DNA from: Bosea sp. ANAM02
Lineage (GTDB): Bacteria; Pseudomonadota; Alphaproteobacteria; Rhizobiales; Beijerinckiaceae
DNA length: 64,000 nt
Direction: 5' to 3'
NCBI RefSeq assembly: GCF_011764485.1
Contig: NZ_AP022849.1
Span: 628,188-692,187 of the forward strand
Part shown: piece by piece, positions 1-64,000 of the stretch
How the letters are laid out: every line of letters begins with the position of its first letter
How positions within the stretch are numbered: position 1 is the stretch's first letter
Made by a program: the position numbers and the translations under genes
The notes under the pieces: generated by a model
The model's database searches: none
The model's input: the letters and a program-made list of their open reading frames with translations, nothing else
Told to the model about the DNA's origin: nothing

Positions 1-1
1 C

Positions 2-763
2 GTTCCGAGTTTCACCCCCGGCATCATGAACGATCTCCTGTGCCTCGGCGACTCCGTCCGCGCGCTGTATGCGGCCGGCCTCGGCGAGCAACTCCGGTAC
101 GTCGTGATCGGCTCGTCCATCCCCGGAATGTTCAACATGGGCGGGGATCTCGGCTACTTCTCCGACGCTATCGCAAGCCAGGACCGAAAGGTCCTGTTCG
201 ATTACGCCCGATGGGCCATCAAGATCATCCATGATGTCTGGGATGGATTCGGCCATCCGGTCATCACCTTCGCCCTGGTGGAGGGAGATGCGCTCGGCGG
301 CGGCTTTGAAGCAGCGCTCGCCCACAACTTTCTTCTGGCCGAGAAAGGGGTGCGTCTCGGGCTGCCGGAGATCACCTTCAACCTCTTTCCGGGCATGGGC
401 GGCACTACCTTCCTGAGCCGCAGGCTGGGCTCGTCGGAGGCCGAGGAAATCCTGTTTCATGGTCGACCTTACACGGCCGAGGAGATGTTCGATCGCGGCG
501 TCGTCGACTACCTCGCCGAGAGGGGGCAGGGCACGGCTAAACTGCTCGAAATCCTAGGTAATTCCGAGGCTTCAACCTCAATCTACCGGGCGCTTCTGAA
601 GGACCGCGACGATCGGCAGGAGCGATGGCAAGTCACCTATGACGAACTTCGTAGGGTGGTCGATATCTGGGCCGAAGGATGCTTCGGCGCGAGGGACGTC
701 GACGTGCGCCACATGCGAAGGATTGTTTCGACGCAGGTCAAGAAGCTCGCCGTCGATCCTTAG
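2..763 (+). CDS. rpfF: RpfF-type crotonase (DSF synthase), 5' end outside the window
   Basis: Crotonase-fold enzyme of the RpfF type, which makes cis-2-unsaturated fatty acid (DSF) quorum signals from acyl-ACP. The frame is already open at base 2, and the residues encoded before the first ATG (base 26) look like the RpfF segment ahead of the crotonase core, so the true start lies upstream of the window. Counting from that ATG, GGGFEAA (Glu95) and LPEITFNLFPGMGG (Glu115) carry the two glutamates that RpfF needs, with the 20-residue spacing of Glu141/Glu161 in the Xanthomonas enzyme. The oxyanion-hole region is FNMGGDL. The next gene is a GGDEF-EAL protein, an arrangement recalling rpfF/rpfR of Burkholderia, where DSF sensing feeds into c-di-GMP. 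The family call is firm; the exact signal made cannot be read. Confidence 0.85.
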   Translation, partial: VPSFTPGIMNDLLCLGDSVRALYAAGLGEQLRYVVIGSSIPGMFNMGGDLGYFSDAIASQDRKVLFDYARWAIKIIHDVWDGFGHPVITFALVEGDALGGGFEAALAHNFLLAEKGVRLGLPEITFNLFPGMGGTTFLSRRLGSSEAEEILFHGRPYTAEEMFDRGVVDYLAERGQGTAKLLEILGNSEASTSIYRALLKDRDDRQERWQVTYDELRRVVDIWAEGCFGARDVDVRHMRRIVSTQVKKLAVDP

Positions 764-782
764 AATTTGAAACTCGATCCTT
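761..782 (+). promoter_or_regulatory. AAGGAT-N10-ATCCTT dyad, site 1
   Basis: TAGAAT-N10-ATCCTT, 10 of 12 positions matching the dyad found in front of many genes in this window. It overlaps the rpfF stop codon and lies about 50 bp before the GGDEF-EAL start. A second ATCCTT sits exactly 21 bp upstream (756-761), inside rpfF. Confidence 0.4.
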
Positions 783-833
783 TACTCTTTTGAAGGAATT
801 TGTGCGACGAAGGACTTCTACATGTGAGGTCCT

Positions 834-3167
834 ATGTCGGCGTTCAGTTTGAACCTGTTTGTCCGGGCCGCCCGTCGAGAGAAGCTCCCGCAGGCGGTCT
901 ATGCCCAGCTCGTCGATGCCCTGTACGGCACATATGCGAGCTTCGTCGCCGGGATGGTCTGCGGCAGCGCCGTCGGCCTGGTGTCCTGGCTCCGTTCAGG
1001 TGATCCCATCTTTCTTTGGGCAACCGCCGCGATCTTCGGAACCTGCGCGTTCCGGACGGTCATCTTGTTCTGGTACCGGTCGCAACCCCGGGGCGATGAC
1101 ATGCGCCTTCGTGAGATCGCGGCCTGGGAGCTCCGCTACGCCGCCGGGGCGTGGACCTTCATGCTCGCGCTCGGCGTCACCAGCGCCCTTGGCGTCTACG
1201 AAGGGAACGACCTGATCACGCTGCTCTACGGCAGCGTCGTGGCCGTCGGCTGCGCCGGCGCCATCGCCGGCCGCAACAGCGCGCGCCCATTGATCGTGAG
1301 CGGGCAGGTCCTGCTCTGCTGCGGTCCGCTCGCGATATCCTTGCTGAGCAGCGGCGAGCCCTATCTGCTCGGCGTGTCGGGCATGATCCTGTTGTTCTTC
1401 GCCGCGGTCTCCTCGACCACGAAAACCCTCTATGCAGGGCTGCGCAGGGCTCTCGTCCAGACGCAGGCCGTCCAGAAGCTCGCAGCGCTGCACAAGCGCG
1501 AGAAGACGCGCTTCGACGATGCGCTGAACACCATGAGGGGTGGGCTGTGCATGTTCGACGTCTCGGGCCGCGTCGTCGTCATCAATGCTGGCCTGCGCTG
1601 CTACTTCCCGACGATCAAGCTTGCCAGCGGAGCGACCATCGGCGGCTTTGTGGAGGCGATCGGCGGAGCGACGCAGGCCAGCACCGAGGATCTCCGTCGC
1701 TTCGGCCTGGAGCTACGCGATCGGCTTGAAGGCGGCCGCCAGACCCCGGTCGAGCTTCTGACTGCCGATGGCAGCATCTTCGAGTTTCGCGTCTCCCTGC
1801 GTGCCGAAGGTGGTGCTGTGGTGGTGGTGGACGACATTTCCGAACGGCGCGCGGCCGAGCGCGAGATCAAGCACCTCGCTCACTTCTGTTCGCTGACGGG
1901 CCTGCCCAACCGCTTCCGTTTCCGCGATGAGATCCAGCGCGTGCTCTCGAACGCGAACAACGGCCTCAGCGGCGATGTCGCCGTCCTCTATGTCGACCTG
2001 GACGGCTTCAAGGAGATCAACGACAGCCTTGGCCATCCGATGGGCGACAAGCTGCTGATCGAGGTCGCCAAGCGACTGCACGAAGCCGCACATGGTGACA
2101 TGGTGGCGCGCTTCGGCGGCGACGAGTTCGTTGTTCTGAAGACCAAGAGCGGAAGCTCACCGGAGCAGCTGGCGAAGCGTCTGATCGACGCCATCAGCGA
2201 GTCCTACGCGATCGACGGTCATCACCTCGTCGTAGGCGCCAGCATCGGCATCGCGTCCTGGCCCGGCGACGGCGAGACGGCCGACGACTTGATCCGCAGC
2301 GCAGACATGGCTCTCTACCATGCCAAGAACGCCGGACGCGGCCAGTATGCTCGCTTCGAGCCGCAGATGGACGCCGACGCGCAGCGCCGGCGAGAGATCG
2401 AAATGGACCTGCGGGTCGCCGTCGCGTCCGGAGCCTTCGAGCTTCACTATCAGCCCCTCGTGGATGCATCTAGCGGGCGCATACTCGCCTGCGAAGCTCT
2501 GCTCCGCTGGCGGCATCCGGATAAGGGCCTGATCTCCCCGGCTCAGTTCATCCCGATCGCCGAGGACACCGGCCTAATCGTAGCGATCGGCGACTGGGTT
2601 CTGGCCAAGGCCTGCAAGGATGCAATGAGCTGGCCTCAGGGCACGCGGGTGGCCGTCAACCTGTCGCCCATCCAGTTCAAGCGCGGTGACGTGGTCGGCG
2701 CCGTCCTCAGCGCGTTGCGGACCTCTGGCCTGCCGCCCGAGCGTCTGGAGTGCGAGATCACCGAGTCTCTGATGATGAGCGATACTCCGGCGACCCGTGA
2801 GGCTATATCCAGCCTCTGTGCGATGGGCGTGCGCTTGGCTCTGGACGATTTCGGGACCGGTCACAGCTCGCTCTCGCGGCTGCACGGCATCCCCTTCCAC
2901 AAGCTCAAGATCGACAAGTCCTTCGTCGACAAGCTTGGCCAAACGCCGGAGTCAATGGCAATCGTGAAGGCGATCGTTTCGCTGGCCCGCGAGCTCGGGA
3001 AGACGGTGGTCGCCGAGGGCGTCGAGACCCGCGTTCAAATGGATATCCTGCAGAAGCTCCATGTTACCGAGCTGCAGGGCTACTTCTTCTCGAAGCCGGT
3101 CCCGATCGCCGATCTTCAAGCGAAGCTGGCCGAGCCCCGGGTGATCAAGCTCGGCCAAGCTGCCTGA
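834..3167 (+). CDS. Membrane-bound GGDEF-EAL c-di-GMP enzyme
   Basis: A 777-residue protein. Residues about 30-195 hold roughly six hydrophobic segments (a MASE-like membrane sensor), 225-340 look like a PAS domain, 345-505 are a diguanylate cyclase domain with intact GGDEF (428-432), and 520-770 are an EAL phosphodiesterase domain. The EAL domain keeps the main catalytic motifs: EALLRW (554), NLS, ECEITES, DDFGTG (671-676), KIDKSF and AEGVET. The inhibitory RxxD site before GGDEF is absent (AHGD), so product inhibition at that site is not expected. A GAGG ribosome site lies 5 bp before the ATG. It follows rpfF by about 70 bp, so it probably connects signal production or sensing with c-di-GMP. 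Which of the two activities dominates cannot be told from sequence. Confidence 0.93.
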   Translation: MSAFSLNLFVRAARREKLPQAVYAQLVDALYGTYASFVAGMVCGSAVGLVSWLRSGDPIFLWATAAIFGTCAFRTVILFWYRSQPRGDDMRLREIAAWELRYAAGAWTFMLALGVTSALGVYEGNDLITLLYGSVVAVGCAGAIAGRNSARPLIVSGQVLLCCGPLAISLLSSGEPYLLGVSGMILLFFAAVSSTTKTLYAGLRRALVQTQAVQKLAALHKREKTRFDDALNTMRGGLCMFDVSGRVVVINAGLRCYFPTIKLASGATIGGFVEAIGGATQASTEDLRRFGLELRDRLEGGRQTPVELLTADGSIFEFRVSLRAEGGAVVVVDDISERRAAEREIKHLAHFCSLTGLPNRFRFRDEIQRVLSNANNGLSGDVAVLYVDLDGFKEINDSLGHPMGDKLLIEVAKRLHEAAHGDMVARFGGDEFVVLKTKSGSSPEQLAKRLIDAISESYAIDGHHLVVGASIGIASWPGDGETADDLIRSADMALYHAKNAGRGQYARFEPQMDADAQRRREIEMDLRVAVASGAFELHYQPLVDASSGRILACEALLRWRHPDKGLISPAQFIPIAEDTGLIVAIGDWVLAKACKDAMSWPQGTRVAVNLSPIQFKRGDVVGAVLSALRTSGLPPERLECEITESLMMSDTPATREAISSLCAMGVRLALDDFGTGHSSLSRLHGIPFHKLKIDKSFVDKLGQTPESMAIVKAIVSLARELGKTVVAEGVETRVQMDILQKLHVTELQGYFFSKPVPIADLQAKLAEPRVIKLGQAA

Positions 3168-3170
3168 CGC

Positions 3171-3878
3171 TTACTGCGTCAGCGCACTCCAGCGCACCGG
3201 GTTCACCACCCGCTGCGCCCGATAGATCAGATAGGCCGCGTTATGTTTGCGGCCTGTCATGTGCATCCAATGACGCGCCTTCGCCAGCGTATCGCCCGGC
3301 GCGTGAACCTCCGCTACGAGGCGCTCGCAAACGAGATCAGACGCGGCGTACGAGGAGCCACGCTCAATGAGTGCGACGGCCCGATCCTCACGCATTTTTC
3401 CCGCCAACAGCCTGCCAGCGACGCCATCAAGGCTCCGCGGCAGCGTAAAGCGAGCCGTGGACGAGGCGATGATCGCGTTGCTCGCCAGCGCGATTTCCAG
3501 ATCCGATCCGGACAGGTCGCCTCGCGCGACAGCAAGCGAGATCACCGGCGCGCGCAGGATCAGGTTCGCGTAGGCATAGAGGAGCTGGTCGAAATGGCTC
3601 GGACGCGCCGGTTCCTTGGCTCGCTCATGCGCCAGGTCGAAAACGATGTAGCGAAGCCGGCCGTCCCACACCCAGCCTTCTGCCTGCTCCATGGCGTCGA
3701 GCGCGGCAAGGCAGTCGGCGTCGTCGAAGCCGGCGAAGCCCTTGGCGATGATGAGCGCACCGGCCTCTTCATCGAAAAGGACCGTGGCTTTGCGCCCGGA
3801 AGCCACAGGAACGAGAGCCGGCTTACGCGTCCCGACGAAAGGACCGCGCTCGTTCATTCCTTCAAAGGCGTGGCTCAT
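3171..3878 (-). CDS. Degenerate RpfF-like crotonase homolog
   Basis: A 235-residue crotonase-fold protein facing the GGDEF-EAL gene tail to tail with a 3-bp gap. It aligns with the rpfF product of this window: APVISLAVARGDLSGSDLEIA corresponds in register to HPVITFALVEGDALGGGFEAA up to that point. The first catalytic Glu is kept (Glu128), but the second, expected 20 residues later, is Arg148 (LPRS instead of LPEI), and the GGG turn is GSD. It is therefore unlikely to be a normal DSF synthase or hydratase; a regulatory or signal-binding role is inference only. An AGGAGAG ribosome site lies 7-8 bp before the ATG. Confidence 0.75.
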   Translation of the reverse strand: MSHAFEGMNERGPFVGTRKPALVPVASGRKATVLFDEEAGALIIAKGFAGFDDADCLAALDAMEQAEGWVWDGRLRYIVFDLAHERAKEPARPSHFDQLLYAYANLILRAPVISLAVARGDLSGSDLEIALASNAIIASSTARFTLPRSLDGVAGRLLAGKMREDRAVALIERGSSYAASDLVCERLVAEVHAPGDTLAKARHWMHMTGRKHNAAYLIYRAQRVVNPVRWSALTQ

Positions 3879-4028
3879 AACCGGTCTCTCCTGATCATTA
3901 AGGAAAGATTAACCGGACTATCCAGAATCTGACAATGGCCAATCCTGCGAGTCCTTCATCCACGGCGCGCGCGCCCGCCCAGCTTGAACGTCGAGAGCGA
4001 CCGCGTAGAGTAGTGGCCCTTCGGTTCG

Positions 4029-4532
4029 GTGGTGGTGCCTTTGATTGACGAAAACAGGCGGGGCAATGCCCGCGGTCGCATTTCCCGGATCCGTCAGGCC
4101 GATGCCGACCATCAGGTCGTTACCGTCGTCACACCCACATCGGATCGGCTTCGCCATCGCCGGCGTCCCTGCGAGGAATGTCCGTGGCGGAAGGACGCTC
4201 CCCGGGGCGCATTCCCGGCCGAGGCTTATCGCCATTCCGCCGACACCGCTCATGACATGTCGCAATCGCAATTCAGCTGCCACATGTCAGGGGCGGAAAA
4301 GGTCAGCACCTGCGCCGGCTTCCTGCTTCGTGGAGCGGACCACAACCTGGCGATCCGGATGGCCATGCGCGAAGGGCGCTTTGATCCCGCCGATGTGACG
4401 GATGATGGGATCGAGCTGTATGCGGGCTATCGCTCCATGGCGATCGCTAACGGTGTCGATCCAGCAGACGCGACCATTGCCGGCTGCCGCGGTGCTGACG
4501 AGATCCCGCATAGGAGAGAGCGCGATCTCTAG
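4029..4532 (+). CDS. Small Cys-rich protein resembling DUF6283
   Basis: A 167-residue protein with the pattern CEECPWRKD, then F(P)xEAY, then CHMSG and CAGF. This recalls DUF6283, a family of probable metal-binding proteins on phages and plasmids whose function is unknown. The first 45 residues are basic and low in complexity; three GTG codons and a TTG stand near the start (4029-4041) with no good ribosome site, so the N-terminus is uncertain. The gene lies alone between the rpfF locus and a run of unknown genes. Confidence 0.6.
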   Translation: MVVPLIDENRRGNARGRISRIRQADADHQVVTVVTPTSDRLRHRRRPCEECPWRKDAPRGAFPAEAYRHSADTAHDMSQSQFSCHMSGAEKVSTCAGFLLRGADHNLAIRMAMREGRFDPADVTDDGIELYAGYRSMAIANGVDPADATIAGCRGADEIPHRRERDL

Positions 4533-4592
4533 CTCCTACGGGCTGTCGTGGGTTTCACCGCCGCATGCCATGGTCCAGGCAGGAGACCGCAC

Positions 4593-5150
4593 ATGCATCG
4601 TTTCGCCACCATCATCGAGAACGCCCCTGCGGGCCATACTGTGCTCGTCTGGGAAGAGGCCGAGGGCGGCGCCTGCAAAGTCGTCGAGCGCGGCGACGAG
4701 GCTCCTGGTGGCCTGGACGTCTATACCTTCGATGTGCAGACGACCTTCTCGCCTCGCGCCTCAGGCAACGCCGGCAAATATCCCGTCTCTGACGCCAAAG
4801 GCGCTCCGCTCTGGCCGGGGGCACGGATTCGTTTCCGCATCCCGACCCACTACATCAACACCGCTGGCGGCGAGGGCACCTTCAAAGCGGTCGACGCGTT
4901 CGGAGGCGCCTATTTCGATTCTGACGAGCCTCTGAATGTCTACTCGCGCACGGGCTTCATCGAAGCGGTTCGCCGCGAGCAGACCGCCGCCGTGTCGGAA
5001 TACCAGTATGAAGGGCCGCAGCGCGGCTTCCTGATGCTCGCGCGAAAGCTGGGCGACCGCCACGAGCACGGCCAGACCGATATCGGCATCGAGCTGACCA
5101 GCGACCCCCGCTCGGTCTGCTCACTCGTGCCGTCTGCGCCCCGACCCTGA
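4593..5150 (+). CDS. Hypothetical protein
   Basis: A 185-residue protein of no recognised family. I start it at the ATG at 4593 because AGGAGA lies 6 bp upstream; an in-frame ATG at 4548 has no such site. It is acidic and soluble, with no signal peptide or membrane segment, and looks mainly beta-strand. It follows the DUF6283-like gene by 60 bp on the same strand and ends 6 bp from the stop of the convergent gene. Confidence 0.65.
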   Translation: MHRFATIIENAPAGHTVLVWEEAEGGACKVVERGDEAPGGLDVYTFDVQTTFSPRASGNAGKYPVSDAKGAPLWPGARIRFRIPTHYINTAGGEGTFKAVDAFGGAYFDSDEPLNVYSRTGFIEAVRREQTAAVSEYQYEGPQRGFLMLARKLGDRHEHGQTDIGIELTSDPRSVCSLVPSAPRP

Positions 5151-5156
5151 GTGAAA

Positions 5157-5891
5157 TCAGGCGACCGACGCTCCTCGGAAGGCGTCTACCGGCACCTTGC
5201 CGTCGGGGAAGGCGATCGCGAAGGCGCTAGGCACTTCAATCGACAGCACCTGGAACCGGGAGTTGCTCTGGCTTGGGTCCGCGGTGAAGTGAACGAAGTC
5301 GCGCACGATGCCCTTGCTCGCTGCGACCAGGCTTATTTCCTCCGGACTGGGATCGCGCGAGAGCAGCAGATGCGTCGCGATCGTCTCGGCCCCCGCACGC
5401 CAGGCGATCGCCTTCCCGCTCTTGGTCGTTGAGATGGCGGGGATCAGGATCTCGCCAAGCCGAATGGGCGATTTCACAACCGGTGCGCGGGCGATGACCC
5501 GGCTTGTGGCAGCTCCCGCCGTGTTCTTCTCGATCACCTTCGCCTTTGCGGCGGCCTCGAAGGCCCCGATGACCTGGCCGACAGGCTTTCCGCTGGAGGG
5601 AGCCTCACAGCGAATGACGAACTCGCCCAGGTCCGGCGACGACACCGTGCAAAACAAACTCCAATCGGAGGGGGCGAAGGCAACGGACGGAGCGTCTCCA
5701 TTCAACGTCTGCATAGCAATCTGCCGCGCCGTATAACGGACGTTCCCACTGCGCACGGAGGGCCCGAAGGCGGTGAGGCTGACCACGAGATATCCGGTGT
5801 CGCGCTCGATGATGCCGACCGCGCCGACCGGCTCGCGCGACAGATGGTCGAGCAGTGCCTCAGCCGAACGATAGACCTCGATCTGTCGCAT
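5157..5891 (-). CDS. Hypothetical protein (operon with the next upstream gene)
   Basis: A 244-residue soluble protein of unknown family, downstream of another unknown gene (5897-6340) with a 5-bp gap, so the two are co-transcribed. The ATG at 5891 is preceded by GGAG at good spacing; a TTG directly before it is the alternative. The N-terminal 120 residues look like a compact alpha/beta domain and the rest is separated by an Ala/Lys-rich stretch. I see no catalytic motif. Confidence 0.6.
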   Translation of the reverse strand: MRQIEVYRSAEALLDHLSREPVGAVGIIERDTGYLVVSLTAFGPSVRSGNVRYTARQIAMQTLNGDAPSVAFAPSDWSLFCTVSSPDLGEFVIRCEAPSSGKPVGQVIGAFEAAAKAKVIEKNTAGAATSRVIARAPVVKSPIRLGEILIPAISTTKSGKAIAWRAGAETIATHLLLSRDPSPEEISLVAASKGIVRDFVHFTADPSQSNSRFQVLSIEVPSAFAIAFPDGKVPVDAFRGASVA

Positions 5892-5896
5892 CAATA

Positions 5897-6340
5897 TCAG
5901 CTCCGGCGTTCCGCGGCGGCGGCGAGAGCCTCGAAGTACGTGAAGACTTCAGTACGGCTCAGATCGCTGAGCTCGTGCGGCTTCACCTGGCCCATCAAAT
6001 GCTCGGTGTCCTCGATCGCGGCGCAGCTGCTGACGACCTGGGAAATGGTCTCCGTTCCACCGTCGCGCGAAGACTTGTGGAACGCCTTGAGCAGGAGCAG
6101 CACGCCGCGTGGGGCCTTCGCGTCCCGGTCGAGTAGGGCCTCCTCGTGACCCTTGATGAGCGCCTCGAGGCCCTTGTGCCATTGCATGCCGGCGAGCCGC
6201 ATCGCGCCGAGCGCTCTATAGACAGTTGCCCGCTCGTTGTCCTTGACGAAGATGGTCGGCGGCGACACGACCGCAACGACGGAGGCGGGCGCCTCCACCA
6301 GACCGTCGAGATCTTCTCCGCCCATTCCTGCTTCGACCAT
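5897..6340 (-). CDS. Hypothetical alpha-helical protein
   Basis: A 147-residue protein that appears mostly helical after residue 30; no family recognised. GAGG lies 8 bp before the ATG. First gene of a two-gene minus-strand unit, reading away from the secreted-protein gene at 6454 across a 113-bp divergent region. That region contains AAGGAA and AAGG-type words but no good copy of the 22-bp dyad. Confidence 0.55.
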   Translation of the reverse strand: MVEAGMGGEDLDGLVEAPASVVAVVSPPTIFVKDNERATVYRALGAMRLAGMQWHKGLEALIKGHEEALLDRDAKAPRGVLLLLKAFHKSSRDGGTETISQVVSSCAAIEDTEHLMGQVKPHELSDLSRTEVFTYFEALAAAAERRS

Positions 6341-6453
6341 GGATTGTCCTCGATTTCCCGTGGATGATCACCAGCATCAAGGTGTCGGTCAACGGTTCTT
6401 GAATTACCAGTAAGGAACAACGGTGGATCGCCACCAACAAGGTCCTTCAATCG

Positions 6454-7104
6454 ATGCGATTCGTGATCCTTGCATTCGCAGTAGCAGCTCTCGGCGCGGC
6501 GCCCGCGCAGGCGAAGGGCGACCAGGAAGCCATCGCGACCGTCCGGTCGGCGCTCGATCGAGGGCACGGCCAGTCGTGCTCTCTCTCTGCCGAGCCGGTG
6601 GCACGGGGAGGCTATTATCCCTGCCTGGATATCGGGCCCTATCGCTTCGTTGCCGAGTATGGCCGTATGCGCGGCTTCGTTCTGATCGAAGGTCAGCCAC
6701 CGTTCCCCATCCTTCACGCCGAGTCAGGACAGGTCGAGTTCCTCGTCCGCGGGCCCTGGCAGGACGATCTCGCTGAACGGGTCTCAGCCTGGTGGGAGGA
6801 CGAGGTTTCAGGTGGACGGGCCCGTCGCGAGGCCCAGGAACAAGGAACCAAACGTCAGAGCGATGCCGAAAAGGCTGTCAGGCGCTTCACCAACCCGTCG
6901 CCCGCGCCAATCTCGGAGCCTGCGGCGCCGCAGCAGTTCGTCCCGCCACCGGTTGGCGTTGTCGGCGCTCCGGCTCGCAGGCAGTCCTCGGCACCGTCAG
7001 CTCCTCTTCCAGGCGGACCTATCGCATTGCGCGACCTGCCAGGCGGCCCAGCTCAGCCACCATCCCGGCAGGATCTCGGTGGCGTGAGCGATCCCAGGTT
7101 CTAA
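6454..7104 (+). CDS. Exported hypothetical protein with Pro-rich tail
   Basis: A 216-residue protein with a clear signal peptide (residues 1-20, cleavage after AQA). The mature part has two cysteines (about 42 and 57) that could form a disulfide, then a charged helix and a Pro/Ala/Gly-rich C-terminal third, which suggests a periplasmic or envelope protein with a flexible tail. No family recognised. Its 3' end overlaps the convergent gene at 7101 by 4 bp. Confidence 0.65.
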   Translation: MRFVILAFAVAALGAAPAQAKGDQEAIATVRSALDRGHGQSCSLSAEPVARGGYYPCLDIGPYRFVAEYGRMRGFVLIEGQPPFPILHAESGQVEFLVRGPWQDDLAERVSAWWEDEVSGGRARREAQEQGTKRQSDAEKAVRRFTNPSPAPISEPAAPQQFVPPPVGVVGAPARRQSSAPSAPLPGGPIALRDLPGGPAQPPSRQDLGGVSDPRF

Positions 7105-8528
7105 GGGGTCATACCCGGCGCGGGGGATATGATGGCCTTGATCTCCTCGAAGTCAGAGGCGTCATTGGCAAGCACAGTGCGCGTGCCCTCGTCATCCAGC
7201 TCGACACGGAACGTCGATGACGTCGCGAGCGACTTTCCAGCTTCCCCGAAGACATAGGCATACTGACCGGCGCCGACCTGCTTGCGAAGGCACGGCCCGC
7301 TTGAGGATCCGAACTGTTTGAAGCCGTCAACCTTCAACAGGTCGACCACGGGGCTCTTCACGACCGTCGACGACCCCAACGGCAATGCCTTGAGGATCTC
7401 GGAGCGTTCCTGGCTGGTTCTCTGTTGGACCAGCGTATAGGTCGCAGGCCTGGCCCGAGCGACAGCCGGGACGGCAGGGGCGTTCCGAGGCCGGGCAAGC
7501 CGCGGCGGGACGACTGCCGGCCCGGCATCATGTTCCAGCTGCGGGCGGGCGGCCGCGATCTGTCGACGCTGCATCCCCGCCAACTCCTGAGGATGGTCGC
7601 GGTAGTACCGCAGTCCCCCGTGCCAGCGGTAAATGTAGGTCGAGTCGGCCGGCGCGCCCATCTCGACCAGTTCCTGCACGAGAAGGAAGGATTCCGTTTC
7701 CGTGCAGGCAACGATCACGCGGGGTGTATAGTCCGGCATCACGGTCGCGAATGTGAGCTCGCGAGCATCGACCACACGTCCGCCGCCGGCCCCCAGCACC
7801 CACTCCGCGATCGCGTTGAGCTCCCATGCCTCGGAGGGGTAGCCCTGACCGTTGAGGTTCGCCATCACCTGGATCGAGCCGAGGGGATCGTGCCCCATCT
7901 GCGTCATGACAGCTTCATGCTCGGCAAAGCACGGGAACCGGCGGAAAACGCCGCGGCCTAGGCCTCGGATCTGGTTCTGGTAGTAGCGCGGAAGGTCGTA
8001 AACACGATGCCAACGCGGCTGGGCAGGGGGCGCCTGCCAGTTCGGGTCGCGCGCGAACACGTTCCGCTGCTGAACTGCAGGCAGGTTTTCTGGCGGCCGC
8101 GGGGGAGGCGGAGGCAGCTCGTCGACGCCGGGACCGTCCCGTCGTAGGAGCTCGATCTGACGAGCCCTTTCGGCATGGACGGCAGCGAGGCGCCCCAGGT
8201 TCCCGCGCGGCATTGCTGCCATCCGGGCCGCCTCTGCGTCTGAAATCTCGTCTTGGATTGGAGGGAGCTGATTGAGCAGCGCGGCGGCCCGGACGATAGC
8301 CTCCGGATCGAAATCGACCTGTCCCAGCGCTCGGGCGGTTTCTTCGGCCGTCGCGTCTTCGCCAGGCGCCTGCGCGCCCTCTGGCGCCGGCGGATCAATC
8401 TGAACGTCCCTCTCGGGCTGTGGCGTGGCCGCGACTTCGCCCTTCGAGACGGCGATCTCGATGTCGAGCTCGACCTTGTCGGCAACAAGGTCCTCTGTCG
8501 GGAGCGGCTTCTTCTCGTTCTCGGGCAT
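7101..8528 (-). CDS. Large hypothetical protein with Pro-rich segments
   Basis: A 475-residue protein, no family recognised. Residues 1-70 are acidic and Pro/Ala-rich and 135-155 include a polyproline stretch (ELPPPPPRPPE). About 165-310 look like a folded alpha/beta domain with many aromatic residues, followed by a second Pro/Ala-rich linker and a C-terminal domain. No signal peptide or membrane segment. The modular, linker-rich build is typical of large structural or secretion-associated proteins, but the function is not readable. Confidence 0.65.
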   Translation of the reverse strand: MPENEKKPLPTEDLVADKVELDIEIAVSKGEVAATPQPERDVQIDPPAPEGAQAPGEDATAEETARALGQVDFDPEAIVRAAALLNQLPPIQDEISDAEAARMAAMPRGNLGRLAAVHAERARQIELLRRDGPGVDELPPPPPRPPENLPAVQQRNVFARDPNWQAPPAQPRWHRVYDLPRYYQNQIRGLGRGVFRRFPCFAEHEAVMTQMGHDPLGSIQVMANLNGQGYPSEAWELNAIAEWVLGAGGGRVVDARELTFATVMPDYTPRVIVACTETESFLLVQELVEMGAPADSTYIYRWHGGLRYYRDHPQELAGMQRRQIAAARPQLEHDAGPAVVPPRLARPRNAPAVPAVARARPATYTLVQQRTSQERSEILKALPLGSSTVVKSPVVDLLKVDGFKQFGSSSGPCLRKQVGAGQYAYVFGEAGKSLATSSTFRVELDDEGTRTVLANDASDFEEIKAIISPAPGMTP

Positions 8529-8631
8529 GTCTACCGTTCAAATCTCAGGTCTTTGGCGTGACGCCATGTTCTGCTCCGAACGCGAAAGCCGCAAGCAGCA
8601 GTCCGCGCTGGCGCCGCGGTGGGCCTCGTGT

Positions 8632-8653
8632 GAGAATCCGTGAAACTATCCTT
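8632..8653 (+). promoter_or_regulatory. AAGGAT-N10-ATCCTT dyad, site 2
   Basis: GAGAAT-N10-ATCCTT, 10 of 12 matches, ending 11 bp before the ATG of the lipoprotein gene at 8665. Confidence 0.4.
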
Positions 8654-8664
8654 GAGGTCACATC

Positions 8665-9015
8665 ATGCTTCGATTCGCAATCCTCGCCATCGCCGCCATC
8701 GCCTTGGGTGGCTGCGCCAACGATCGAGTCGTCGGCGGCGCACTGATCGGCGGCGGCGCCGGTGCCGTCGTCGGGGGCGTTGCTACGGGCAATGTCGGCG
8801 GCGCAGCGGCAGGCGCCGCGATCGGCGCGGTGGGCGGCGCCATCGTTGCTGACGCGACTGATCCTCGACCTGGCGTGAAATGCGTCCGGCCGGGATACGA
8901 CTGGTACGGAAACCCTGTCTGCTTTGCGGTCGCGGTACCAGCCGACTATCACCGCGGCGATTATGTCGTCTATTACCAGGACGGCGGCGTCGGGCGGCGC
9001 TTCTTCGGCTACTGA
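8665..9015 (+). CDS. Glycine-zipper lipoprotein
   Basis: A 116-residue lipoprotein. The signal peptide ends in the lipobox LGGC (Cys17), so the protein should be lipid-anchored in the envelope. Residues about 23-65 are a glycine-zipper segment (repeated GGxxxG such as GGALIGGGAGAVVGG) of the type that forms tightly packed membrane helices in OmpA-like and 17-kDa antigen-like proteins. The C-terminal half is Tyr/Asp-rich. GAGG lies 7 bp upstream of the ATG. The stop overlaps that of the convergent membrane gene. Confidence 0.8.
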   Translation: MLRFAILAIAAIALGGCANDRVVGGALIGGGAGAVVGGVATGNVGGAAAGAAIGAVGGAIVADATDPRPGVKCVRPGYDWYGNPVCFAVAVPADYHRGDYVVYYQDGGVGRRFFGY

Positions 9016-9464
9016 ACGGCCTTGAGGCGGGCGGCCATTTCGTCAACCCGCCGCAGTGCGCGGCGGGCATAGATCGCGGCAGACTGGCACGACAGCGCGG
9101 CGATGAGTGCGCCGATCGAGCCCGCAATCATGTGGTCTTGGGGCAGGGCGGTTGCGACGCTCCGCGTGGCCCCGGTCCCGGCGGCGCCCCCGATGACCAC
9201 CGCTGCGAGGATCACCGACAGCATCTGATCGCGCAGGAAAATCGCTGCGAGGGCCGGCAAGGTCATGCAGATGGGAACAAGGGCCGGGACGCGGCTCGCG
9301 ACCTCCAGTAGCAGCGAGACCGCTTCTTCACTGTTCAGCCCAGCCGCGTGAAGCAGGAGGAAGCCCAGGAGCGCCGCGACGGCCGTCGGCACGACCATGC
9401 TGGCAACGGCAACCTCAAGGATGCGTTCGCCCCAAACCGCTGCCCTTGCAAAACGCGCCTTCAC
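9009..9464 (-). CDS. Membrane protein, GTG start overlapping upstream stop
   Basis: A 151-residue membrane protein with about three to four hydrophobic segments (roughly residues 15-37, 45-70, 75-95, 105-125). The start is GTG at 9464, inside the GTGA overlap with the stop of the upstream gene, so translation is coupled; the longer reading frame upstream is out of register with that gene and has no membrane character. No family recognised. With its partner it may be an envelope component of the secretion system, which is inference only. Confidence 0.65.
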   Translation of the reverse strand: MKARFARAAVWGERILEVAVASMVVPTAVAALLGFLLLHAAGLNSEEAVSLLLEVASRVPALVPICMTLPALAAIFLRDQMLSVILAAVVIGGAAGTGATRSVATALPQDHMIAGSIGALIAALSCQSAAIYARRALRRVDEMAARLKAVQ

Positions 9465-9814
9465 GGCAGGCCGCCGGCCTGCTGAACCATCGCGAGGATT
9501 CGCTGCCCGATCGGACGCAGGTGCTGGACGATGTCCTGATCTGTAATCATTCCCGTGTACCAGCCGGCTCCAACGCCGATCACCGCCAGCACTGCGAGCG
9601 AGACGGCTGCCTCGGCCGCACGGATAGCGAGCCCCAACGGAGCGAGCGTGACCTGGAAGCAGGTCAGAAGCACGCGCGGAGCGTCGAAATACCAGGGCTT
9701 TGCCCAAGAGCCGAGATCGCCAATCGCGGATGCCTCGCGCACTCGGTCGACCGTCTTCGCTGCCTGGACGCGCGGCGCGCGCGGTGCAGGGGCCTCTTTG
9801 CCAACGTCGCTCAT
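9461..9814 (-). CDS. Small membrane protein
   Basis: A 117-residue protein with a Pro/Ala-rich cytoplasmic N-terminus and one or two hydrophobic segments (about 47-95), ending in an amphipathic helix. ATG at 9814 (MSDVGKEAP); an upstream in-frame ATG at 9880 would add a poor N-terminus. Overlaps the next gene by GTGA. No family recognised. Confidence 0.6.
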   Translation of the reverse strand: MSDVGKEAPAPRAPRVQAAKTVDRVREASAIGDLGSWAKPWYFDAPRVLLTCFQVTLAPLGLAIRAAEAAVSLAVLAVIGVGAGWYTGMITDQDIVQHLRPIGQRILAMVQQAGGLP

Positions 9815-9900
9815 CAACCACTCAATCAACAAGGAATCATTCGAAGCTTGAAGGTTTGAAGAACATGGATGAAGAATCAAGACACCCCATGGAGTGAATC

Positions 9901-10944
9901 GTGCATAAGGTCCTTTCAGCGTTCCTCATTGCCAGCGGCATGACACTCGGAACCGCCGGTGCGTTGGCTGCAAACTGCACGCCGCCGGCCGAGCCGGAAG
10001 GGCAGGGCATCCGATTCCTGCTCGGCATCCAGCCATCCGATGGCATCCTAGACGTCTGGTGCCGAATTCAGGCGGTCCCGGGGAATTATCGCGTCAACGT
10101 CCTCTTCCCTGCTCACAAGGCGCATCGTTCGTTCGAGGCCTCCTTCGACGGATCTCGCTCGCGCCCGAAGGAGGAGCTCGCAAACTTCATCCGATCGCTC
10201 CTTCCGACGAAGGACGGCAAGATGACCGACGAGCAGGGGATGGCCTTCCCGGCGGTTCTCGGCACGAGTGTGCAGGCGCAAGCGCCAGAGGCTCCTGATG
10301 GCCAAGGCATCGGTGTCCCCAAGGCTCTCCCTGGCTCTGACGTCATCGCGCTCTGGGAGCCTGTCGTACTTCGTGTGCGGCCTCTCAAGATCGCGGACGC
10401 CGAGTTCACACTCCTCGTCACATTCCGGCCCAGCGCGGCACGCTTCCTGATGGGGCTCACGGGCTCGGCGGAGCGCTTCCAGGTGCAGGGCTACAAGTCG
10501 CGGGTTCTCGGCCCCGATGGCGTATCGGGGTGCCCGAAGCGCATCCCGAGCTGCGACAAGCTGCCGGAAGTCGTTTCCCTGGACACCGCTTGGATTGTGG
10601 ATTCGGTCAAGCTCGAAGCCTCCGGAGGTGGCCTCTCAAGGGCGGCCGCGACCGTTCTTGGGCAGCTCGTTGAGGATAACCGCTCCTATGTCGGCTCCAA
10701 CACGATGCAGCGATTTTCGGCGCCCTACGGCGAAGGCGAGGTGAATGCTGATGATGGCGTCCGCGAAGTGCTCGCTCTGGCTACCGGAGATCTGCAGCGG
10801 GCGGCCGGCACGCAGACCATCGAGGTTCTCTGGCGCGAGCGGCGCAACAGCAAGGGCACCTACGCGACCAACCTGGCTGACTGGCTGAAGCAGGTTCGAG
10901 AGCAGCTGGTCTACCAGTACGGCGCGAAGCAGGCGACACCATAG
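9901..10944 (+). CDS. Exported hypothetical protein
   Basis: A 347-residue protein with GTG start (GGAG 7 bp upstream) and a signal peptide cleaved near residue 23 (ALAAN). The mature protein has four cysteines (at the new N-terminus, near residue 50, and a CxxxxxSC pair in the middle), consistent with a periplasmic disulfide-bonded protein. No family recognised. The promoter region before it (9815-9900) has AAGGAA and ATGGAT words but no full 22-bp dyad. Confidence 0.7.
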   Translation: MHKVLSAFLIASGMTLGTAGALAANCTPPAEPEGQGIRFLLGIQPSDGILDVWCRIQAVPGNYRVNVLFPAHKAHRSFEASFDGSRSRPKEELANFIRSLLPTKDGKMTDEQGMAFPAVLGTSVQAQAPEAPDGQGIGVPKALPGSDVIALWEPVVLRVRPLKIADAEFTLLVTFRPSAARFLMGLTGSAERFQVQGYKSRVLGPDGVSGCPKRIPSCDKLPEVVSLDTAWIVDSVKLEASGGGLSRAAATVLGQLVEDNRSYVGSNTMQRFSAPYGEGEVNADDGVREVLALATGDLQRAAGTQTIEVLWRERRNSKGTYATNLADWLKQVREQLVYQYGAKQATP

Positions 10945-10973
10945 TCGACCCGACGCGACCCGCCACGAAGCCG

Positions 10974-11507
10974 CTATCGGTCCGAGAGATCGAGCGAGAA
11001 GGCTTCCTCGGGGGTCGGGAGATCCGAAAGCGACGAAAGGCCTGTGCGCTCCAGGAATTTCGCCGTCGTGGCATACGCGGCGGCAGCCCCCGTGCCGCGG
11101 CGCCGGCCAACGACTTCGACGAGACCGGCATCGACAAGTGCGTCGAGTACAACGCGGCCCAGCTTCACACCCCGAACGGTCTCTATCTGCTTCAGTGTTA
11201 CGGGCTGGTGCATGGCGATCACCGCCAGGGTGGCGACAGCTTGCTCTGAGAGCCTACGGCCCGAGCCCAGTCGCGCCTCTGCAGGAAGCAGCTCGGCGCG
11301 CGCGCGCATCATATAGCCGCCGCCCTCATGAACAACTTCGATACCACGCCCCTTCCAGAAGGCGCAGATGCGTTCGATTGCGCCTGCGACATCAGCGCCG
11401 GCGGGCATCATCTCTGAGAGACGTTCCGGCTTCAGAGGTCGCGAGGCTGCGAAGAGCGCGGCCTCGATGCGCTGATCGAGCGTGGCGAAGAGCGGCTCGA
11501 TGGTCAT
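10974..11507 (-). CDS. scpB: ScpB, condensin-like accessory protein
   Basis: A 177-residue ScpB homolog. ScpB dimerises and binds the kleisin ScpA in the SMC-ScpAB chromosome-organising complex. Features: IEAALFAASRPLKPERLSE at the N-terminus, GGGYMMRAR, LSEQAVATLAVIAMHQPVT (the most conserved ScpB motif) followed by IETVRG, and the C-terminal GLSSLSDLP. The two winged-helix domains are both present. The ATG at 11507 overlaps the stop of the upstream gene (ATGA), so it is translationally coupled to an unknown 307-residue protein that stands where scpA normally lies. An smc gene is 9 kb away. Confidence 0.9.
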   Translation of the reverse strand: MTIEPLFATLDQRIEAALFAASRPLKPERLSEMMPAGADVAGAIERICAFWKGRGIEVVHEGGGYMMRARAELLPAEARLGSGRRLSEQAVATLAVIAMHQPVTLKQIETVRGVKLGRVVLDALVDAGLVEVVGRRRGTGAAAAYATTAKFLERTGLSSLSDLPTPEEAFSLDLSDR

Positions 11508-12427
11508 GCGGCGTGTTCGGAGCCCCACTCGGCGCGGAGCGCTTCGGCGGCCTTCAGCGCACGAGGGACCGAGATATTGGCGGCCTTGTTGGCCTGGACC
11601 AGCTCGACGACGACCTTCTCGTCGAGGTCGAGGCGCCCGCGGCTCAACTGCCGAAGCGCGATGATGACGATGTCCTTGCTCTGCGCCGCGACCGCGCGCT
11701 CGATCACCTGCTGGGCTTGATCGAGGACGGACATCAGCCCGGTGATCACATCGATGCTGCGGCTGATCTGAGCGTTCATCGCGAAATTGTAGGCGTTGGC
11801 GAGCGCCTTGGCCGCAGCCGACAGCGCCGAAGCCGTGGCCTTGGGGTCGATACCGGCCGCGTCGGACAGCTGGGTGATCGTCACATTGCTCATCACAAGG
11901 ACCGACCAGATCTCGCGGAGGTAGAGGTCCGGAGTTCCCTCCGAGGTGATGGCGCCTTCGATCTCGCCGAGCAGCGGCACGAACCCCTTGAGCACCGCCT
12001 GATAATCGGCGCGGGAGACCCGCACCAGGCGGTGACGCCAATTCTCGTCCGCCTCCGGCAGAGCGTCGATGTCACGCTCGATGCCGCTGGCATGCTCGAT
12101 CAAGGTCGCGATCCCGAACAACGCGGCCGGCATCGATCCGTGTTCCTCTTCGAGGGCACTGAGGAAGTCGTCCTCGGTCAGGAGCGAGAGATTGCCGCTC
12201 TTGTCGCTGAGATCGATTGCGAGCCTTCGCGTCGCGGCCGTCAAGCCCTCAACAGCCTCAAGGGGTATCTTGAACTTGGCCGCTAGCGCGTCGGCGAAGA
12301 TCCGTGCCGCCTCGACCACAGCCTGGATTCGGTCGAGGTGAGAGGCCTCGAAATGGCGGAGCGTCGGAATGCTAGCTGCCAGCTCGACATACTCGCTAAC
12401 CGCTCCAGCCTGGGCCATCACGTTCAT
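11504..12427 (-). CDS. Unknown protein coupled to scpB (candidate kleisin replacement)
   Basis: A 307-residue, largely helical protein. I start it at 12427 because GGAG lies 9 bp upstream; the longer start at 12478 lies inside the regulatory dyad. It overlaps scpB by ATGA in the position usually taken by scpA, but I cannot recognise ScpA's conserved N-terminal or winged-helix signatures. A C-terminal stretch (KDIVIIALRQLSRGRLDLDE) is faintly reminiscent of the ScpA C-terminal winged helix. A divergent kleisin is plausible; an unrelated protein is equally possible. Confidence 0.6.
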   Translation of the reverse strand: MNVMAQAGAVSEYVELAASIPTLRHFEASHLDRIQAVVEAARIFADALAAKFKIPLEAVEGLTAATRRLAIDLSDKSGNLSLLTEDDFLSALEEEHGSMPAALFGIATLIEHASGIERDIDALPEADENWRHRLVRVSRADYQAVLKGFVPLLGEIEGAITSEGTPDLYLREIWSVLVMSNVTITQLSDAAGIDPKATASALSAAAKALANAYNFAMNAQISRSIDVITGLMSVLDQAQQVIERAVAAQSKDIVIIALRQLSRGRLDLDEKVVVELVQANKAANISVPRALKAAEALRAEWGSEHAA

Positions 12428-12476
12428 TGACACGTTCTCCAATCCATCTGCCACGCGGTGCGGCAGTTCGACTTTC

Positions 12477-12498
12477 ATGGAATGAAGGTCCGGTCCTT
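12477..12498 (-). promoter_or_regulatory. AAGGAT-N10-ATCCTT dyad, site 3
   Basis: On the plus strand ATGGAA-N10-GTCCTT, 9 of 12 matches. Lies 50 bp upstream of the start of the scpB-coupled gene and downstream of the convergently placed neighbour's stop at 12542. Confidence 0.35.
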
Positions 12499-12541
12499 GT
12501 CCACGCTCAAGAACCCGCCATCCACCGACCTGATGCGCTGC

Positions 12542-13156
12542 TCAGGCGATAAGAGCGAAGACCTTGTTGGGACGAGAGCCGGCGTGCCAGCGCCAGATTC
12601 CAGTGTCGTGCTCCGTCCGAGAAACGCCTGGATCGAAGGGGGCGCCGATGTTGAGGCGAACCGATCTTTGCTCCATAGCGCTGCCGCTGAAGCCTCGCAG
12701 GTATTCAATCAGGCGGGAGAAAACCTCCTCGGGAAGATATATCGCGGCGCGTCCAGCCAAGTCCCAACCCGCGGCAATCTCCGAAAGCACCGCAATCGGC
12801 TTGCACGCTCCATAGGCGCGAAACAGCGCATATCGCCCCCGAAGTTCGTCCTCGACGATGGAGAACCCCATCCAGCTGCCGATTTCCCAACCCCCATTGA
12901 TGACAGCGAGGCGAACAACTGAATGCGAGATCGGCCGGAGGGATCCCGCCTCAAGGACAAGGCGAGCTCCACCTTCTTCGACCGAGATCAGGTCAATCCG
13001 CGGCGGCAGGGGGCTCGAATGGACGGTGCTGGTCGCCTCGCTTCGAAGCCGCGAACGACCGCTCAGAGCCGTCGGCATGGCCGTCGCCGCAGGCGCAACG
13101 ACAGGCGAGCTACGACGGAACGCGCTCGGCAGGAATCGATCGATTCGGTTCAACAT
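12542..13156 (-). CDS. Hypothetical protein
   Basis: A 204-residue soluble protein, no family recognised. The first 40 residues are basic and Ser/Ala-rich; the remainder looks like a compact alpha/beta domain with several Trp and aromatic residues (GGWEIGSWMGF). It is the first gene before the unit leading to scpB and has a perfect copy of the 22-bp dyad 14 bp before its ATG, so it should be under that control. Confidence 0.6.
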   Translation of the reverse strand: MLNRIDRFLPSAFRRSSPVVAPAATAMPTALSGRSRLRSEATSTVHSSPLPPRIDLISVEEGGARLVLEAGSLRPISHSVVRLAVINGGWEIGSWMGFSIVEDELRGRYALFRAYGACKPIAVLSEIAAGWDLAGRAAIYLPEEVFSRLIEYLRGFSGSAMEQRSVRLNIGAPFDPGVSRTEHDTGIWRWHAGSRPNKVFALIA

Positions 13157-13169
13157 GGCCGTACTCGTT

Positions 13170-13191
13170 AAGGATTTTGCTTATGATCCTT
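13170..13191 (-). promoter_or_regulatory. AAGGAT-N10-ATCCTT dyad, site 4 (perfect)
   Basis: AAGGAT-N10-ATCCTT, 12 of 12, spaced 14 bp before the ATG at 13156. The inner bases are AT-rich. Confidence 0.55.
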
Positions 13192-13260
13192 TTTGAACAC
13201 GAATTCCTCAATCCGCGGCTTTTCCTGATCCACCGCTTCATTCGAGTGCGCGAGATAGAC

Positions 13261-13680
13261 ATGCTCCCGATCGGGAACATCAGAGCCCAAACGCGTCGAA
13301 AAGCACCTCCCTGCTCCCGAGCGGGAGCATGGACACTCCCCTCCGGGCGCTTGATCGCGTTCGGTCGCGCCACAGTCACCACGCTCGCGGGAAGCGGCTC
13401 ACCCCGCCCGGCATGACCACCATGGCCTGGGGGACGATAGCGCTCGGCATTTCGAGCACCGACCCGATCGAGAAGGGGGCAAAAGCCTTCAACTCGATCA
13501 CTATCGCCACGTCAATGCTCCCGCTCGGTAACATTTTGACCGACTCTCGCCCTCCGGCGGCCATATGTTACCGAGCGGGAACGCCGATTGAGATAAGCAT
13601 TGTATTTGCCATGTTCCCGAGCGGTAACAAATGGGCTTGAAACTCGCTATGTCCCAGCCTATGTTACCGATCGGGAACAC
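13261..13680 (+). promoter_or_regulatory. Array of six 20-bp palindromes upstream of hipB
   Basis: Six palindromes of the form ATGTTNCCGNNCGGNAACAT lie at 13261-13280, 13311-13330, 13515-13534, 13565-13584, 13611-13630 and 13661-13680. Steps are 50, 204, 50, 46 and 50 bp, so they fall on a nearly regular 50-bp ladder with about three rungs missing or decayed. The last ends 11 bp before the hipB start. HipB antitoxins repress their own operon by binding several palindromic operators, so these are most simply HipB operators, in an unusually long array. The whole 13192-13691 stretch has no convincing gene: short open frames in it only translate the palindromes (MLPIGN, MLPLGN, MFPSGN) in inconsistent frames. 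Confidence 0.75.
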
Positions 13681-13691
13681 GGAACTTTATT

Positions 13692-14024
13692 ATGGACGAT
13701 AACAGCGTCGAGCGGCGCGCCGCCGAGTGGTCAAAGACGTTCGGAGCGATGATCAAGGCCCGGCGGCGAGCTCAAGGGCTGCATCAGGAGCAGCTTGCTC
13801 TGGCCACCGGCGTTGGTCGGCGCTTTCTGAGCGAACTGGAGAGCGGCAAGAGCACGACGCAGCTCGGCAAGGCCCTGCTTGTCGCGGAGACGCTTGGCAT
13901 GAGGCTTGATGCCCTGCTTGAGGGGCCGTCGCAGGCAGCCGCCCCTGGCCCCGATCTTCCCGAGCCCTGCGACGAACTCCCACTCGAAGAGGACGAAGAT
14001 GGACCGGCTCCCCGTCCACTTTGA
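13692..14024 (+). CDS. hipB: HipB-like antitoxin, XRE-family helix-turn-helix
   Basis: A 110-residue protein: residues about 15-75 are an XRE-type helix-turn-helix (IKARRRAQGLHQEQLAL, then GVGRRFLSELESGK), followed by an acidic Pro-rich tail (ELPLEEDEDG). This is the HipB antitoxin and operon repressor; it neutralises HipA and binds palindromic operators, here presumably the array directly upstream. The gene overlaps hipA by 26 bp. The acidic tail is longer than in E. coli HipB. The ATG has only a weak GGAA ribosome site. Confidence 0.85.
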   Translation: MDDNSVERRAAEWSKTFGAMIKARRRAQGLHQEQLALATGVGRRFLSELESGKSTTQLGKALLVAETLGMRLDALLEGPSQAAAPGPDLPEPCDELPLEEDEDGPAPRPL

Positions 14025-15309
14025 GCGACGCCTTGTCGGCACCATCGACGTAACCGAGCAGGGGCCTGGCTTTGCCTATGATCCAAGCTGGCTCAGCCTG
14101 CAGGGCGCCTTCCCGATCTCGGTGCTGATGCCACTTTCGGAAGCGAGGGTCGCGCCGCGCATCTTCCTGCCATGGGCTGCCAACCTGCTTCCTGAAAGCG
14201 AGCAGCTGCTGTCCGTCGGACATTTCCTCGGTATGGCTCCCACCGACGTCATGGGAATCCTCTCCCGGATCGGCCGCGATACTGCAGGCGCACTGTCCTT
14301 CGGCACGCCTGGCAACACCAGCACGGCCGGGTGGCGCCCTGTCGAGAGCGCCGAAGCGCTCGAACGCATCATAAACGAGCTGCCGAACAAGCCCTTCCTG
14401 CTCAGCGAGGACGGCGTGTCGATGTCGCTCGCTGGCGCCCAGACCAAGCTCGGCGTCTCAATCGACGACGCCGGGCACATCTGCGTCCCGGCCGATGGCT
14501 CTCCGTCCACGCACATCCTGAAGCCCGACGCCCTGAAGCATATGTGGGGCAGTGTCCAGAACGAGGCGTACTGCCTAACATTGGCGAGGCTCGTTGGCCT
14601 GCCGACGGCGAAGGTGACCACCGGGCGCGCCGGCAGCCGCAGTTACCTGCTCGTCGAGCGCTACGACCGCATCAAGGGAAGCGAGGGGCGCTGGCGTCGG
14701 CGCCACCAGGAGGATTTCTGCCAAGCCCTTGGCCGGCTCCCGAGCGCGAAGTACGAAAGCAATGATACCGGAACCCGTGGCCCGGGATTGGCCGAAATGT
14801 TCACCGTCACCCGGGAGAACATGCCGATCGCCGACGTCCTGCATCTGCTCGATGCCGTCGTGTTCAATGTGATCATCGGCAACACGGATGCGCACGCCAA
14901 GAACTTTTCACTGACTCTATCGGCAAGCGGCGCACGCCTCGCTCCCGCCTACGACCTGATGAATGCTGACGTATGGGAGAACGTCAGCAAGAACCTCTCG
15001 CAGAAAATCGCGGGAAAGAACCGTGGTGAACACCTGCGCGGTCGGCACTGGCAGCGCTTTGCGAAGGATTGCGGACTGAACCCTGCTCAGGTGCTGAAGC
15101 GTGTCGAGTCGCTCTGTGAGGCCGTCCTGGCAAAGGCAGCCGAGGCCGAGCGCCTGGTGGAGGCAATGCCCGCCGGCGGGCATCCCCTGCTGCCTGCCGT
15201 TCGCTCCGCGGTCGAGGTCCACGCGCGCGCGCTCACACGCCAACTATCAGAGGTCGAGGAGACCGATGACCTCGACGCCGAGGCGTCGGTGTCCGCGCTG
15301 GCCCGCTGA
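13999..15309 (+). CDS. hipA: HipA-like serine/threonine kinase toxin
   Basis: A 436-residue HipA-type kinase. HipA phosphorylates a translation factor (glutamyl-tRNA synthetase in E. coli), halting growth and giving persistence. Visible: N-terminal HipA domain, the nucleotide-binding loop SLAGAQTKLGV, ILKPD, the QNEAYCLTLARLVGLP helix, YLLVERYDR, and the catalytic loop IIGNTDAHAKN (residues about 292-302) with the catalytic Asp and Asn, then LAPAYDLM with the metal-binding Asp. All key residues are present, so it should be active. I start it at 13999, where AAGAGGAC precedes the ATG; a longer frame from 13906 would lie inside hipB. Confidence 0.92.
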   Translation: MDRLPVHFERRLVGTIDVTEQGPGFAYDPSWLSLQGAFPISVLMPLSEARVAPRIFLPWAANLLPESEQLLSVGHFLGMAPTDVMGILSRIGRDTAGALSFGTPGNTSTAGWRPVESAEALERIINELPNKPFLLSEDGVSMSLAGAQTKLGVSIDDAGHICVPADGSPSTHILKPDALKHMWGSVQNEAYCLTLARLVGLPTAKVTTGRAGSRSYLLVERYDRIKGSEGRWRRRHQEDFCQALGRLPSAKYESNDTGTRGPGLAEMFTVTRENMPIADVLHLLDAVVFNVIIGNTDAHAKNFSLTLSASGARLAPAYDLMNADVWENVSKNLSQKIAGKNRGEHLRGRHWQRFAKDCGLNPAQVLKRVESLCEAVLAKAAEAERLVEAMPAGGHPLLPAVRSAVEVHARALTRQLSEVEETDDLDAEASVSALAR

Positions 15310-15388
15310 TCAGGCCCGCGCGGCGACCGCCGGGTCAGCGTATTAACCCTGGCGTGACTATGACTTATTGCCGTGCATCTCAAGTAAA

Positions 15389-16024
15389 TCAACGCGCGAT
15401 GATCTGTCTAATCTGGGCGCCATAGTAATTCACGTAGGATGGGACGCGAATTAGCGTCACCGTGGCGATTAAATCTTGTGAAGTTCGCTGCTTAGAAGAC
15501 TGATATGTTACAAGTATCGGTACTTCAATTGTCCACGACCATCTTATATTACCGTAAGCATCATTCAGCAACCCCTGAGACAGGATACGTGCCGGACCGC
15601 TAGGCGCCGCCGTCGTGACATACTTGTTCTCGACGACAGCGACGAAATTTCCCGATTCCCGGAGGGCTCGCTGATAGCCGTCCCAGCCGATCGGGGTCAT
15701 GAGCCGCTGGGCAGACTGAAACTGACGCCGGTAGTTCGCGAAGTCGAAGGTGTAGACGCGCGTCACCGCATCCATCGTCCACTTCAGAACATCCTCGTCG
15801 CTCGCGTGTCGCTGATCGAGCGGGATGACCGGGAGAAGCTTCCCCGATGGCTCCGTCATCAGATATCGATACTCGTCCTCGCGCGTAAGAATGGACCAGG
15901 TTCCGAGCAGCGACAGCCCCGTAAGCGCGACCATGACAACGATCATGCGCAGGAGATATTGGATTCGCGTGCGGCGGTAGTTGTCGCGCAAAAGGATTGT
16001 GGCGACGATTTTCTCTGCGTCCAT
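15389..16024 (-). CDS. dotI: DotI/IcmL-like inner-membrane T4BSS protein
   Basis: A 211-residue protein with the DotI/IcmL (IncI TraM) layout: a short cytoplasmic N-terminus with LLRDNYRRTRIQYLLRM, one membrane helix (about 28-50), and a periplasmic VirB8-like domain with W(T/S)MDAVTRVYTFDFANYR and a C-terminal YYGAQIRQI. DotI forms an inner-membrane ring of the type IVB secretion apparatus. ATG at 16024 with GGAG 6 bp upstream. Divergent from the icmD-like gene over 178 bp that carries several AAGGAT words. Confidence 0.85.
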   Translation of the reverse strand: MDAEKIVATILLRDNYRRTRIQYLLRMIVVMVALTGLSLLGTWSILTREDEYRYLMTEPSGKLLPVIPLDQRHASDEDVLKWTMDAVTRVYTFDFANYRRQFQSAQRLMTPIGWDGYQRALRESGNFVAVVENKYVTTAAPSGPARILSQGLLNDAYGNIRWSWTIEVPILVTYQSSKQRTSQDLIATVTLIRVPSYVNYYGAQIRQIIAR

Positions 16025-16089
16025 GACGACTCCGATCGACGCCGGTAGCTTCCCATTGAAAGTGAAGAAGCGCAATCAATGGAATTTCG

Positions 16090-16128
16090 AAGGATTGCCC
16101 TACAGCGATCCTTGTGAGTCCCAAGGAT
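16090..16128. promoter_or_regulatory. Cluster of AAGGAT/ATCCTT half-sites between dotI and the icmD-like gene
   Basis: AAGGAT (16090-16095), ATCCTT (16108-16113) and AAGGAT (16123-16128). The spacers are 12 and 9 rather than the usual 10, so this is a variant of the window-wide dyad. It sits in the middle of the divergent promoter region. A further GAGGAT is at 16183. Confidence 0.35.
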
Positions 16129-16202
16129 CGGCCTTACACTGCTCGCGCCGCAATGCTATGTGGCGAATCCATCCTGATCCATGAGGATCGAAAGGGACGC
16201 AG

Positions 16203-16586
16203 ATGAAGACCTTCGAGAAGATTCGGGCTCTGCCCTATCTCGCGCTGGCCGTCGTCACGGTTCACCTGATGAGCGCAGCTCCAGCTCTCGCTCAGCAGTC
16301 GACCACGATCGGCGATGCGGCGCAGACCTGGACCCGCCAGCTGACCAACGTCGGTAAGTTCCTGGTCGCCGGTTGCTTCCTCGTCGGCATCGGCTTTGCC
16401 GGTGTTGGACTGATGAAGCTCAAGGAAGCCGCCGCCGAGCAGGGCCGTGGCCAGACCAAGTATTCGGACGGCCTGTGGCGCATCGCCGTCGGCGCCGGCC
16501 TCGCCGCGCTGCCCGCGGTCGTCAACATGACCTCGAACTCCACCGGTCTCGGCGGCGTCTCGATCACGAACGCCTCGGGCTTCTGA
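16203..16586 (+). CDS. IcmD/DotP-like T4BSS membrane protein
   Basis: A 127-residue protein with a signal peptide (cleavage after ALAQ near residue 31) and two hydrophobic helices. GKFLVAGCFLVGIGFAGVGL followed by MKLKEA, then a short basic loop and a second helix ending in LAALPAVVNM and a Gly-rich tail, is the pattern of the small DotP/IcmD-DotE/IcmC-DotV family of Dot/Icm systems. Their role is probably in the inner-membrane part of the channel. AAAGGGA precedes the ATG by about 6 bp. Followed 36 bp later by a larger protein with two such modules. Confidence 0.7.
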   Translation: MKTFEKIRALPYLALAVVTVHLMSAAPALAQQSTTIGDAAQTWTRQLTNVGKFLVAGCFLVGIGFAGVGLMKLKEAAAEQGRGQTKYSDGLWRIAVGAGLAALPAVVNMTSNSTGLGGVSITNASGF

Positions 16587-16622
16587 GCCCGAGCTGTCTC
16601 AAGCGTCCCCGGGAGGTCGGCG

Positions 16623-17663
16623 ATGCAGCATCGTCAAGTTTACGAGCCCGCATTCGTCGCCCTCCTGGCGCTTCTGATCTCGTCCCCGGCCTGGGCACAG
16701 GCTGGTGGAACAGCCAACACCCTCGGACAGAGTACATTCGACGCTCTGCGCGATCTGATCGGCCCGATCATGATCGCGATCTCCTTCACGGCCTTCCTTG
16801 CCGGCCTCTATCTGGTCGGGAAGGGCATTCTGAAGCTGAAGGAGGCTGCCAACTCCCGTGACGGGAGCTACGGCGCCGCGGCGACGAGCCTGATCGCAGG
16901 AACTCTGCTGATCGCTCTGCCGGAGGCTGCCGGAATGGGCATGACCTCGCTGCTTGGTGCGAACGGCATCTTCGGATCCGGAGATCTCCGGGCGGCCCGC
17001 ATCCTCGATGCTACCTCCGATGGTGGCGGCGCGGCGAGCCAGCTGAGCCAGCGCATCCTCAGCATGGTCCAGATCAAGGGCGTGGATAACTGCATCACCT
17101 CCGCAGACCCGGTTCCTTGCCTCGCCAAGAACGTCGCCAACAACGTCGTTCCCGTCGGCGTTCTCGCGGTCTTCGCGTTTGTCTTCCTGGCCGGGCTGGT
17201 CCAGCTCGCCGGCGCAATCGGGGAGCTCGCCCGTCACGAACAGAACCGCGGATCGATTCCACCGGGCTGGTGGATGAAGGTCTTCACCGCCGTCCTGATG
17301 ATGAACGGCCCGTTCCTGTTGCGCGCCGCGACGCAGTCAATCACCGGACAGACCGGGGCGATCGGCGGCAGCGGATTGATGGAGGGTGCCTCAATCCTGC
17401 GCTACTCGAACGTGGGCGGAATATTCACGCAATACGAGAGCGTTATAGGGCATATCTTTACGATCTTGACGCTTTTTGGCGCCATCGCCTTCGTCCGCGG
17501 GCTGTTCCTCATGAAGTCGGCCGCCGAAGGTCGTTCGAATTCAACACTCGGCCATGGCATCACGTTCCTCGTCGCGGGTGTGCTTCTGGCCAACAGCAAG
17601 GTCTCGACCTGCATCATCATGAACACGATGATGGGCAGCGGCTTCGGCTTCTGCAGCGCCTGA
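16623..17663 (+). CDS. Fused double DotE/IcmD-like membrane protein
   Basis: A 346-residue protein: signal peptide (cleavage after AWAQA near residue 26), a first module at about 40-100 (IGPIMIAISFTAFLAGLYLV followed by GKGILKLKEA, then a helix with LLIALPEAAG), a connector with two cysteines, a central membrane helix at about 175-195, and a second similar module at about 265-340 (VIGHIFTILTLFGAIAFVRG, LFLMKSA, helix, LANSKV). The same layout is split between small separate proteins (IcmC, IcmD, IcmV) in Legionella, so this looks like a natural fusion. It follows the icmD-like gene by 36 bp on the same strand. Confidence 0.65.
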   Translation: MQHRQVYEPAFVALLALLISSPAWAQAGGTANTLGQSTFDALRDLIGPIMIAISFTAFLAGLYLVGKGILKLKEAANSRDGSYGAAATSLIAGTLLIALPEAAGMGMTSLLGANGIFGSGDLRAARILDATSDGGGAASQLSQRILSMVQIKGVDNCITSADPVPCLAKNVANNVVPVGVLAVFAFVFLAGLVQLAGAIGELARHEQNRGSIPPGWWMKVFTAVLMMNGPFLLRAATQSITGQTGAIGGSGLMEGASILRYSNVGGIFTQYESVIGHIFTILTLFGAIAFVRGLFLMKSAAEGRSNSTLGHGITFLVAGVLLANSKVSTCIIMNTMMGSGFGFCSA

Positions 17664-17666
17664 TCG

Positions 17667-18071
17667 CTATCTGTCAGGATCCGCGACGGAGACGATCCGT
17701 CGCCACGCTCGGCCGAGCACGCTGATCATCGCGACCGCGTTCGTCAGGTTGTCGACATCGCAGGCCGCGACGGTTCCCATGGAACGTCCTCTCCAAGGCG
17801 CAATCTTGACCTGGAGACTGTTGTCCTCCCAGCTCAGCTGCAAGTCGAGGGTTGAACGCGATGGCACCGAGCAGCGAACCGACACCCCGTCGACCATGAC
17901 GTAGATCGGACCTCTATCGCGCACGAGACCGTGCATCTCCCTGGGAATGTGCTGGACAACGTCCTCCAGGGCTTCACCAATAGCGGCGCGCTGACGTGCG
18001 GCATCCACCGAAGTCCCGAAGACGGCCGCAAAGGCGTCGTCCAGCAGAACCTCAGTGGTCAGCCGTGCCAT
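17667..18071 (-). CDS. Hypothetical protein
   Basis: A 134-residue soluble protein, no family recognised. It lies 2 bp after the stop of the upstream gene (18074-18733), so the two form a minus-strand unit that runs tail-to-tail against the double DotE/IcmD-like gene with a 3-bp gap. Confidence 0.6.
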   Translation of the reverse strand: MARLTTEVLLDDAFAAVFGTSVDAARQRAAIGEALEDVVQHIPREMHGLVRDRGPIYVMVDGVSVRCSVPSRSTLDLQLSWEDNSLQVKIAPWRGRSMGTVAACDVDNLTNAVAMISVLGRAWRRIVSVADPDR

Positions 18072-18073
18072 GG

Positions 18074-18733
18074 TCAGGCCGCGTCGGTGAAGCTTCGCAG
18101 ATCGAGGACGGAAGCGACATTAGCCTGGTGATCCCCAGTCTGCTCGCATTCCATCTCGTCGATCACATCCAATCCCGCCTCCTGGATCGCTACGGCAAGG
18201 ACCGCAGCGGCCGTCGGGCGGCGGATCACACCAGCGAAGGGATAGGTCACATCCACCGCCCAGTGGTCGCCGGCGGCGTCGCTCTCCACCTTCGAGGGAG
18301 TACCGGCGGTCATTCCCGAGGCGGCCGCCGTCTCGTGAAGCACGCGCGCAACGTCGTCCGGCGACGTTCCCGCAGTTGCCACGTAGCCGGCGAAGCCCGA
18401 CAGCCTGGAGATCACCTGGTACCCAAGCGCGGCCAGTATCGATTCGACCGGCACGCGGCCCGGCCGCGAGAACTCGTTCCCGCAGGGCAGCTTCACGAGG
18501 AGCCTGACTGGCGCCGGGCCGAACGCGGCTCGCCCGAGGAGGACTAGAGCATCCTCGAGGCCAGCAGCCATTGCTGCCAGGGGCGCATCGCCAGCGGGCC
18601 CGACTGGGCCGGTCACATGCCACGCCGTCCGTTCGCCCGTCACGAGGGCGAGCCTGAACCGCCCGCGCACTCCGCGAGCCGTCAGAAGGCCGTCCTCATC
18701 GAGGACAATGATGGAATCGAAGACGTGGGTCAT
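18074..18733 (-). CDS. Hypothetical protein
   Basis: A 219-residue protein, possibly two alpha/beta domains. Residues 1-110 faintly resemble an RNase H-like fold (SIIVLDEDGLLTARG, then a GxxxALVLL helix and VRLLVKLP), but no catalytic acidic set can be assigned with confidence. First gene of a two-gene unit. Lies downstream of the terminator at 18848-18874, so it needs its own promoter in 18734-18847, where I see no dyad. Confidence 0.6.
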   Translation of the reverse strand: MTHVFDSIIVLDEDGLLTARGVRGRFRLALVTGERTAWHVTGPVGPAGDAPLAAMAAGLEDALVLLGRAAFGPAPVRLLVKLPCGNEFSRPGRVPVESILAALGYQVISRLSGFAGYVATAGTSPDDVARVLHETAAASGMTAGTPSKVESDAAGDHWAVDVTYPFAGVIRRPTAAAVLAVAIQEAGLDVIDEMECEQTGDHQANVASVLDLRSFTDAA

Positions 18734-18843
18734 GGGGTAGGCCGATCGCTAGTCACAACGGATAGATCGGGCCATTCGACCGGAGGGTCAATTAGCTGGA
18801 GGAACGCTGACCGCCAGAACGGTGGATGAGCAGACCCCCAACG

Positions 18844-18874
18844 GAAAAGAGCGGGAAGCCAGGCTTCCCGCTCT
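18844..18874 (-). terminator. Rho-independent terminator of the DnaA-like gene
   Basis: A perfect 13-bp inverted repeat (18848-18860 and 18862-18874, arm AGAGCGGGAAGCC) is followed on the minus strand by TTTT. It lies about 30 bp after the minus-strand stop of the DnaA-like gene. Confidence 0.8.
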
Positions 18875-18903
18875 CGGTCGACGAATTTGGTGGAAATGAC
18901 CGG

Positions 18904-19680
18904 TCAGGCCTGAAGTTCGACGGCGTCGGAGGCATCCGACTCCAGACCGGAAGCCGCCGGCGTGACGGTCGATGTGGCGAATTCCTGGGTGATCTTGTCG
19001 ACGGCGGCGCGCAGATCGGCATCGCCTTCGAGAAGGGTCTTGATCTTGCGGATGGCATGGATGGCGGTGGTGTGATCACGACCTCCGAAGCGACGGCCGA
19101 TCTCGCCGGTCGACTTTTCGAGGAGGGAGCGCGAGAGGTACATCGCGACCTGCCGCGGCATGATCAGCTTGAGCGCGCGGCTCTCGGAGATGATGTCGGT
19201 GCGCGAGACACCGTAGTGACGTCCGACGATCGACTGAAGGACGGCGACGGTCCGGGGCTGCGGGCCTTCCGGGGCCGGCGGCGGAACATAGTCCGGCTTC
19301 TGGACCTCGGCGAAGACGGAGACGGGAGCGCGGCGCTTGGCGGTGGCGCTGAGATCGACGATCGGTGCCTTGGGGGGCTGGTTCATCCCGCCGCGAACGA
19401 CGACACCGACGGAAACCACATCTTCACGCTGCTCGCGCAGGCACTCGGTGATAATGCCGATGTAATTCGTCAGAACGTGGTGGGCGAGGAACTTGGTCGA
19501 TGTCGACAGGGCGACAATGCCGCCGTTGAACGATTCGAAGGAGAGCTGGCGGAGGAAGTGGGCATAGATCTGAGCGCCAGCGCGCTGCTCGATCGCCTTC
19601 GTGGCCAGGCGCCACGCAACATCCATGGGGACCTGCGAGGCAGCAGGAGCGGAGCACTGAACCGAAGACTGAACCAACAT
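18904..19680 (-). CDS. DnaA-like protein with domains I and IV but no AAA+ ATPase
   Basis: A 258-residue protein. Residues about 20-95 look like DnaA domain I (W...LATKAIEQRAG.QIYAHFLRQL, then LSTSTKFLAHHVLTNY), the part that self-associates and binds the helicase. Residues 96-145 are a Pro-rich linker. Residues about 146-220 are DnaA domain IV, the DnaA-box-binding helix-turn-helix, including the signature GGRDHTTAIHAIRKI (199-213). Domain III, with Walker A and B, is entirely missing, whereas a normal DnaA has about 450 residues. It could bind DnaA boxes as a regulator or competitor of initiation but cannot hydrolyse ATP by itself. ATG at 19680; 19626 is an alternative. The gene has its own terminator. 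Confidence 0.85.
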   Translation of the reverse strand: MLVQSSVQCSAPAASQVPMDVAWRLATKAIEQRAGAQIYAHFLRQLSFESFNGGIVALSTSTKFLAHHVLTNYIGIITECLREQREDVVSVGVVVRGGMNQPPKAPIVDLSATAKRRAPVSVFAEVQKPDYVPPPAPEGPQPRTVAVLQSIVGRHYGVSRTDIISESRALKLIMPRQVAMYLSRSLLEKSTGEIGRRFGGRDHTTAIHAIRKIKTLLEGDADLRAAVDKITQEFATSTVTPAASGLESDASDAVELQA

Positions 19681-19725
19681 GACGAACCACCAAAACGTTG
19701 ACCGTGAAAGCACCAAACCATGCCG

Positions 19726-19823
19726 GTCCTTGGGCGTCAACAGGATTGCGCATTTAATCCTTAACAGCGCAAGGATCGTTGCTGAGAAGCCACAACAGTC
19801 CTTACGCGAGCCAGTTATTCCTT
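19726..19823 (-). promoter_or_regulatory. AAGGAT-N10-ATCCTT dyad, site 5, with phased half-sites
   Basis: CAGGAT-N10-ATCCTT at 19741-19762 (11 of 12). The same 100 bp also holds GTCCTT (19726), AAGGAT (19771), GTCCTT (19798) and TTCCTT (19818). The steps between the TCCTT words are 31, 41 and 20 bp, that is close to whole helical turns. Lies upstream of the DnaA-like gene, so it may control a replication function. Confidence 0.5.
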
Positions 19824-20127
19824 ATCGCGCGAGCGGCACGGCCGTTCTCATCAGGGAGTCGAAGGACACCATCGCCGGCGCGAGATAACAGAAGCCAATC
19901 CCCAACGCGAAAATGGGCAACCCGATGAGGAAATAGGCTGCAATCTTGCCCAGAAGCGTCGCATTTTCCAGGCTCGCCGCGGTTGCCCCCGCAATTCCCG
20001 AAGCGAGCACCCCCGCCAGAAGTAGCCCGATCGGCGGAACACCCAGCACGGCCTCCGGCACGGAAGCGAGCAGAACCAGGGTACGATCAAGGAATGATTC
20101 GAGCGCATTCATGGATTGAAGGTTCAT
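19822..20127 (-). CDS. Small two-helix membrane protein
   Basis: A 101-residue protein with hydrophobic segments at about 30-52 and 62-90, no family recognised. The ATG at 20127 has AAGGAATA 8 bp upstream; the ATG at 20112 has no ribosome site. It starts 5 bp after the SMC stop and is probably the last gene of the thioredoxin-smc unit. Dot/Icm small membrane proteins look similar in outline, but there is no motif to prove it. Confidence 0.6.
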   Translation of the reverse strand: MNLQSMNALESFLDRTLVLLASVPEAVLGVPPIGLLLAGVLASGIAGATAASLENATLLGKIAAYFLIGLPIFALGIGFCYLAPAMVSFDSLMRTAVPLAR

Positions 20128-20132
20128 TCCTT
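20111..20132 (-). promoter_or_regulatory. AAGGAT-N10-ATCCTT dyad, site 6
   Basis: ATGGAT-N10-TTCCTT on the plus strand, 10 of 12. It covers the start codon region of the small membrane protein, so part of the match may reflect the ATG and its ribosome site rather than an operator. Confidence 0.25.
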
Positions 20133-23100
20133 TATTCCTTCGCGAATTCGACAGCTCGGTCGAGATCGACGCGGGTCACGCTCGATACGCCCCGTTCTGC
20201 CATCGTCACCCCGTACAGGCGGTTCATTCGCGCCATCGTAAGCGGCCGGTGCGTGACAACGAGGAAGCGTGTCGCGTCGTTTTGCGCCATCTGCTCGATG
20301 AGGCGGCAGAGCCGGTCCGTGTTGGCGTCATCGAGCGGGGCATCGACCTCATCGAGGACGCAGATTGGTGCCGGGTTAGACAGGAACGCCGCGAAAACCA
20401 GCGCCATAGCCGTCAGAGCTTGCTCACCGCCGGAGAGCAACGACAGGACCTGCAGGCGCTTGCCCGGGGGCGAAGCGAGGATCTCCAGGCCAGCAGAGAG
20501 GATGTCTTCCGATCCCACCAGCTTGAGCTGCGCCTCGCCGCCGCCGAACAGGCGAACGAAGAGCTCGCCAAAATGGCGATCGATCAACTGGAAGGCCGCC
20601 TGGAGCCGTACCCGCGCCTCATTCTCGATCTCAGTGATCTGCTCGCGCAGCTTGCCGATCGTGTCCCGCAGCTCCGAGCGCGCGCGCTCCATGTCGCCCA
20701 GGCGCTTCTCCTGATCTGCCAGCTCCTGTTCCGCCAGGAAGTTCACCGCGCCAAGCGAGTCGCGCTCACGTTCGCGCCGTGCGAGCGCCTGCTCCGCAGC
20801 GGTCTTTGCCGCCGGCATGTCCATCGGCCAGTCCGGGCGAGGGGCGATCGTTTCGAGAGCGTCGACCTCAATTTCGAACCGCTCCTTCACCTGGTCGGCA
20901 ACAACACGGCAGGTGGCTACCGCCTGCTCGATCACCGCCAGGTCCCGAGCGCGCGCCTCGCGCAGCTGGGCGAGCTTCCCCTCGGAGGCCCTGAGTTCGT
21001 TGTCCGCCTGCTCGCGGAGCCGCTCTGCCTCGTCCTGCCTGGCAATGGCCTGGTCGAGCTCTTCACGCCGCGCAGCAACCTCGGCCCGGGCGGTCTCAAC
21101 AACCTCGGCAGGGCTTTCGGGACGCTGCGCGGCATCTTCGAGAATGCGTTCGGCTTCCTCGGCCCGGGCGGTTAACTGGGAGCGATTCTCAGTTGCTTCG
21201 CCCAGACGTCTGCGCCAATCGGCTTCTTGCGAGATGATGGCGCGGAACCGCTGCTCGCGGAACGCGTGCGCCGCACGGAGCTTCTCGAATTGCGCTCGCG
21301 TTGCCTGCTCCTCGCGCCGGGCGGCGTCGAGTTTTCGGCGAGCTTCCTCCAAGCGGCGCGAGGCCTCGTCATCTGCGGGGATCTCGGCTACCGCCTGGTT
21401 CGAGGCGAGGAGCTGCTCCGAGGCGTCCGCGCGCTCCTGGCGGGCGCGGGCGACTTCGCTTTCGATGATCACGACACGGCTCTTGCGCTGCTCTGCGAGC
21501 TTGGCGCGCACAGCGAGGGCCTCCCGCAAGCGGACGAGATCGTCGAACAGTTGGCGCGACATTCTCCGGGCCTGGTCAGCAAGGGCGCGCGAACGCTCCA
21601 GCTTCTCGAATGCGGCCTTCTTCTCGGCGTGAGCAACGTCGAGCTCGGAGGCGATCACATCCGCCTGCGAGCGCAGCTCGCGCAGACGGTTTGCCCGCTT
21701 GAGGCTTTCCGACCCTGCACTCGCTCGTCCACGGCCGCGCAGACCATCCCACCGCGCGAAGGCTCCGCTTGGGGAGACCAGTATCTCGCCGGCGGACAGC
21801 ATGTGCGCCCGCCCGAACACATCGTCGTCGCTCTCGCAAATCTCGACATGTGCCAACGCGGTTCGGAGCTCGGCCACGCCGCTCACCTGATCAGCGAGAC
21901 CACCAGAGCGATCGCCAGCGACACCTTCCCACCAGGTCTGCTCGCTCGGGTCCGTTCCTGCATCCAGGCCATCGCCAAGCGCCGAGGCGATGGCCATCTC
22001 CATGCCAGCGGGAACGGTCAGGCGCCCGGACACGGGGTCTTCAGATGGCGAGTTGCTGCCGACTGCCTCCAGACCCTTGATCTCGGCCGCTACCGTCGTT
22101 GCCTTGCCATTCAGGGCGCGCAGCCGCGCATCCGCTTCGGCTTCATGGTCCTTGGCCTGTACCAGCGCCGCCTCGCATTCGACGAGTGCGGCCTCGGCTT
22201 CCCGGGCCGCGACCTCCGCCGTTTCGACGGCCTCGGCGATCGCAGCGTCCTCGGCATCTTCGGACAGGTCGCCCCGCGCGGCCTGAAGCTTCAGTTCCGC
22301 GTCCGAAAGCCGACGCTCGACCACTTCGAGCCGACGCGCGGCCTCATCACGCTGCCGAATTGCAGCGGCGCGGGTTGCCTGCCGGGTCGCGGCCTCGGCG
22401 GCGAGATCGGAAACTTCGGTCTCGACCAAGCGGGCGAAGTCCTGCGCCGCTTCTGTCGCGTTCGAAGCCTGCTCGATTGCTTCCGGTGCCTCTGCGGATT
22501 CGACAGCCAGTTCCTCGCGCTCGGAGGACAGGGCCTCAACGGTCCGCGAGGCTTCAGCCATCTGGTCGTCGACGCGCTTGCGATCGACTGCGATCTCCAT
22601 GACCCGTCGCCGAGCGTCCTGTAGCTCCTGAACAAGGCGCGCGGCTTCGTTCTCGATCCCTTCGAGCCGAGCAGCGGAGCGCGCAAACGCGGTCTCGGCG
22701 AGCGCGCGCGCGTCGCGCGCCGGGCTCACCTTCGAAAGGGCTTCGTCGCGGCTACGCTCGCTGGCCCGCACGCCGAGGATAGCCCCTTCGACGCGCTGGT
22801 CAGCTTCCGCATGATTTGCCCGGGCCAGGCTCTCGGCCCGCTCCGCATCCATGACCCGAAGATGCATCAGGTGGGCCGCGGAATCTCGAACCAGTCCATC
22901 GATCTCCCGCCGGCGCTGGACCTGGCGCGCCTGACGACGAAGCGACGCCACGAGCTCGTTCGATTGAACCAGCGCGTCATCGGCGCGGGCGAGGTTCGCT
23001 TCCGTCTGATTGAGACGCAGATCCGCTTCATGGCGGCGCGACGACAGGCCGGACACGCCGGCAGCCTCTTCGAGGACGATGCGACGGTCGGACGGTTTGT

Positions 23101-23665
23101 CCTGGATCAGCTTGTTGACCCGGCCCTGGCTGACGATCGCCGGCGAGGTAGCGCCTGCGGCGTTATCCGCGAAAAGGATCTGCACGTCCTTCTGGCGTGC
23201 TGGCTTTCCATTGACGCGATAGCTCGTGCCCTGGCCACGGTCGATCCGTCGGGAGACCTCCAGCCGGTCGGTTTCGTTGAACTCGGGCGTTGCCGTGCGG
23301 CCGGCATTATCGAGGCTCAGCACCACCTCAGCGACGGAGCGCGCACTGCGGCGCTCACTGCCAGCGAAGATGACGTCATCCATGCCGTCGCCGCGCATGT
23401 TGCGCGCAGAACGCTCGCCGAGCGCCCAGCGGAGCGCTTCGAGCAGATTGGATTTCCCGCACCCGTTGGGACCAACGACGCCCGTGATCCCGGTTTCGAT
23501 CGGCAGATCCACGCGGTCGGCAAAGCTTTTGAAGCCGTCGATCCGGAGACCTTCGAATTTCAGCGGCCGACGCTGCGCGCTCGACACGCGCGGGGTTTCG
23601 GCCGACGGCGTGGCCGTCGGCTCCCCCTGCGTTGCCGCTTCGTGGACCGCGAGATCGTCGTTCAT
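20132..23665 (-). CDS. smc: SMC chromosome-segregation ATPase
   Basis: A 1177-residue full-length SMC. Head part 1 has FKSFAD and Walker A GPNGCGKSN (residues 65-73). Two long coiled coils flank a hinge at about 560-640. Head part 2 has the ABC signature LLSGGEQAL, Walker B VLDEVDAPLDD and the switch HRP. SMC dimers with ScpA and ScpB extrude DNA loops and help segregation. The start overlaps the stop of the thioredoxin gene (ATGA). A second smc is unusual on an accessory replicon. The hinge sequence looks irregular, but all head motifs are intact, so it should be an active ATPase. The scpB at 10974 is the likely partner. Confidence 0.95.
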   Translation of the reverse strand: MNDDLAVHEAATQGEPTATPSAETPRVSSAQRRPLKFEGLRIDGFKSFADRVDLPIETGITGVVGPNGCGKSNLLEALRWALGERSARNMRGDGMDDVIFAGSERRSARSVAEVVLSLDNAGRTATPEFNETDRLEVSRRIDRGQGTSYRVNGKPARQKDVQILFADNAAGATSPAIVSQGRVNKLIQDKPSDRRIVLEEAAGVSGLSSRRHEADLRLNQTEANLARADDALVQSNELVASLRRQARQVQRRREIDGLVRDSAAHLMHLRVMDAERAESLARANHAEADQRVEGAILGVRASERSRDEALSKVSPARDARALAETAFARSAARLEGIENEAARLVQELQDARRRVMEIAVDRKRVDDQMAEASRTVEALSSEREELAVESAEAPEAIEQASNATEAAQDFARLVETEVSDLAAEAATRQATRAAAIRQRDEAARRLEVVERRLSDAELKLQAARGDLSEDAEDAAIAEAVETAEVAAREAEAALVECEAALVQAKDHEAEADARLRALNGKATTVAAEIKGLEAVGSNSPSEDPVSGRLTVPAGMEMAIASALGDGLDAGTDPSEQTWWEGVAGDRSGGLADQVSGVAELRTALAHVEICESDDDVFGRAHMLSAGEILVSPSGAFARWDGLRGRGRASAGSESLKRANRLRELRSQADVIASELDVAHAEKKAAFEKLERSRALADQARRMSRQLFDDLVRLREALAVRAKLAEQRKSRVVIIESEVARARQERADASEQLLASNQAVAEIPADDEASRRLEEARRKLDAARREEQATRAQFEKLRAAHAFREQRFRAIISQEADWRRRLGEATENRSQLTARAEEAERILEDAAQRPESPAEVVETARAEVAARREELDQAIARQDEAERLREQADNELRASEGKLAQLREARARDLAVIEQAVATCRVVADQVKERFEIEVDALETIAPRPDWPMDMPAAKTAAEQALARRERERDSLGAVNFLAEQELADQEKRLGDMERARSELRDTIGKLREQITEIENEARVRLQAAFQLIDRHFGELFVRLFGGGEAQLKLVGSEDILSAGLEILASPPGKRLQVLSLLSGGEQALTAMALVFAAFLSNPAPICVLDEVDAPLDDANTDRLCRLIEQMAQNDATRFLVVTHRPLTMARMNRLYGVTMAERGVSSVTRVDLDRAVEFAKE

Positions 23666-24447
23666 TTGCTGGCGTTTGCCGCCCGGGCCTTGTCGATGGC
23701 GGCCTGCAGACGAGGCGCCGGCACCGCGCCGCGGAAGAGACCGTCACGGCCGGCCCCGACGATCATCGTGAACGGGGTGCCATTGATCTTGGCGCGATGC
23801 GTCAGCTCCAGTGCGGTCGAAATGTGCTCGTCGAGCTCCTGGCGCACCAGCCCGCTGGCGAGCTCGGACTTCAGAACCATCACAGCTTCGGATCCGAGCA
23901 CCGTCCCGACGATCCGGTCGACGCTGTCGGTGGACAGGTTGGTCTTCTCGGCCATCAGCGCCTTGTCGAAGTCGGCGTAGCGACCCTCATGACGCCGCCA
24001 GACGAGGGATGCCATCCGGGCGGCATATTCCGAGCTCGGCGAAAGGAACGGGACGTAGCGACGGATCACCCTGAGGTCCGGATTGTCCGCGATGACCTTG
24101 TGCATGTCGGGCTCCATGCGGCGACAGAACACGCAGTTCGCATCGATCACCTCGATCAGCACGATCTTGCCCGACTTCGAGCCGAGGATTGGGGTCCATT
24201 TGCCCGGATCCGAAAGCTCGCTCGCCAGCTTGAGAACGACGTCGTCAGCCTGCTTGGCCTCCGCATCCTTCTGCCGCTCGACGTAGCTGTTGATTGCCTT
24301 GAGTACGATCTCGGGGTTGTTTTCGATCCATCGGGTCATCGCCTTGTCGAACTCCGGCCCCTCGAACGGGCCGGCCTTCGCCACCGGCGAGAGCGCCAGC
24401 GCCCCAAGAACGGTTGCGGCCATCAGACCAAGAAGCGACGCGCGCAT
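23662..24447 (-). CDS. Periplasmic DsbA/ScsC-like thioredoxin-fold protein
   Basis: A 261-residue exported thiol-disulfide protein. Signal peptide 1-25 (VAKAG), then a helical N-terminal region (about 30-75, PEIVLKAINSYVERQK) as in ScsC/Com1-type oxidoreductases, then a thioredoxin fold with active site CVFC (Cys105, Cys108) and the cis-proline loop GTPFTMI. It probably makes or isomerises disulfides in exported proteins; several secreted proteins of this window carry cysteine pairs. First gene of the unit with smc (ATGA overlap), an odd pairing of envelope and chromosome functions. Confidence 0.88.
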   Translation of the reverse strand: MRASLLGLMAATVLGALALSPVAKAGPFEGPEFDKAMTRWIENNPEIVLKAINSYVERQKDAEAKQADDVVLKLASELSDPGKWTPILGSKSGKIVLIEVIDANCVFCRRMEPDMHKVIADNPDLRVIRRYVPFLSPSSEYAARMASLVWRRHEGRYADFDKALMAEKTNLSTDSVDRIVGTVLGSEAVMVLKSELASGLVRQELDEHISTALELTHRAKINGTPFTMIVGAGRDGLFRGAVPAPRLQAAIDKARAANASK

Positions 24448-24546
24448 GGCAACTCCTGAACTTCGCTCCCATCGAAAAGACGGCAGAGCTGTGAATGGGA
24501 CAATGAGGGGTCGCGCGAGGCCGGCAAGGGCAGTCTCGCGGGGTGG

Positions 24547-25578
24547 TCAGGCGAAATGCTTGGAGAGCTTCAGGCCCTGGCCCTGATAATTGGAGCCGAG
24601 ATCCTGGCCGTAGAGCCGGTCCGGACGCTGTGCCATGGGCTCATAGACGAGCGTCGCGACACGCTGCCCGTGCTCGACCAGGAAGGGCACATCGTGGGAA
24701 CGGACTTCCAGAACAACCCGAGACCCCGCTCCGCCGGCTTCTGCGAGTCCAAACCCGCAATCCAAGTACCCGGCGTAGTGGGACCGAAGTTCCCCAACGG
24801 CCGGATCATAGGCAACCATCTCAGCCGCCTCTGCCTCCCCGACCACAACCGCCTCGGCGGACATGAGGATGTAGAATTCGTCCGGATCGAGGACGAGCTC
24901 GCGCCTGCCGGCGATCGCGGTGATCGGCTCCCAGAACTCCGAGATGGGATGTCCGCCGATCTTGGCGAGGTCGACCAGCCCGGCATGGCGCCGTGCGCGG
25001 TAGCCGATGACACCGCCGTCCTTGCCGGCAGGATCGAGATCGATGGTGACGGGAACGGTGCGGATAGGCGCAACCGGCTTGACCGAAGCCTCCCGGAAGC
25101 GAATCTGCGCGAGGCGCGCACCAGCCTGGGCGAGAACGGCGAAGGACCGAGGCACCACCTCGGCATAGAGGGGTCCGCAATAGCCCGCCGGCACATCGTC
25201 GAATGTCTCGCCGTTGTCGGTGATGACGCGCACGAAGATATCGAGACGTCCTGATGAACTCTTTGGATTGGCGCGTGCGCTCACGCCCTTCGGCAGAGTC
25301 AGCCGCTCCATCAGGGGGATGATGTGGACGCAGTTGCGCTCCAGAACCGTCGGCTTCGTGAGATCGACCTCATGGGTGGCCAAGCGCGCGACGCGATCGG
25401 CAACGGTATTGCCAGGCCCTGGAAGGAAGCTCGCTGGCAGCCGATAGGCCCGGGCGCCCAACCTCAAATCAAGGCTCGCCGGCTGAACCTGGTCGTGATC
25501 CAGCGGCAAGTCCAAGGAGATCACCCCCTCGGCAATCGCTGACGAAATTCTCTGCGAAGCCCAAATCGCGGCCGACAT
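24547..25578 (-). CDS. dcd: dCTP deaminase, long alphaproteobacterial type
   Basis: A 343-residue 2'-deoxycytidine 5'-triphosphate deaminase of the long form seen in alphaproteobacteria (two dUTPase-fold halves). It converts dCTP to dUTP, the precursor of dTTP. Visible: LDLRLGARAYRLP near the N-terminus, ANPKSSSGRLDIFVR (active-site region), CGPLYAEVVPRSFAV, YAGYLDCGFG and a C-terminal GSNYQGQGLKLSKHF tail typical of trimeric nucleotide hydrolases. With ndk and the adk remnant in this window it forms a nucleotide-supply set. The gene stands alone, 100 bp from the thioredoxin gene and head-to-head with the methyltransferase. Confidence 0.9.
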   Translation of the reverse strand: MSAAIWASQRISSAIAEGVISLDLPLDHDQVQPASLDLRLGARAYRLPASFLPGPGNTVADRVARLATHEVDLTKPTVLERNCVHIIPLMERLTLPKGVSARANPKSSSGRLDIFVRVITDNGETFDDVPAGYCGPLYAEVVPRSFAVLAQAGARLAQIRFREASVKPVAPIRTVPVTIDLDPAGKDGGVIGYRARRHAGLVDLAKIGGHPISEFWEPITAIAGRRELVLDPDEFYILMSAEAVVVGEAEAAEMVAYDPAVGELRSHYAGYLDCGFGLAEAGGAGSRVVLEVRSHDVPFLVEHGQRVATLVYEPMAQRPDRLYGQDLGSNYQGQGLKLSKHFA

Positions 25579-25659
25579 CTCGTACTCCTAACGGGCGGGA
25601 TGCCTGTGCAAATCTCCGCGCATGTTGGAACGACGATGGAGGCCATCCACGGGCAAATC

Positions 25660-25681
25660 AAGGATAGAGAATTCAATCCTT
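25660..25681 (+). promoter_or_regulatory. AAGGAT-N10-ATCCTT dyad, site 7 (perfect)
   Basis: AAGGAT-N10-ATCCTT, 12 of 12, in the divergent region between dcd and the DNA methyltransferase, about 54 bp before the methyltransferase start. Confidence 0.55.
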
Positions 25682-25734
25682 GATACTATCCACCGAACTG
25701 CCACCGATAGCAGAACCCTCCTGCGGCCAGTCGC

Positions 25735-26577
25735 GTGGATTCAAGAACCGTGGAACACCTCATTCAGCAGCCGGATGTCCGCATCCTTCCCCCACCGGCC
25801 AACTTCAGGCCGGTTTCGCCTTCCGACGTCTCGATCATCCATGGCGACTGCCGCACCGCGCTTGCTGGCGTGGAACCCGGGTCCGTCGATCTGGTCATTG
25901 CCGATCCGCCCTACGGCATCACCAAGCTCGAATGGGACCGCGACGTCAAAGGCTGGATCAAGGCAATGATCCCCCTGATGTCGCCGACGGCGTCGCTCTG
26001 GTGTTTCGGCTCCCTCAAGTTCTTCATGCTGCGCGGCAGTGAATTCAAAGGCCTCACGCTCATGCAGGAGGTCGTTTGGGAGAAGCACAACGGATCGGGG
26101 CCACCTCAACCCGGACGCTTCAATCGCGTCCACGAGCTCGTTGTCCAGTTCCGTCTCGACGGCACGCCGGCCGAGCAGGTGACCGCCAACAATCCGCTGA
26201 CATTCGACGCGGTCGCCCGAAAGGTGAAGCGCAAGAAGAGCCCCACGCACATGGGGGCATTCAAGGAATCGACCTACGAGAGCGTCGATGGAGGGCCGCG
26301 ACGCGCTCGCAGCGTTCTGCAGTTCCGCTCCATGCACAACATGGCCAAGCATCCGACGCAGAAGCCCGATGACCTCGTGCGCATGCTGATCGAGACTTCC
26401 TCGAACCCAGGCGATCTCGTGCTGGACCCCTTCGGCGGGTCGGGCACAACGGCTGTGGCCGCCCTGAAGACCGGGAGGAGAGCGATCACGGCTGAGAAGC
26501 TTCCCGAATTCGTCGATCTCATCCGAGCCCGCGTCGAGAGCGAGGCGCTTTCCCAACCGGAGTTCGTCTTCGGTTGA
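25735..26577 (+). CDS. DNA methyltransferase, DPPY/FxGxG (beta-class N6/N4) type
   Basis: A 280-residue DNA methyltransferase. Motif IV DPPY is at residues 57-60, followed late in the protein by HPTQKP and DPFGGSGTT (motif I, S-adenosylmethionine binding). This order (DPPY before FxGxG) defines the beta class that includes CcrM and many plasmid-borne solitary methylases. The target recognition part is the basic middle (about 120-200). No restriction enzyme gene is adjacent. The GTG start has no strong ribosome site. The next gene overlaps by TTGA. With the D12 methylase at 40928 and the GcrA homolog this replicon may mark its own DNA. Specificity cannot be read. Confidence 0.9.
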   Translation: MDSRTVEHLIQQPDVRILPPPANFRPVSPSDVSIIHGDCRTALAGVEPGSVDLVIADPPYGITKLEWDRDVKGWIKAMIPLMSPTASLWCFGSLKFFMLRGSEFKGLTLMQEVVWEKHNGSGPPQPGRFNRVHELVVQFRLDGTPAEQVTANNPLTFDAVARKVKRKKSPTHMGAFKESTYESVDGGPRRARSVLQFRSMHNMAKHPTQKPDDLVRMLIETSSNPGDLVLDPFGGSGTTAVAALKTGRRAITAEKLPEFVDLIRARVESEALSQPEFVFG

Positions 26578-27716
26578 GCCGTGCGCAGGTCGTATTTCGC
26601 CCGCTATTCGAGGATCTGGCCTTTGTCGGGCGCTGCCCTGACGGAGCGAATGCTGCTGTTCGTGCGCGGCACGAGGATCTCCTGGCCCGATGGGCGAGGG
26701 CGCTCGATATCCCGGCCTGTGAGCTCCAAGCCAAAGCGGACCCGGAAGACTGGTCGGAAAACGCCGTGGTGCTGCTGGCGGCGCTTGACGCCGGGCTCTG
26801 TGTGCACATCCTTGCGCCAAACCGTCTCCATGAGCCGCTTCAAGTGGTCAGGAGCTTCGGACCTGACGCATTCGACCCCGACGCCCCTACTATTTTCCTC
26901 GGCGCGCCGCTGAAGCACGACAGCATCTTTCCAAATCCGCTTCTTGAACAGGCGCCAGCGCTCAACATCATCTGGCCGCGGAATGGCAAGCTCGGCGCCG
27001 GCGAACGATATTGGGCAAGCGCCGTACTTCGGTCCGCCTTGAACCGTCAAAATCAGACGTCATCAGGCGACCCCGGCGGTCCAGGCGGCTACGTCGAAGC
27101 CACCAGGCGCGTGCTGGCGAGCACGAAACGCCCGCTGATGGCCAAGATCATCTTCCAGGCGAAATACATGCCGCCGACGCGCCTTCCGCTGCCGGTAGGC
27201 CGGGAGCCTACGGATTCGGAAATCCAGAGCGCGTACATCACGGCATTCGAGTATTGCTTGCTGGACTGCGAAGCCCGGCGCGAGGCTTTCCTCATCCAGG
27301 AGGAGCTGCGCTTCATCCATGAGTATCGTGTCATCATCGTCGACGGAGAGCCCGTCGCCGGCGCCGGCACCGTGGAGTGGCTCAGCCCCTGCTGGCACGA
27401 CCCCGCTGACGGTCCCTTCGACCCGCAGGTCGAACACTGCCGCGGCGATCGGGACCTGGTGCGGGATAGCGATCTTGTTGCCCAGTATGTCGCAACGGCG
27501 CGACGGCTTTGCCGCGAACTCGATGCAGAGGAAGGCGGTGGCCGCTTCCGCAACTGCACGATGGATTTTGCGGTGAACGCTGACGACGGCAGCATCTGCC
27601 TTATCGAGACCAACTCGCTGGACCGCGTCGGAATCTATGCGATGGACTATGCGCCAGTTTTGAGTGCCCTCCTGCGCTCGGTTAGCGCTGAGACACTTCT
27701 GACTTTCACTGCGTGA
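26574..27716 (+). CDS. ATP-grasp domain protein coupled to the methyltransferase
   Basis: A 380-residue protein whose C-terminal half resembles the ATP-grasp fold: FLIQEELRFIHEYRVIIVDG, a long insert, CTMDFAVN and then SICLIETNSLDRVGIYAMD, with the acidic and Asn residues that bind Mg-ATP. ATP-grasp enzymes join a carboxylate to an amine or thiol; similar unlinked proteins (DUF4343 type) occur on phages and plasmids. The TTG start overlaps the methyltransferase stop (TTGA), so the two are made together. The substrate is unknown. Confidence 0.7.
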   Translation: MSRAQVVFRPLFEDLAFVGRCPDGANAAVRARHEDLLARWARALDIPACELQAKADPEDWSENAVVLLAALDAGLCVHILAPNRLHEPLQVVRSFGPDAFDPDAPTIFLGAPLKHDSIFPNPLLEQAPALNIIWPRNGKLGAGERYWASAVLRSALNRQNQTSSGDPGGPGGYVEATRRVLASTKRPLMAKIIFQAKYMPPTRLPLPVGREPTDSEIQSAYITAFEYCLLDCEARREAFLIQEELRFIHEYRVIIVDGEPVAGAGTVEWLSPCWHDPADGPFDPQVEHCRGDRDLVRDSDLVAQYVATARRLCRELDAEEGGGRFRNCTMDFAVNADDGSICLIETNSLDRVGIYAMDYAPVLSALLRSVSAETLLTFTA

Positions 27717-27738
27717 TGGGATTGTCGGTGAAATCCTT
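27717..27738 (+). promoter_or_regulatory. AAGGAT-N10-ATCCTT dyad, site 8
   Basis: TGGGAT-N10-ATCCTT, 10 of 12, starting right after the ATP-grasp stop and ending 15 bp before the ATG of the next gene. Confidence 0.45.
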
Positions 27739-27753
27739 CTGGGGAATTCACCT

Positions 27754-28980
27754 ATGGACCTAAAGACCGACCTCACGGAACGCAATCGAGAAGCCCGCAG
27801 CGAAATCGAAGCAGGGCATCACGATCAGATCGCGCCTGAGGCGCTGCTGCGGCGCACCGCTGCGCGGATCGTCGCCGCGAGCTCCCCGACAACGGCCACC
27901 CTGGTGAAGTTCCATGGCGCGCCCGGCACCGGCGGCGCTCTGCAAGAGCGCGCAGCTTACGCCACGGAGCGTCTGGTGAGCGTGGCTTCAGCCGCGATCG
28001 CTGATGCCGCGCTGGCGGCGCCTGTGCCCGTTCCCCCGAAGTCCCTCATCGCGGCCCTCGCCAAGGAACCGATCGCTGCGACCTCAGACCGAAGCATCGC
28101 CGGCCTTGCTCGGCATATCGACAGCCAGGCTGCGCGCGCCGCGCGCGCCGCGGTTGCGGGAATGATCGCCTCGATCCGCGCTCGCCGGCAGAAGCTCGCA
28201 CCGCTGGCCAAGTTCGTCACAAACGGGGCCAAGGTGATCACCTTCGGCGGTCCTCGAGGCTCAGCGCCTGCGCAGATGTCTCTCGTTCGCAGCCTCGTCA
28301 CGTTGGGTGTGATCAGCAGCTTCAGCGTCACGCTTATCCCCAACGAGGTGGTCGCCGGAGAACGGTCCCGCCGCATGCTGGCGATCATCGGCGGCATGGC
28401 GGCCGGCGCTGGCGCCCCGCAGGTCTATCAGCGGCTTCGAAACAACAACGGCTATGGGATGCAGCCGAACTACCAGAACCAGGGCTACGGCGGTGTCCAG
28501 CCGAACTATCGCACCCCCGGCTACGGCTATCAGGATTATCGCCCAGCGCCAGTCTATGATCATCCGCGTCGCGACTATCGCGAGCGTCGCCCGTACTTCC
28601 AGCCCAACTCCTACGCCGCCCGTCCCATCCCCATGTCGGACGAGATGACGATCGCCGCCAAGGCGGTCATCGCGGCCGAGGTGAACAGCATCACCCAGGC
28701 CGACGCGATGATCGACCAGGCGATCCGCCAGGGCATGAGCTGCATGAGCCAGATGGGCTACGGCGGCAATTGCGTCGTGCGCACCGGCAGCGTGACCATG
28801 GACTTCGCTCGCGGCCGCTTCGTTGCCGCCCCTCTCGGACGCGTCGTCGCTCGTGAGGAGAATGGGATCTACAGCGCCGACGACATGGTGATGAGGCAGG
28901 TCTGGAACCGCGCCAAGGCGCTCAAGGCCCAGGAAGACAGCTACCGCTATGGCGCCGGCGGGTACGGCCCGCGCTTCTGA
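27754..28980 (+). CDS. Tyr/Gly/Asn-rich hypothetical protein
   Basis: A 408-residue protein of no known family. Residues 1-170 are Ala-rich and helical with many basic residues, about 175-225 hold one or two hydrophobic segments, about 226-295 are a low-complexity Tyr/Gly/Pro/Asn segment with imperfect repeats (GYGMQPNYQNQGYG, GVQPNYRTPGYGYQ), and the C-terminal 110 residues are folded with two cysteines. The build resembles envelope or surface-associated structural proteins. GGGG lies 8 bp before the ATG. Confidence 0.65.
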   Translation: MDLKTDLTERNREARSEIEAGHHDQIAPEALLRRTAARIVAASSPTTATLVKFHGAPGTGGALQERAAYATERLVSVASAAIADAALAAPVPVPPKSLIAALAKEPIAATSDRSIAGLARHIDSQAARAARAAVAGMIASIRARRQKLAPLAKFVTNGAKVITFGGPRGSAPAQMSLVRSLVTLGVISSFSVTLIPNEVVAGERSRRMLAIIGGMAAGAGAPQVYQRLRNNNGYGMQPNYQNQGYGGVQPNYRTPGYGYQDYRPAPVYDHPRRDYRERRPYFQPNSYAARPIPMSDEMTIAAKAVIAAEVNSITQADAMIDQAIRQGMSCMSQMGYGGNCVVRTGSVTMDFARGRFVAAPLGRVVAREENGIYSADDMVMRQVWNRAKALKAQEDSYRYGAGGYGPRF

Positions 28981-29001
28981 GCAACGATCGCATACGCCCG
29001 A

Positions 29002-29051
29002 AAGGGCCGGTACACCTCATCTGAGATGGGGCGTGCCGGCCCTTCTGTTTT
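29002..29051 (+). terminator. Terminator between convergent genes
   Basis: Stem AAGGGCCGGTAC (29002-29013) pairs with GTGCCGGCCCTT (29033-29044) with one mismatch pair, then CTGTTTT. It follows the Tyr/Gly-rich gene; the convergent gene's stop is at 29056. Confidence 0.75.
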
Positions 29052-29055
29052 CAGA

Positions 29056-30126
29056 TCAAGCCGAGAGGGTGGCGAGTGGATCGCTTGCAAGATCCGCGAT
29101 CAGGTTCAGATCCTGGGCGCGCGCGATCCGCTCGGAGGCGACGATCGCGAATTCCTGTGAGCTGGCGCCGCGAGGCCAATCCTGGTCGCCGAACTGAGCG
29201 TAAGCGGTTCGATAAGCCTCAAAGCATGCTCCGGCCCGACCCACCGCTTCCGCCGTGGGCGATAGGCTGTCGACCTCTTGGCACGCCCTTTTGAGCTCGA
29301 CGAAAGCGACCAGGAGCTCGAAGGGTGTTTTGCCCAACTCGCTTGGCGCGATTGCGTATTCGATATCAACCATCGCCCGGTGGATGCTTCCGGCTACCGG
29401 ATCGTCGAGAGCGTTCTCGTCATGGATGATGACGCGGCCTTCGCCGAGCCGCACGTCCGTGTTCGGCCAAAACGTGTGCGCCGGGAGATCCTTGCTCACA
29501 AGCAGGCTTTCCGCGAAGGCAACGGCCGCTTCCGACTGATCCCCGCGGAAATATCCGAAGCTCGGGCTGTCGCGATCCGGCATCGCAAGCTCCACCGAGC
29601 TGATTGCGTTGGACAGGATGTTCGAGCGAGGGTTCAAGCACCAGACCGGCGCCGGCGCGCGCATATGCACGACGCCCCCAATCACGAGGACCGCGTCCAT
29701 CATCTCGCGAACCGCCCCTGCGATCGCATGCTCGCGATTCGATTGGAAGACGGTCGCTCCGGGTGGGATCCCAGCGTTGAGAAAAGTGATCAGCCGCCCG
29801 GTTCGCCCCTTCAGGGGGTAATCGATCCAGGATCCACGCGCTTGCCTGTTTTCGGCCTTTTCCTTCGCCAGATGGAACTCGCTGGCACGGATCGGCAGGT
29901 CGTCACCGTCGAACATCGGTCGATAAAGTCGCCCGTCGACGACGCGCCAGTCGCAATCGTGGGGAGGCAGCGTCCGGCCCCGCATACTGATGGCAATGGG
30001 GGCATCATCGATCGTGCGGACCGCGATCGGCACCACTTCGCGGTACTCCACGTCCTCCTGGTCGCGCTTGCGAGGAAGTTTCACCCGAGCAAGATAGGGC
30101 ACATCGAATTCGAGGATCGTCGTCAT
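29056..30126 (-). CDS. Member 1 of the seven-paralog family of this replicon
   Basis: A 356-residue protein. Unknown function, but it belongs to a divergent family with six other proteins in this window (30123, 35729, 36815, 37786, 42745, 46712). Shared traits seen here: N-terminal segment VPYLARVKLPRKR, the motif DDAPIAISM (about 40-48), a central motif VLVIGGVVHMRAPAPVWCL, and a C-terminal tail SDPLATLSA. No signal peptide or membrane helix. It overlaps the upstream paralog by ATGA and is the last gene of the gcrA operon (32748 down to 29056). No catalytic motif recognised. Confidence 0.7.
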   Translation of the reverse strand: MTTILEFDVPYLARVKLPRKRDQEDVEYREVVPIAVRTIDDAPIAISMRGRTLPPHDCDWRVVDGRLYRPMFDGDDLPIRASEFHLAKEKAENRQARGSWIDYPLKGRTGRLITFLNAGIPPGATVFQSNREHAIAGAVREMMDAVLVIGGVVHMRAPAPVWCLNPRSNILSNAISSVELAMPDRDSPSFGYFRGDQSEAAVAFAESLLVSKDLPAHTFWPNTDVRLGEGRVIIHDENALDDPVAGSIHRAMVDIEYAIAPSELGKTPFELLVAFVELKRACQEVDSLSPTAEAVGRAGACFEAYRTAYAQFGDQDWPRGASSQEFAIVASERIARAQDLNLIADLASDPLATLSA

Positions 30127-31154
30127 AGCTGCAGCATATCGAGGTCGTTAGGGGGAGCGGGCGCGAGCACCTGCACGATCTGGGCGGCCCGGCGCGCGGC
30201 AAAGCCAGCATGAGCTGCCATTGTGCGATCCATGCGACGCTGAATGATGGTCGGGTCAGCTGGCGGCATGAAGGCCTCCATGCGATCGAGCACATGGGCA
30301 AGGGCGAGCGCCTTATCGTTGCCGTTGGGCTCCTGACCGAGCCGGCGGATTTCAGCCCAGCCGCTGATGACCTCGAAGGGCAGTTTCTCGAATCCCGGCA
30401 AATCGGCCAACATCACGTCGCCGACGAGGCCCTTGCAAACTGCCGCCTGGAAATCCGAAATCTCATCAAAGGCAAGGCAACGGTCAGAGATGACCTCGAC
30501 ATTCCCGACCTGGCTCATGCGATTGCCACGCAGGTATTGTCCCGCAAGCTCCTCGGCTGCTTCCATATTGCTGAGGCGAAACGCGTAGGTATGGGATGAC
30601 TTCTCAGCGCATGCCGGCGCGGTGGAAGGCCAGACGCCTGGGACCCGAAAATCGACGGTGACCACCGGCTCTCGCGCAAGCCTCCACGGCATGCCGTCGA
30701 GCAGCACCAGGTTCTCCGCCTGAAGCTTCGCGCGAGTGACCGCTTCGCCCTCCGTGCTGCTGACAACACGCGCCGATTTTAGCTGGAGGTAATCGATCCC
30801 GGAGAAGTTCGAGTCCTGCCAGTACTGAACGTGGCACGACCGGTAGGACGCTTCCTCGAAGGGATTGCTGGAGAAGGTGGTACCGTGCGGGCCGACTAGT
30901 TCAAGGAAGCGCTCGAAATCGACCAGTTCACCGTTCTCGCCCACCACGCGCTCAAAGAGCCGGTCGCCGACCTCACGGTACTCTATGACCTTATCCATGA
31001 TCGTCTCGATCCGGATCGCCAGGGGCGCTTCGCTAAGCGACATCTCCTCGACCTTGACCGGCATGCCGCGGCGAACCCGCACAGTGCGCTCTGCGCGGCC
31101 CTTTGGAGGCACATGTGTGACCTCGTAGCCGATCTGTGGCCAGAAGACTTTCAC
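30123..31154 (-). CDS. Member 2 of the seven-paralog family
   Basis: A 343-residue member of the same family: N-terminal YEVTHVPPKGRAER, SEAPLAIRI (about 43-51), central LVLLDGMPWRLAREPVVTVD, C-terminal NDLDMLQL. It overlaps member 1 by ATGA and starts 4 bp after the upstream gene, in the gcrA operon. The motif XXAP(I/V/L)A(I/V) and the central hydrophobic-DG-X10-EP motif are the best anchors for aligning the family; the rest is very divergent. Confidence 0.7.
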   Translation of the reverse strand: MKVFWPQIGYEVTHVPPKGRAERTVRVRRGMPVKVEEMSLSEAPLAIRIETIMDKVIEYREVGDRLFERVVGENGELVDFERFLELVGPHGTTFSSNPFEEASYRSCHVQYWQDSNFSGIDYLQLKSARVVSSTEGEAVTRAKLQAENLVLLDGMPWRLAREPVVTVDFRVPGVWPSTAPACAEKSSHTYAFRLSNMEAAEELAGQYLRGNRMSQVGNVEVISDRCLAFDEISDFQAAVCKGLVGDVMLADLPGFEKLPFEVISGWAEIRRLGQEPNGNDKALALAHVLDRMEAFMPPADPTIIQRRMDRTMAAHAGFAARRAAQIVQVLAPAPPNDLDMLQL

Positions 31155-31157
31155 GGC

Positions 31158-31754
31158 TCAGCGCGGCCTGGGAGATGGCGCAGGCTGTTCGCCAATCACG
31201 ACCGACCAGCCGCGCATCGCGATCTCGTCACCGGCGATGAAGGTGCCGGCGGATACAGAGTGGATCGAGAACTCGCCCTTGATGCTCTTGGCGAGGCTCT
31301 CGCAGACATCGTCGCTGTCCATCGCGAGCGGACCGACGAACAGCCCCTTCGATCCATCCGCCGTCGTGACGAACCAGGCGGCGACCTCGCTCAGCAGATC
31401 CGGATCAGCCTCGAATTCCGCTGGCGAGATGACTTTGCCAGGAGGAGCGGTGCCCTCGATCGCGCCAGTCGCGAAGACCGTGCCGTCGAAGCTCATCGCC
31501 TGGTCGTGCTTGCCCATCGGAGCTTTTGCGAGGCAGACGCCGCCGAGCAGGACATGTTCGATGGAGGTGTAGCGGGAGCCCGAAAGGAAGCGGTTCTCGA
31601 TATCGAGCCAGACCTCGTCTTCGAGGTTGTGGGCGCCAACGCCGATCTTCGTAGGTAGACCTTCGCCGCGAAGGATGACGACGCCCACGCGCCGCGCGCG
31701 GATCGTGCCCGCAGCCTCAAGGGTTTCACCAACACCATCGACATTGAGTCGCAT
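31158..31754 (-). CDS. Hypothetical protein of the gcrA operon
   Basis: A 198-residue soluble protein, no family recognised. Largely beta-strand in appearance. Lies 4 bp before member 2 of the paralog family and 31 bp after a small gene, all minus strand, within the gcrA operon. Confidence 0.6.
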   Translation of the reverse strand: MRLNVDGVGETLEAAGTIRARRVGVVILRGEGLPTKIGVGAHNLEDEVWLDIENRFLSGSRYTSIEHVLLGGVCLAKAPMGKHDQAMSFDGTVFATGAIEGTAPPGKVISPAEFEADPDLLSEVAAWFVTTADGSKGLFVGPLAMDSDDVCESLAKSIKGEFSIHSVSAGTFIAGDEIAMRGWSVVIGEQPAPSPRPR

Positions 31755-31784
31755 CTGTCACTCCCACTTCCGGTGAGTGCTTAT

Positions 31785-32096
31785 CTAGCCCGCGGCGACG
31801 AAAGCCAAAATCGGGTCGGACCTGCCCTGGCGAAGACGGAAGATGACCGGGACGGAAAGCTTGGCGGCGAGCGCCGCCAAGGCAGCAACCTTTGTCTGGG
31901 CCACATCCCATGGCAGCCAGGTCAGTTCGACCTCGCCGATGATACGGCAGAGGGTGACCAGCGATCCCGCGTCGATAGGATCGCGGGTGAAGGCAATTTC
32001 GAGCAGTTCGCGGAGCGCGGCAGTTTCGCTGCCGCGCATTTGCATGATCAGAGCGTAGGGGCGCGGTTTGGCGAGATTTCGAACCGGTGCCCTCAT
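31785..32096 (-). CDS. Small hypothetical protein of the gcrA operon
   Basis: A 103-residue protein, no family recognised. Basic N-terminus, then an alpha/beta domain ending in LSVPVIFRLRQG. It follows the gcrA homolog by 7 bp. Confidence 0.55.
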   Translation of the reverse strand: MRAPVRNLAKPRPYALIMQMRGSETAALRELLEIAFTRDPIDAGSLVTLCRIIGEVELTWLPWDVAQTKVAALAALAAKLSVPVIFRLRQGRSDPILAFVAAG

Positions 32097-32103
32097 GGAA
32101 CGA

Positions 32104-32748
32104 TCAGGCAGAGAGGCGGTCGTCGTCGGTGCGCTCGCGCTGCATGGCGACCGGGCGCTGGCTGCCGGGCTTGTAGGCGAGGCGGCGATGGCCTTCGCAA
32201 TACGAACCGGGGTTCTCGTGGCGCATGTTGCAGAAGCGGAAGGTGGGGCTCATCGGATCGCCAACAGGCCACTTGCAGGGCTTGCCCTCGACGGAGCGAT
32301 CGGAGAGCGAATTGATGGCTTCAGCGCCGAACCACTCGGTGTCCGGCATCACGATCTTGACCGGCGGAAGTTCGACACGCGCGATGACCGGGCGCGGCGG
32401 AGGAGCGGGGAGCGCGACGGTTGTTCCGTCGGACGCTTTCGATGCCTTCTGGTAAAGAACGTTGATCGAAGCCGGCCTTGCGGCCCTTTCGGTCTTCTCG
32501 CGCTTCGGCCGAACCGGCTTCGGCTGGCCGGCGGTCGCTGCGCGCTCCTCTTTCGTCTTGACCGGGCTTGGGATACGGGCGCCGCCCTTATAGGCCAGAT
32601 TGAGACGATTGACCTTGCCGATGATGGAATTCTTGGTGAGTGACGATCCGTGCCGCAGATTGAGGATCTCGGCGCAGGCCGTTGTGGACTTGCGATCGTT
32701 GACCCACAGCGTGTGCAGATCGTCGATCATCGCTTGCGTCCAGCTCAT
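32104..32748 (-). CDS. gcrA: GcrA-type cell-cycle regulator homolog
   Basis: A 214-residue GcrA-family protein. The N-terminal helix-turn-helix starts with MSWTQAMIDDLHTLW and includes NSIIGKVNRLNL (in GcrA, NAVIGKVHRLGL). A long Pro/Ala/Lys linker follows. The C-terminal sigma-70-binding part has CKWPVGDP, FRFCNMRHENPGSYCEGH with its Cys/His set, and AYKPG. In Caulobacter GcrA activates promoters at methylated GANTC sites with sigma-70. Here the SASQIA segment is replaced by STTACAEI and an insertion lengthens the turn, so DNA preference may differ. First gene of a five-gene operon with two members of the paralog family. A replicon-borne GcrA beside two methyltransferases suggests methylation-linked control. 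Confidence 0.88.
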   Translation of the reverse strand: MSWTQAMIDDLHTLWVNDRKSTTACAEILNLRHGSSLTKNSIIGKVNRLNLAYKGGARIPSPVKTKEERAATAGQPKPVRPKREKTERAARPASINVLYQKASKASDGTTVALPAPPPRPVIARVELPPVKIVMPDTEWFGAEAINSLSDRSVEGKPCKWPVGDPMSPTFRFCNMRHENPGSYCEGHRRLAYKPGSQRPVAMQRERTDDDRLSA

Positions 32749-32786
32749 AAACCCGCTCCTGACTGATACCGACCGCGCCCGCGGTC

Positions 32787-32808
32787 ATGGAATGACGATT
32801 CAGTCCTA
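32787..32808 (-). promoter_or_regulatory. AAGGAT-N10-ATCCTT dyad, site 9 (weak)
   Basis: ATGGAA-N10-GTCCTA on the plus strand, 8 of 12, 39 bp upstream of the gcrA homolog's start. Counted as weak. Confidence 0.25.
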
Positions 32809-32892
32809 CGAACGGTCCTTGAAAGTGTCGAGCGCGAATCATCGATCCATGCAGACTTCCGTGGATAGCCATCGACGATCCTTGATCGCTCT

Positions 32893-32914
32893 AAGGATTG
32901 GCTCTTTTATCCAA
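32893..32914 (+). promoter_or_regulatory. AAGGAT-N10-ATCCTT dyad, site 10
   Basis: AAGGAT-N10-ATCCAA, 10 of 12, 26 bp before the GTG of the TrpF-like gene. An ATCCTT word lies 9 bp before it (32878-32883). The 165-bp divergent region between gcrA and this gene contains several such words. Confidence 0.45.
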
Positions 32915-32940
32915 TGATGACACCAGCGCGAGGCATCTCA

Positions 32941-33588
32941 GTGACCGCCATCAAGCCCGACTTCATTACCTTCACCGGCGCCGACGATGGCACCAGGACG
33001 GAAGAGCTCCTGGCCTTCGCGGGTCGCCACCCCAAGACGGAATTCGGCATCCTCTTCTCAGCCTCCCGTGCGGGAACGTCGCGCTACCCAACGCTCTCCT
33101 GGATCCGCGATGTTCCGAGGAGCCTGCGGCTCGCCGCCCACGTCTGCGGCAGCTGGGCAGCCACCCTGGCGGAGCGCGGCGAACAGGCGGAGGTCGAAGC
33201 GCTGATCGGCGGGTTCCAGCGGGTTCAGATCAACGTTGGCCGGGCACCTCAGGATCTAGGCCCTCTTGTCAGCTTCGCTGCGAGGCTCGGGGTCGATGTC
33301 ATCTTGCAGAGCAGGGACGGAAATGCGTTCCCTGCCGAGAATAGGATCTCATGGCTTTTCGATGCGTCCGGCGGCGCCGGCATCGTGCCTTCGTCATGGC
33401 CCCATCATCATGAGGACCGACTGGTCGGCTATGCGGGAGGTCTCGGCCCGTCGAACGTTGCTCAGGTCGTCGCCGACCTCGACGCGACCGGCGCGTACTG
33501 GATCGACATGGAGAGCCGCGTCCGCAACGCGGACGACGCTTTCGACCTCCGCCTCTGCGACCAGGTTTCTCGCGCCGTCGGCCTCTAG
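32941..33588 (+). CDS. TrpF-like TIM-barrel protein
   Basis: A 215-residue protein that resembles phosphoribosylanthranilate isomerase: FITFTGADDG at the N-terminus, RVQINVG, FDASGGAGIVP and VGYAGGLGPSNV in the phosphate-binding region, ending YWIDMESRVRN (TrpF ends with VDVSSGVE). The catalytic Cys and Asp positions of TrpF cannot be matched with confidence, so a role in tryptophan synthesis is doubtful and it may act on another phosphoribosyl compound. The GTG at 32941 has GAGG 7 bp upstream; the ATG at 32914 lies in the dyad and has no ribosome site. Convergent with RNase J. Confidence 0.65.
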   Translation: MTAIKPDFITFTGADDGTRTEELLAFAGRHPKTEFGILFSASRAGTSRYPTLSWIRDVPRSLRLAAHVCGSWAATLAERGEQAEVEALIGGFQRVQINVGRAPQDLGPLVSFAARLGVDVILQSRDGNAFPAENRISWLFDASGGAGIVPSSWPHHHEDRLVGYAGGLGPSNVAQVVADLDATGAYWIDMESRVRNADDAFDLRLCDQVSRAVGL

Positions 33589-33596
33589 AGGCGATC

Positions 33597-35213
33597 TCAG
33601 ACGGTCGCGCGCAGGCCTTGCTCGCCGCGCGACCGCTCCGAGGAGGGAGACCTCCTGGTCGTCATTCCCCGGCGACGCTCCTTGGCTTCCCGCTTGAGAT
33701 CCGGCGCTTCGCCCGAAGGCCACGCCACCAGCTTCTCGGTTCCGAGGGTGGAGCCGACACCCTTGAGGTAGGCAACGAGATCCACGGACATCGTGCCGAG
33801 ACGCTCGATGCCCGCCTCCGAAACCCGAAACGCTTCGCCTTCCCGCGGGGACTGTGCATCGCGCACCGAAGGGACGGAGCGAGCCAGATCGAGGTGAGCT
33901 TCGATCAGCTCCTCATTCCCGTGAACCGGCATGGCAAAGCGCGGGCGGATGGCGCGATAGAGATCCATCAGTTCGTCGCGATGACCATGGCCGGAAGCGT
34001 GGATTGGGAGCCCGCTATTGGCATCCAGTACGTTCACGCCCTTGGCGCGAAGCGTATCCAGCATCATCCGAACGGTCGCCTCGTTGCCCGGGATCGCCCG
34101 AGCCGAGTGGACAACCGTGTCGCCCGCCTCGATGCGGAACGGACCGGAATTCGAGAACGCCCCCAACTCCAGCTCCGTCGTCAGGCGTCGAAGAGCCGAC
34201 CGCTCCTCCGCTTGCGTGCCGGTGCAAACCACCGCCATCTTCCGCTTCGGGATCCCGTGATGGAGCCGACGAGCGTCGATCAGGGGAGGGGTATTCGGCT
34301 GCAGGACGCCGGTGGCGCAGGCCGTCTCGAAATTGCGCTGGATCGAGAATCCGGACGACGCCAGGGAGCGGCCGCTGCGGCGGGCAGCGCCGCGAATGCC
34401 TTCGATCCGGGCGACATTCGAAGCGAACGTGGAGACGTAAACCCTACCGGTGGCAGAGCGCATGACATCGGTCAGGCCATCCATCACCTCGCCCTCCGAG
34501 CGGGAGCGTCCGGAACGATGCGCATTCGTGCTGTCGGCCAAGAAGGCGAGCACACCGGCCCGGCCAACACGCTCCAGGCTGCCGAAGTCGGTCGGCGCGC
34601 CGATGACCGGCCTGCTATCGACCTTCACGTCGCTGGCGTGGATGATCCGCCCGGCCTTGCAGGCGAGCAGGATCGCCATGGTCTGCGGAGCAGAGTGGGT
34701 CACGCGGATCGGAGTGATGTCGAACTGCCCGATCCGCGTGGTGCGCTTCGGGTGAAGCTCCCGCATTGGGTGGGACCGACCATATTCGCGAAGGCGGTTC
34801 TGCACCGTCTCGATGGTGTACTTCGTCCCCCAGATCGGGACACGGGAGAGGCGAGGCCAGGCCTCACTGAAGGCAAGGAGAGGGGCGATCCCGCCAACAT
34901 GATCCTCGTGGGCGTGAGTGAGGATGATGGCGTCAAGGCGATTGATGATGTCGCCGAAGCTGCGGGGGTCGGGGAAGATTGATTCGACCCTGGCTTCATG
35001 GCGCTCCGCGAACTCGGCCGCGAAATCGTCGTCTGCGCCGGGGAATGTCGCGCCCAGGTCGATCAGGACCCATCGGCCCTTGGTGCCTACAGCGTAGCAG
35101 TTCATGCCGACGCGGTTCGTTCCGCCGAGCGGAAGGATCGTGATCGCGCTGTCGGACGGGATCGGCGCCCGCTCCAGAAAGGGGAGCGCCTGCGAAATTG
35201 GATTGGATGTCAA
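33597..35213 (-). CDS. rnj: RNase J-type metallo-beta-lactamase ribonuclease
   Basis: A 538-residue RNase J homolog: beta-lactamase fold with LTHAHEDHVGG (His100, His102, Asp104, His105 bind the metals), the beta-CASP domain (FLADSTNAHRSGRS, STFASNVARIEGI, VCTGTQAEERSAL), and the late SGHGHRDEL with VHGNEE. RNase J degrades and processes RNA from the 5' end. Usual length is about 550. TTG start with AGG upstream. A basic Ser/Arg-rich C-terminus replaces part of the usual C-terminal domain. As an accessory-replicon copy it might process the replicon's own transcripts (inference). Confidence 0.92.
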   Translation of the reverse strand: MTSNPISQALPFLERAPIPSDSAITILPLGGTNRVGMNCYAVGTKGRWVLIDLGATFPGADDDFAAEFAERHEARVESIFPDPRSFGDIINRLDAIILTHAHEDHVGGIAPLLAFSEAWPRLSRVPIWGTKYTIETVQNRLREYGRSHPMRELHPKRTTRIGQFDITPIRVTHSAPQTMAILLACKAGRIIHASDVKVDSRPVIGAPTDFGSLERVGRAGVLAFLADSTNAHRSGRSRSEGEVMDGLTDVMRSATGRVYVSTFASNVARIEGIRGAARRSGRSLASSGFSIQRNFETACATGVLQPNTPPLIDARRLHHGIPKRKMAVVCTGTQAEERSALRRLTTELELGAFSNSGPFRIEAGDTVVHSARAIPGNEATVRMMLDTLRAKGVNVLDANSGLPIHASGHGHRDELMDLYRAIRPRFAMPVHGNEELIEAHLDLARSVPSVRDAQSPREGEAFRVSEAGIERLGTMSVDLVAYLKGVGSTLGTEKLVAWPSGEAPDLKREAKERRRGMTTRRSPSSERSRGEQGLRATV

Positions 35214-35257
35214 ACGGACCTACTGTCTGTCGTTACGATTCAAAAAAGTGATACCCA

Positions 35258-35299
35258 TTCCTTCACACCATGAAGGATTGATCCGAAAGTTAGAAGGAT
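35258..35299 (+). promoter_or_regulatory. Two AAGGAT boxes 21 bp apart upstream of an operon
   Basis: AAGGAT at 35273-35278 and again at 35294-35299, exactly 21 bp apart, i.e. two helical turns on one face of the DNA; TTCCTT lies at 35258-35263. No full dyad with a 10-bp spacer is formed. Lies 80 bp upstream of the operon holding three paralog-family members and divergent from rnj. Confidence 0.4.
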
Positions 35300-35378
35300 C
35301 GTTCGAAGGCTTCTGGTGGATGGGGGCTTTGTGAGTTGCGTCCGAGAACGCCACTCTGCATGCAAGGAGAGTGGATCA

Positions 35379-35726
35379 ATGACCGAAAAGCCCCAGAGCT
35401 CTGCAGCGGCCGCGTTGGCGGCATTCTTCAAGGACAGCGACGCTGTTCTGGATTTCGTCAACTCGGAATGCGTCGGGGAATTTCCCTGGGCGATCGCGCA
35501 AGGCGCCGATCAGCTCGTCATCAGCGATGCAGATCGCTCGACATTCGTGCTTATCCGCCCGGAAGCAGGCGGTTTCAAGGCGGAACGCTTCCGCGACCCG
35601 CTCTGCATGGTGGATGCGGAGATGGTGCCTGACCAGGTCATCATCGAGCGGGCGGATTCGGTCGACGAGGCCTTTTCGGCAGCTAAGGTCGAGCTCGGTC
35701 TGTCGTCGGCTGCGCTGAAAGCCTGA
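35379..35726 (+). CDS. Small hypothetical protein heading the paralog operon
   Basis: A 115-residue acidic protein, no family recognised; an alpha/beta domain with no export signal. The ATG at 35379 is preceded by AAGGAGAG. It leads a four-gene plus-strand unit (35379, 35729, 36815, 37786) whose other members all belong to the paralog family, separated by 2, 3 and -4 bp. Confidence 0.65.
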   Translation: MTEKPQSSAAAALAAFFKDSDAVLDFVNSECVGEFPWAIAQGADQLVISDADRSTFVLIRPEAGGFKAERFRDPLCMVDAEMVPDQVIIERADSVDEAFSAAKVELGLSSAALKA

Positions 35727-35728
35727 CC

Positions 35729-36811
35729 ATGAAGACGCGCAATGTTACCGTGCGATCGGTTTTCCCGCTGACGATCCAGAAGAAGCGCTCGCGCGCGCGT
35801 CAGACCATCGGCCTGCATCGCGACTTCTCGATCGCTGTTCGAGATCTGACTGGCGACGAAGCACCTGTCGCCATGCACCGCGTCGTCGAGCCGCGCGTCT
35901 GGAAAAATCCATCGGTCACCATTCGCGCTGTGAACGGAATGCCCTTTGGCTTGATTGGCGGCCGCCACCTCGACGATCACCATCTTCACAACCTGAGCAT
36001 TGGGGATCCGAGCGGCCTGTCGCTTCTGGGAAACATCACAGATCCAGAGCGCACGCCGAAGGACACCTACGAGACGATGCCCTTCGACATCGACAAGGTC
36101 TTCTATGACGGGGAAGACGACCATCTTCGTCGCATCGAGAAAGGCTTCGAGGCCCTCGCTTTCATCGATGGCAAGCTCCACAAAACGACGCCGCTTCCGA
36201 GCTACATGGTCACTGTGGGCAACAAGACCGAAGTCTCCCTCGACAACGAGGCCGGGCGCCACATGAACTGGCGGACGGCTTATCGTGGCCTGAACTTCAA
36301 CGCTGACCAGTTCGACACTGCCGTGAAGCTGGCGGCCGAAATCGCATCCGTGACGCCGGGAGACAAGCGCCCTGGAGTAGAAGCGACGGGAGACTGGGAG
36401 ATCCTCGATCTCGCTCTGATCGAGGCCGCGCGTCTGCCGGAGCTGCTGATCAACGCTCGCGCAGCCGTCAATCTGGCGCTCGACGCCGCGAAGACGTCAC
36501 TCACCCTGCTTCCCCCAGCGGCCTTCGTAAAGCTCGGCGAGCTCGCCGCCTGCAAAACCGAAATCACGGCTCCAGAGCGGACCCGCGCATTGGCCGGTGT
36601 CGAGCGCGCCCGAAGCCTGATCCACGAGCTTCAGGAGGCTGAATTCGGGGTCTCCCGTCATCATTCCTCGACACGCGCGCACCTGCGCCGCTGGACGGCC
36701 GTTAGCCTCCTCTCCATCGACGCCTGTGAGCCGCCGGCTATGGTGCCCGAGGAGATCGAGTCCGACCCGGATTACGACAGGGCTGTCGAAGAACTCGCAA
36801 TGCTGAGGTGA
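35729..36811 (+). CDS. Member 3 of the seven-paralog family
   Basis: A 360-residue member. N-terminal VFPLTIQKKRSRARQ, then GDEAPVAMH (about 42-50), central LAFIDGKLHKTTPLPSYMVT, and tail AVEELAMLR. Immediately followed by members 4 and 5. No membrane segment. The tail has the acidic-L-x-x-L character of the other members but ends in Arg. Confidence 0.7.
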   Translation: MKTRNVTVRSVFPLTIQKKRSRARQTIGLHRDFSIAVRDLTGDEAPVAMHRVVEPRVWKNPSVTIRAVNGMPFGLIGGRHLDDHHLHNLSIGDPSGLSLLGNITDPERTPKDTYETMPFDIDKVFYDGEDDHLRRIEKGFEALAFIDGKLHKTTPLPSYMVTVGNKTEVSLDNEAGRHMNWRTAYRGLNFNADQFDTAVKLAAEIASVTPGDKRPGVEATGDWEILDLALIEAARLPELLINARAAVNLALDAAKTSLTLLPPAAFVKLGELAACKTEITAPERTRALAGVERARSLIHELQEAEFGVSRHHSSTRAHLRRWTAVSLLSIDACEPPAMVPEEIESDPDYDRAVEELAMLR

Positions 36812-36814
36812 GAT

Positions 36815-37789
36815 GTGCTCGCCCATGCCTCCATCCCGCTCAACGTGACCTACGTCCCGTATCGAGCGAGAAACCCGCAGACGATCTCAACCCTGGCGTC
36901 AGCACCTCTGATGCTGCGCGAGTTCTCGTCTGAGGAGGCGCCGGTCGCGGTCACCATGGAGCACCATCGGCGACCAGGCCTGAAGTATGTTCGCCGTCTC
37001 CGGGGGACATCGCTCTTCGCTCCGGTCGCCGCGAAGGCGGGCATCCCTCCACTCAGCGCATCCGATCTGAAGGCGCGCCTGGCCGATCCAGCCTGGGTCG
37101 CCCGCTTTCTCCAGTGGGAACACAAGGAAGGCGATTCCACGCTGCCAGCCAAGCTTAGGCGCGTCATCGACGACGGAAGCGAGCACCTGCGCTCGGCGAC
37201 GGCGGCGCTCTCTCGGATCTTGATCATCGACGGTTTCGCCTACAGGCCTGCCCTCGAACCCGCTTTCGTCATCAGGAGCTTCCTGGGCACCTGGTCGGCC
37301 GACACAGCCGCACCGCTGCAGCGGCGAAACGCCTCAGTTGGAGTTCATTTCAGCATCCGGCGCTCCGGCGCGTGCCTTGAGGCGCTTCGGGAGATGGCCC
37401 TGGCCAAGGGCGAGGTTCACAACGAACAAATGCCTCCGGTCGAGTTTCTAGCGGATCCATGCTGGCCCATGTTCCCCGAGGCGGTGGTCAACGCGAGGAA
37501 CCTTCTCTACGAGCTGAAGGTCGCCTTCGACAGGTACACCGCCGATTACGTTATGGGGCTGGAAAACTTCGCAGAATCCACGGCGATCGAGCGCAAGCTT
37601 CAGAGTGCACTTTCCTCCGATGCTGGTGAGGATCTCCCCGCCGAGGCGATTTCGCTCGCCGAATCGGTGCTCCGCGACAACCCGGCGCTCGACGGTTCAA
37701 AGATAACCCCGCTCATCAAATCAGTTTCTGACAGCGTCGACTTCGTCACTCACGACGAAGCGCCCGAACTCGCGGATCTTGCTCCATGA
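36815..37789 (+). CDS. Member 4 of the seven-paralog family
   Basis: A 324-residue member with GTG start (GAGG upstream). N-terminal VTYVPYRARNPQ, SEEAPVAVTM (about 39-48), central ILIIDGFAYRPALEPAFVIR, tail EAPELADLAP. It overlaps member 5 by ATGA. The C-terminal 60 residues are strongly acidic. Confidence 0.7.
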   Translation: MLAHASIPLNVTYVPYRARNPQTISTLASAPLMLREFSSEEAPVAVTMEHHRRPGLKYVRRLRGTSLFAPVAAKAGIPPLSASDLKARLADPAWVARFLQWEHKEGDSTLPAKLRRVIDDGSEHLRSATAALSRILIIDGFAYRPALEPAFVIRSFLGTWSADTAAPLQRRNASVGVHFSIRRSGACLEALREMALAKGEVHNEQMPPVEFLADPCWPMFPEAVVNARNLLYELKVAFDRYTADYVMGLENFAESTAIERKLQSALSSDAGEDLPAEAISLAESVLRDNPALDGSKITPLIKSVSDSVDFVTHDEAPELADLAP

Positions 37790-38826
37790 CCAAGCGAACG
37801 GTTGCCATCGGCTATCGCTATCCCGTGACCTACGTGGCTCGGGGCGGCCGAACCGCGAAGACGGCGCTGATCAACAGCACCTTCGACATGGAGATCCCTT
37901 GGCTCTCCAAAGAGGATGCTCCCATCGCGCTCACGATTCATGACAAGGGAGGGCACTCGATGACGCGAAGGGCGTTTAAGGGGCACTGCTATCACAGCCC
38001 CTTCATGGTGGATCGTCTCCACGGTCCTGACCTGGTCAACTCGCTACGCCTGCCCGCGACGACCCACACCATCCTTCAGTACATGCTGCCGAACTCGGTC
38101 TATCACTGGCTGGGTGACGGCAACGCATTCGATGTCCTTCCGCTTGAGACGGCCCGGGTCCTCTCGGACCGCCAACAGGAGGTCGAGGCCGCTGTGCGCA
38201 GGGCGTTCGCGAAAGTCGCGATCATCGATGAGCGGGTCCACGTTCGGCGCCGCCAACCCATGATCGCCGTGACGCTCGCCAACACCAAGAGCGGGTCTCG
38301 CAAGCTCTACGCGTCCACCAGGATCGAAATGCGAAATACGGGTGATCGGGCGATCGAATTCCAGTTTCGCCCAGAGCGCCTGGAGGATGCTCGCCGGTTC
38401 TACAAGGCTTGGGCAAAGGGCGAAATCTACGACGATCTCACGGTCACCGGCGTCGACCGCGATACGGATTTGCTGCCGCCGGCCTCAGAGGCCCTCGTAA
38501 ATACCGAGGCGGCCGCCAACCGGATGCTCACGCTCCTTTCGAACTTCATCGGCCACTTCCCCGACGATGGCTATCAGCTGCTCGCGCGCGTTGGGCGGGC
38601 GCATAACCTCGCGGTGAACGACGACTCGTCCAGCATCCCGCTGCTTTTGTCCGCTATGGACGACCTTGAGGCCTCGAAGTGCTTCTCGGACGACATGTTC
38701 TGGGCGCGCACCGAATTGGAATTCTGGATGCCGATTTTCCGAGACGCAGTCACGAACTCGATCGATTATCCAGAGCTCGCTTTCGGCCGATCAGACGACC
38801 CGGATCTCGCTCTCCTCACGCCTTGA
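37786..38826 (+). CDS. Member 5 of the seven-paralog family
   Basis: A 346-residue member. N-terminal YRYPVTYVARGGRTAK, KEDAPIALTI (about 43-52), central VAIIDERVHVRRRQPMIAVT, tail DDPDLALLTP. Its last 11 bp overlap the end of the convergent broken adk gene. Confidence 0.7.
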   Translation: MTKRTVAIGYRYPVTYVARGGRTAKTALINSTFDMEIPWLSKEDAPIALTIHDKGGHSMTRRAFKGHCYHSPFMVDRLHGPDLVNSLRLPATTHTILQYMLPNSVYHWLGDGNAFDVLPLETARVLSDRQQEVEAAVRRAFAKVAIIDERVHVRRRQPMIAVTLANTKSGSRKLYASTRIEMRNTGDRAIEFQFRPERLEDARRFYKAWAKGEIYDDLTVTGVDRDTDLLPPASEALVNTEAAANRMLTLLSNFIGHFPDDGYQLLARVGRAHNLAVNDDSSSIPLLLSAMDDLEASKCFSDDMFWARTELEFWMPIFRDAVTNSIDYPELAFGRSDDPDLALLTP

Positions 38827-39236
38827 TGCGGGCCACCACGGCGGTGCTGATGGCCTCATGAACATCCGCCGCCGGCATCATGCCGTCGACGTTGATGAGG
38901 AGCCCGCGGGCGGCGAAGAACGCGCCAACGGGCTCCGTCAGCTCGCGCCAGATGCGCAGCCGGTCGACAACCACATCTGGATCGTCATCAGCCCTCTTGG
39001 CCTCACCGGCGGCAATCGCCGCGCCTGCCCGAGCAGCGACACGCCGGACGACTTCCGCCTCGTCCACGTCGATTTGAACGACCGCGTCGAGAGGACGAGA
39101 CACCTCGCTAAGAATGTCCAGGCACAGCTCGGCCTGCGCCAAATTCCTTGGGAAACCGTCTAGAATGAAGCCTTCGCCCGGGTGCTTGGCGAGCCAGTCC
39201 CGGACGATTTTCCCGCTGAGCTCGTCGCTAACAAAG

Positions 39237-39273
39237 GGCTATCCGGCATCCGAGGTTGATCCTCGGATGCCGG
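39237..39273 (-). ncRNA. Possible 3' end of a TnpB guide RNA (hairpin at the element end)
   Basis: A 13-bp hairpin (39243-39255 with 39261-39273, loop TTGAT) lies just downstream of tnpB at the element edge. TnpB guide RNAs run from the 3' part of tnpB through such structures to the element end, with the guide taken from flanking DNA, here adk. The RNA itself is inferred. Confidence 0.35.
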
Positions 39274-39292
39274 CTTACGGGAACCTTGGCAG

Positions 39293-40537
39293 CTAGGCTG
39301 CCTTGGCGACCGCGGTTCCGAGACGACGCTCGGGCTGATGCCCCACGTTCACGTCTCCGGGCGGCTTAGCCCGCCCGTGGGCGGCAAGCGCCCGGTTCAA
39401 AATGTTGATCGCCGCGTTGTGGTCGCGGTGCAGGTCAGCACCGCAACTGCAAACGTGACGTCGCTCGGAAAGCGCCTTCTCCACGATCGTCCCGCAGGAG
39501 GAGCACTCCAGTGAGGTGCGACGGGGATCGACCCTGACAACCATCCCACCGGCCCTTTCAGCCTTGTAGGTCAGCATCTGGATCAGACGCGCGGGAGCTG
39601 CATCCAGCAGTTCCCGGTTCAGGCCGGCCTTCTGCTGGACATTTGTGCCAGGCTCGTCCGCGGTTCCCCGCGCTGACCTGGTCATGTTTCTCAGCTTCAG
39701 GTCCTCCACCGCGATGAAGGCGTAGCGCATCGCCAGCCCGGCCGACACCTCGTGGAGGTGAGAAGTCCTGGCCTGCTGGATCCGAAGCTGGGCGGCCGCC
39801 AAGCGCTCCCGCACCTTGCGTCTGCGCTTCGAGCCGCGTTTGCAGCGGGCGAGCGCGCGCTGGGCGCGACGGAGCTCCTTCTCGCGCCGCGATCGCGGTC
39901 GGATGTTCTCGACTTGGCTGCCGTCGCTCAGCGTCGCGAGATGCTCGATGCCAACATCAAGGCCCACCGCACTGTCGGGCGCCGCGTGAGCCTCGGCGGC
40001 TGGGACGTCGACGGCCATGGTGATGCACCAATGCCGGCCTCGCCTGGTGAAGGCGCAGGACTTGATCGACGAGCCTTCCGGGATCTGACGATGCAGGTTG
40101 AGACGGAGCCCACCAACGATCGGCTTCAGCAACAGCCTGTCCGAGAACAGCCTGATGCCCTTCCACTCGTCAAACCCGAAGCTATTCCACCTAGACCTGG
40201 GCTTGAAACGCGGAAAACCAGGGCTCTGCCCGCGCTTCACCCGAGCGAAGAAGCCAGCCATGGCGTCATCGAGCCGGGCGAGCGACCAGCGCGAGAGCGA
40301 GACGGGCATCGAGGCATAGGTCTCATCGCAGCTTCTGATCTGGGTCAGGGACTTGTTCTGGTCGATCTTCGAGATCGATTTTCCAGCCTTACGCCAGGCC
40401 TCAATGCGCTCCTGCAGCGCTGCGTTGTAGAGCTGCCGCTGTGCCTCAAGCAGCCGATCGAGAGCTGCGTATTGCGCCCTCGTCGGCTTCAATTTGTAGC
40501 GGTAGGTCAGCAGCATCAGGCCCGCGACGTTCCTCAA
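39293..40537 (-). CDS. tnpB: TnpB RNA-guided nuclease
   Basis: A 414-residue TnpB (ancestor-type of Cas12). N-terminal TYRYKLKPTRAQ, the WED-like middle SRWNSFGFDEW, RuvC motif I VGLDVGIEHLATL (Asp), motif II FIAVEDLKLRNM (Glu), the zinc finger CSSCG...CSCGAD, and RuvC III RDHNAAINI (Asp). All catalytic residues are intact. The TTG at 40537 has AGGA upstream; an ATG at 40516 (MLLTYRYK) fits the usual TnpB start. No tnpA is present. TnpB cuts DNA matching a guide copied from the flank of the element, favouring retention of the insertion. Confidence 0.92.
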   Translation of the reverse strand: MRNVAGLMLLTYRYKLKPTRAQYAALDRLLEAQRQLYNAALQERIEAWRKAGKSISKIDQNKSLTQIRSCDETYASMPVSLSRWSLARLDDAMAGFFARVKRGQSPGFPRFKPRSRWNSFGFDEWKGIRLFSDRLLLKPIVGGLRLNLHRQIPEGSSIKSCAFTRRGRHWCITMAVDVPAAEAHAAPDSAVGLDVGIEHLATLSDGSQVENIRPRSRREKELRRAQRALARCKRGSKRRRKVRERLAAAQLRIQQARTSHLHEVSAGLAMRYAFIAVEDLKLRNMTRSARGTADEPGTNVQQKAGLNRELLDAAPARLIQMLTYKAERAGGMVVRVDPRRTSLECSSCGTIVEKALSERRHVCSCGADLHRDHNAAINILNRALAAHGRAKPPGDVNVGHQPERRLGTAVAKAA

Positions 40538-40808
40538 ACGTTCCTGTCGAAGACAGCCTGGTTCCGGGCTTCGGTCAAGAGCCGATCAACCTCGGATGCC
40601 GGAGTGCCTAACAAAGCCACCGCCTTCGATCCTACCCCGAACCTCGCGACCCAGGTCGGTATCGGTAGCAGCCATCGCTCTCAGCATCGCTCCGGTGGAG
40701 AGGTGCGCGGCTCCGAGGCGCTTCGACAAAAGCGAAGCCTGAGTCCCCTTACCAGCGCCCGGAGGGCCGAGGAATGCAAGGCGTGCGACACGCATCGGAA
40801 GTCGATTC

Positions 40809-40830
40809 CTGGATTAAAGATCCGTTCCTT
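40809..40830 (-). promoter_or_regulatory. AAGGAT-N10-ATCCTT dyad, site 11
   Basis: CTGGAT-N10-TTCCTT, 9 of 12, ending 14 bp upstream of the adk start, the same distance as for site 4. A further AAGGAT is at 40859 on the side of the D12 methylase. Confidence 0.4.
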
Positions 40831-40927
40831 GAGCAAGGCCGTGGATCCGCGCATCGTCAAGGATTGTTTTTAGTTTCGTCCAGCGCTTCCATGATCGCCT
40901 CAACGAACACCTCCCGAGGAGATCGAT

Positions 40928-41824
40928 TTGCTTCACATCGAGCCACCGACAGCCGGGCCCCGGCGCCCGGTCATGCGCTGGCTCGGCGGCAAGTGGGTGC
41001 TCGCTCCGCGCATCATTGCCAAGTTCCCGCCCCACCGCATCTACACCGAGCCGTTTTGCGGCGCCGCAAGCGTCCTGATGCGGAAGCCGCGGTCCTATGC
41101 CGAGGTCATCAACGACGTCGACAGCGACGTCTGCAACCTCTTCAGCGTGCTCCGGGATGAGACGGAATCGAAGCGGCTGATCGAGCTTCTCCACCTGACA
41201 CCATTCGCCCGGGAAGAGTTCGAGCTCGCTTACGAGCCGGCGGAGGAACGCATTGAGCAGGTGCGTCGGATGGTCGTCCGCTCCTATCTCGGCTTCGGTT
41301 CCGAAAGTGCCAACGTCGAGGCCAGGACCGGCTTTCGTGCCAACTCAAATCGCTCGGGAACGACGCCGGCCCATGACTGGGCCAACTACCCGGAGGCCTT
41401 GCCGGCAATCGTCGAGCGCCTCAGGGGCGTCATCATCGAGAATAGGCCGGCCGTCTCGATCCTGCGCGCGCATGATAGCGAGGAGACCCTCCACTATCTC
41501 GATCCACCGTACATGCCGGAGACCCGATCACCAAAGTCTCGGAAGGGTTCCGGCGGCTACCATCGCTATCGCCATGAGATGGAAGTCGGCGACCACGAGG
41601 AGCTTCTCGACGCAATCCTCGAACTAAAGGGGATGATCGTGATCTCCGGATACGCGTCCGCGCTTTACGACGGGAGGCTCGGCGGCTGGGAGCGCTTCGA
41701 GATGGATGCTCTGGCCGATGGAGCGCGTCCCCGCAAAGAAGTTCTGTGGTTGTCGCCGAGCGCTTCCAATGCGGCCCGCCGCCATGCAGCGGGCCCACTC
41801 TTCAATCTGGAGGCTGTCGCCTAG
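40928..41824 (+). CDS. D12-class (Dam-like) DNA adenine methylase
   Basis: A 298-residue N6-adenine methyltransferase of the D12/Dam class. It has MRWLGGKWVLAPRII, IYTEPFCGAASVLMRKP (motif I), INDVDSDVCNLF, a middle region for target recognition, and motif IV YLDPPYMPET. FGFGSES-like YLGFGSESANV follows the pattern of plasmid and phage members. TTG start with GAGGAG 7 bp upstream. No cognate nuclease gene is next to it. It faces the broken adk across 130 bp and overlaps the convergent unknown gene by 4 bp. Confidence 0.88.
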   Translation: MLHIEPPTAGPRRPVMRWLGGKWVLAPRIIAKFPPHRIYTEPFCGAASVLMRKPRSYAEVINDVDSDVCNLFSVLRDETESKRLIELLHLTPFAREEFELAYEPAEERIEQVRRMVVRSYLGFGSESANVEARTGFRANSNRSGTTPAHDWANYPEALPAIVERLRGVIIENRPAVSILRAHDSEETLHYLDPPYMPETRSPKSRKGSGGYHRYRHEMEVGDHEELLDAILELKGMIVISGYASALYDGRLGGWERFEMDALADGARPRKEVLWLSPSASNAARRHAAGPLFNLEAVA

Positions 41825-42687
41825 CGCATGGCGAAGGCGACAGCCTCGCCCTCTAGGTCCACCGCTCGTCTGGGTTCCGCCATCCGCGGTGCAACCGCCA
41901 GAACCGCCGGCTCGACCTCCGACTCCATGAATGCAGCCATAAAGGGCGGCAGCTGACCGCCGACCAGACCACGGCGCAGTTCCTGCAGCGAACGAACGGT
42001 CTGCTCGAACGCCGTCGGCTCGATGGCCTTGTCATCCAGCGCGCGCGAGAGATGCTCGACAATGGCGTCGAACCGCTTCTCCGCCGTCTCGTTCAAGCGC
42101 GCCCCCGACTGCCGCTGGCGAAGCTGCGCCTGGCCATAGGCGGCCATCAGCCCCTCGCCGGGGGTGAGGAGGCCAGGCACCATGCGCAGAAGGCTGAGCA
42201 CCTGCTCGTCGAACGTCTTCTGAGCGCGTGGTGAGGGGCCGTTCGAGATCTCGGCACGGCGGGCGCCGAGCAGGGTATCTCCGAGATCGCTGCCATGCAG
42301 CTCGACCCGGCCGGCGCCGATTGTCAGAGGAGCGATCGTGATGCCGTCGAGGTCCCGTGAAATCGTGACAGGAACGGTTTCGATGGTCCGCGTGCCTTCG
42401 TGGTCATGGACCGGCCAGCGGGCCTGCAAGAGGATGCCCATGCCTGTCGCGCGCTGATGGACGATCCCGAGGATTTCTTCGGCAACGAAGGGCTCGGCCT
42501 GCGGAGCCAGCGTCTGCACGGCGCCATCGGCGGTTCGCCGCCAGAGACGATCCCTCCCGTCGATCGGGCCCGAGCCATAGCTGGCTCCATCGAGCCCCTC
42601 GGCAACTCTGAGGGGGCCATGCTCACCCTGGACAGTTCGGAATTCGAGCTTTGCCATATCGGCGAATGCGGGCGACAGGTTCGACAT
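41821..42687 (-). CDS. Hypothetical protein
   Basis: A 288-residue protein; residues 1-140 look mainly beta-strand and 150-288 mainly helical (a bundle with SLLRMVPGLL and LSRALDD). No family recognised. A GGAAGG ribosome site precedes the ATG. It lies 57 bp downstream of a paralog-family member on the same strand, so it is probably in that unit. Confidence 0.6.
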   Translation of the reverse strand: MSNLSPAFADMAKLEFRTVQGEHGPLRVAEGLDGASYGSGPIDGRDRLWRRTADGAVQTLAPQAEPFVAEEILGIVHQRATGMGILLQARWPVHDHEGTRTIETVPVTISRDLDGITIAPLTIGAGRVELHGSDLGDTLLGARRAEISNGPSPRAQKTFDEQVLSLLRMVPGLLTPGEGLMAAYGQAQLRQRQSGARLNETAEKRFDAIVEHLSRALDDKAIEPTAFEQTVRSLQELRRGLVGGQLPPFMAAFMESEVEPAVLAVAPRMAEPRRAVDLEGEAVAFAMR

Positions 42688-42744
42688 AGGGCACCTTCCT
42701 CTTCAGAAGGGAGCCTTCGCCGCGGCGACGAAAGGCACAACAAC

Positions 42745-43752
42745 TCAAAGCGACAGCGCGTCGAGCTCCGGGTCGCTCGCTGCCGCGATGCGCGGACGGA
42801 AGTCCAGGAGGTTCAGATCGAACGCTCGATTGAATGTCAGCGTCGCGAGCTCGAACTCGGGGAGATGGATTGCGATCTCTCCGAATTGGGCTCGCAGGAC
42901 CGCTGGATCGAATTCATTGGGATCGAAGGCGTCCACCACCTCGCGATATGCGAGCCATGCACGCAGGGCCGGCTTGGTGAGCCATAATCCGGAACTGGTC
43001 GGGACAAAGCGGACGCAGCTGAGGGTCGAGCGGATCAGCCCGAGTGTCATGTCCGTCTTCAGGTAGTCCGGAATCGCGTTGATCACGCGCAGATTTTCGA
43101 GCTCCTCCGAGACACTGACGCGCCCGTTTGGCTTCAGGCTCTCGGCCATGGCCCGAGCAGCCCCCAAATCCGTCAGCATCATGGGGATCACGGCGCCGCC
43201 GCGATCGCCCTGATTGCGGGGAATATGGTTCATGTGGATCGAGACATTGGAGAGCGACGTCCGACCAACATTGAAGATCGGCGCTCCTTCCACGCAGACC
43301 AGCTGCCCGGCGACGACGGCAACGTTTTCCCGCACATGTTTCAGCGCGGACGCACGCGCGCTGTCGCGCGTTGTCTCAACCCATTCGACATCCGGCTTAT
43401 CCGCCTGAAACTGGGTAAGCGTGGGTGCCTTCAAGCGGCCGAAGAGGCTCGCCGATGGCTTCTCCAGACCTAGGATGTATCCGGGATCCGCAAACTCGAC
43501 TTGGCCAGTTCGCTTCATATGCGGCTGGGCCCAAAGCTTCCCCGCCACTCCATGCAAGATGAGCTCGCTGAACTCCGGCCGGCGATACTGGGCATATTGA
43601 ATGTGGAGCGCGCCCGGATCATCGAATCCCACGAAGCTTGGAAGATCGATCTCTTCGATCTCCGCGACTTCGACGTGCTGCGGGTTGCGCGCCCGCTTCG
43701 CGCGATATGCGGCCCCATAGACGTATCTGATGAAGGTCTTCACGCCAGTCAT
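42745..43752 (-). CDS. Member 6 of the seven-paralog family
   Basis: A 335-residue member. N-terminal YVYGAAYRAKRARNPQ, FDDPGALHIQ in place of DAPIALTI (about 43-52), central VAVVAGQLVCVEGAPIFNVG, tail SDPELDALSL. Its start overlaps the stop of a tiny upstream frame by ATGA. The most divergent N-terminal motif of the family, but the central motif and tail agree. Confidence 0.68.
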   Translation of the reverse strand: MTGVKTFIRYVYGAAYRAKRARNPQHVEVAEIEEIDLPSFVGFDDPGALHIQYAQYRRPEFSELILHGVAGKLWAQPHMKRTGQVEFADPGYILGLEKPSASLFGRLKAPTLTQFQADKPDVEWVETTRDSARASALKHVRENVAVVAGQLVCVEGAPIFNVGRTSLSNVSIHMNHIPRNQGDRGGAVIPMMLTDLGAARAMAESLKPNGRVSVSEELENLRVINAIPDYLKTDMTLGLIRSTLSCVRFVPTSSGLWLTKPALRAWLAYREVVDAFDPNEFDPAVLRAQFGEIAIHLPEFELATLTFNRAFDLNLLDFRPRIAAASDPELDALSL

Positions 43753-43883
43753 CCATCGTTGCTCGTGAGCTCAGAAAAGCCGCCGCTTCCGAAAGTCGCA
43801 AATCCGTCGATCGTGACCTCAAGGCCTTTCGCAGACGAACAGTCAATCCACACGCAAGGCGCGCCCGAAACAAGAAAAAGCAT
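43749..43883 (-). CDS. Possible small gene upstream of family member 6
   Basis: A 44-residue frame (MLFLVSGAPCVWIDCSSAKG...) whose stop overlaps the next start by ATGA, the usual sign of coupling in this window. There is no clear ribosome site, and a longer form runs into ndk. May be a real small protein or a leader. Confidence 0.35.
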   Translation of the reverse strand: MLFLVSGAPCVWIDCSSAKGLEVTIDGFATFGSGGFSELTSNDG

Positions 43884-43892
43884 GCGCCGAAC

Positions 43893-43914
43893 ATGAATCG
43901 CGATATCATTCCTT
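43893..43914 (+). promoter_or_regulatory. AAGGAT-N10-ATCCTT dyad, site 12
   Basis: ATGAAT-N10-TTCCTT, 9 of 12, in the short divergent region between ndk and the unit at 43883. Confidence 0.35.
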
Positions 43915-43935
43915 GTAAATTCGGAGAATCGAGCT

Positions 43936-44355
43936 TTGTCGACTGAGCGCACCTTCGCCATGATCAAGCCGGACGCTACGCGCCGGCACCTCGTTGGCCA
44001 GATCCTGGAAATGGCCGGCGCAGCGGGACTTCATGTTCGCGCGATGAAGCGACTGAGGCTCGACGATCAGGACGCCTCGCTCATGTATGCCGAGCACGAA
44101 GGGAAGTCATGGCTTCCCGAACAGATCGCCTACATGACGTCGGGAGCCGTCGTCGCGATCGTTTTCGAGGGCCAGGACGCCATCACCCGCTGGCGGGCGC
44201 TGATGGGACCCACCGATCACACGAAGGCGCCGGCCGGCACGATCCGGAACAAGTTCGCGATCTCCTATCGCGAGAACAGCGTCCACGGCTCGGACTCGCC
44301 GGAAGCAGCGAACCGCGAGATCCCGCTCTTCTTCGCCAGCTCCGAGATCGCGTGA
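43936..44355 (+). CDS. ndk: Nucleoside diphosphate kinase
   Basis: A 139-residue Ndk that balances NTP and dNTP pools. MIKPDATRRHLVGQI at the N-terminus, GPTDHTKAPAGTIRNKF, and the active-site histidine His117 in ENSVHGSDS. Full length and intact. TTG start with GGAG about 9 bp upstream. The cell must also have a chromosomal copy; with dcd it serves nucleotide supply for this replicon. Confidence 0.95.
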   Translation: MSTERTFAMIKPDATRRHLVGQILEMAGAAGLHVRAMKRLRLDDQDASLMYAEHEGKSWLPEQIAYMTSGAVVAIVFEGQDAITRWRALMGPTDHTKAPAGTIRNKFAISYRENSVHGSDSPEAANREIPLFFASSEIA

Positions 44356-44368
44356 GCCCCACTAGCCG

Positions 44369-45136
44369 ATGCAAGATGCCTTGACCATTCTGACCGACCC
44401 CGCCGACAACTGGCCGTGGCTCCTCGCGCTCATCCTCGTGGTGTCGGCTGGCGGCTCTCTCGTTATCATCCTCTCTGCCAAGTTCGCGATGCAGGGCATG
44501 GCGAAGGAGGCAGCACGCGCGATCACCCAGCTGACGAAGGCGCCTGTCGCTACCGAATCCAAGCCGAGCATCATCACGGTCGGCGAAGGGCTCTCGCGCT
44601 GGCGACCTGGAGCCTTCACGATGCTCCTCCAGCGTCGTGAAGCTGCAGCCGATATCGACAGCGCCTACAGCGCCGGCGAAGAGGCAATCGAACGCCTCTC
44701 CCTTCATCTCGTCGATCACCTTGGAGAAGTCGGGCTGGCCGAGGCCGATATCACCGGCAAGACCTCCGCGTCCGACGTGGCAGATGGCGGTTGCGCAGCG
44801 ACGGTCGAAGTTCAGGTTGCGCTGATGGATCCGTCCCTTCAGCCGAAGATCGCTCAGCTCGCGTTGGCCATCGGTTTCACCGAGAACCGCCGTGGCCAAC
44901 GTGAGGAAGTCACGCTCGACGACGCCCACGAACGCGCTGGTCGGCTCGCGTTTGACGAAGCCACCATCAACATGCGCGCTGCGGCCGCGAGCCTCTCGCG
45001 CGCCGAGAAGGTCAGTTTCGAGGAAATGGCGCTCGTCGACGTCAAGATCGAGAGCGTCGCGTCACTGCCCGGTGAAGATATCCGCAAGCGAGCGACGCTC
45101 GGTTGGCGTTCGACGGCACCAGCGACGGCGGCCTGA
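44369..45136 (+). CDS. Membrane-anchored hypothetical protein
   Basis: A 255-residue protein with one N-terminal membrane helix (about 16-42) and a soluble domain. It follows ndk by 13 bp and precedes the OmpA-like gene by 61 bp on the same strand. No family recognised. The single-helix build with a soluble domain could suit a secretion-system subunit, but no motif supports that. Confidence 0.6.
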   Translation: MQDALTILTDPADNWPWLLALILVVSAGGSLVIILSAKFAMQGMAKEAARAITQLTKAPVATESKPSIITVGEGLSRWRPGAFTMLLQRREAAADIDSAYSAGEEAIERLSLHLVDHLGEVGLAEADITGKTSASDVADGGCAATVEVQVALMDPSLQPKIAQLALAIGFTENRRGQREEVTLDDAHERAGRLAFDEATINMRAAAASLSRAEKVSFEEMALVDVKIESVASLPGEDIRKRATLGWRSTAPATAA

Positions 45137-45197
45137 CCATCCGATCTTGTCTTCTCCGGGCGATCAGACCAGGCTCTGGGCCCAAGTCGGATTCCGC

Positions 45198-46709
45198 ATG
45201 AGACCTTTGATTGCCGCTGCTAGCTTGCTGGCATTGAGCTCTGCCCAAGTCGTTGCGCAGACGGCCGTTCCTGCGTGGCAACTGCCGCTGCGCGGCCGGG
45301 AACAGCCGCAAGCGACGCCTGCTGATCCTGCCCCGCCTCCTGTAGCACCAGCAGCTCCCTCCGCTCCAGTCGCTCGGCCTCCAGCGCCTCAGGTCGCCCC
45401 GCCATCGGCGCCGATCCAGACCGCTCCGGCCCCGGCACCTCGACAGCCGCCTCCGGGACTCAATTGGCAGGGGGGACCAGGGACTGTCATCGTCACACCG
45501 CCGGCCGCTCCCGTCCATGTCGCGCCCCAGCCAATGCCTGAGGCACCGCGTGTGTCGCCGCAAACGCAGGTTCCACGGGTCTCCCCGCAAAGCGTGGTGC
45601 CCCGGGTGTCCCCGCAGCCAGATTACGTCGCGCCGGCGCCGCCGCAGCAGCAGCAGCCATCTCCGGGCCTGAACTGGTATCCAGTGCCGAACCAAGCGCA
45701 GCGATGGGTGCCTGCGCCTGCACAGACCGCCCCCGAGCCGGCCCCGATCCCGGCGCCGCGCGTGCCTCGTCAGATGAATCCGGCTCCGGCCGGCGGAACG
45801 AGCGTCTTCATGCCCGGCGCTGGCGTTCGCCGGATTGAGGATGTTCGAGCGCGACGCCAGCGGTTCGAGGAAGCCGGTACGACCATCATCCGCGAGCCGG
45901 GCCGTGTGATCACGCAAGAGCGCGGCCAAACCTTCCTCCGCCATGACGAGAATGCTCGCTTCGCGCGGTTCGGCGCGCCTATCTCCCAGGAAAGACGGGG
46001 AGGCGAGATCTGGACAACTTGGGCCCGCCCTGGCGGAGGGCAGCTCGTCTCGGTCACGGATCTCGATGGACGTCTGCTGCGCAGGATCCGCCGCCCCGCC
46101 GGTGGCGGCGAACACGTTATCGTCGACAACGGGTGGCGCCGTCCGCGCCATGGAGTTCGCCCCGTCATCGTGATCCTGCCGCCGATCGAGATGCTCAATC
46201 CGGGAGAGCTGACCATCCTCAACGATGGCCACGAGGCTGAGACTTTCAGCTCGACTTGGTCGCTTGGTCCAGTTGTGCCACTTGACCAAGTCTACGAACT
46301 CGATCAGGTCCGCTTCAGCCCGAGCCTGCGGTCGAGGATGCGCGCGGTCGAGCTGGGTGGCATAAGCTTCGACACCGGCAGTTGGGCGCTCGACCAGGCC
46401 GATCTCAACGCACTTTCCCTCGTCGCCTCTGCGATTCAGAGCGTGCTCGGAGCAAGTCCCAACGAGATCTTCCTCGTCGAAGGCCATACGGGAAGAGGCG
46501 GCAATGAGATCGACAACCTCTCGCTGTCCGACCGGCGAGCGGAAGCCATTGCGGAGGTGCTCACTCAGATGGGCATCCCGCCCGAGAACCTCGTGGTCCA
46601 GGGCTATGGAGATACGGTCCCACGGGACGAGGGTCGCAGTCGTTCAGCGCGCGACGACGATCGAATCCTCATCCGCCGGATCACCCCGCTGCTAGCCCCT
46701 GCCAGCTGA
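45198..46709 (+). CDS. OmpA-family envelope protein with Pro-rich repeat stalk
   Basis: A 503-residue exported protein. Signal peptide 1-21 (AQTAVPAW follows). Residues about 30-200 are a Pro/Ala/Gln-rich stalk with tandem repeats (PRVSPQTQV, PRVSPQSVV, PRVSPQPDY). About 205-360 is a region with basic and Gly-rich motifs of unknown fold. The last 125 residues are an OmpA C-terminal peptidoglycan-binding domain (ISFDTGSWALDQADLNAL, VEGHTGRGG, LSDRRAEAI, GYGDTVP). It should link the outer membrane to peptidoglycan. Dot/Icm systems include an OmpA-like lipoprotein (DotK), but this one lacks a lipobox, so the link is only suggestive. Confidence 0.85.
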   Translation: MRPLIAAASLLALSSAQVVAQTAVPAWQLPLRGREQPQATPADPAPPPVAPAAPSAPVARPPAPQVAPPSAPIQTAPAPAPRQPPPGLNWQGGPGTVIVTPPAAPVHVAPQPMPEAPRVSPQTQVPRVSPQSVVPRVSPQPDYVAPAPPQQQQPSPGLNWYPVPNQAQRWVPAPAQTAPEPAPIPAPRVPRQMNPAPAGGTSVFMPGAGVRRIEDVRARRQRFEEAGTTIIREPGRVITQERGQTFLRHDENARFARFGAPISQERRGGEIWTTWARPGGGQLVSVTDLDGRLLRRIRRPAGGGEHVIVDNGWRRPRHGVRPVIVILPPIEMLNPGELTILNDGHEAETFSSTWSLGPVVPLDQVYELDQVRFSPSLRSRMRAVELGGISFDTGSWALDQADLNALSLVASAIQSVLGASPNEIFLVEGHTGRGGNEIDNLSLSDRRAEAIAEVLTQMGIPPENLVVQGYGDTVPRDEGRSRSARDDDRILIRRITPLLAPAS

Positions 46710-46711
46710 CT

Positions 46712-47758
46712 TCAAAGCTTCAGCTCGCTGAGCTCCGGCGCCTCGATACCAGCACCCATCGCTGCCGTGGACGCCTCCAGGTCTGCAAAAGGCGCTGAAA
46801 ACCATTCCGAGTCGTAATGGTAGGGTAGCTTCGCTTTCATCTGCATCGCCGCCTCGACCGCCGCGGCAACGTCGATCTTCTCCGGATGCAGCGACTGCAT
46901 CATGGAACCGAACCCTACGATCATGGGAACCGTAATCTCGTCGAGATCGATATAGCCGATCCTGCTGCTCATCCAATCGACTAGGTGCTTGACCACGGAA
47001 AAGCGCGGATCGTCTCGGCAATCGCGAGAAGCCACGATCTCTCCTTCGATCGCAACGTCTAGCTTTTCCCTGCCGAGTTTCTGTCGCGCCTCATGCGTTG
47101 CGGCGAGCAGCTCCGCATAGGCAAGCGCACCAGCGATATCGTCCGCTCGGAAGGCAGCGTGCTGAGCGACGAAGTGATGCTCAGGGATCGCGGCTTGAAC
47201 CACGATCCGCGGCGGTCCGAAGGTGTAGCGAACCATCCACACCGGCTCGCGAGCAGGAACAAGAACTGCGCCGTTTAACTCGCGGAGCCGGGTCGCCATC
47301 GCTTGTAAACTCGCCACCTGCAGCGCACGATCGTCGTCGAGAAATCCCTGAAACTCCCGACCGTGGAGCGTTCGGAAACCAGGCACAGCGTCCTTGCGCC
47401 TCAACGCGGTCCCGGCCGTGCGAGATCTGCGGCTTTGTCGGGCAGCGACTTTCATGGCCTGGAAGTGATCCGGCGGCCATTCCCCGCTGAACAGGCTCGC
47501 GCCCGCCAGCGAAAGCCCATCGTCACCGGGGCTGCCATCCTTGCAAAGGGGAGCACGCATAAGACGGCCGTCGATATCGAAGAACTCGATGCGCTCGCCG
47601 TGACAGATTGCGGTAAAAGCCGGCTCAGGCTTGGTATCGATCACGGCAATGCGGACCGGCTCTGAATCGGTGACGAAGCCCGTCTGGATGTGACGGTTCT
47701 TTCGCTCGCGAAAGCGCGCTTCGTAGATCAGATCCATCCAGCGAATGACGTCGGCCAT
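46712..47758 (-). CDS. Member 7 of the seven-paralog family
   Basis: A 348-residue member. N-terminal LIYEARFRERKNRHIQ, KPEPAFTAI (about 43-51), central LRELNGAVLVPAREPVWMVR, tail EAPELSELKL. An AGGAGAGG ribosome site precedes the ATG at 47758. It lies alone, convergent with the OmpA-like gene (2-bp gap) and 56 bp after an unknown gene. Confidence 0.68.
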   Translation of the reverse strand: MADVIRWMDLIYEARFRERKNRHIQTGFVTDSEPVRIAVIDTKPEPAFTAICHGERIEFFDIDGRLMRAPLCKDGSPGDDGLSLAGASLFSGEWPPDHFQAMKVAARQSRRSRTAGTALRRKDAVPGFRTLHGREFQGFLDDDRALQVASLQAMATRLRELNGAVLVPAREPVWMVRYTFGPPRIVVQAAIPEHHFVAQHAAFRADDIAGALAYAELLAATHEARQKLGREKLDVAIEGEIVASRDCRDDPRFSVVKHLVDWMSSRIGYIDLDEITVPMIVGFGSMMQSLHPEKIDVAAAVEAAMQMKAKLPYHYDSEWFSAPFADLEASTAAMGAGIEAPELSELKL

Positions 47759-47814
47759 GTCCGCAACCTCTCCTGTCCCGCAGGTTAAGGCGCGATATCG
47801 CAAGAGACGAGCGG

Positions 47815-48546
47815 CTAGGCGGCCTTATCGAGCGGCAGGAAGGGCAGGAGAGCTGCTTGCGCACCGGGGACGAGTGAGAACCCTTTCATCAGGCACCCCC
47901 CTACGACGGGGTCGCTCGCTCGGGCGGCAGAGAGCAGGATCGGGCTTGCGGCCGGTGCGCGCCCAAAGATGATCGATGCAAAGGTCGGCGATTGCGACGC
48001 AGCCTTCTCGATTGCGAGCTTTGGCGACCGGAATGAGGCGCATGCTTCAAGAACCGCCGACCAGGCGAACTCAGGCCCAAAGTCGATGGCGCTGCGAGTA
48101 GCGAGACGAAGCGCCGCAGGCGACGGCCGCGAGCCGACCGCCCAGCCCGCTCCAAGGCCCAAGCGCGCAGCAGAGGCCATGAGAGCCGGCGCTGCGTAGT
48201 CCGACGGCCAGAGGCACGCCTCAAGCCTCTCCACGGCCCTGTGGGGCCGCCCAGCGCAGTGATCCACGAGTGTGGCCACGAGAACGCGCAGGGGCGTGTT
48301 CATCATTTCCCCACGCAGGGTCGCTTTTCTCGCGGCGAGGCGGGCGAGATGGACGGAGTCGCTGAGCTCGTCCGCAAGAACGGCTCGAAGTGCGATAACG
48401 TCGGGATGATGAGGCGACGCATTTTCCGCGTGTTCGACCAGCGCGTTCCTTCGGCTGTCACTCGGACACCAGAGGGCCGCGAGGACTTGCTCGATTGCGT
48501 GGCGATCGCCGTCCGAAACAGACTGCTCCATCATAGGCAGGAGCAT
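47815..48546 (-). CDS. Hypothetical alpha-helical protein
   Basis: A 243-residue Ala/Leu-rich protein that looks like an all-helical repeat fold (TPR-like spacing is faint). No family recognised, no export signal. Same strand as member 7, 56 bp upstream of it. Confidence 0.55.
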   Translation of the reverse strand: MLLPMMEQSVSDGDRHAIEQVLAALWCPSDSRRNALVEHAENASPHHPDVIALRAVLADELSDSVHLARLAARKATLRGEMMNTPLRVLVATLVDHCAGRPHRAVERLEACLWPSDYAAPALMASAARLGLGAGWAVGSRPSPAALRLATRSAIDFGPEFAWSAVLEACASFRSPKLAIEKAASQSPTFASIIFGRAPAASPILLSAARASDPVVGGCLMKGFSLVPGAQAALLPFLPLDKAA

Positions 48547-48629
48547 GCCGCCAAACTCTTAAGGTTCAATTGAGTCCACAGCTGGATTCGTACGTATCCG
48601 CAGAAAACGAAGGTTTGCGGACGCTTTCC

Positions 48630-48860
48630 TTAGCTCATCGAAAAGTGGTTCGTCCGGAATTCCGGAAAGCGATCACGCACGCTGGCGCACCATTGTGCCT
48701 TTGTCGGCACCTCGGAAGGGTCCTTGACCTCGGCGCAGGTCAGACAGACGGCAACGTCCTTCGGTGCGTACCAATGGGCGGTCGGACGAAAGCAGAAACA
48801 GCAGTGCTCCCTGACGCGACCAGGGGCGTTATCCGGATCAGGTGCGAGCTCGATAGCCAT
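48630..48860 (-). CDS. Small zinc-ribbon-like protein
   Basis: A 76-residue protein with HCCFCFRPTAHWYA and AVCLTC, i.e. two CxxC-type knuckles that would bind one zinc. Similar tiny zinc fingers are common on phages and plasmids. It starts 9 bp after the next gene upstream, in a minus-strand unit 49638 to 48630. Confidence 0.6.
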   Translation of the reverse strand: MAIELAPDPDNAPGRVREHCCFCFRPTAHWYAPKDVAVCLTCAEVKDPSEVPTKAQWCASVRDRFPEFRTNHFSMS

Positions 48861-48869
48861 GGCTCACTT

Positions 48870-49418
48870 TCACATGCGGAGCACGGGCGCGAAAGAGGCG
48901 AGATCCACCTCCCTTCCATTAAGGATCACGCGCTCGAAGAGCGGCCCATCGATGAAGGGCGGATTCGGCTCCTGAGTGGAGCGCTGCCGCCGCGCGCCGG
49001 ACGCCATCCGAGCCACGTTTTCCATGCGGACGTGACGGGCTCGATCGCCCCGAGCAAGCAGAACAGCGACCGGCATTTCGGCGTCATTGGTTATGCTCCG
49101 GACGCAAAGCGCCCTGTGCCGGCCCTCGTGAGACCGGATCCGAACCTCCTCATCCTCCAGGTTGATCGCCAGAAAAGGCATTCCGATCGGTTCGCCGGCG
49201 CGAAGCTTCGCCTCCATGCCGTTGAATTCGAGCTTCAGGGGAGGGCAGAGGTCGAGATAGACCGACGGCCGCATCATCACGACAAAGCCCATATGAGCGA
49301 TGTTCGCGACATCCGGGACCGCACCCAGTCCGGTCCGCTGATGGTAGATCACGCCGTTGTGCGAAAAATGCCCCAGACTTTTCGGCGATAGCGCCGGGAG
49401 ATCCCGGAAGTCCGCCAT
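48870..49418 (-). CDS. Protein with a ParB/Srx-like motif
   Basis: A 182-residue protein. The stretch RSHEGRHRALCVRS followed by MPVAVL resembles the nucleotide-binding motif of ParB/sulfiredoxin-fold proteins (EGRHRA then hydrophobic IPV), as also seen in small phage proteins. The rest is unassigned. It starts 1 bp after the upstream small gene. Confidence 0.6.
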   Translation of the reverse strand: MADFRDLPALSPKSLGHFSHNGVIYHQRTGLGAVPDVANIAHMGFVVMMRPSVYLDLCPPLKLEFNGMEAKLRAGEPIGMPFLAINLEDEEVRIRSHEGRHRALCVRSITNDAEMPVAVLLARGDRARHVRMENVARMASGARRQRSTQEPNPPFIDGPLFERVILNGREVDLASFAPVLRM

Positions 49419-49419
49419 C

Positions 49420-49638
49420 TCAGGCGGCCCGACCGAAGTGGCAGGCGAGCTCGAAGGGGACGGTGGTCGGACGAGTGATGATGACCGGTACCTCGTCCGC
49501 CGACCGACAACTGCGCATGATCTCGGCGAACACCTCGCGCTCGTCGCTACGGCGCGCGGTCATCGAATGGCGCCTGCCACCCTGGTCCTGCCACTCAACG
49601 GCGACCGCCGCGATCTTGATAATCCGATGGCTCTGCAT
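49420..49638 (-). CDS. Small hypothetical protein
   Basis: A 72-residue protein, first gene of the three-gene minus-strand unit. The sequence suggests a small alpha/beta fold. No family recognised. Confidence 0.55.
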   Translation of the reverse strand: MQSHRIIKIAAVAVEWQDQGGRRHSMTARRSDEREVFAEIMRSCRSADEVPVIITRPTTVPFELACHFGRAA

Positions 49639-49695
49639 TTCAGCAGCCTCTTCTTCAACAACTGCTCACCCATCACAAGGAGCGCAGCACGATGC

Positions 49696-49741
49696 AAGGA
49701 TCTAGAGGGAATCAATCCTTGGTCATCCACCAGCAATCCTT
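49696..49741. promoter_or_regulatory. AAGGAT/ATCCTT cluster with two ATCCTT boxes 21 bp apart
   Basis: AAGGAT at 49696-49701, ATCCTT at 49715-49720 and ATCCTT at 49736-49741. The two ATCCTT words are exactly 21 bp apart, as for the AAGGAT pair at 35273/35294. The AAGGAT-to-ATCCTT spacer is 13, not 10. Centre of the divergent region between 49638 and 49801. Confidence 0.4.
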
Positions 49742-49800
49742 GATAATCGTCCCCGCAAAGGCGAAACTCCTGACCGTGATGCAGCGCAAGGAATTTCGCC

Positions 49801-50178
49801 GTGCCCATGCCGACCTACCGCAACCTTCACGGCACGATCTTCTTCGGGAAGGAAGGGGAATTTCGGCACGTCTGCGACGAAGGGCAAATGCTCAGCCTGG
49901 TCTTCGACAGTGAGAACGGAACCGTTCACAAGCACGGTCACGCCGAGCGCGTGAGAGCCTGGCTTGATGCGACGCAGGCCAAACTGCGGGCGAACGGTGA
50001 TTTCGGAGAGCTGATGGCAAACAACCTGGAGATCGCCAGCTTTCCCGCTTGCGACGCCACCATCAAGGTGCTCAATGAGCTTGTGATCGATCAGACACCG
50101 GCTCTGCCCCGCCTGCTCGAAGCCCTTGCTGGAGCGAGCGCCGAAGCTCCCGCTTCAAAGGTTCTCCCCCGCCTTTGA
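49801..50178 (+). CDS. Hypothetical protein
   Basis: A 125-residue soluble protein, GTG start with AAGGAA 9 bp upstream. No family recognised. 15 bp before the phosphoesterase gene, so probably in one unit with it. Confidence 0.6.
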   Translation: MPMPTYRNLHGTIFFGKEGEFRHVCDEGQMLSLVFDSENGTVHKHGHAERVRAWLDATQAKLRANGDFGELMANNLEIASFPACDATIKVLNELVIDQTPALPRLLEALAGASAEAPASKVLPRL

Positions 50179-50193
50179 TCCACGCAGGTCGAA

Positions 50194-50961
50194 TTGAAAC
50201 TCTGGATCCTGTCCGACCTTCACCTTGAATCGGTGCCGTTCCCGGGTGCCTTCCGCCCAACGCCGCCAGATTTCGACGTGCTGGTCTCTGCAGGCGATAT
50301 CTGGTCTGGCGATCCGAAGCGTGGCTTCGAGACATTGCGAAAGCTCGCCGGCAACAAGCCTGTTGCGACCGTCCTCGGCAATCACGAGTATTTCAAGGGT
50401 GAGGTCGAGAGCACGATCGCCTCGGCGAGGAAGCTCGCCAAGGCTGCTGGGGTCAATCTGCTCGAAGGCAATGCGGTCGATATTCGAGGCGTTCGCTTCG
50501 TCGGTTGCACGCTCTGGACCGACTACACGCTTGGCGGCGATCTCAACCTGGACGCCCCGACCGGCGAGGCGATCAGCGTCAGCGCCGGCGGCGCCCAACG
50601 GCCGCTCCGGATCAGCGAAGTGCAAGTGCTGCACCGTCGGGCGCGGGAACGCCTTTCCACCCTGCTTGAAGTGGATGGGAACGATCCCATCGTCGTGGTG
50701 ACACACCACGCACCGCACCCGGCCTGCCTGAGACCCGCAGAGCTGGGAACCTGGGTCGGGGGAAACTGCGCATCGGATCTGTCTGAGCTGACGGATGCCG
50801 GCCGCGCAGCGCTCTGGATCTTCGGTCACATTCACCGAAATACCGACGAACGACGCCCTGGCGGTACGCGCCTCCTGTCGAACCCAGCCGGCGCTCGCTT
50901 CTCGAACCAGGCATTCGATGAGCACCTGGTCGTCGATTTGGATCGAAAAGAGACCGCTTAG
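50194..50961 (+). CDS. Calcineurin-like metallophosphoesterase
   Basis: A 255-residue metallophosphoesterase. All five metal motifs are visible: SDLHLE (8-12), AGDIW, GNHEY, THHAPHP and FGHIHRN. Members of this short cytoplasmic type hydrolyse phosphodiesters or phosphomonoesters; the substrate is unknown here. TTG start, AGG upstream. It ends 4 bp into the convergent small gene. Confidence 0.9.
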   Translation: MKLWILSDLHLESVPFPGAFRPTPPDFDVLVSAGDIWSGDPKRGFETLRKLAGNKPVATVLGNHEYFKGEVESTIASARKLAKAAGVNLLEGNAVDIRGVRFVGCTLWTDYTLGGDLNLDAPTGEAISVSAGGAQRPLRISEVQVLHRRARERLSTLLEVDGNDPIVVVTHHAPHPACLRPAELGTWVGGNCASDLSELTDAGRAALWIFGHIHRNTDERRPGGTRLLSNPAGARFSNQAFDEHLVVDLDRKETA

Positions 50962-51179
50962 GGCGTCATCGACCGCGAGGGCTGCGAGGCGAGATGGTCC
51001 AGCGCTTCGGAAAGCGCCGTCGCCTCGTCACACCTTCCGATCAGCAGGCCCTCTCCGGGCTCACTGAACAAGACGACGTCCGGCGGACCCATAAGGACCC
51101 AGTCGCCATCCCCATCTTGCTCCAGGGAATAACCCTCGGGAAGAGCCGTCTGCTGTTCGGATTTGGATTCGATGCTCAT
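50958..51179 (-). CDS. Small acidic hypothetical protein
   Basis: A 73-residue acidic protein, ATG at 51179 (MSIESKSEQ). No family recognised. Lies 33 bp downstream of the membrane protein gene at 51212 on the same strand. Confidence 0.5.
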   Translation of the reverse strand: MSIESKSEQQTALPEGYSLEQDGDGDWVLMGPPDVVLFSEPGEGLLIGRCDEATALSEALDHLASQPSRSMTP

Positions 51180-51211
51180 CGATCGCTCGCTTCGTGGCAA
51201 TGTAGACAGGC

Positions 51212-52114
51212 TCAAGGAGCGGGGCCCGTCGGCGCCGGCGAGAAGTGCTCTGCCCGCTCGATCGCCTTCGTGGCTGTTTGCCTGATCCAACCGCGGTCGA
51301 TCCAGTTCCCCTCTGAAGCGAGCTTCTCTTCAATCGCGGTCAGGCCGGCGCGGAGCGCGACGTTGCGGTTGAACTCGATGAGCACAGCGTCGCGATCTTG
51401 ATCGCTGATGACGTCGTCACCTGCGATGGCATAGTTGACCAGCTGCTTCAGGAGGGACGAGGAGGTCGCGTGGCGATCGAAGCCCCCTTCGACGGCTAGA
51501 AGCGCCAGGTCCTCAAGACTGGTCCCTCGATGGTCGTTGGCGACCTTCTCGATCTCCTCCAGAGCCTCGCGATGAACTGAGTTCGCCTTGCTGAGCTCCT
51601 CGACAAGGGAGCCGAAGGCGAAGGCAGAAAGGTCGACACCGATCTCGCTTGCGACGTCCCGAGCCCGCCGCTGCACGCTCCGAGCGTCGTCATCGGGCTT
51701 GAACCCTGCGAAGAAGGCGGAAACCGCCTCGAGGCCGGGGACCGCCGAAGGGCCAAAATGAAGATCGCCGCGGGATGGCGCATTCGACAGGGTATCGGAC
51801 GCCATCTGCTGGAGAGTGCGCAGGGCCGTCCCGGCGGGCATCTTGGAGAGATCGGCAGCTGCCATCGCGCGGATCGCTCCCTGGTAATAGTTCAGCGCGA
51901 CGCGATCGATCTCGACTTGCATCTCGGCCATTCGCTGCGCCGACGCGCCGGCGGAAACCTCGACCGGTCGAACAGTGTCCATCGTTTCCGCGCGGGCGAT
52001 CGACATGCCGGTAACCACAAGCCCGCACACCAGGGCGCCGGGCAGGACGCCACGAGCCACCACGTCCTTTAGGCTGCCGATTTGTCTGACGAGATCACCG
52101 AAGCGGGATGTCAT
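51212..52114 (-). CDS. Membrane-anchored hypothetical protein
   Basis: A 300-residue protein; ATG at 52114 with AGGAGG 5 bp upstream. One hydrophobic segment (about 23-43) that is either a signal anchor or a signal peptide (SIARAET would be the cleavage site), then a helical soluble part with many Asp/Glu. No family recognised. Same strand as its neighbours (52166 upstream, 50958 downstream). Confidence 0.65.
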   Translation of the reverse strand: MTSRFGDLVRQIGSLKDVVARGVLPGALVCGLVVTGMSIARAETMDTVRPVEVSAGASAQRMAEMQVEIDRVALNYYQGAIRAMAAADLSKMPAGTALRTLQQMASDTLSNAPSRGDLHFGPSAVPGLEAVSAFFAGFKPDDDARSVQRRARDVASEIGVDLSAFAFGSLVEELSKANSVHREALEEIEKVANDHRGTSLEDLALLAVEGGFDRHATSSSLLKQLVNYAIAGDDVISDQDRDAVLIEFNRNVALRAGLTAIEEKLASEGNWIDRGWIRQTATKAIERAEHFSPAPTGPAP

Positions 52115-52165
52115 GGATGCCTCCTGAAACTGACTTGGAACCGTAGCGAGTCGGCTCGAAAGCAA

Positions 52166-52456
52166 CTAACGGCCACCAAGGGACCGCTGGATGTCTCGTA
52201 CCGTCGACTGGGTCAGCCTGCCGGAGCTCGCCGTCACGACCGCCTTGATCCGTTCACGCGCGGACCGCTCTGCTGCGTTCGAAGCCGCTTCCTCGATCCG
52301 TTGATCGAGCGCGATGACGAACTGGGCATACCCTTCCGGATCGGAGCGCCCCGCGATCTCCATCGTGTCGAGAAAGTCATCGGCCTCGGTGGGTGTTACC
52401 CCCTCTTGGCTGACCAGGTGATGCTTGTGACGCTCGCGATTGGACTGAACTGACAT
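52166..52456 (-). CDS. Small hypothetical protein
   Basis: A 96-residue basic, helical protein; I take the ATG at 52456 (MSVQSNRER), though an in-frame ATG at 52537 exists. No family recognised. The region 52457-52545 upstream contains CAGGAT (52491) and ATCCTT (52540) words but no complete dyad. Confidence 0.5.
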   Translation of the reverse strand: MSVQSNRERHKHHLVSQEGVTPTEADDFLDTMEIAGRSDPEGYAQFVIALDQRIEEAASNAAERSARERIKAVVTASSGRLTQSTVRDIQRSLGGR

Positions 52457-52544
52457 CGTCGATGGCCGCGCGGTTTGGATTCGATGCGAACAGGATTGCC
52501 TGAATGCTTCGAAGGGTCGAGGCCCGAACGTGTGCATCAATCCT

Positions 52545-52970
52545 TCATAGACCGAGCGAGGCGGCAGCCGGTCTGCGATTGGGCCAGACCTCTTCAAGAG
52601 GTACGACCTCGATCTCCTGCCAGACTTCGTGAACGTCGCGCATCGGTGTCAACAGTGGGTGTGGCGAGGCAGGGTCGAACTGGCGCGCGGTCAGGTCGAT
52701 GGCCTGGCCCTCCACCTCGACGACATAGTGGATCCACCACGACGGCTTGCCGAGCTTCAGCCAGCGCGGATCCGCATCGGGAAATCCCTTCGACGCCTGG
52801 GCGAGACGAAGCACCCTGAATTCGACGCCGGCGCGCTCAAGTTGCGCTCCCAGCGCCGCAGTCACCTGCTTGCATTTGCTGAATGCACCGCGTGGCGTCG
52901 CGAGCCCGCGGTGGGCACGGAGCACCGCCTCAATCGCGGCCTGAACACGATCAACAGGAGGCGTCATCAC
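52545..52970 (-). CDS. Transglutaminase/papain-like fold protein
   Basis: A 141-residue protein with a possible Cys-His-Asp triad: SKCKQVTAAL (Cys33), WWIHYVVEVEG (His81) and AIDLTARQFDP (Asp92). The order and spacing fit small transglutaminase-like or papain-like domains of unknown substrate. It overlaps the HD-domain gene by ATGA, so the two are made together. Confidence 0.6.
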   Translation of the reverse strand: MMTPPVDRVQAAIEAVLRAHRGLATPRGAFSKCKQVTAALGAQLERAGVEFRVLRLAQASKGFPDADPRWLKLGKPSWWIHYVVEVEGQAIDLTARQFDPASPHPLLTPMRDVHEVWQEIEVVPLEEVWPNRRPAAASLGL

Positions 52971-53740
52971 GGCCTCAGGCTTGGCGCCGCGTCCGCGACG
53001 TCAGGGAGTTCGTGCGTGGCCACATCCCGCTGCGCATAGACCTGATCCAGCCCCGGCTCGGTCGCAACGAAAGCCTCGATCTCAGCGCGCTCCGGCGCCG
53101 TCGCCGCGAAATCGGGGTCAGCAAGCCGAAGCTTGGCGAACAGGCGGAGGAAGTTGGGGTCGAACTGAGCGCGCCCGAGCCCACTTCGTGACGGCCGGAT
53201 CATCGCACAGATGATTTTCCCTTCCGGCTCGCCCGGCTTGTAGACCCGGCGAGAGCATAGAGCATCGTGAACGTCCGCGATTTGAACGATCCTGGCTGCA
53301 GCTGGAATCGCATCTCCCTGCAACCCCTCATAGCCCTTGCCGTCGAAGCTCTCATGGTGAAAGCGCGCGACGAGCGTGAAGACGGCCGGCAGATCGGGGA
53401 TCCCACGCAGGGCGAGGAAGCCATAGTGCGCATGCCTGCGCATCTCGGCGCGCTCGATATCGGTCAGGATGCCGGGCTTGTTGAGGATGGAAGTCCCAAC
53501 ATCCAGTTTTCCGAGATCGTGCATCAGGCATGCGGCGCCCAGTTCGAACACATCACGCTGCGAGAACCCGACCTGGCGCGCGATCGCCATTGCGCTCCTG
53601 GCAACGCGCCGGGAATGCCCGGTGAGATCGCTATTGGGAAACACCGCGTCGAAGCCGACGATCTTCGCCCAGGCGCTTTCGATCGCCGGGAGGAAGGCTT
53701 CGTCGTCGTCTATCAGGTCGCGCGGGTTCAGAAGGCTCAT
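52967..53740 (-). CDS. HD-GYP-like phosphodiesterase domain protein
   Basis: A 257-residue HD-GYP-type protein: HSRRVA (42-47), HDLGKLDVG (74-82), RHAHYGF, HHESFDGKGYEGL (128-140) and DVHDALCSRR. The metal-binding His/Asp residues are kept, but the defining GYP triad reads GYE (136-138). HD-GYP proteins hydrolyse c-di-GMP; RpfG, the partner of RpfF in Xanthomonas, is one. Whether the change alters substrate is open. It may still connect with the GGDEF-EAL enzyme at 834. Confidence 0.82.
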   Translation of the reverse strand: MSLLNPRDLIDDDEAFLPAIESAWAKIVGFDAVFPNSDLTGHSRRVARSAMAIARQVGFSQRDVFELGAACLMHDLGKLDVGTSILNKPGILTDIERAEMRRHAHYGFLALRGIPDLPAVFTLVARFHHESFDGKGYEGLQGDAIPAAARIVQIADVHDALCSRRVYKPGEPEGKIICAMIRPSRSGLGRAQFDPNFLRLFAKLRLADPDFAATAPERAEIEAFVATEPGLDQVYAQRDVATHELPDVADAAPSLRP

Positions 53741-53787
53741 GGGTGCTCAGTCTCAAGCCAACTCTCCCGGCAGGGCATGAAAGCAAC

Positions 53788-53809
53788 AAGGACCGCGATC
53801 GAAAATCTT
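53788..53809 (-). promoter_or_regulatory. AAGGAT-N10-ATCCTT dyad, site 13 (weak)
   Basis: AAGGAC-N10-AATCTT, 9 of 12, 48 bp upstream of the HD-GYP-like gene. Confidence 0.25.
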
Positions 53810-53827
53810 GCTGGATCCGGAAAACCA

Positions 53828-53849
53828 TAGGATCGTCTACCTGAACCCT
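53828..53849 (+). promoter_or_regulatory. AAGGAT-N10-ATCCTT dyad, site 14
   Basis: TAGGAT-N10-AACCCT, 9 of 12, 29 bp before the ATG of the DotB-like ATPase gene. Confidence 0.35.
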
Positions 53850-53878
53850 TTGATCGATCGAATCTCTGCGACGGCGGA

Positions 53879-54835
53879 ATGAAAGCTGATCTCGTCGACC
53901 TGAACTTCTCGGACCTCTATCTGCGCCTCGATAAGGACGGGCAGGCGATCTACCGGATCGGGCCCAACAACGAGGGCAAGTCGGGTCTGGCCGCTGTGCC
54001 GGATGGCCATGACAGCGATCTCGCAGCGGTCCGGAACGCGATCAATGACGACGGGACGAACTCCGGCACGGTCACGTACGACGAGATGAGGCTTCGCTTC
54101 GTGCGAATGCCCACCGTCGAGGATCAGGTTTGGGCGGCAATTCGTCGTATCCCTTTGTCACCCCCGACGCTCGACGAGCTTGGGCTGCATCCCGACGCGG
54201 TGACGATGATGCGCGGCTTCGCGGCCAGGCGAGGACTCGTGCTTGTTGGCGGCGCGACGGGCGCGGGAAAGACGACCACAGTTTTCGGGGCGCTCCACGA
54301 CTATCTGAAGATCCGCGGAGGCGTCGCCATCACCCTGGAGGATCCGCCTGAGCTCCTGCTGCAGGGACCGGTCGGTGCCGGCATCTGCTTCCAGATGGGC
54401 ATCTCGGAAACCTACACTTGGCAGATGGCGGTGATGGCCGCTCTCAGATCACGGCCGCGCTACATCCTGATCGGCGAGATCCGAACACCCGAGGCAGCGC
54501 AGCAGGCTCTGATTGCGTCGCAGAGCGGCCACCTCGTCCTCACCACAGCTCACGGCGGATCCGTCGAGGAGGCTGTCGAGACGATCATTGGCTTGGCGGA
54601 GGTCAGGCTCGGTGAACAGGCGGCGCGCCGCCTGATGGCCGGGAACCTGCTCGCCGCTATCCACCAGTGGATGGGGCACTATGGCCCAAACCTGGAGGTG
54701 GTTCAGACCAAGTCTGGCGGGACGCGCGCCCAGGATCCCGTGCGCTCCGGGATCATCGATAATCGCCCCGACGTGCTGCGTCAGAATCTCGTCAAGTTCA
54801 CTGCGCCGCCGCCGAGAGCAGCGGCAGCTGAATAA
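53879..54835 (+). CDS. dotB: DotB/PilT-type secretion ATPase
   Basis: A 318-residue ATPase of the DotB (IncI TraJ) type within the PilT/VirB11 superfamily. Walker A GGATGAGKTTT (124-134), Asp box ITLEDPPE, Walker B-like YILIGEIRTPEAA, and the histidine box SGHLVLTTAHGGS. Hexamers of DotB power the type IVB apparatus. N-terminal 100 residues are the ring-forming domain. GGCGGA precedes the ATG. It is 36 kb away from dotI, so the secretion genes are dispersed. Convergent with a coiled-coil gene, overlapping by 38 bp. Confidence 0.87.
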   Translation: MKADLVDLNFSDLYLRLDKDGQAIYRIGPNNEGKSGLAAVPDGHDSDLAAVRNAINDDGTNSGTVTYDEMRLRFVRMPTVEDQVWAAIRRIPLSPPTLDELGLHPDAVTMMRGFAARRGLVLVGGATGAGKTTTVFGALHDYLKIRGGVAITLEDPPELLLQGPVGAGICFQMGISETYTWQMAVMAALRSRPRYILIGEIRTPEAAQQALIASQSGHLVLTTAHGGSVEEAVETIIGLAEVRLGEQAARRLMAGNLLAAIHQWMGHYGPNLEVVQTKSGGTRAQDPVRSGIIDNRPDVLRQNLVKFTAPPPRAAAAE

Positions 54836-55919
54836 CCTTGGCGCTGCGCAGCGGCATCGCCGGGATGTCCTCGGGCTCGCCCGAGTTCAGCTGACGCATC
54901 GAAGCCATCTGTCCGATCTGGCGAAGAGCACCGAGATCGTTTCGGGCGACTTCGATCAGCCGGTTCATGGACTCGTTGAGACGCGCGACACTCCGCTCGC
55001 TATCGGCGAGCTTCTGACGCAGCACCGCGTTGTCGTCCTGGCTCGCGCGAAGCAGACCCTCCTGATCGTCGAACCGCTTCTGAATCTGGACAGCGAGGTC
55101 GCGCCGGCGCTCGGCGTGTGCGGCGTTATTGGCTTCCAGCTCCTGCTGGTGGCGCGCCTCCGCTGCTGCGAGAGCATCACGGCCGCCGATCAGCGTGGCT
55201 TCGAGCTCCGACGTCAGCGAACTGACCTGCTGCTCATGCGCCTGCACAAGGGCAGCTCGGTCCGCTCGGGCAACCTCGATGACGCGTGCGAGCTCGGCTT
55301 CCAGGGTCGCGACGCGATCGGCAAAGTTCGCTGCGGTCTCGGAGCGAACCTGCTCGGTCACCGCGACGAGGCTCTGCCGCTCGGTCTCGTGGCCCTCGAT
55401 GAGTGCGGACCGCTCCGCCTCGAAGGCCGAGATCAACCCGCGCTTGTCTGCTTCCGCGCGTTCCAGCAGCGCGTTCTGGGCTGCAGAGGACTCCTGCTGA
55501 ACGCGAAGCACCTCCGCGTCGCAACGGTTGCGCTCGGCTTCGAGCTCGTCTCGGACCTTCTTCATCAGGCCGGCGAAGCGCTCCTGCAGGCCCTTCAGCT
55601 CGTCGCTATGGACGCTGCCGAGACGACGAACCTCGTCCGCGTGGAGCTGATTGAGGCGCTCGGTCAGAGCCGCGATCTGCTCATTGTGCTGGGTATGGAT
55701 CGTCGTCAGGTGGCGACGGGCATCGTGCCCTTCCACCTTTGCCATCATCAGGTCCTTCTCCAGCTCGACGATCCGCTCACTCTTGGTCTGGATGGTCGCT
55801 TCGAGCTGCTGGAGGATCGAGGACAGGGCGCCGCGCTGGCGCTCGACGGCCGCCTCCATGATCGCCTCGGTCAGGCCGCGCGCGTCATGCAGGAGCTGGT
55901 TCGTATCGGTATCGCTCAT
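54798..55919 (-). CDS. Long coiled-coil protein
   Basis: A 373-residue protein that is almost entirely coiled coil (about 20-330, Glu/Ala/Leu/Gln heptads), with a short C-terminal tail (SGEPEDIPAMPLRSAKVIQL). No membrane segment or ATPase motif. It lies directly after another coiled-coil gene (1-bp gap), so the two may form a heteromeric rod or filament. Its 3' end overlaps dotB by 38 bp on the opposite strand. Confidence 0.75.
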   Translation of the reverse strand: MSDTDTNQLLHDARGLTEAIMEAAVERQRGALSSILQQLEATIQTKSERIVELEKDLMMAKVEGHDARRHLTTIHTQHNEQIAALTERLNQLHADEVRRLGSVHSDELKGLQERFAGLMKKVRDELEAERNRCDAEVLRVQQESSAAQNALLERAEADKRGLISAFEAERSALIEGHETERQSLVAVTEQVRSETAANFADRVATLEAELARVIEVARADRAALVQAHEQQVSSLTSELEATLIGGRDALAAAEARHQQELEANNAAHAERRRDLAVQIQKRFDDQEGLLRASQDDNAVLRQKLADSERSVARLNESMNRLIEVARNDLGALRQIGQMASMRQLNSGEPEDIPAMPLRSAKVIQLPLLSAAAQ

Positions 55920-55920
55920 G

Positions 55921-56811
55921 TCAGGCTCCAGTCGCGGTCATCGGTTGAGCGCCGACCCGCTGCGTAAGGGTGCGCAGCGAGGCTGCGAGGTGTTGCTCTG
56001 AAGTCATCTCGCCAGCTCGGCCGCCACGCTGAAGCGAGAAATTGGGCATCGGCTCGAATGCGTCACTCGGCTCCGCGGGCGGAACGATCGCCGGCTGGGT
56101 GGAAGCCATGACAGGCCGCGGCGCGGGGCCGACTTCGACGATCGTGCTATTGGTGCCCGGGGCGGCCGGGAGATTGGTAGCGACTTCCGGCTCTGCGGCA
56201 GAGCGGAAGCCCCGGAAGTTCCGGAGCATGGTTTCCGTCGCTACCTGGAGTTCGGCATGGGCGCTGACCGCGTTATCCCGCTCGGCCGTCAGCAATGCGT
56301 TTGCCTGCAGTGCGGCAGCCAACGAGGCATTCGTCTGTTCGAGCTCGGACTGCAGGGCCTCTGAGAGACGCGTGGTCTCGCGCAGCTGGACAAGAATGTC
56401 GTGCGCGCGCTGCTCGGCCTGCTGCAGTTCTGCGGAAAGCCGCTTCACGTCTGCCTCATGCTGGGTCGAAAGCTGCTGCAAGGCATCCGTCAGCCTGGCA
56501 TGGTCGACGTTCTTGTCGCAGGTCACCTGCCGCAGGTCCGCGGCTACAATGTCGCGCTCACCCTCGACACGGGCCACTCTCTGGCTGAGCTGCTCGATCT
56601 GGTCGTCCTTCCGAGCGACGAGCTCCTGAAGCTCAGCGATCTGACGGTCGCGCTGGGAGATTGAATCCATCACGGCAACGACCATCGCCTGCCGGCGCTC
56701 GTGGATGTGATCGCACAGCGCACCGACACGCGAAAGCGTGTCCGCGGCGGCGGCATCCCCTGTCGGGTTCGGATCGGGATTGGGCGTCACAGTCACTGGC
56801 ACGATCACCAC
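55921..56811 (-). CDS. Coiled-coil protein
   Basis: A 296-residue protein with a central coiled coil (about 30-195) and a Pro/Ala-rich C-terminal 90 residues ending in a helix. It leads the two-gene coiled-coil unit. The N-terminus (MVIVPVTVTPNPDPNPTG) is Pro-rich. Function unknown; the pair is reminiscent of structural or cytoskeletal scaffold proteins. Confidence 0.72.
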   Translation of the reverse strand: MVIVPVTVTPNPDPNPTGDAAAADTLSRVGALCDHIHERRQAMVVAVMDSISQRDRQIAELQELVARKDDQIEQLSQRVARVEGERDIVAADLRQVTCDKNVDHARLTDALQQLSTQHEADVKRLSAELQQAEQRAHDILVQLRETTRLSEALQSELEQTNASLAAALQANALLTAERDNAVSAHAELQVATETMLRNFRGFRSAAEPEVATNLPAAPGTNSTIVEVGPAPRPVMASTQPAIVPPAEPSDAFEPMPNFSLQRGGRAGEMTSEQHLAASLRTLTQRVGAQPMTATGA

Positions 56812-56821
56812 ATCAAGAACA

Positions 56822-56884
56822 GGATCAAGGATTGAAACTCAAGACCATCAATAGGCGGGTGGTCAAGCGTTCAATCCTTGATCC
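56822..56884. repeat. 15-bp perfect inverted repeat with inner stem
   Basis: GGATCAAGGATTGAA (56822-56836) and its exact reverse complement (56870-56884), 33 bp apart, with an inner GACCA/TGGTC pairing. One arm lies upstream of the coiled-coil gene, the other in the last codons of dnaQ. It contains the AAGGAT/ATCCTT words. It may be an attenuator or terminator after dnaQ or an enlarged operator; there is no T run. Confidence 0.6.
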
Positions 56885-57585
56885 ACTGTGCTCGCCCACC
56901 GTTTCCATACTGCCTCATCGCCGAGCTTTCCGATGAAGGCCCTGTGCTGCTCCATCTCCTCCGGCGAAGGCTGGATGACGCCCCGCCGGGGGAACCACGA
57001 CTGAAGGGCGCCTGCGGCCGCGACGATCTTGCGCTGCTCGGGCTCAGCCTTCTCGGTTGTGAGCTGCAGCTGATCGAGGCCGAGGAGCTTGAAATAGACG
57101 GGGATGAGCAGCTGACTGTCGAGCAGCGCGCCGTGAAGCGTGCGCGAGGAGCGGTCGATGTTGAACCGATCGAGCAGAGCGTTCAGGCTCGCTGGGCTTC
57201 CCGGAAAACGCTGCCGCGCAATGAGCAGCGTGTCCACGGTCCCGCTCCAGGGCACAGTGCTAATTCCGCAGCGACGCAGTTCCGCCAGGATGAACTCGAC
57301 ATCGAAGCTGGCGTTGTGAGCGACGACCTTGGCGCCCCCAATGAAGTCGACGAGGTCCAGCGCAATCTCGTTGAAAATAGGCTTGTCGGCCAGGAACTCG
57401 TCGCTCAGCCCGTGGATTTCCTGGGCCTCAGCGGGCATCTTCTGCTGGGGATTGATATACCGATGGAAGACGTTCCCGGTTTCGACCAGGCCGACAGTTT
57501 CGATGAGACCGACCTCGCAGATGCGGTCGGTCGCCTTATTCACCCCGGTTGTCTCGGTATCGAAAAAGATCAGCCGTTCGTTCAT
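56863..57585 (-). CDS. dnaQ: DnaQ-like DNA polymerase III epsilon (3'-5' exonuclease)
   Basis: A 240-residue proofreading exonuclease: ExoI FFDTETTG (Asp9, Glu11), ExoII AHNASFDVEF, ExoIII HGALLDSQLL with His and Asp. The region after about 190 carries a Gln/Pro-rich stretch suitable for binding the polymerase alpha subunit. Together with dnaE at 60945 it supplies a replicon-encoded polymerase core. A perfect copy of the dyad lies 22 bp before its ATG. Confidence 0.92.
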   Translation of the reverse strand: MNERLIFFDTETTGVNKATDRICEVGLIETVGLVETGNVFHRYINPQQKMPAEAQEIHGLSDEFLADKPIFNEIALDLVDFIGGAKVVAHNASFDVEFILAELRRCGISTVPWSGTVDTLLIARQRFPGSPASLNALLDRFNIDRSSRTLHGALLDSQLLIPVYFKLLGLDQLQLTTEKAEPEQRKIVAAAGALQSWFPRRGVIQPSPEEMEQHRAFIGKLGDEAVWKRWASTVDQGLNA

Positions 57586-57606
57586 CACTGGCTCGCAGGG
57601 CGAAAT

Positions 57607-57628
57607 AAGGATTAGTGGCGCAATCCTT
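57607..57628 (-). promoter_or_regulatory. AAGGAT-N10-ATCCTT dyad, site 15 (perfect)
   Basis: AAGGAT-N10-ATCCTT, 12 of 12, 22 bp upstream of the dnaQ start and just after the stop region of the RusA-like gene. Confidence 0.55.
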
Positions 57629-57678
57629 ATCACCCGCTCTCGCATGCCGAAACGAAGATCCGCGCCCGTCCCCGCTTT

Positions 57679-58302
57679 TCAGGCCGGCGTCACAATGACT
57701 GTCGTGCGGGGCGTCCGCGAGCAGATTTTCGAGACCACCGCACGGCAAACTAGGCGGTCATCCTTCCAGACGATGCGGTTACAGCCGTCGAGGATCGCCT
57801 TCTTGGCATTGTCGAGGTCCGGATCGGTGACGTCGGTCGGCCAGGTCTCGGGATCGCCTTCCATCTCGAAGGCGATTTCGACGCAGACCGGTCGCTCGAC
57901 GGGCGCCATGCTCCGCATCGCAGCCTTCGCGATCTGAGCCACGAGATCCTCGTATTCCTTCGTCTCCTTCGGCGTGAAGCTGCGGCTCGGCACCGCCTTC
58001 AGAAGCCGTTCGAATTCGGAATAAGACCCTCTCGCGCGGCTGAACGCCTCGAGGATCGCACGGCTCGACATCTGCGTCCTTGCACGCTGCTTCGTGCGCG
58101 GTTCACAGTCGATGACGAAGCGGATTTCGAAAGGCAGGTCAGCCCCGATCGCTGCTCGCTTGGCGCGTCCGCCCTTGTGGGCGCGCCGCGGCGCGGCTGG
58201 AATGGCGTTCAGATTAGCGCGCGGGGCAGGGCGCCGCGGCACATCGCCATCCTTGATGATGCCCAGCCGGCGGGCTTCAGCGAGAGAAAGGCGGCTGGTC
58301 AC
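57679..58302 (-). CDS. RusA-like Holliday junction resolvase
   Basis: A 207-residue protein whose C-terminal 150 residues match the RusA family: CEPRTKQRART, SFTPKETKEYE, PVCVEIAFE, DPDLDNAKKAILDG (160-173, metal-binding Asp residues) and WKDDRLV (179-185). RusA cuts four-way junctions and is usually encoded by phages and prophages. The first 55 residues are a basic extension. The start overlaps the stop of the upstream gene by ATGA. Confidence 0.88.
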   Translation of the reverse strand: MTSRLSLAEARRLGIIKDGDVPRRPAPRANLNAIPAAPRRAHKGGRAKRAAIGADLPFEIRFVIDCEPRTKQRARTQMSSRAILEAFSRARGSYSEFERLLKAVPSRSFTPKETKEYEDLVAQIAKAAMRSMAPVERPVCVEIAFEMEGDPETWPTDVTDPDLDNAKKAILDGCNRIVWKDDRLVCRAVVSKICSRTPRTTVIVTPA

Positions 58303-58694
58303 CTGACCGCCCTCGCAACGCGACTGGACTGGTCACCCACGGCCTTGTCGGCGACGGACTGCCGGACCGCAAGAAAGGCACCGGCGGGACAATGCTCGTC
58401 GAAATACTCGTGGCCCGCCTTCTCACGCCCTTCGGCAAGCCAGCCATGGGTGAAGAGCCCGCGTGCGAACTGTTCGCGCATCATGGCGTCGCCCAGGCTG
58501 TGGAGCGCGTTGAGGCATGCGTCGGACAGGCCGGCGCCCTCTCGTGCGACGATCGCCCCGGCCGGGCTCTCAATGGCTGAGCGCCCCGAGAACGAGGAAT
58601 GCGGCCACAGAGCAGCGACCACCCAGAGATCGCAGCCTGCAGCCACCAGCAACAGCGCACCACCGATCCAGGTTCGAAATCTTTGCGTTCGCAT
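58299..58694 (-). CDS. Small membrane or lipid-anchored protein
   Basis: A 131-residue protein with an N-terminal hydrophobic segment ending LLVAAGC, a possible but non-ideal lipobox. The mature part is helical with two further cysteines. No family recognised. ATGA overlap with the RusA-like gene and 40 bp after the helicase gene, so it is in the same transcription unit. Confidence 0.6.
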   Translation of the reverse strand: MRTQRFRTWIGGALLLVAAGCDLWVVAALWPHSSFSGRSAIESPAGAIVAREGAGLSDACLNALHSLGDAMMREQFARGLFTHGWLAEGREKAGHEYFDEHCPAGAFLAVRQSVADKAVGDQSSRVARAVR

Positions 58695-58734
58695 CTTTCC
58701 AGGCTCGGCGCCTGATCCGAAAGTCACAACGCCC

Positions 58735-60852
58735 TCACAGAACCGGAGCAATCGGCTTCGAGCGCGAGAACCCTTTGCCCCGCATCCCCGCCTTCGGCTT
58801 GTCGTCCACGAAGGGGTCGAAGAAGCTGTCGATCGTCAGGCCGCTCTCAGCAAAGAACGGCGACGGGTTCACCGCCCGGCCATTGCGGATCGACGCGCCC
58901 GACACCCAGAGCGATTTGCGGGCACGCGTGAAGGCGACGTGCACCAGCCTACGCTCCTCCTCCATTCCGCCTGCGGACGGCCCGAACCAACGATCACCGG
59001 CCTTGCCCCTTACAGGCTCGCGCAGCGCTCTCGGGCTCGGCACCACGGCCGAGTCCACGCCCACGCAGAGCACATGGTCCCACTCCAACCCTTTGCTCGC
59101 ATGCATGGTCGATATCGTCACCGCACCGCGCTTGCTTCGCTCAACCGCGATTTCTCCGCCAAGAACCAGCCTCTCCAGGAAGAGCGGCGGGGAGGGCTCC
59201 TCGTTGGCGATCCGGCGCAGGACGTTCAGGTTCTCGACCCGGCGCTTTGCAGCCCGATTCCCTGCCTTGCCGGCGAAATCCTCATAGCCGACCCCCTCAG
59301 GGCGAAGCACGAATTCCAGAATACTGGCCGTGTCTTCCTCGGCGTGCGCATGGGAGCGGTGGAGCGCCTCCAGAAGGCTGGAGAGGCGTTTGAGCGCCTC
59401 TACGGCTTCCGGGACGACCCGTCCCTGCGGGTTGGCTGCAATGCGAGCGCAAACCTCATGGAACGGCTCTCCGGTGGCTAGGTGCTGGTCGACGAGCGCG
59501 TGCTCAGCGACAGGTCCGAGCTGACGCGTCGGCCGGTTGACGATCCGCTGGAAGGCGAGATCGTCCCAGGGGTTCACGGCCAAGCGCATGTAGGCCGCGA
59601 TATCGCGAACCTCCTCGCGATCGACAAGGCTCGCTCCACCCGCCAACTCGTAGGGGATCTTGGCCTTGAGGAGGCCCTCCTCGATCGTGGGGATCACGAA
59701 GGCCGATCGAACCAGCACTGCGATGTCATCGTACTTCTGGCCGGCCCTCGCGAGCTCGACGAGGCGCGCCGCAACCGCCCAGGCCTCTTCCCGCTCACCC
59801 CCATAAAGGCCGTGCTGGACACGTTCTCCGGACGTCCCTGATGCCAGACTTTTCGGGAACTTACGGCGGTTCCAGCCGACCAGCTTTACTGCAGGGGCGA
59901 GGATCTCGTCCGTGCAGCGGCGATTGATCGTGAGCGGATAGATCCGGGCGTTCTCGCCGGCGATGTGGTCCATCGCCTCGGGATACCCGCCCTGAAACGA
60001 ATAGATGCTCTGGTCGACGTCCCCAACGACCATGACGCATGCCCCACGAGAGGCCAGAAGCCTCGCAAGCTCGACCTGGGCTTGATTGGCATCCTGTGCC
60101 TCGTCGACGAGCAGATGACCAATTCCACCGATCTCGACATCAGCGACTTCCGGATGGTCCCGCAACAGCGCAGAGGCGCGCACGACGAGATCACCAAAGT
60201 CCATCACGCCGCGGCGATCGAGTTCGAACTGGTAGGCGACGTAGAACTGGGCCAGCCGTTCCTCTTCCTCAGATCGGCGGGGGCGTTCGGCATCTTCGAT
60301 CTCAGCGACCGTCAGGCCCCAGCATTTCCAACGCCGGATTACCGTCGGCAGCGCGGAGATATAGCGGTCAACTTTGTCGGCGCGTCCGGGCATGCCCTCC
60401 GGGAAATGGCGTTCAACACAGCTCTTGATCAGCCGCAGCGCGTCATCGTCGTCGATGATGGTGAAGTGCTTGGGTAGTCCGGCCGTCTTGTGATGTCGCC
60501 TGAGAATCCGTGCTGCCAGCGAATGAAATGTACCCATCTGGATGCGTGAGGCGCTGCCAATATCCAGGAAATGCGCGATGCGCTCGCGGATCTCTTTCGC
60601 CGCCTTGTTGGTGAAGGTCGCGATCGTGATCGCCTCGGGTTTCACGCCTCGTTTCGCGATCAGATGAGAGACCCGCGCAACCAGCGTCCTCGTCTTGCCC
60701 GTGCCGGCGCCGGCCATGACGATAACGCTCGCCTCGGTCGCATTCACGACAGCTGCCTGGTCCTCCGAAAGGGCCGGCTCCGACTTCGCTGATTCATGCT
60801 GTGAGAAAAGATCCAACGCACACACCGATTCTCTATCCACTGCCGCGACCAT
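58735..60852 (-). CDS. UvrD/PcrA-type superfamily 1 DNA helicase
   Basis: A 705-residue 3'-5' helicase. Motif I MAGAGTGKTRT (46-56), Ia TFTNKAAKEI, II LLVDEAQDAN, III VVGDVDQSIYSFQG, IV INRRC, V TISTMHASKGLEWDHV, VI VHVAFTRARKSL. A complete UvrD/Rep-like enzyme for repair or replication of the replicon. The start at 60852 lies inside a dyad copy; a GTG at 60825 with GAGA upstream may be the true start. Head-to-head with dnaE. Confidence 0.92.
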   Translation of the reverse strand: MVAAVDRESVCALDLFSQHESAKSEPALSEDQAAVVNATEASVIVMAGAGTGKTRTLVARVSHLIAKRGVKPEAITIATFTNKAAKEIRERIAHFLDIGSASRIQMGTFHSLAARILRRHHKTAGLPKHFTIIDDDDALRLIKSCVERHFPEGMPGRADKVDRYISALPTVIRRWKCWGLTVAEIEDAERPRRSEEEERLAQFYVAYQFELDRRGVMDFGDLVVRASALLRDHPEVADVEIGGIGHLLVDEAQDANQAQVELARLLASRGACVMVVGDVDQSIYSFQGGYPEAMDHIAGENARIYPLTINRRCTDEILAPAVKLVGWNRRKFPKSLASGTSGERVQHGLYGGEREEAWAVAARLVELARAGQKYDDIAVLVRSAFVIPTIEEGLLKAKIPYELAGGASLVDREEVRDIAAYMRLAVNPWDDLAFQRIVNRPTRQLGPVAEHALVDQHLATGEPFHEVCARIAANPQGRVVPEAVEALKRLSSLLEALHRSHAHAEEDTASILEFVLRPEGVGYEDFAGKAGNRAAKRRVENLNVLRRIANEEPSPPLFLERLVLGGEIAVERSKRGAVTISTMHASKGLEWDHVLCVGVDSAVVPSPRALREPVRGKAGDRWFGPSAGGMEEERRLVHVAFTRARKSLWVSGASIRNGRAVNPSPFFAESGLTIDSFFDPFVDDKPKAGMRGKGFSRSKPIAPVL

Positions 60853-60872
60853 GGATTGATCGAATGGTCCTT
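60851..60872 (-). promoter_or_regulatory. AAGGAT-N10-ATCCTT dyad, site 16
   Basis: ATGGAT-N10-GTCCTT, 10 of 12, in the divergent region between the helicase gene and dnaE, so it could act on both. Confidence 0.4.
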
Positions 60873-60944
60873 GTCCATTTCACATGGATTGTGGAACTGG
60901 TTCTATCAACCAGTTTGTGATTCAGCCTTGCTGACGAGGCCCTA

Positions 60945-63900
60945 GTGACCCAGCCCTTCGTTCACTTCCGAGTTCAATCCGTCTTTTCCTTCGGTCGCAC
61001 CGCTTCGGCGGTCGAGGATCTGGTGAAGCAGGCGGCGAAACTCGGCCAGCCCGCCCTTGGGATCGCCGACGAGCACAATCTGCACGGTGCGATGGCGCTG
61101 GCGGACAAGGCGAGCGCGAACAAGGTTCAAGGGATCGTCGGCGTGAAGCTCTACATGCCGACGGCGTCGAAGGATGTTACCGGCTCGGTCCTGCTCTTCG
61201 CGCAAAGCGAGACCGGCTACATCAATCTCTGCCGGCTGCACAATCTCGCCGTCGCTCCCGGCCGGACGGAAGGTCTTCTCTCTCCGGACCTGCTCGGTGT
61301 CATCCGACAGCGTAACCTCGGCGAAGGCGTTATCGCGATCACGGGTTGCGGCTCCGATAGCCTTATCGGGCGCATGATCACGGCTGCCAAGCCCGCCGAG
61401 GCGGATGTGCAAGCGCAGCAGATGCTCAACTTCCTGAAGATGCTCTTTCCGGAGCGTCTCTACATCGAGGTCTGCAGGAACGTCCCGCCGTCCGCAGAAC
61501 AGGCTGCCATCGAGAAGCGGGTTCTGAACCTTGCCCTGCAGGCACAGCTACCGATCATCGCGACCAGTGAGGTGCTCTACGCCACCCAAGATCGGCATGA
61601 CGCGCTCCTCGTGTCCAAGGCGGTCGCTTCATCGGAGAAGGTCAAGGCCCTCGACGACGGCTCGATCATCGACCACTCCGAAGAACGCTTCCATCTCCGC
61701 TCCGAGGAGGAGATGGCCGGCCTCTTCGCGGATCTGCCTGAGGCGGTCGAGCAGGCTGCCGCCTTGGCGATGCGCTGCGGCTTTGCCCCGGGCAAGCGCA
61801 AGGAGATCCTTCCTCCGTTCAAAACCGAAGGCGGCCGGACCGAGGCTGAAGAGATCGCCTTCCAGGCAGCTGAAGGGCTGGAGCGTCGCCTGCTCGCCCA
61901 TGGCATCTCGGGGGAAGACGCGCCGCGGTATCGCGAGAGGCTGGATTACGAAGTCCGCATTATCAACCAGATGGGCTTCCCGGGCTACTTCCTGATCGTG
62001 TCGGACTTCATCCGATGGGCCAAGGCCCGCGATATCCCAGTCGGGCCGGGCCGCGGCTCGGGCGCCGGCTCGGTCGTCGCCTGGTCTCTCGAAATCACCG
62101 ACCTCGATCCCATCAAGTTCGGGTTGCTGTTCGAACGCTTCCTCAACCCCGAGCGCGTCTCGATGCCCGACTTCGACGTCGACTTCTGCCCTCAGCGGGT
62201 GGAAGAAGTGATGGCCTATGTCGGCGAACGATATGGTCGTGAATGCGTCGCACGGATCGCGACCTTCACGCTGACCAAGTCGAAATCGGCGATCAAGGAT
62301 GCGGCGCGCGTCGTCATGCATCATGAAGAGCTCGGCCTGACGGTTCACCAGTCCAACGAGCTCTCCTCGCTCATTATCGAGGATCCGACCAAGCCGACGC
62401 CGCTGACCGAGGTCTACAAGAACTCCCCCGACTTCAAGGAACGGGTCGACAACGACCGTCGTGCCCTCGCTGTCTACCGGAATGCGGTCAAGATCCAGGG
62501 CCTCTATCGAACCTCTTCGATGCATGCCGCCGGCGTGATCATCGCCGATCGTCCGCTGACCGAATTCGTGCCCGTCGGCTTCGACGCGAAGACCGGGAGC
62601 CAGGTTGCCCAATTCAACATGAAGGAGGTCGAGAAGGCCGGGATGGTCAAGTTCGACTTCCTGGCCCTCAAGAACCTCACCACCATCAACGACGCCGTCG
62701 CGCACATCGCCAACACCCGCGGCATCAAGATCGACATCTCGACGCTCCCTCTCGATGACGCTGGCGTCTACGCCATGCTCGCAACGGGCCGCACGAACGG
62801 CGTCTTCCAGTTCGAAAGCGATGGCATGAAGGACGTGCTCGTGAAGATGCGCGTCAGCCGCTTCGAGGACCTGATTGCGGCAGTCTCGCTCTTCCGCCCG
62901 GGCCCGATGGAGATGATCCCGTCCTACTGCAAGCGCAAGCTCGGTCAGGAAGAGCCCGTCTATCCCGAGCCGGCCGAACGGACGAAGCCGTTCCTCGAAG
63001 AGACCTTCGGCATCATGGTCTATCAGGAGCAGGTCATGCGTGTCGCGCAGGAGGTCGCAGGGTACAGCCTCGGGCAGGCCGACCTGCTCCGGCGGGCCAT
63101 GGGCAAGAAGATCCCCGAGGAGATGGCCAAGGAAAAGGGTCGCTTCGTCGAGGGCGCCGTCAACAATGGCACCCCGCAGCGGAAGGCGGAGGAACTCTTC
63201 GACCTCATCGAGAAGTTCGCGGGCTACGGCTTCAACAAGTCGCACGCGGCGGCTTACGCCCTGATCGCCTACCAGACGGCCTGGCTGAAGCACCATTACC
63301 CCGTCGAGTATTACTCGGCGCTGCTCACCCACACCCCGAAGGTGGACAAGGCCAAGAACGACAAGCGCGGCCTCATCAAGATGGAGATGGATGCCGTCGG
63401 CGTCACGTTCCTGCCGCCGGACATCAACCGGTCGTTCGATTGCTTCGTTCCCGAGCAGGACGCGGAGGGCAAGTGGTGCATCCGCTTCGGCCTGACCGCG
63501 ATCTCGAACGTCTCCGAAATCGGCGACTTCCTGGCCGAGCGCGAGGCGAACGGTCCTTACGAGAACATTCCGGCGTTCTTCGAGCGAGCGATCGCGATGT
63601 TCAATTCAGCCCAGCTCACCAACCTGGCCCATGCCGGCGCCTTCGACTGCCTGCAATCGGTGAACAACCGCAGGCGCATTTGCGACTCCCTCCTGTTCCT
63701 CGCCAAGAATGCCCGGAAGTCGGCGGACAAGAAGACTGGCGACCTGTTCGCGGGCGCCGCGACGGTGTCGGTTCCAAAGGACATCGAAGACGTCGACGAC
63801 TGGAGCGACCGCCTGGACAAGGAATTCGAGGCGGTCGGCTTCTACTTCCAGAAGCACCCGCTCGACGACCTTGAGCCCGAGATGCGCGTCCGCAAATACC

Positions 63901-64000
63901 GCCGCCGCAGCGCGGTGCTGGCCGCGCTGCGAACCAAGGGTCTGGCTCAGTACAAGGATGTCCTGCTCTACGGCACCATCGAGCGCGTGGGTGTGTTCGA
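60945..64000 (+). CDS. dnaE: DNA polymerase III alpha subunit, 3' end outside the window
   Basis: The first 1018 residues of a DnaE-type replicative polymerase; the frame is open to the last base (a full alpha is about 1160). GTG start with GAGG 5 bp upstream. N-terminal PHP domain with the metal residues lost (HFRVQSVFSFGRT instead of HLRVHSDYS). Polymerase palm: GPGRGSGAGSVVAWSLEITD, MPDFDVDFC with the catalytic Asp409 and Asp411, and VKFDFLALKNL with the third Asp. Also AGYGFNKSHAAAYALIAYQT in the fingers. All polymerase residues are intact. It is the DnaE1 rather than the DnaE2 type, as far as I can judge. Head-to-head with the helicase across a 92-bp promoter region. Confidence 0.95.
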   Translation, partial: MTQPFVHFRVQSVFSFGRTASAVEDLVKQAAKLGQPALGIADEHNLHGAMALADKASANKVQGIVGVKLYMPTASKDVTGSVLLFAQSETGYINLCRLHNLAVAPGRTEGLLSPDLLGVIRQRNLGEGVIAITGCGSDSLIGRMITAAKPAEADVQAQQMLNFLKMLFPERLYIEVCRNVPPSAEQAAIEKRVLNLALQAQLPIIATSEVLYATQDRHDALLVSKAVASSEKVKALDDGSIIDHSEERFHLRSEEEMAGLFADLPEAVEQAAALAMRCGFAPGKRKEILPPFKTEGGRTEAEEIAFQAAEGLERRLLAHGISGEDAPRYRERLDYEVRIINQMGFPGYFLIVSDFIRWAKARDIPVGPGRGSGAGSVVAWSLEITDLDPIKFGLLFERFLNPERVSMPDFDVDFCPQRVEEVMAYVGERYGRECVARIATFTLTKSKSAIKDAARVVMHHEELGLTVHQSNELSSLIIEDPTKPTPLTEVYKNSPDFKERVDNDRRALAVYRNAVKIQGLYRTSSMHAAGVIIADRPLTEFVPVGFDAKTGSQVAQFNMKEVEKAGMVKFDFLALKNLTTINDAVAHIANTRGIKIDISTLPLDDAGVYAMLATGRTNGVFQFESDGMKDVLVKMRVSRFEDLIAAVSLFRPGPMEMIPSYCKRKLGQEEPVYPEPAERTKPFLEETFGIMVYQEQVMRVAQEVAGYSLGQADLLRRAMGKKIPEEMAKEKGRFVEGAVNNGTPQRKAEELFDLIEKFAGYGFNKSHAAAYALIAYQTAWLKHHYPVEYYSALLTHTPKVDKAKNDKRGLIKMEMDAVGVTFLPPDINRSFDCFVPEQDAEGKWCIRFGLTAISNVSEIGDFLAEREANGPYENIPAFFERAIAMFNSAQLTNLAHAGAFDCLQSVNNRRRICDSLLFLAKNARKSADKKTGDLFAGAATVSVPKDIEDVDDWSDRLDKEFEAVGFYFQKHPLDDLEPEMRVRKYRRRSAVLAALRTKGLAQYKDVLLYGTIERVGVF

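Follow-up and report, generated by a model that had tools for sequence, protein, structure and literature searches.

The common view is that a second replicon relies on the regulation of its host. Among the closest described systems, KorA and KorB are plasmid-encoded global regulators of IncP plasmids with about a dozen operators, located at many promoters of the plasmid backbone. The MucR/Ros global regulators of alphaproteobacteria are oligomeric and have a one-domain DNA reader, and their sites are AT-rich and degenerate. Known MarR proteins act as dimers on compact palindromes at few promoters. DnaA, which also serves as a transcription factor, recognizes asymmetric 9-bp boxes; for the E. 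coli protein, box position 5 is described as not important (PMC5043019).

The system analysed here belongs to the 692-kb replicon C2, a very large plasmid of the soil bacterium Bosea sp. ANAM02, of which a stretch of 64,000 nucleotides (contig NZ_AP022849.1, positions 628,188 to 692,187) is referred to as the window. The replicon carries an asymmetric 9-bp box that is enriched, associated with promoters, helically phased, conserved and replicon-specific. As in a KorA/KorB-type regulon, putative operators are found at many of the plasmid's own promoters and are rare on the chromosome, a likeness that concerns operator distribution alone. The difference lies in scale and arrangement, with hundreds of phased boxes over about 0.7 Mb.

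The original prediction described a 22-bp dyad, AAGGAT-N10-ATCCTT, that recurs before unrelated genes of the window. All 16 positions given there carry the dyad with the scores claimed: perfect copies (12 of 12 matches) at 13170, 25660 and 57607; 10-11 matches at 761, 8632, 19741, 20111, 27717, 32893 and 60851; nine at 12477, 40809, 43893, 53788 and 53828; and eight at 32787. With up to three mismatches, 36 copies are present in the window compared to 13.5 in 100 shuffled sequences (sd 3.7, maximum 22). A spacing of 10 stands out among spacings of 0-24 in both the window and the whole replicon, where 7, 16 and 80 N10 dyads have 0, 1 and 2 mismatches, respectively. In an unbiased enumeration of inverted 4-mer pairs in intergenic DNA, AAGG-N14 (29 copies) and AGGA-N12 (28) rank first; the chromosome sample holds two copies of each. 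The list of sites is correct in the positions that it gives but incomplete, lacking for example 48610 and an array at 16089-16130, and site 53828 is missing from the set that scores at least 10 bits under the refined matrix. The distance of 10-60 bp to the start codon was set too short: for sites of at least 13 bits within 250 bp of a start on two replicons, the median distance from the dyad centre is 80 bp in divergent (n=209) and 64.5 bp in tandem regions (n=104).

Throughout the genome, 26 copies of the dyad have at most one mismatch. Only three of them lie on the 4.96-Mb chromosome, although it makes up 88% of the genome, and 23 lie on the 692-kb replicon (22 intergenic, one coding). Allowing two mismatches, the replicon has 77 intergenic and 26 coding copies. 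A chromosome sample of 800 kb contains none at up to one mismatch and four intergenic plus seven coding copies at up to two. The comparison of intergenic replicon DNA with coding and chromosomal DNA, as it had been proposed, therefore yields far lower frequencies in the latter two. Dyad sites are located in 109 of 238 divergent, 101 of 463 tandem and 3 of 84 convergent intergenic regions of at least 40 bp, and the full dyad is present in under half of the intergenic regions. At least two boxes are found in 71 of 111 divergent and 76 of 201 tandem regions of at least 60 bp, compared to 6 of 97 and 12 of 234 in the chromosome sample; for divergent regions with at least one box, the counts are 92 of 111 and 36 of 97. 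For convergent regions, the share that contains one box or more is the same on the replicon (10/33) as on the chromosome (20/73), so that the promoter association rests on the contrast with the other region classes. These data support a dyad that is replicon-specific, promoter-associated and rare on the chromosome. Hundreds of helically phased boxes at the replicon's own genes point to a control protein that serves the plasmid and not the host chromosome.

The 22-bp dyad is just the commonest pairing of the 9-bp box, which has the pattern C[AG][AT]T[CT]C[TA]T[GC] and the consensus CAATCCTTG. No description of this motif appeared in search listings of the open-access PubMed Central literature. 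Box density per kb of intergenic DNA is 6.14 on the ANAM02 replicon and 5.86 on plasmid pBSY19_1 of Bosea sp. RAC05, compared to 1.57 in the chromosome sample. The N10 inverted arrangement is the most frequent pairing (53 at offset 15 on both replicons together), and the enrichment extends to direct and everted repeats, which follow the 10.5-bp helical repeat. Boxes of the same orientation are whole helical turns apart and those of opposite orientation half turns off, across approximately seven turns. In-phase shares are 260 of 401 (ANAM02) and 231 of 346 (RAC05) for direct pairs (expected 0.41), and 187 of 316 and 140 of 221 for opposite pairs at a distance of at least 20 bp (expected 0.39), whereas 60 control matrices applied to the ANAM02 replicon reached maxima of 0.51 (direct) and 0.47 (opposite). 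Since direct and everted repeats are enriched and phased, the unit is the 9-bp box in phased arrays. Such phasing is suggestive of a protein that binds cooperatively on a single side of the DNA, beyond what a rigid dimer alone would produce. Among boxes over threshold, T4 and C6 have frequencies of 0.97-0.99, A7 of 0.22-0.39 and C8 of 0-0.04; position 5 is variable (C or T).

Upstream of the GGDEF/EAL gene 834-3167 (+), named for its identified domains, the dyads 740-761 and 761-782 and the boxes 775, 792 and 809 form a cluster (740..817). Dyads with one strong half are located at 8632..8654 (box 8646), with the centre 22 bp ahead of gene 8665-9015 (+), and at 27717..27739, 26 bp ahead of 27754-28980 (+). 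Boxes 12440, 12476 and 12491, including dyad 12477-12498 (12440..12499), are found upstream of 11504-12427 (-). The perfect dyad 13170-13191 (13169..13192) lies inside a 1.26-kb gap between our gene calls, with the nearest downstream start 511 bp off. The overlapping dyads 20111 and 20119 (20111..20140) are located at the 3' terminus of the SMC gene 20132-23665 (-) and at the start of a small, weakly supported frame, 19822-20127 (-). Three alternating boxes, 16089 (+), 16106 (-) and 16122 (+), occupy 16089..16130 between 15389-16024 (-) and 16203-16586 (+). The mini-DnaA gene 18904..19626 (-), a candidate for the box binder, encodes DnaA_N, a linker and DnaA_C without the AAA+ domain. Upstream of it lies a five-box array (19724 -, 19740 +, 19755 -, 19770 +, 19796 -; 19724..19804) that holds dyad 19741-19762. 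With 26.7 bits, the dyad at 25659..25682 has the highest score in the window; it is located between the dCTP deaminase gene 24547-25578 (-) and the N6/N4 DNA methyltransferase gene 25750-26577 (+), and is conserved in RAC05 and in a third Bosea replicon, G024:C2. A further five-box array (32786..32900) separates the gene of a GcrA-family regulator, 32104..32748 (-), from 32941-33588 (+); on all three Bosea replicons, the GcrA-family gene has five upstream boxes of at least 7 bits. Boxes 35256 (-), 35272 (+) and 35293 (+) (35256..35301) precede 35379-35726 (+), and dyad 40809 with box 40858 (40809..40866) precedes the D12-class methyltransferase gene 40928-41824 (+). The centre of the dyad at 43892..43915 is 56 bp ahead of ndk, 43960-44355 (+). 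Boxes 49695 (+), 49713 (-) and 49734 (-) (49695..49742) are found before 49807-50178 (+), and dyad 53788 (53787..53809) before the T2SSE-family ATPase gene 53879-54835 (+). A dyad of 18.7 bits at 56826..56848, which has three mismatches and a perfect box at 56826, precedes 55921-56811 (-), the perfect dyad at 57606..57629 has its centre 32 bp ahead of the dnaQ-like exonuclease gene 56863-57585 (-), and boxes 60850 (+), 60865 (-) and 60883 (+) (60850..60891) lie before the UvrD-type helicase gene 58735-60747 (-).

The dyad is also found on pBSY19_1 and G024:C2, where it marks orthologous promoters at a protein identity of approximately 50%. Among 426 orthologous genes of ANAM02 and RAC05, 86 have a site in both, 67 and 51 in one only and 222 in neither (odds ratio 5.6, p 4e-15). 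Related boxes occur on Rhizobium leguminosarum pRlX5 (CGAATCCTTG) and on the megaplasmid of Methylobacterium extorquens AM1 (CGTTCCTTCG). Phasing is absent from everted box pairs on pRlX5 (0.31 of 29), and AM1 box pairs are without clear phasing (0.44 of 48, 0.43 of 28 and 0.40 of 20). With chances a little short of even, a family of alphaproteobacterial megaplasmids of approximately 0.7-1.3 Mb has its own promoter code, consisting of a replicon-encoded cooperative regulator and phased arrays at most promoters. Its box would have changed from one replicon lineage to the next (CAATCCTTG in Bosea, CGAATCCTTG on pRlX5, CGTTCCTTCG on the AM1 megaplasmid), insulating each replicon from its host and its relatives.

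As the binder, we tentatively propose a MarR-family winged-helix protein encoded outside the window (G000:C2:181754-182206, +; RS02040 in RAC05), with the fold assigned by Pfam (HTH_27/MarR_2). Judged from sequence comparison, this candidate appears to fit the distribution best; mini-DnaA, PadR, GcrA and MucR-like proteins fit less well. Its best matches beyond RAC05, among 20 of 102 plasmid records listed, are on pRlX5 (2e-18) and AM1 (2e-17), which supports the candidate because related boxes occur on just these two replicons besides the Bosea ones. The orthologues align along their length. Boxes are present upstream of the marR gene in ANAM02, RAC05 and AM1, and a single one in pRlX5. Its upstream box load is not the highest (percentiles 0.87, 0.85 and 0.80); mini-DnaA reaches 0.95 and 0.96 in ANAM02 and G024 and 0.51 in RAC05, and GcrA 0.92-0.95 in all three. 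Azospirillum and Neorhizobium replicons encode MarR homologues of approximately 30-33% identity, and 50-kb stretches of these replicons (about 5-6 kb of intergenic DNA each) have no excess of box words. Against the candidate, MarR dimers on compact palindromes do not predict phased direct repeats, and the operators of the family differ from replicon-wide phased arrays. The box-bearing replicons also carry a sigma-factor relative and MucR/Ros paralogues, which also counts against the MarR protein. The Pfam scan covered 229 of 231 ANAM02 proteins of 55-330 aa with RAC05 and G024 partners, the remaining two being scanned separately; it excluded nine proteins cut by stretch borders as well as longer and non-shared proteins, and 25 families each of 67, 33 and 31 were listed, so that a further DNA-binding protein may exist. 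The densest conserved array, at A340, was considered as that of an autoregulator and dismissed, as the product is pilin-like.

An unlikely but serious alternative is that the boxes are bound by a nucleoid-like oligomer, of the MucR/Ros type or another, which silences the replicon. Such proteins are global and oligomeric and are encoded on these replicons (relatives on five of five records searched), and an oligomer with a one-domain DNA reader would explain the phasing. However, their sites are of a different kind, AT-rich and degenerate. The DNA-binding part of the conserved plasmid MucR is nearly identical, by eye, to that of the chromosomal MucR, yet only the plasmid is box-rich. For the divergent MucR-like protein RS01165/A332, no relative was found on other records of the plasmid collection at 1e-5, and Acetobacter plasmids also have a MucR relative, while a 75-kb sample of one of them lacks a Bosea-like box excess. 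It is rather improbable that the boxes represent a relaxed form of the DnaA box, with the mini-DnaA of the window (18904-19626; domain I joined to domain IV) as their binder. Like DnaA boxes, they are asymmetric 9-bp elements in either orientation and in arrays, with a core ATCC and a variable position 5 (PMC5043019). In comparison with the DnaA box TTATNCACA, T4 and C6 are near-invariant and A7 and C8 are not, most copies having TT instead of AC at positions 7-8, but words with the DnaA core ATCCAC are enriched in phase with the boxes (1.33 vs 0.57 and 1.39 vs 0.72). Each of the three Bosea replicons encodes one Bac_DnaA_C copy, two folded domains with a disordered linker are predicted by a structure model, and the gene has eight upstream boxes in ANAM02 and G024 but only two in RAC05. 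Most base-contacting residues given in PMC5043019 are retained (with the changes P423 to G and L438 to I), so that the canonical TTATCCACA would be expected; it occurs once each in ANAM02 and RAC05. Mini-DnaA, once the leading candidate, was lowered because pRlX5 and AM1, which carry related boxes, have no PF08299 protein (E up to 1; the same holds for two Acetobacter plasmids). A DnaA domain IV protein is thus not found wherever boxes occur, although a host-encoded DnaA could act on these two replicons. Of 12 other mini-DnaA-like proteins aligned (120 listed of 846), most are DnaA with internal gaps, alike among themselves and unlike the Bosea ones. A scan of viral contigs gave 80 loci with DnaA-domain proteins and no Rep, and the Rep search in genome contigs just two distant Psychrobacter matches.

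The original prediction of one dimeric regulator, perhaps encoded by the replicon, holds with regard to replicon specificity and promoter association, but not with regard to a rigid dimer on the 22-bp dyad. The latter, for instance the PadR-like protein C2:37072-37374, is decidedly improbable. It would account for N10 as the top pairing, and the PadR-like protein has 69% identity between ANAM02 and RAC05, and its gene and a divergent HU gene share an upstream region that carries boxes; however, direct and everted phased repeats do not match one fixed inverted spacing, and no PadR relative was found on pRlX5 or AM1. The boxes could also organize or segregate the replicon without gene control (parS-like or SMC-related), considering that this family of replicons has genes for SMC and ScpA/ScpB and that sites are spread along C2 among the matches listed. 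This is very improbable, as dyads are rare in convergent regions and site presence tracks orthologous promoters. Least credible is a promoter element of a replicon-encoded sigma factor. Two sigma-70-family genes with upstream sites are common to the three Bosea replicons, and relatives exist in the AM1 and pRlX5 samples; within a sigma factor, a KORA match (E 0.016) is below the cut-off of that profile. Yet box orientation relative to the gene is without clear bias (109 vs 84 in ANAM02, 107 vs 94 in RAC05, 36 vs 43 in pRlX5, 27 vs 34 in AM1), no -10 element was found at a fixed distance from dyad or box, and divergent genes often have a single dyad between them. These results support the original remark on a poor fit to sigma-70 promoters. 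Anchoring of the dyads to a -10 element or to a TTGACA at their edge was dismissed, since in tandem regions the edge signal is about as frequent towards the gene (6/58) as away from it (6/48). An RNA hairpin or terminator was rejected, as mirrored positions are without covariation (complementary in 868 cases vs 915 expected in ANAM02 and 801 vs 805 in RAC05).

Overall, promoter boxes for a replicon-encoded cooperative regulator, with the MarR-family protein as candidate, are probably the best explanation. We infer that the box protein is a transcription regulator and binds cooperatively. Across one replicon, the boxes would mark promoters for a DNA-binding protein that this replicon most likely encodes itself, possibly the MarR-family protein. 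Phased arrays, with the N10 inverted pair as the commonest layout, would precede a large number of transcription units, probably the majority, and protomers bound to such arrays would share one face of the DNA. Their binding would set plasmid replication, pilus, secretion and uncharacterized genes as one regulon. If true, the 0.7-Mb Bosea replicon would have an orthogonal control system spanning its whole length, offering a view of how megaplasmids hold several hundred genes coherent upon transfer, and the diverged boxes would form a natural operator-specificity series readable against one protein family.

The window is the final 64 kb of contig C2 (692,187 bp), the other contig of this two-contig genome being 4,955,300 bp long. 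The nearest named relative of C2 is plasmid pBSY19_1 of Bosea sp. RAC05 (NZ_CP016463.1, 708,738 bp), and a further relative is contig C2 of Bosea genome G024 (758,792 bp). The three complete replicons, here A, B and D, respectively, were analysed with genes predicted by a small purpose-written caller. Of the 666 genes in A, 426 have a reciprocal best hit in B, with a median identity of 50%. Because A and D share 553 genes at 91% identity, D is no independent test. Replicon A encodes 15 tRNAs (Leu, Ser, Arg, Tyr, Met, Ile, Asn, Ala, Glu) and also has one tmRNA match; the tRNA/tmRNA positions are 81974-99330, 418724, 587097 and 618888. The annotation of B includes its own recA, ruvA/ruvB, gyrA/gyrB, dnaE, dnaQ, ligA, topoisomerase 3, ribonucleotide reductase, thymidylate synthase, nucleotide kinases, CTP synthase, ScpA/ScpB, three sigma-70-family factors, type IVB secretion, PilV pilus genes and a type I-E CRISPR-Cas system.

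All 16 copies of the dyad AAGGAT-N10-ATCCTT listed in the original prediction are present in the window, and the anticipated enrichment in intergenic DNA of the replicon was borne out by a genome scan, in which 23 of the 26 sites with at most one mismatch fall on C2 and few on the chromosome. The seven perfect copies on C2 are all intergenic, as are 15 of those with one mismatch (1 coding) and 55 of those with two (25 coding). A chromosome sample (40 stretches of 20 kb; 2,000 bases masked in one stretch) holds no perfect or one-mismatch copy and, at two mismatches, 4 intergenic and 7 coding ones. After refinement on A, a palindromic matrix (threshold at 10% expected, judged by the chromosome sample) detected 262 sites in A (198 intergenic), 226 in B (182) and 265 in D (190). 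Across 37 genomes of the genus including its own, sites with at most one mismatch number 26 in ANAM02, 26 in G009, whose contig C1 has site coordinates identical to B, 21 in G024, and 0-7 in each of the others. The chromosome has its own repeated palindromic element, e.g. ATGCT-N13-AGCAT, with 33 intergenic copies in the 800-kb sample (L046-L085).

In A and B combined (13 bits, intergenic regions of at least 40 bp), a dyad is found in 109 of the 238 regions between divergent genes, in 101 of the 463 between tandem genes and in 3 of the 84 between convergent ones. Among the 426 A-B orthologues, an upstream site is present in both replicons for 86, in A alone for 67, in B alone for 51 and in neither for 222 (odds ratio 5.6, p 4e-15); in some pairs, the distance is almost identical. 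Covariation between mirrored dyad positions is absent, which fits sites bound by protein but not an RNA hairpin. The dyads lie at a median of 65-80 bp before start codons, which fits activation or repression alike.

The 22-bp dyad had been proposed as the unit. It is the commonest arrangement but not the unit, which is its asymmetric 9-bp half (box), because boxes in the same, inverted and everted orientations are all helically phased. A scan with the 9-bp half yielded 642 intergenic boxes in A (6.14/kb), 583 in B (5.86/kb) and 655 in D (4.93/kb), compared with 172 (1.57/kb) in the chromosome sample. Among regions of at least 60 bp in A, two or more boxes occur in 71 of the 111 divergent, 76 of the 201 tandem and 5 of the 33 convergent ones; the corresponding numbers in the chromosome sample are 6 of 97, 12 of 234 and 7 of 73. 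Boxes of the same orientation in A and B are spaced by 12, 20-23, 30-33, 41-44, 51-55, 62-64 and 73-74 bp, and inverted and everted ones by 15-17, 25-28, 36-38, 46-49 and 57-59 bp; direct, inverted and everted pairs alike have their strongest period at 10.5-10.75 bp. Direct pairs fall within 2.1 bp of phase in 65% of cases in A and 67% in B (41% expected), and opposite pairs at least 20 bp apart in 59% and 63% (39% expected), the phasing in B being out of sample as the matrix was trained on A. The maxima for 60 permuted control matrices on A were 51% (direct) and 47% (opposite). The words ATCCTT, ATCCAT, ATCCAC, ATTCTT and ATTCAT recur in phase with strong boxes; the control words ATCGTT (1.2-/1.5-fold), ATCCGA (1.4/1.2) and GATCGA (0.9) show little or no enrichment. 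The half-turn shift of opposite boxes would be explained if every protomer sat on one face of the DNA.

Relatives of the Rep3-type initiator and primase/polymerase of C2 are encoded on the Methylobacterium extorquens AM1 megaplasmid, the Rhizobium leguminosarum plasmid NZ_CP140867.1 (pRlX5) and two Acetobacter plasmids; the initiator has an additional relative on a Salipiger plasmid. The N10 dyad (one mismatch) is not enriched on pRlX5 (0), AM1 (2) or the Salipiger plasmid (0) relative to the reversed control (2, 2 and 0) and shows a small excess in A. persici (6) and A. pasteurianus (2; controls 0 and 0). Samples of 20 stretches of 20 kb (about 30% of each record; one Acetobacter plasmid was sampled over 75 kb) revealed related boxes: CGAATCCTTG on pRlX5 (4.5/kb; word AGGATTC 185 times, 15.9 expected) and CGTTCCTTCG on AM1 (2.8/kb; word AAGGAAC 54 times, 10.4 expected). 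On pRlX5, 56% of direct (n=87) and 67% of inverted pairs (n=70) are in phase but, contrary to the Bosea pattern, only 31% of everted ones (n=29); the AM1 sample shows no clear phasing. A second replicon-wide dyad on pRlX5, ATTGTYRACAAT, has 39 exact copies in 1.32 Mb (e.g. 1009031 and 1009059; reversed control 0), none on the AM1, A. persici and RAC05 plasmids, and one in the ANAM02 genome.

Replicon-encoded DNA-binding proteins were compared for a distribution matching that of the boxes. The best supported single candidate, though not established, is a MarR-family protein encoded on C2 outside the window. It matched 102 plasmid records; among the 20 matches listed, the top E-values after RAC05 belong to pRlX5 (2e-18) and AM1 (2e-17), and Acetobacter is missing from the organism counts. 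The orthologues can be aligned over their length. Upstream of marR, replicon-specific 10-bp matrices (7 bits) detect three boxes in A (spaced 22 and 53 bp) and three in B (31 and 20 bp), each set in a single orientation, four in AM1 and one in pRlX5. Counting against MarR, box words are not overrepresented in stretches of an Azospirillum and a Neorhizobium replicon that encode distant homologues. The mini-DnaA protein is single-copy on A, B and D, and at E ≤1e-40 occurs in 3 of 67 genomes of the genus, the same three, but it is absent from pRlX5, AM1 and both Acetobacter plasmids. A PadR-like protein matched five plasmid records (E ≤0.01), of which RAC05 is the sole member of this replicon family. 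MucR/Ros is present on five of five records, Acetobacter among them; the conserved plasmid copy resembles the chromosomal one, and the divergent copy matched no plasmid record except RAC05. Sigma factor RS00720 has a relative in both the AM1 and pRlX5 samples, and GcrA is present on AM1 and was not found on pRlX5. Possibly, the boxes are instead bound by some unrecognised protein.

The replicon encodes GcrA (window 32104-32748) and an N6/N4 DNA methyltransferase (25750-26577). Intergenic GANTC reaches 4.7/kb on C2 and 4.6 on the RAC05 plasmid versus 2.7 in the chromosome sample, and YGAKTCG, the GcrA motif, 0.75 and 1.2 versus 0.30/kb.

Based on RAC05 annotation and Pfam, the most box-rich upstream regions common to A, B and D precede a pilin-like gene, a DNA cytosine methyltransferase, genes of unknown function and further genes for pili, secretion and Ig-domain proteins; boxes are also found before replication, nucleotide and regulatory genes. 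Of the conserved upstream regions, the richest in boxes is that of the pilin-like gene at C2 370926-371396, with 11 boxes in A and 8 in B; a second pilin-like gene lies next to it (370270-370725), and both proteins have about 150 aa. Relatives of the first are found on public contigs of up to 1.43 Mb, so this replicon family may be widespread.
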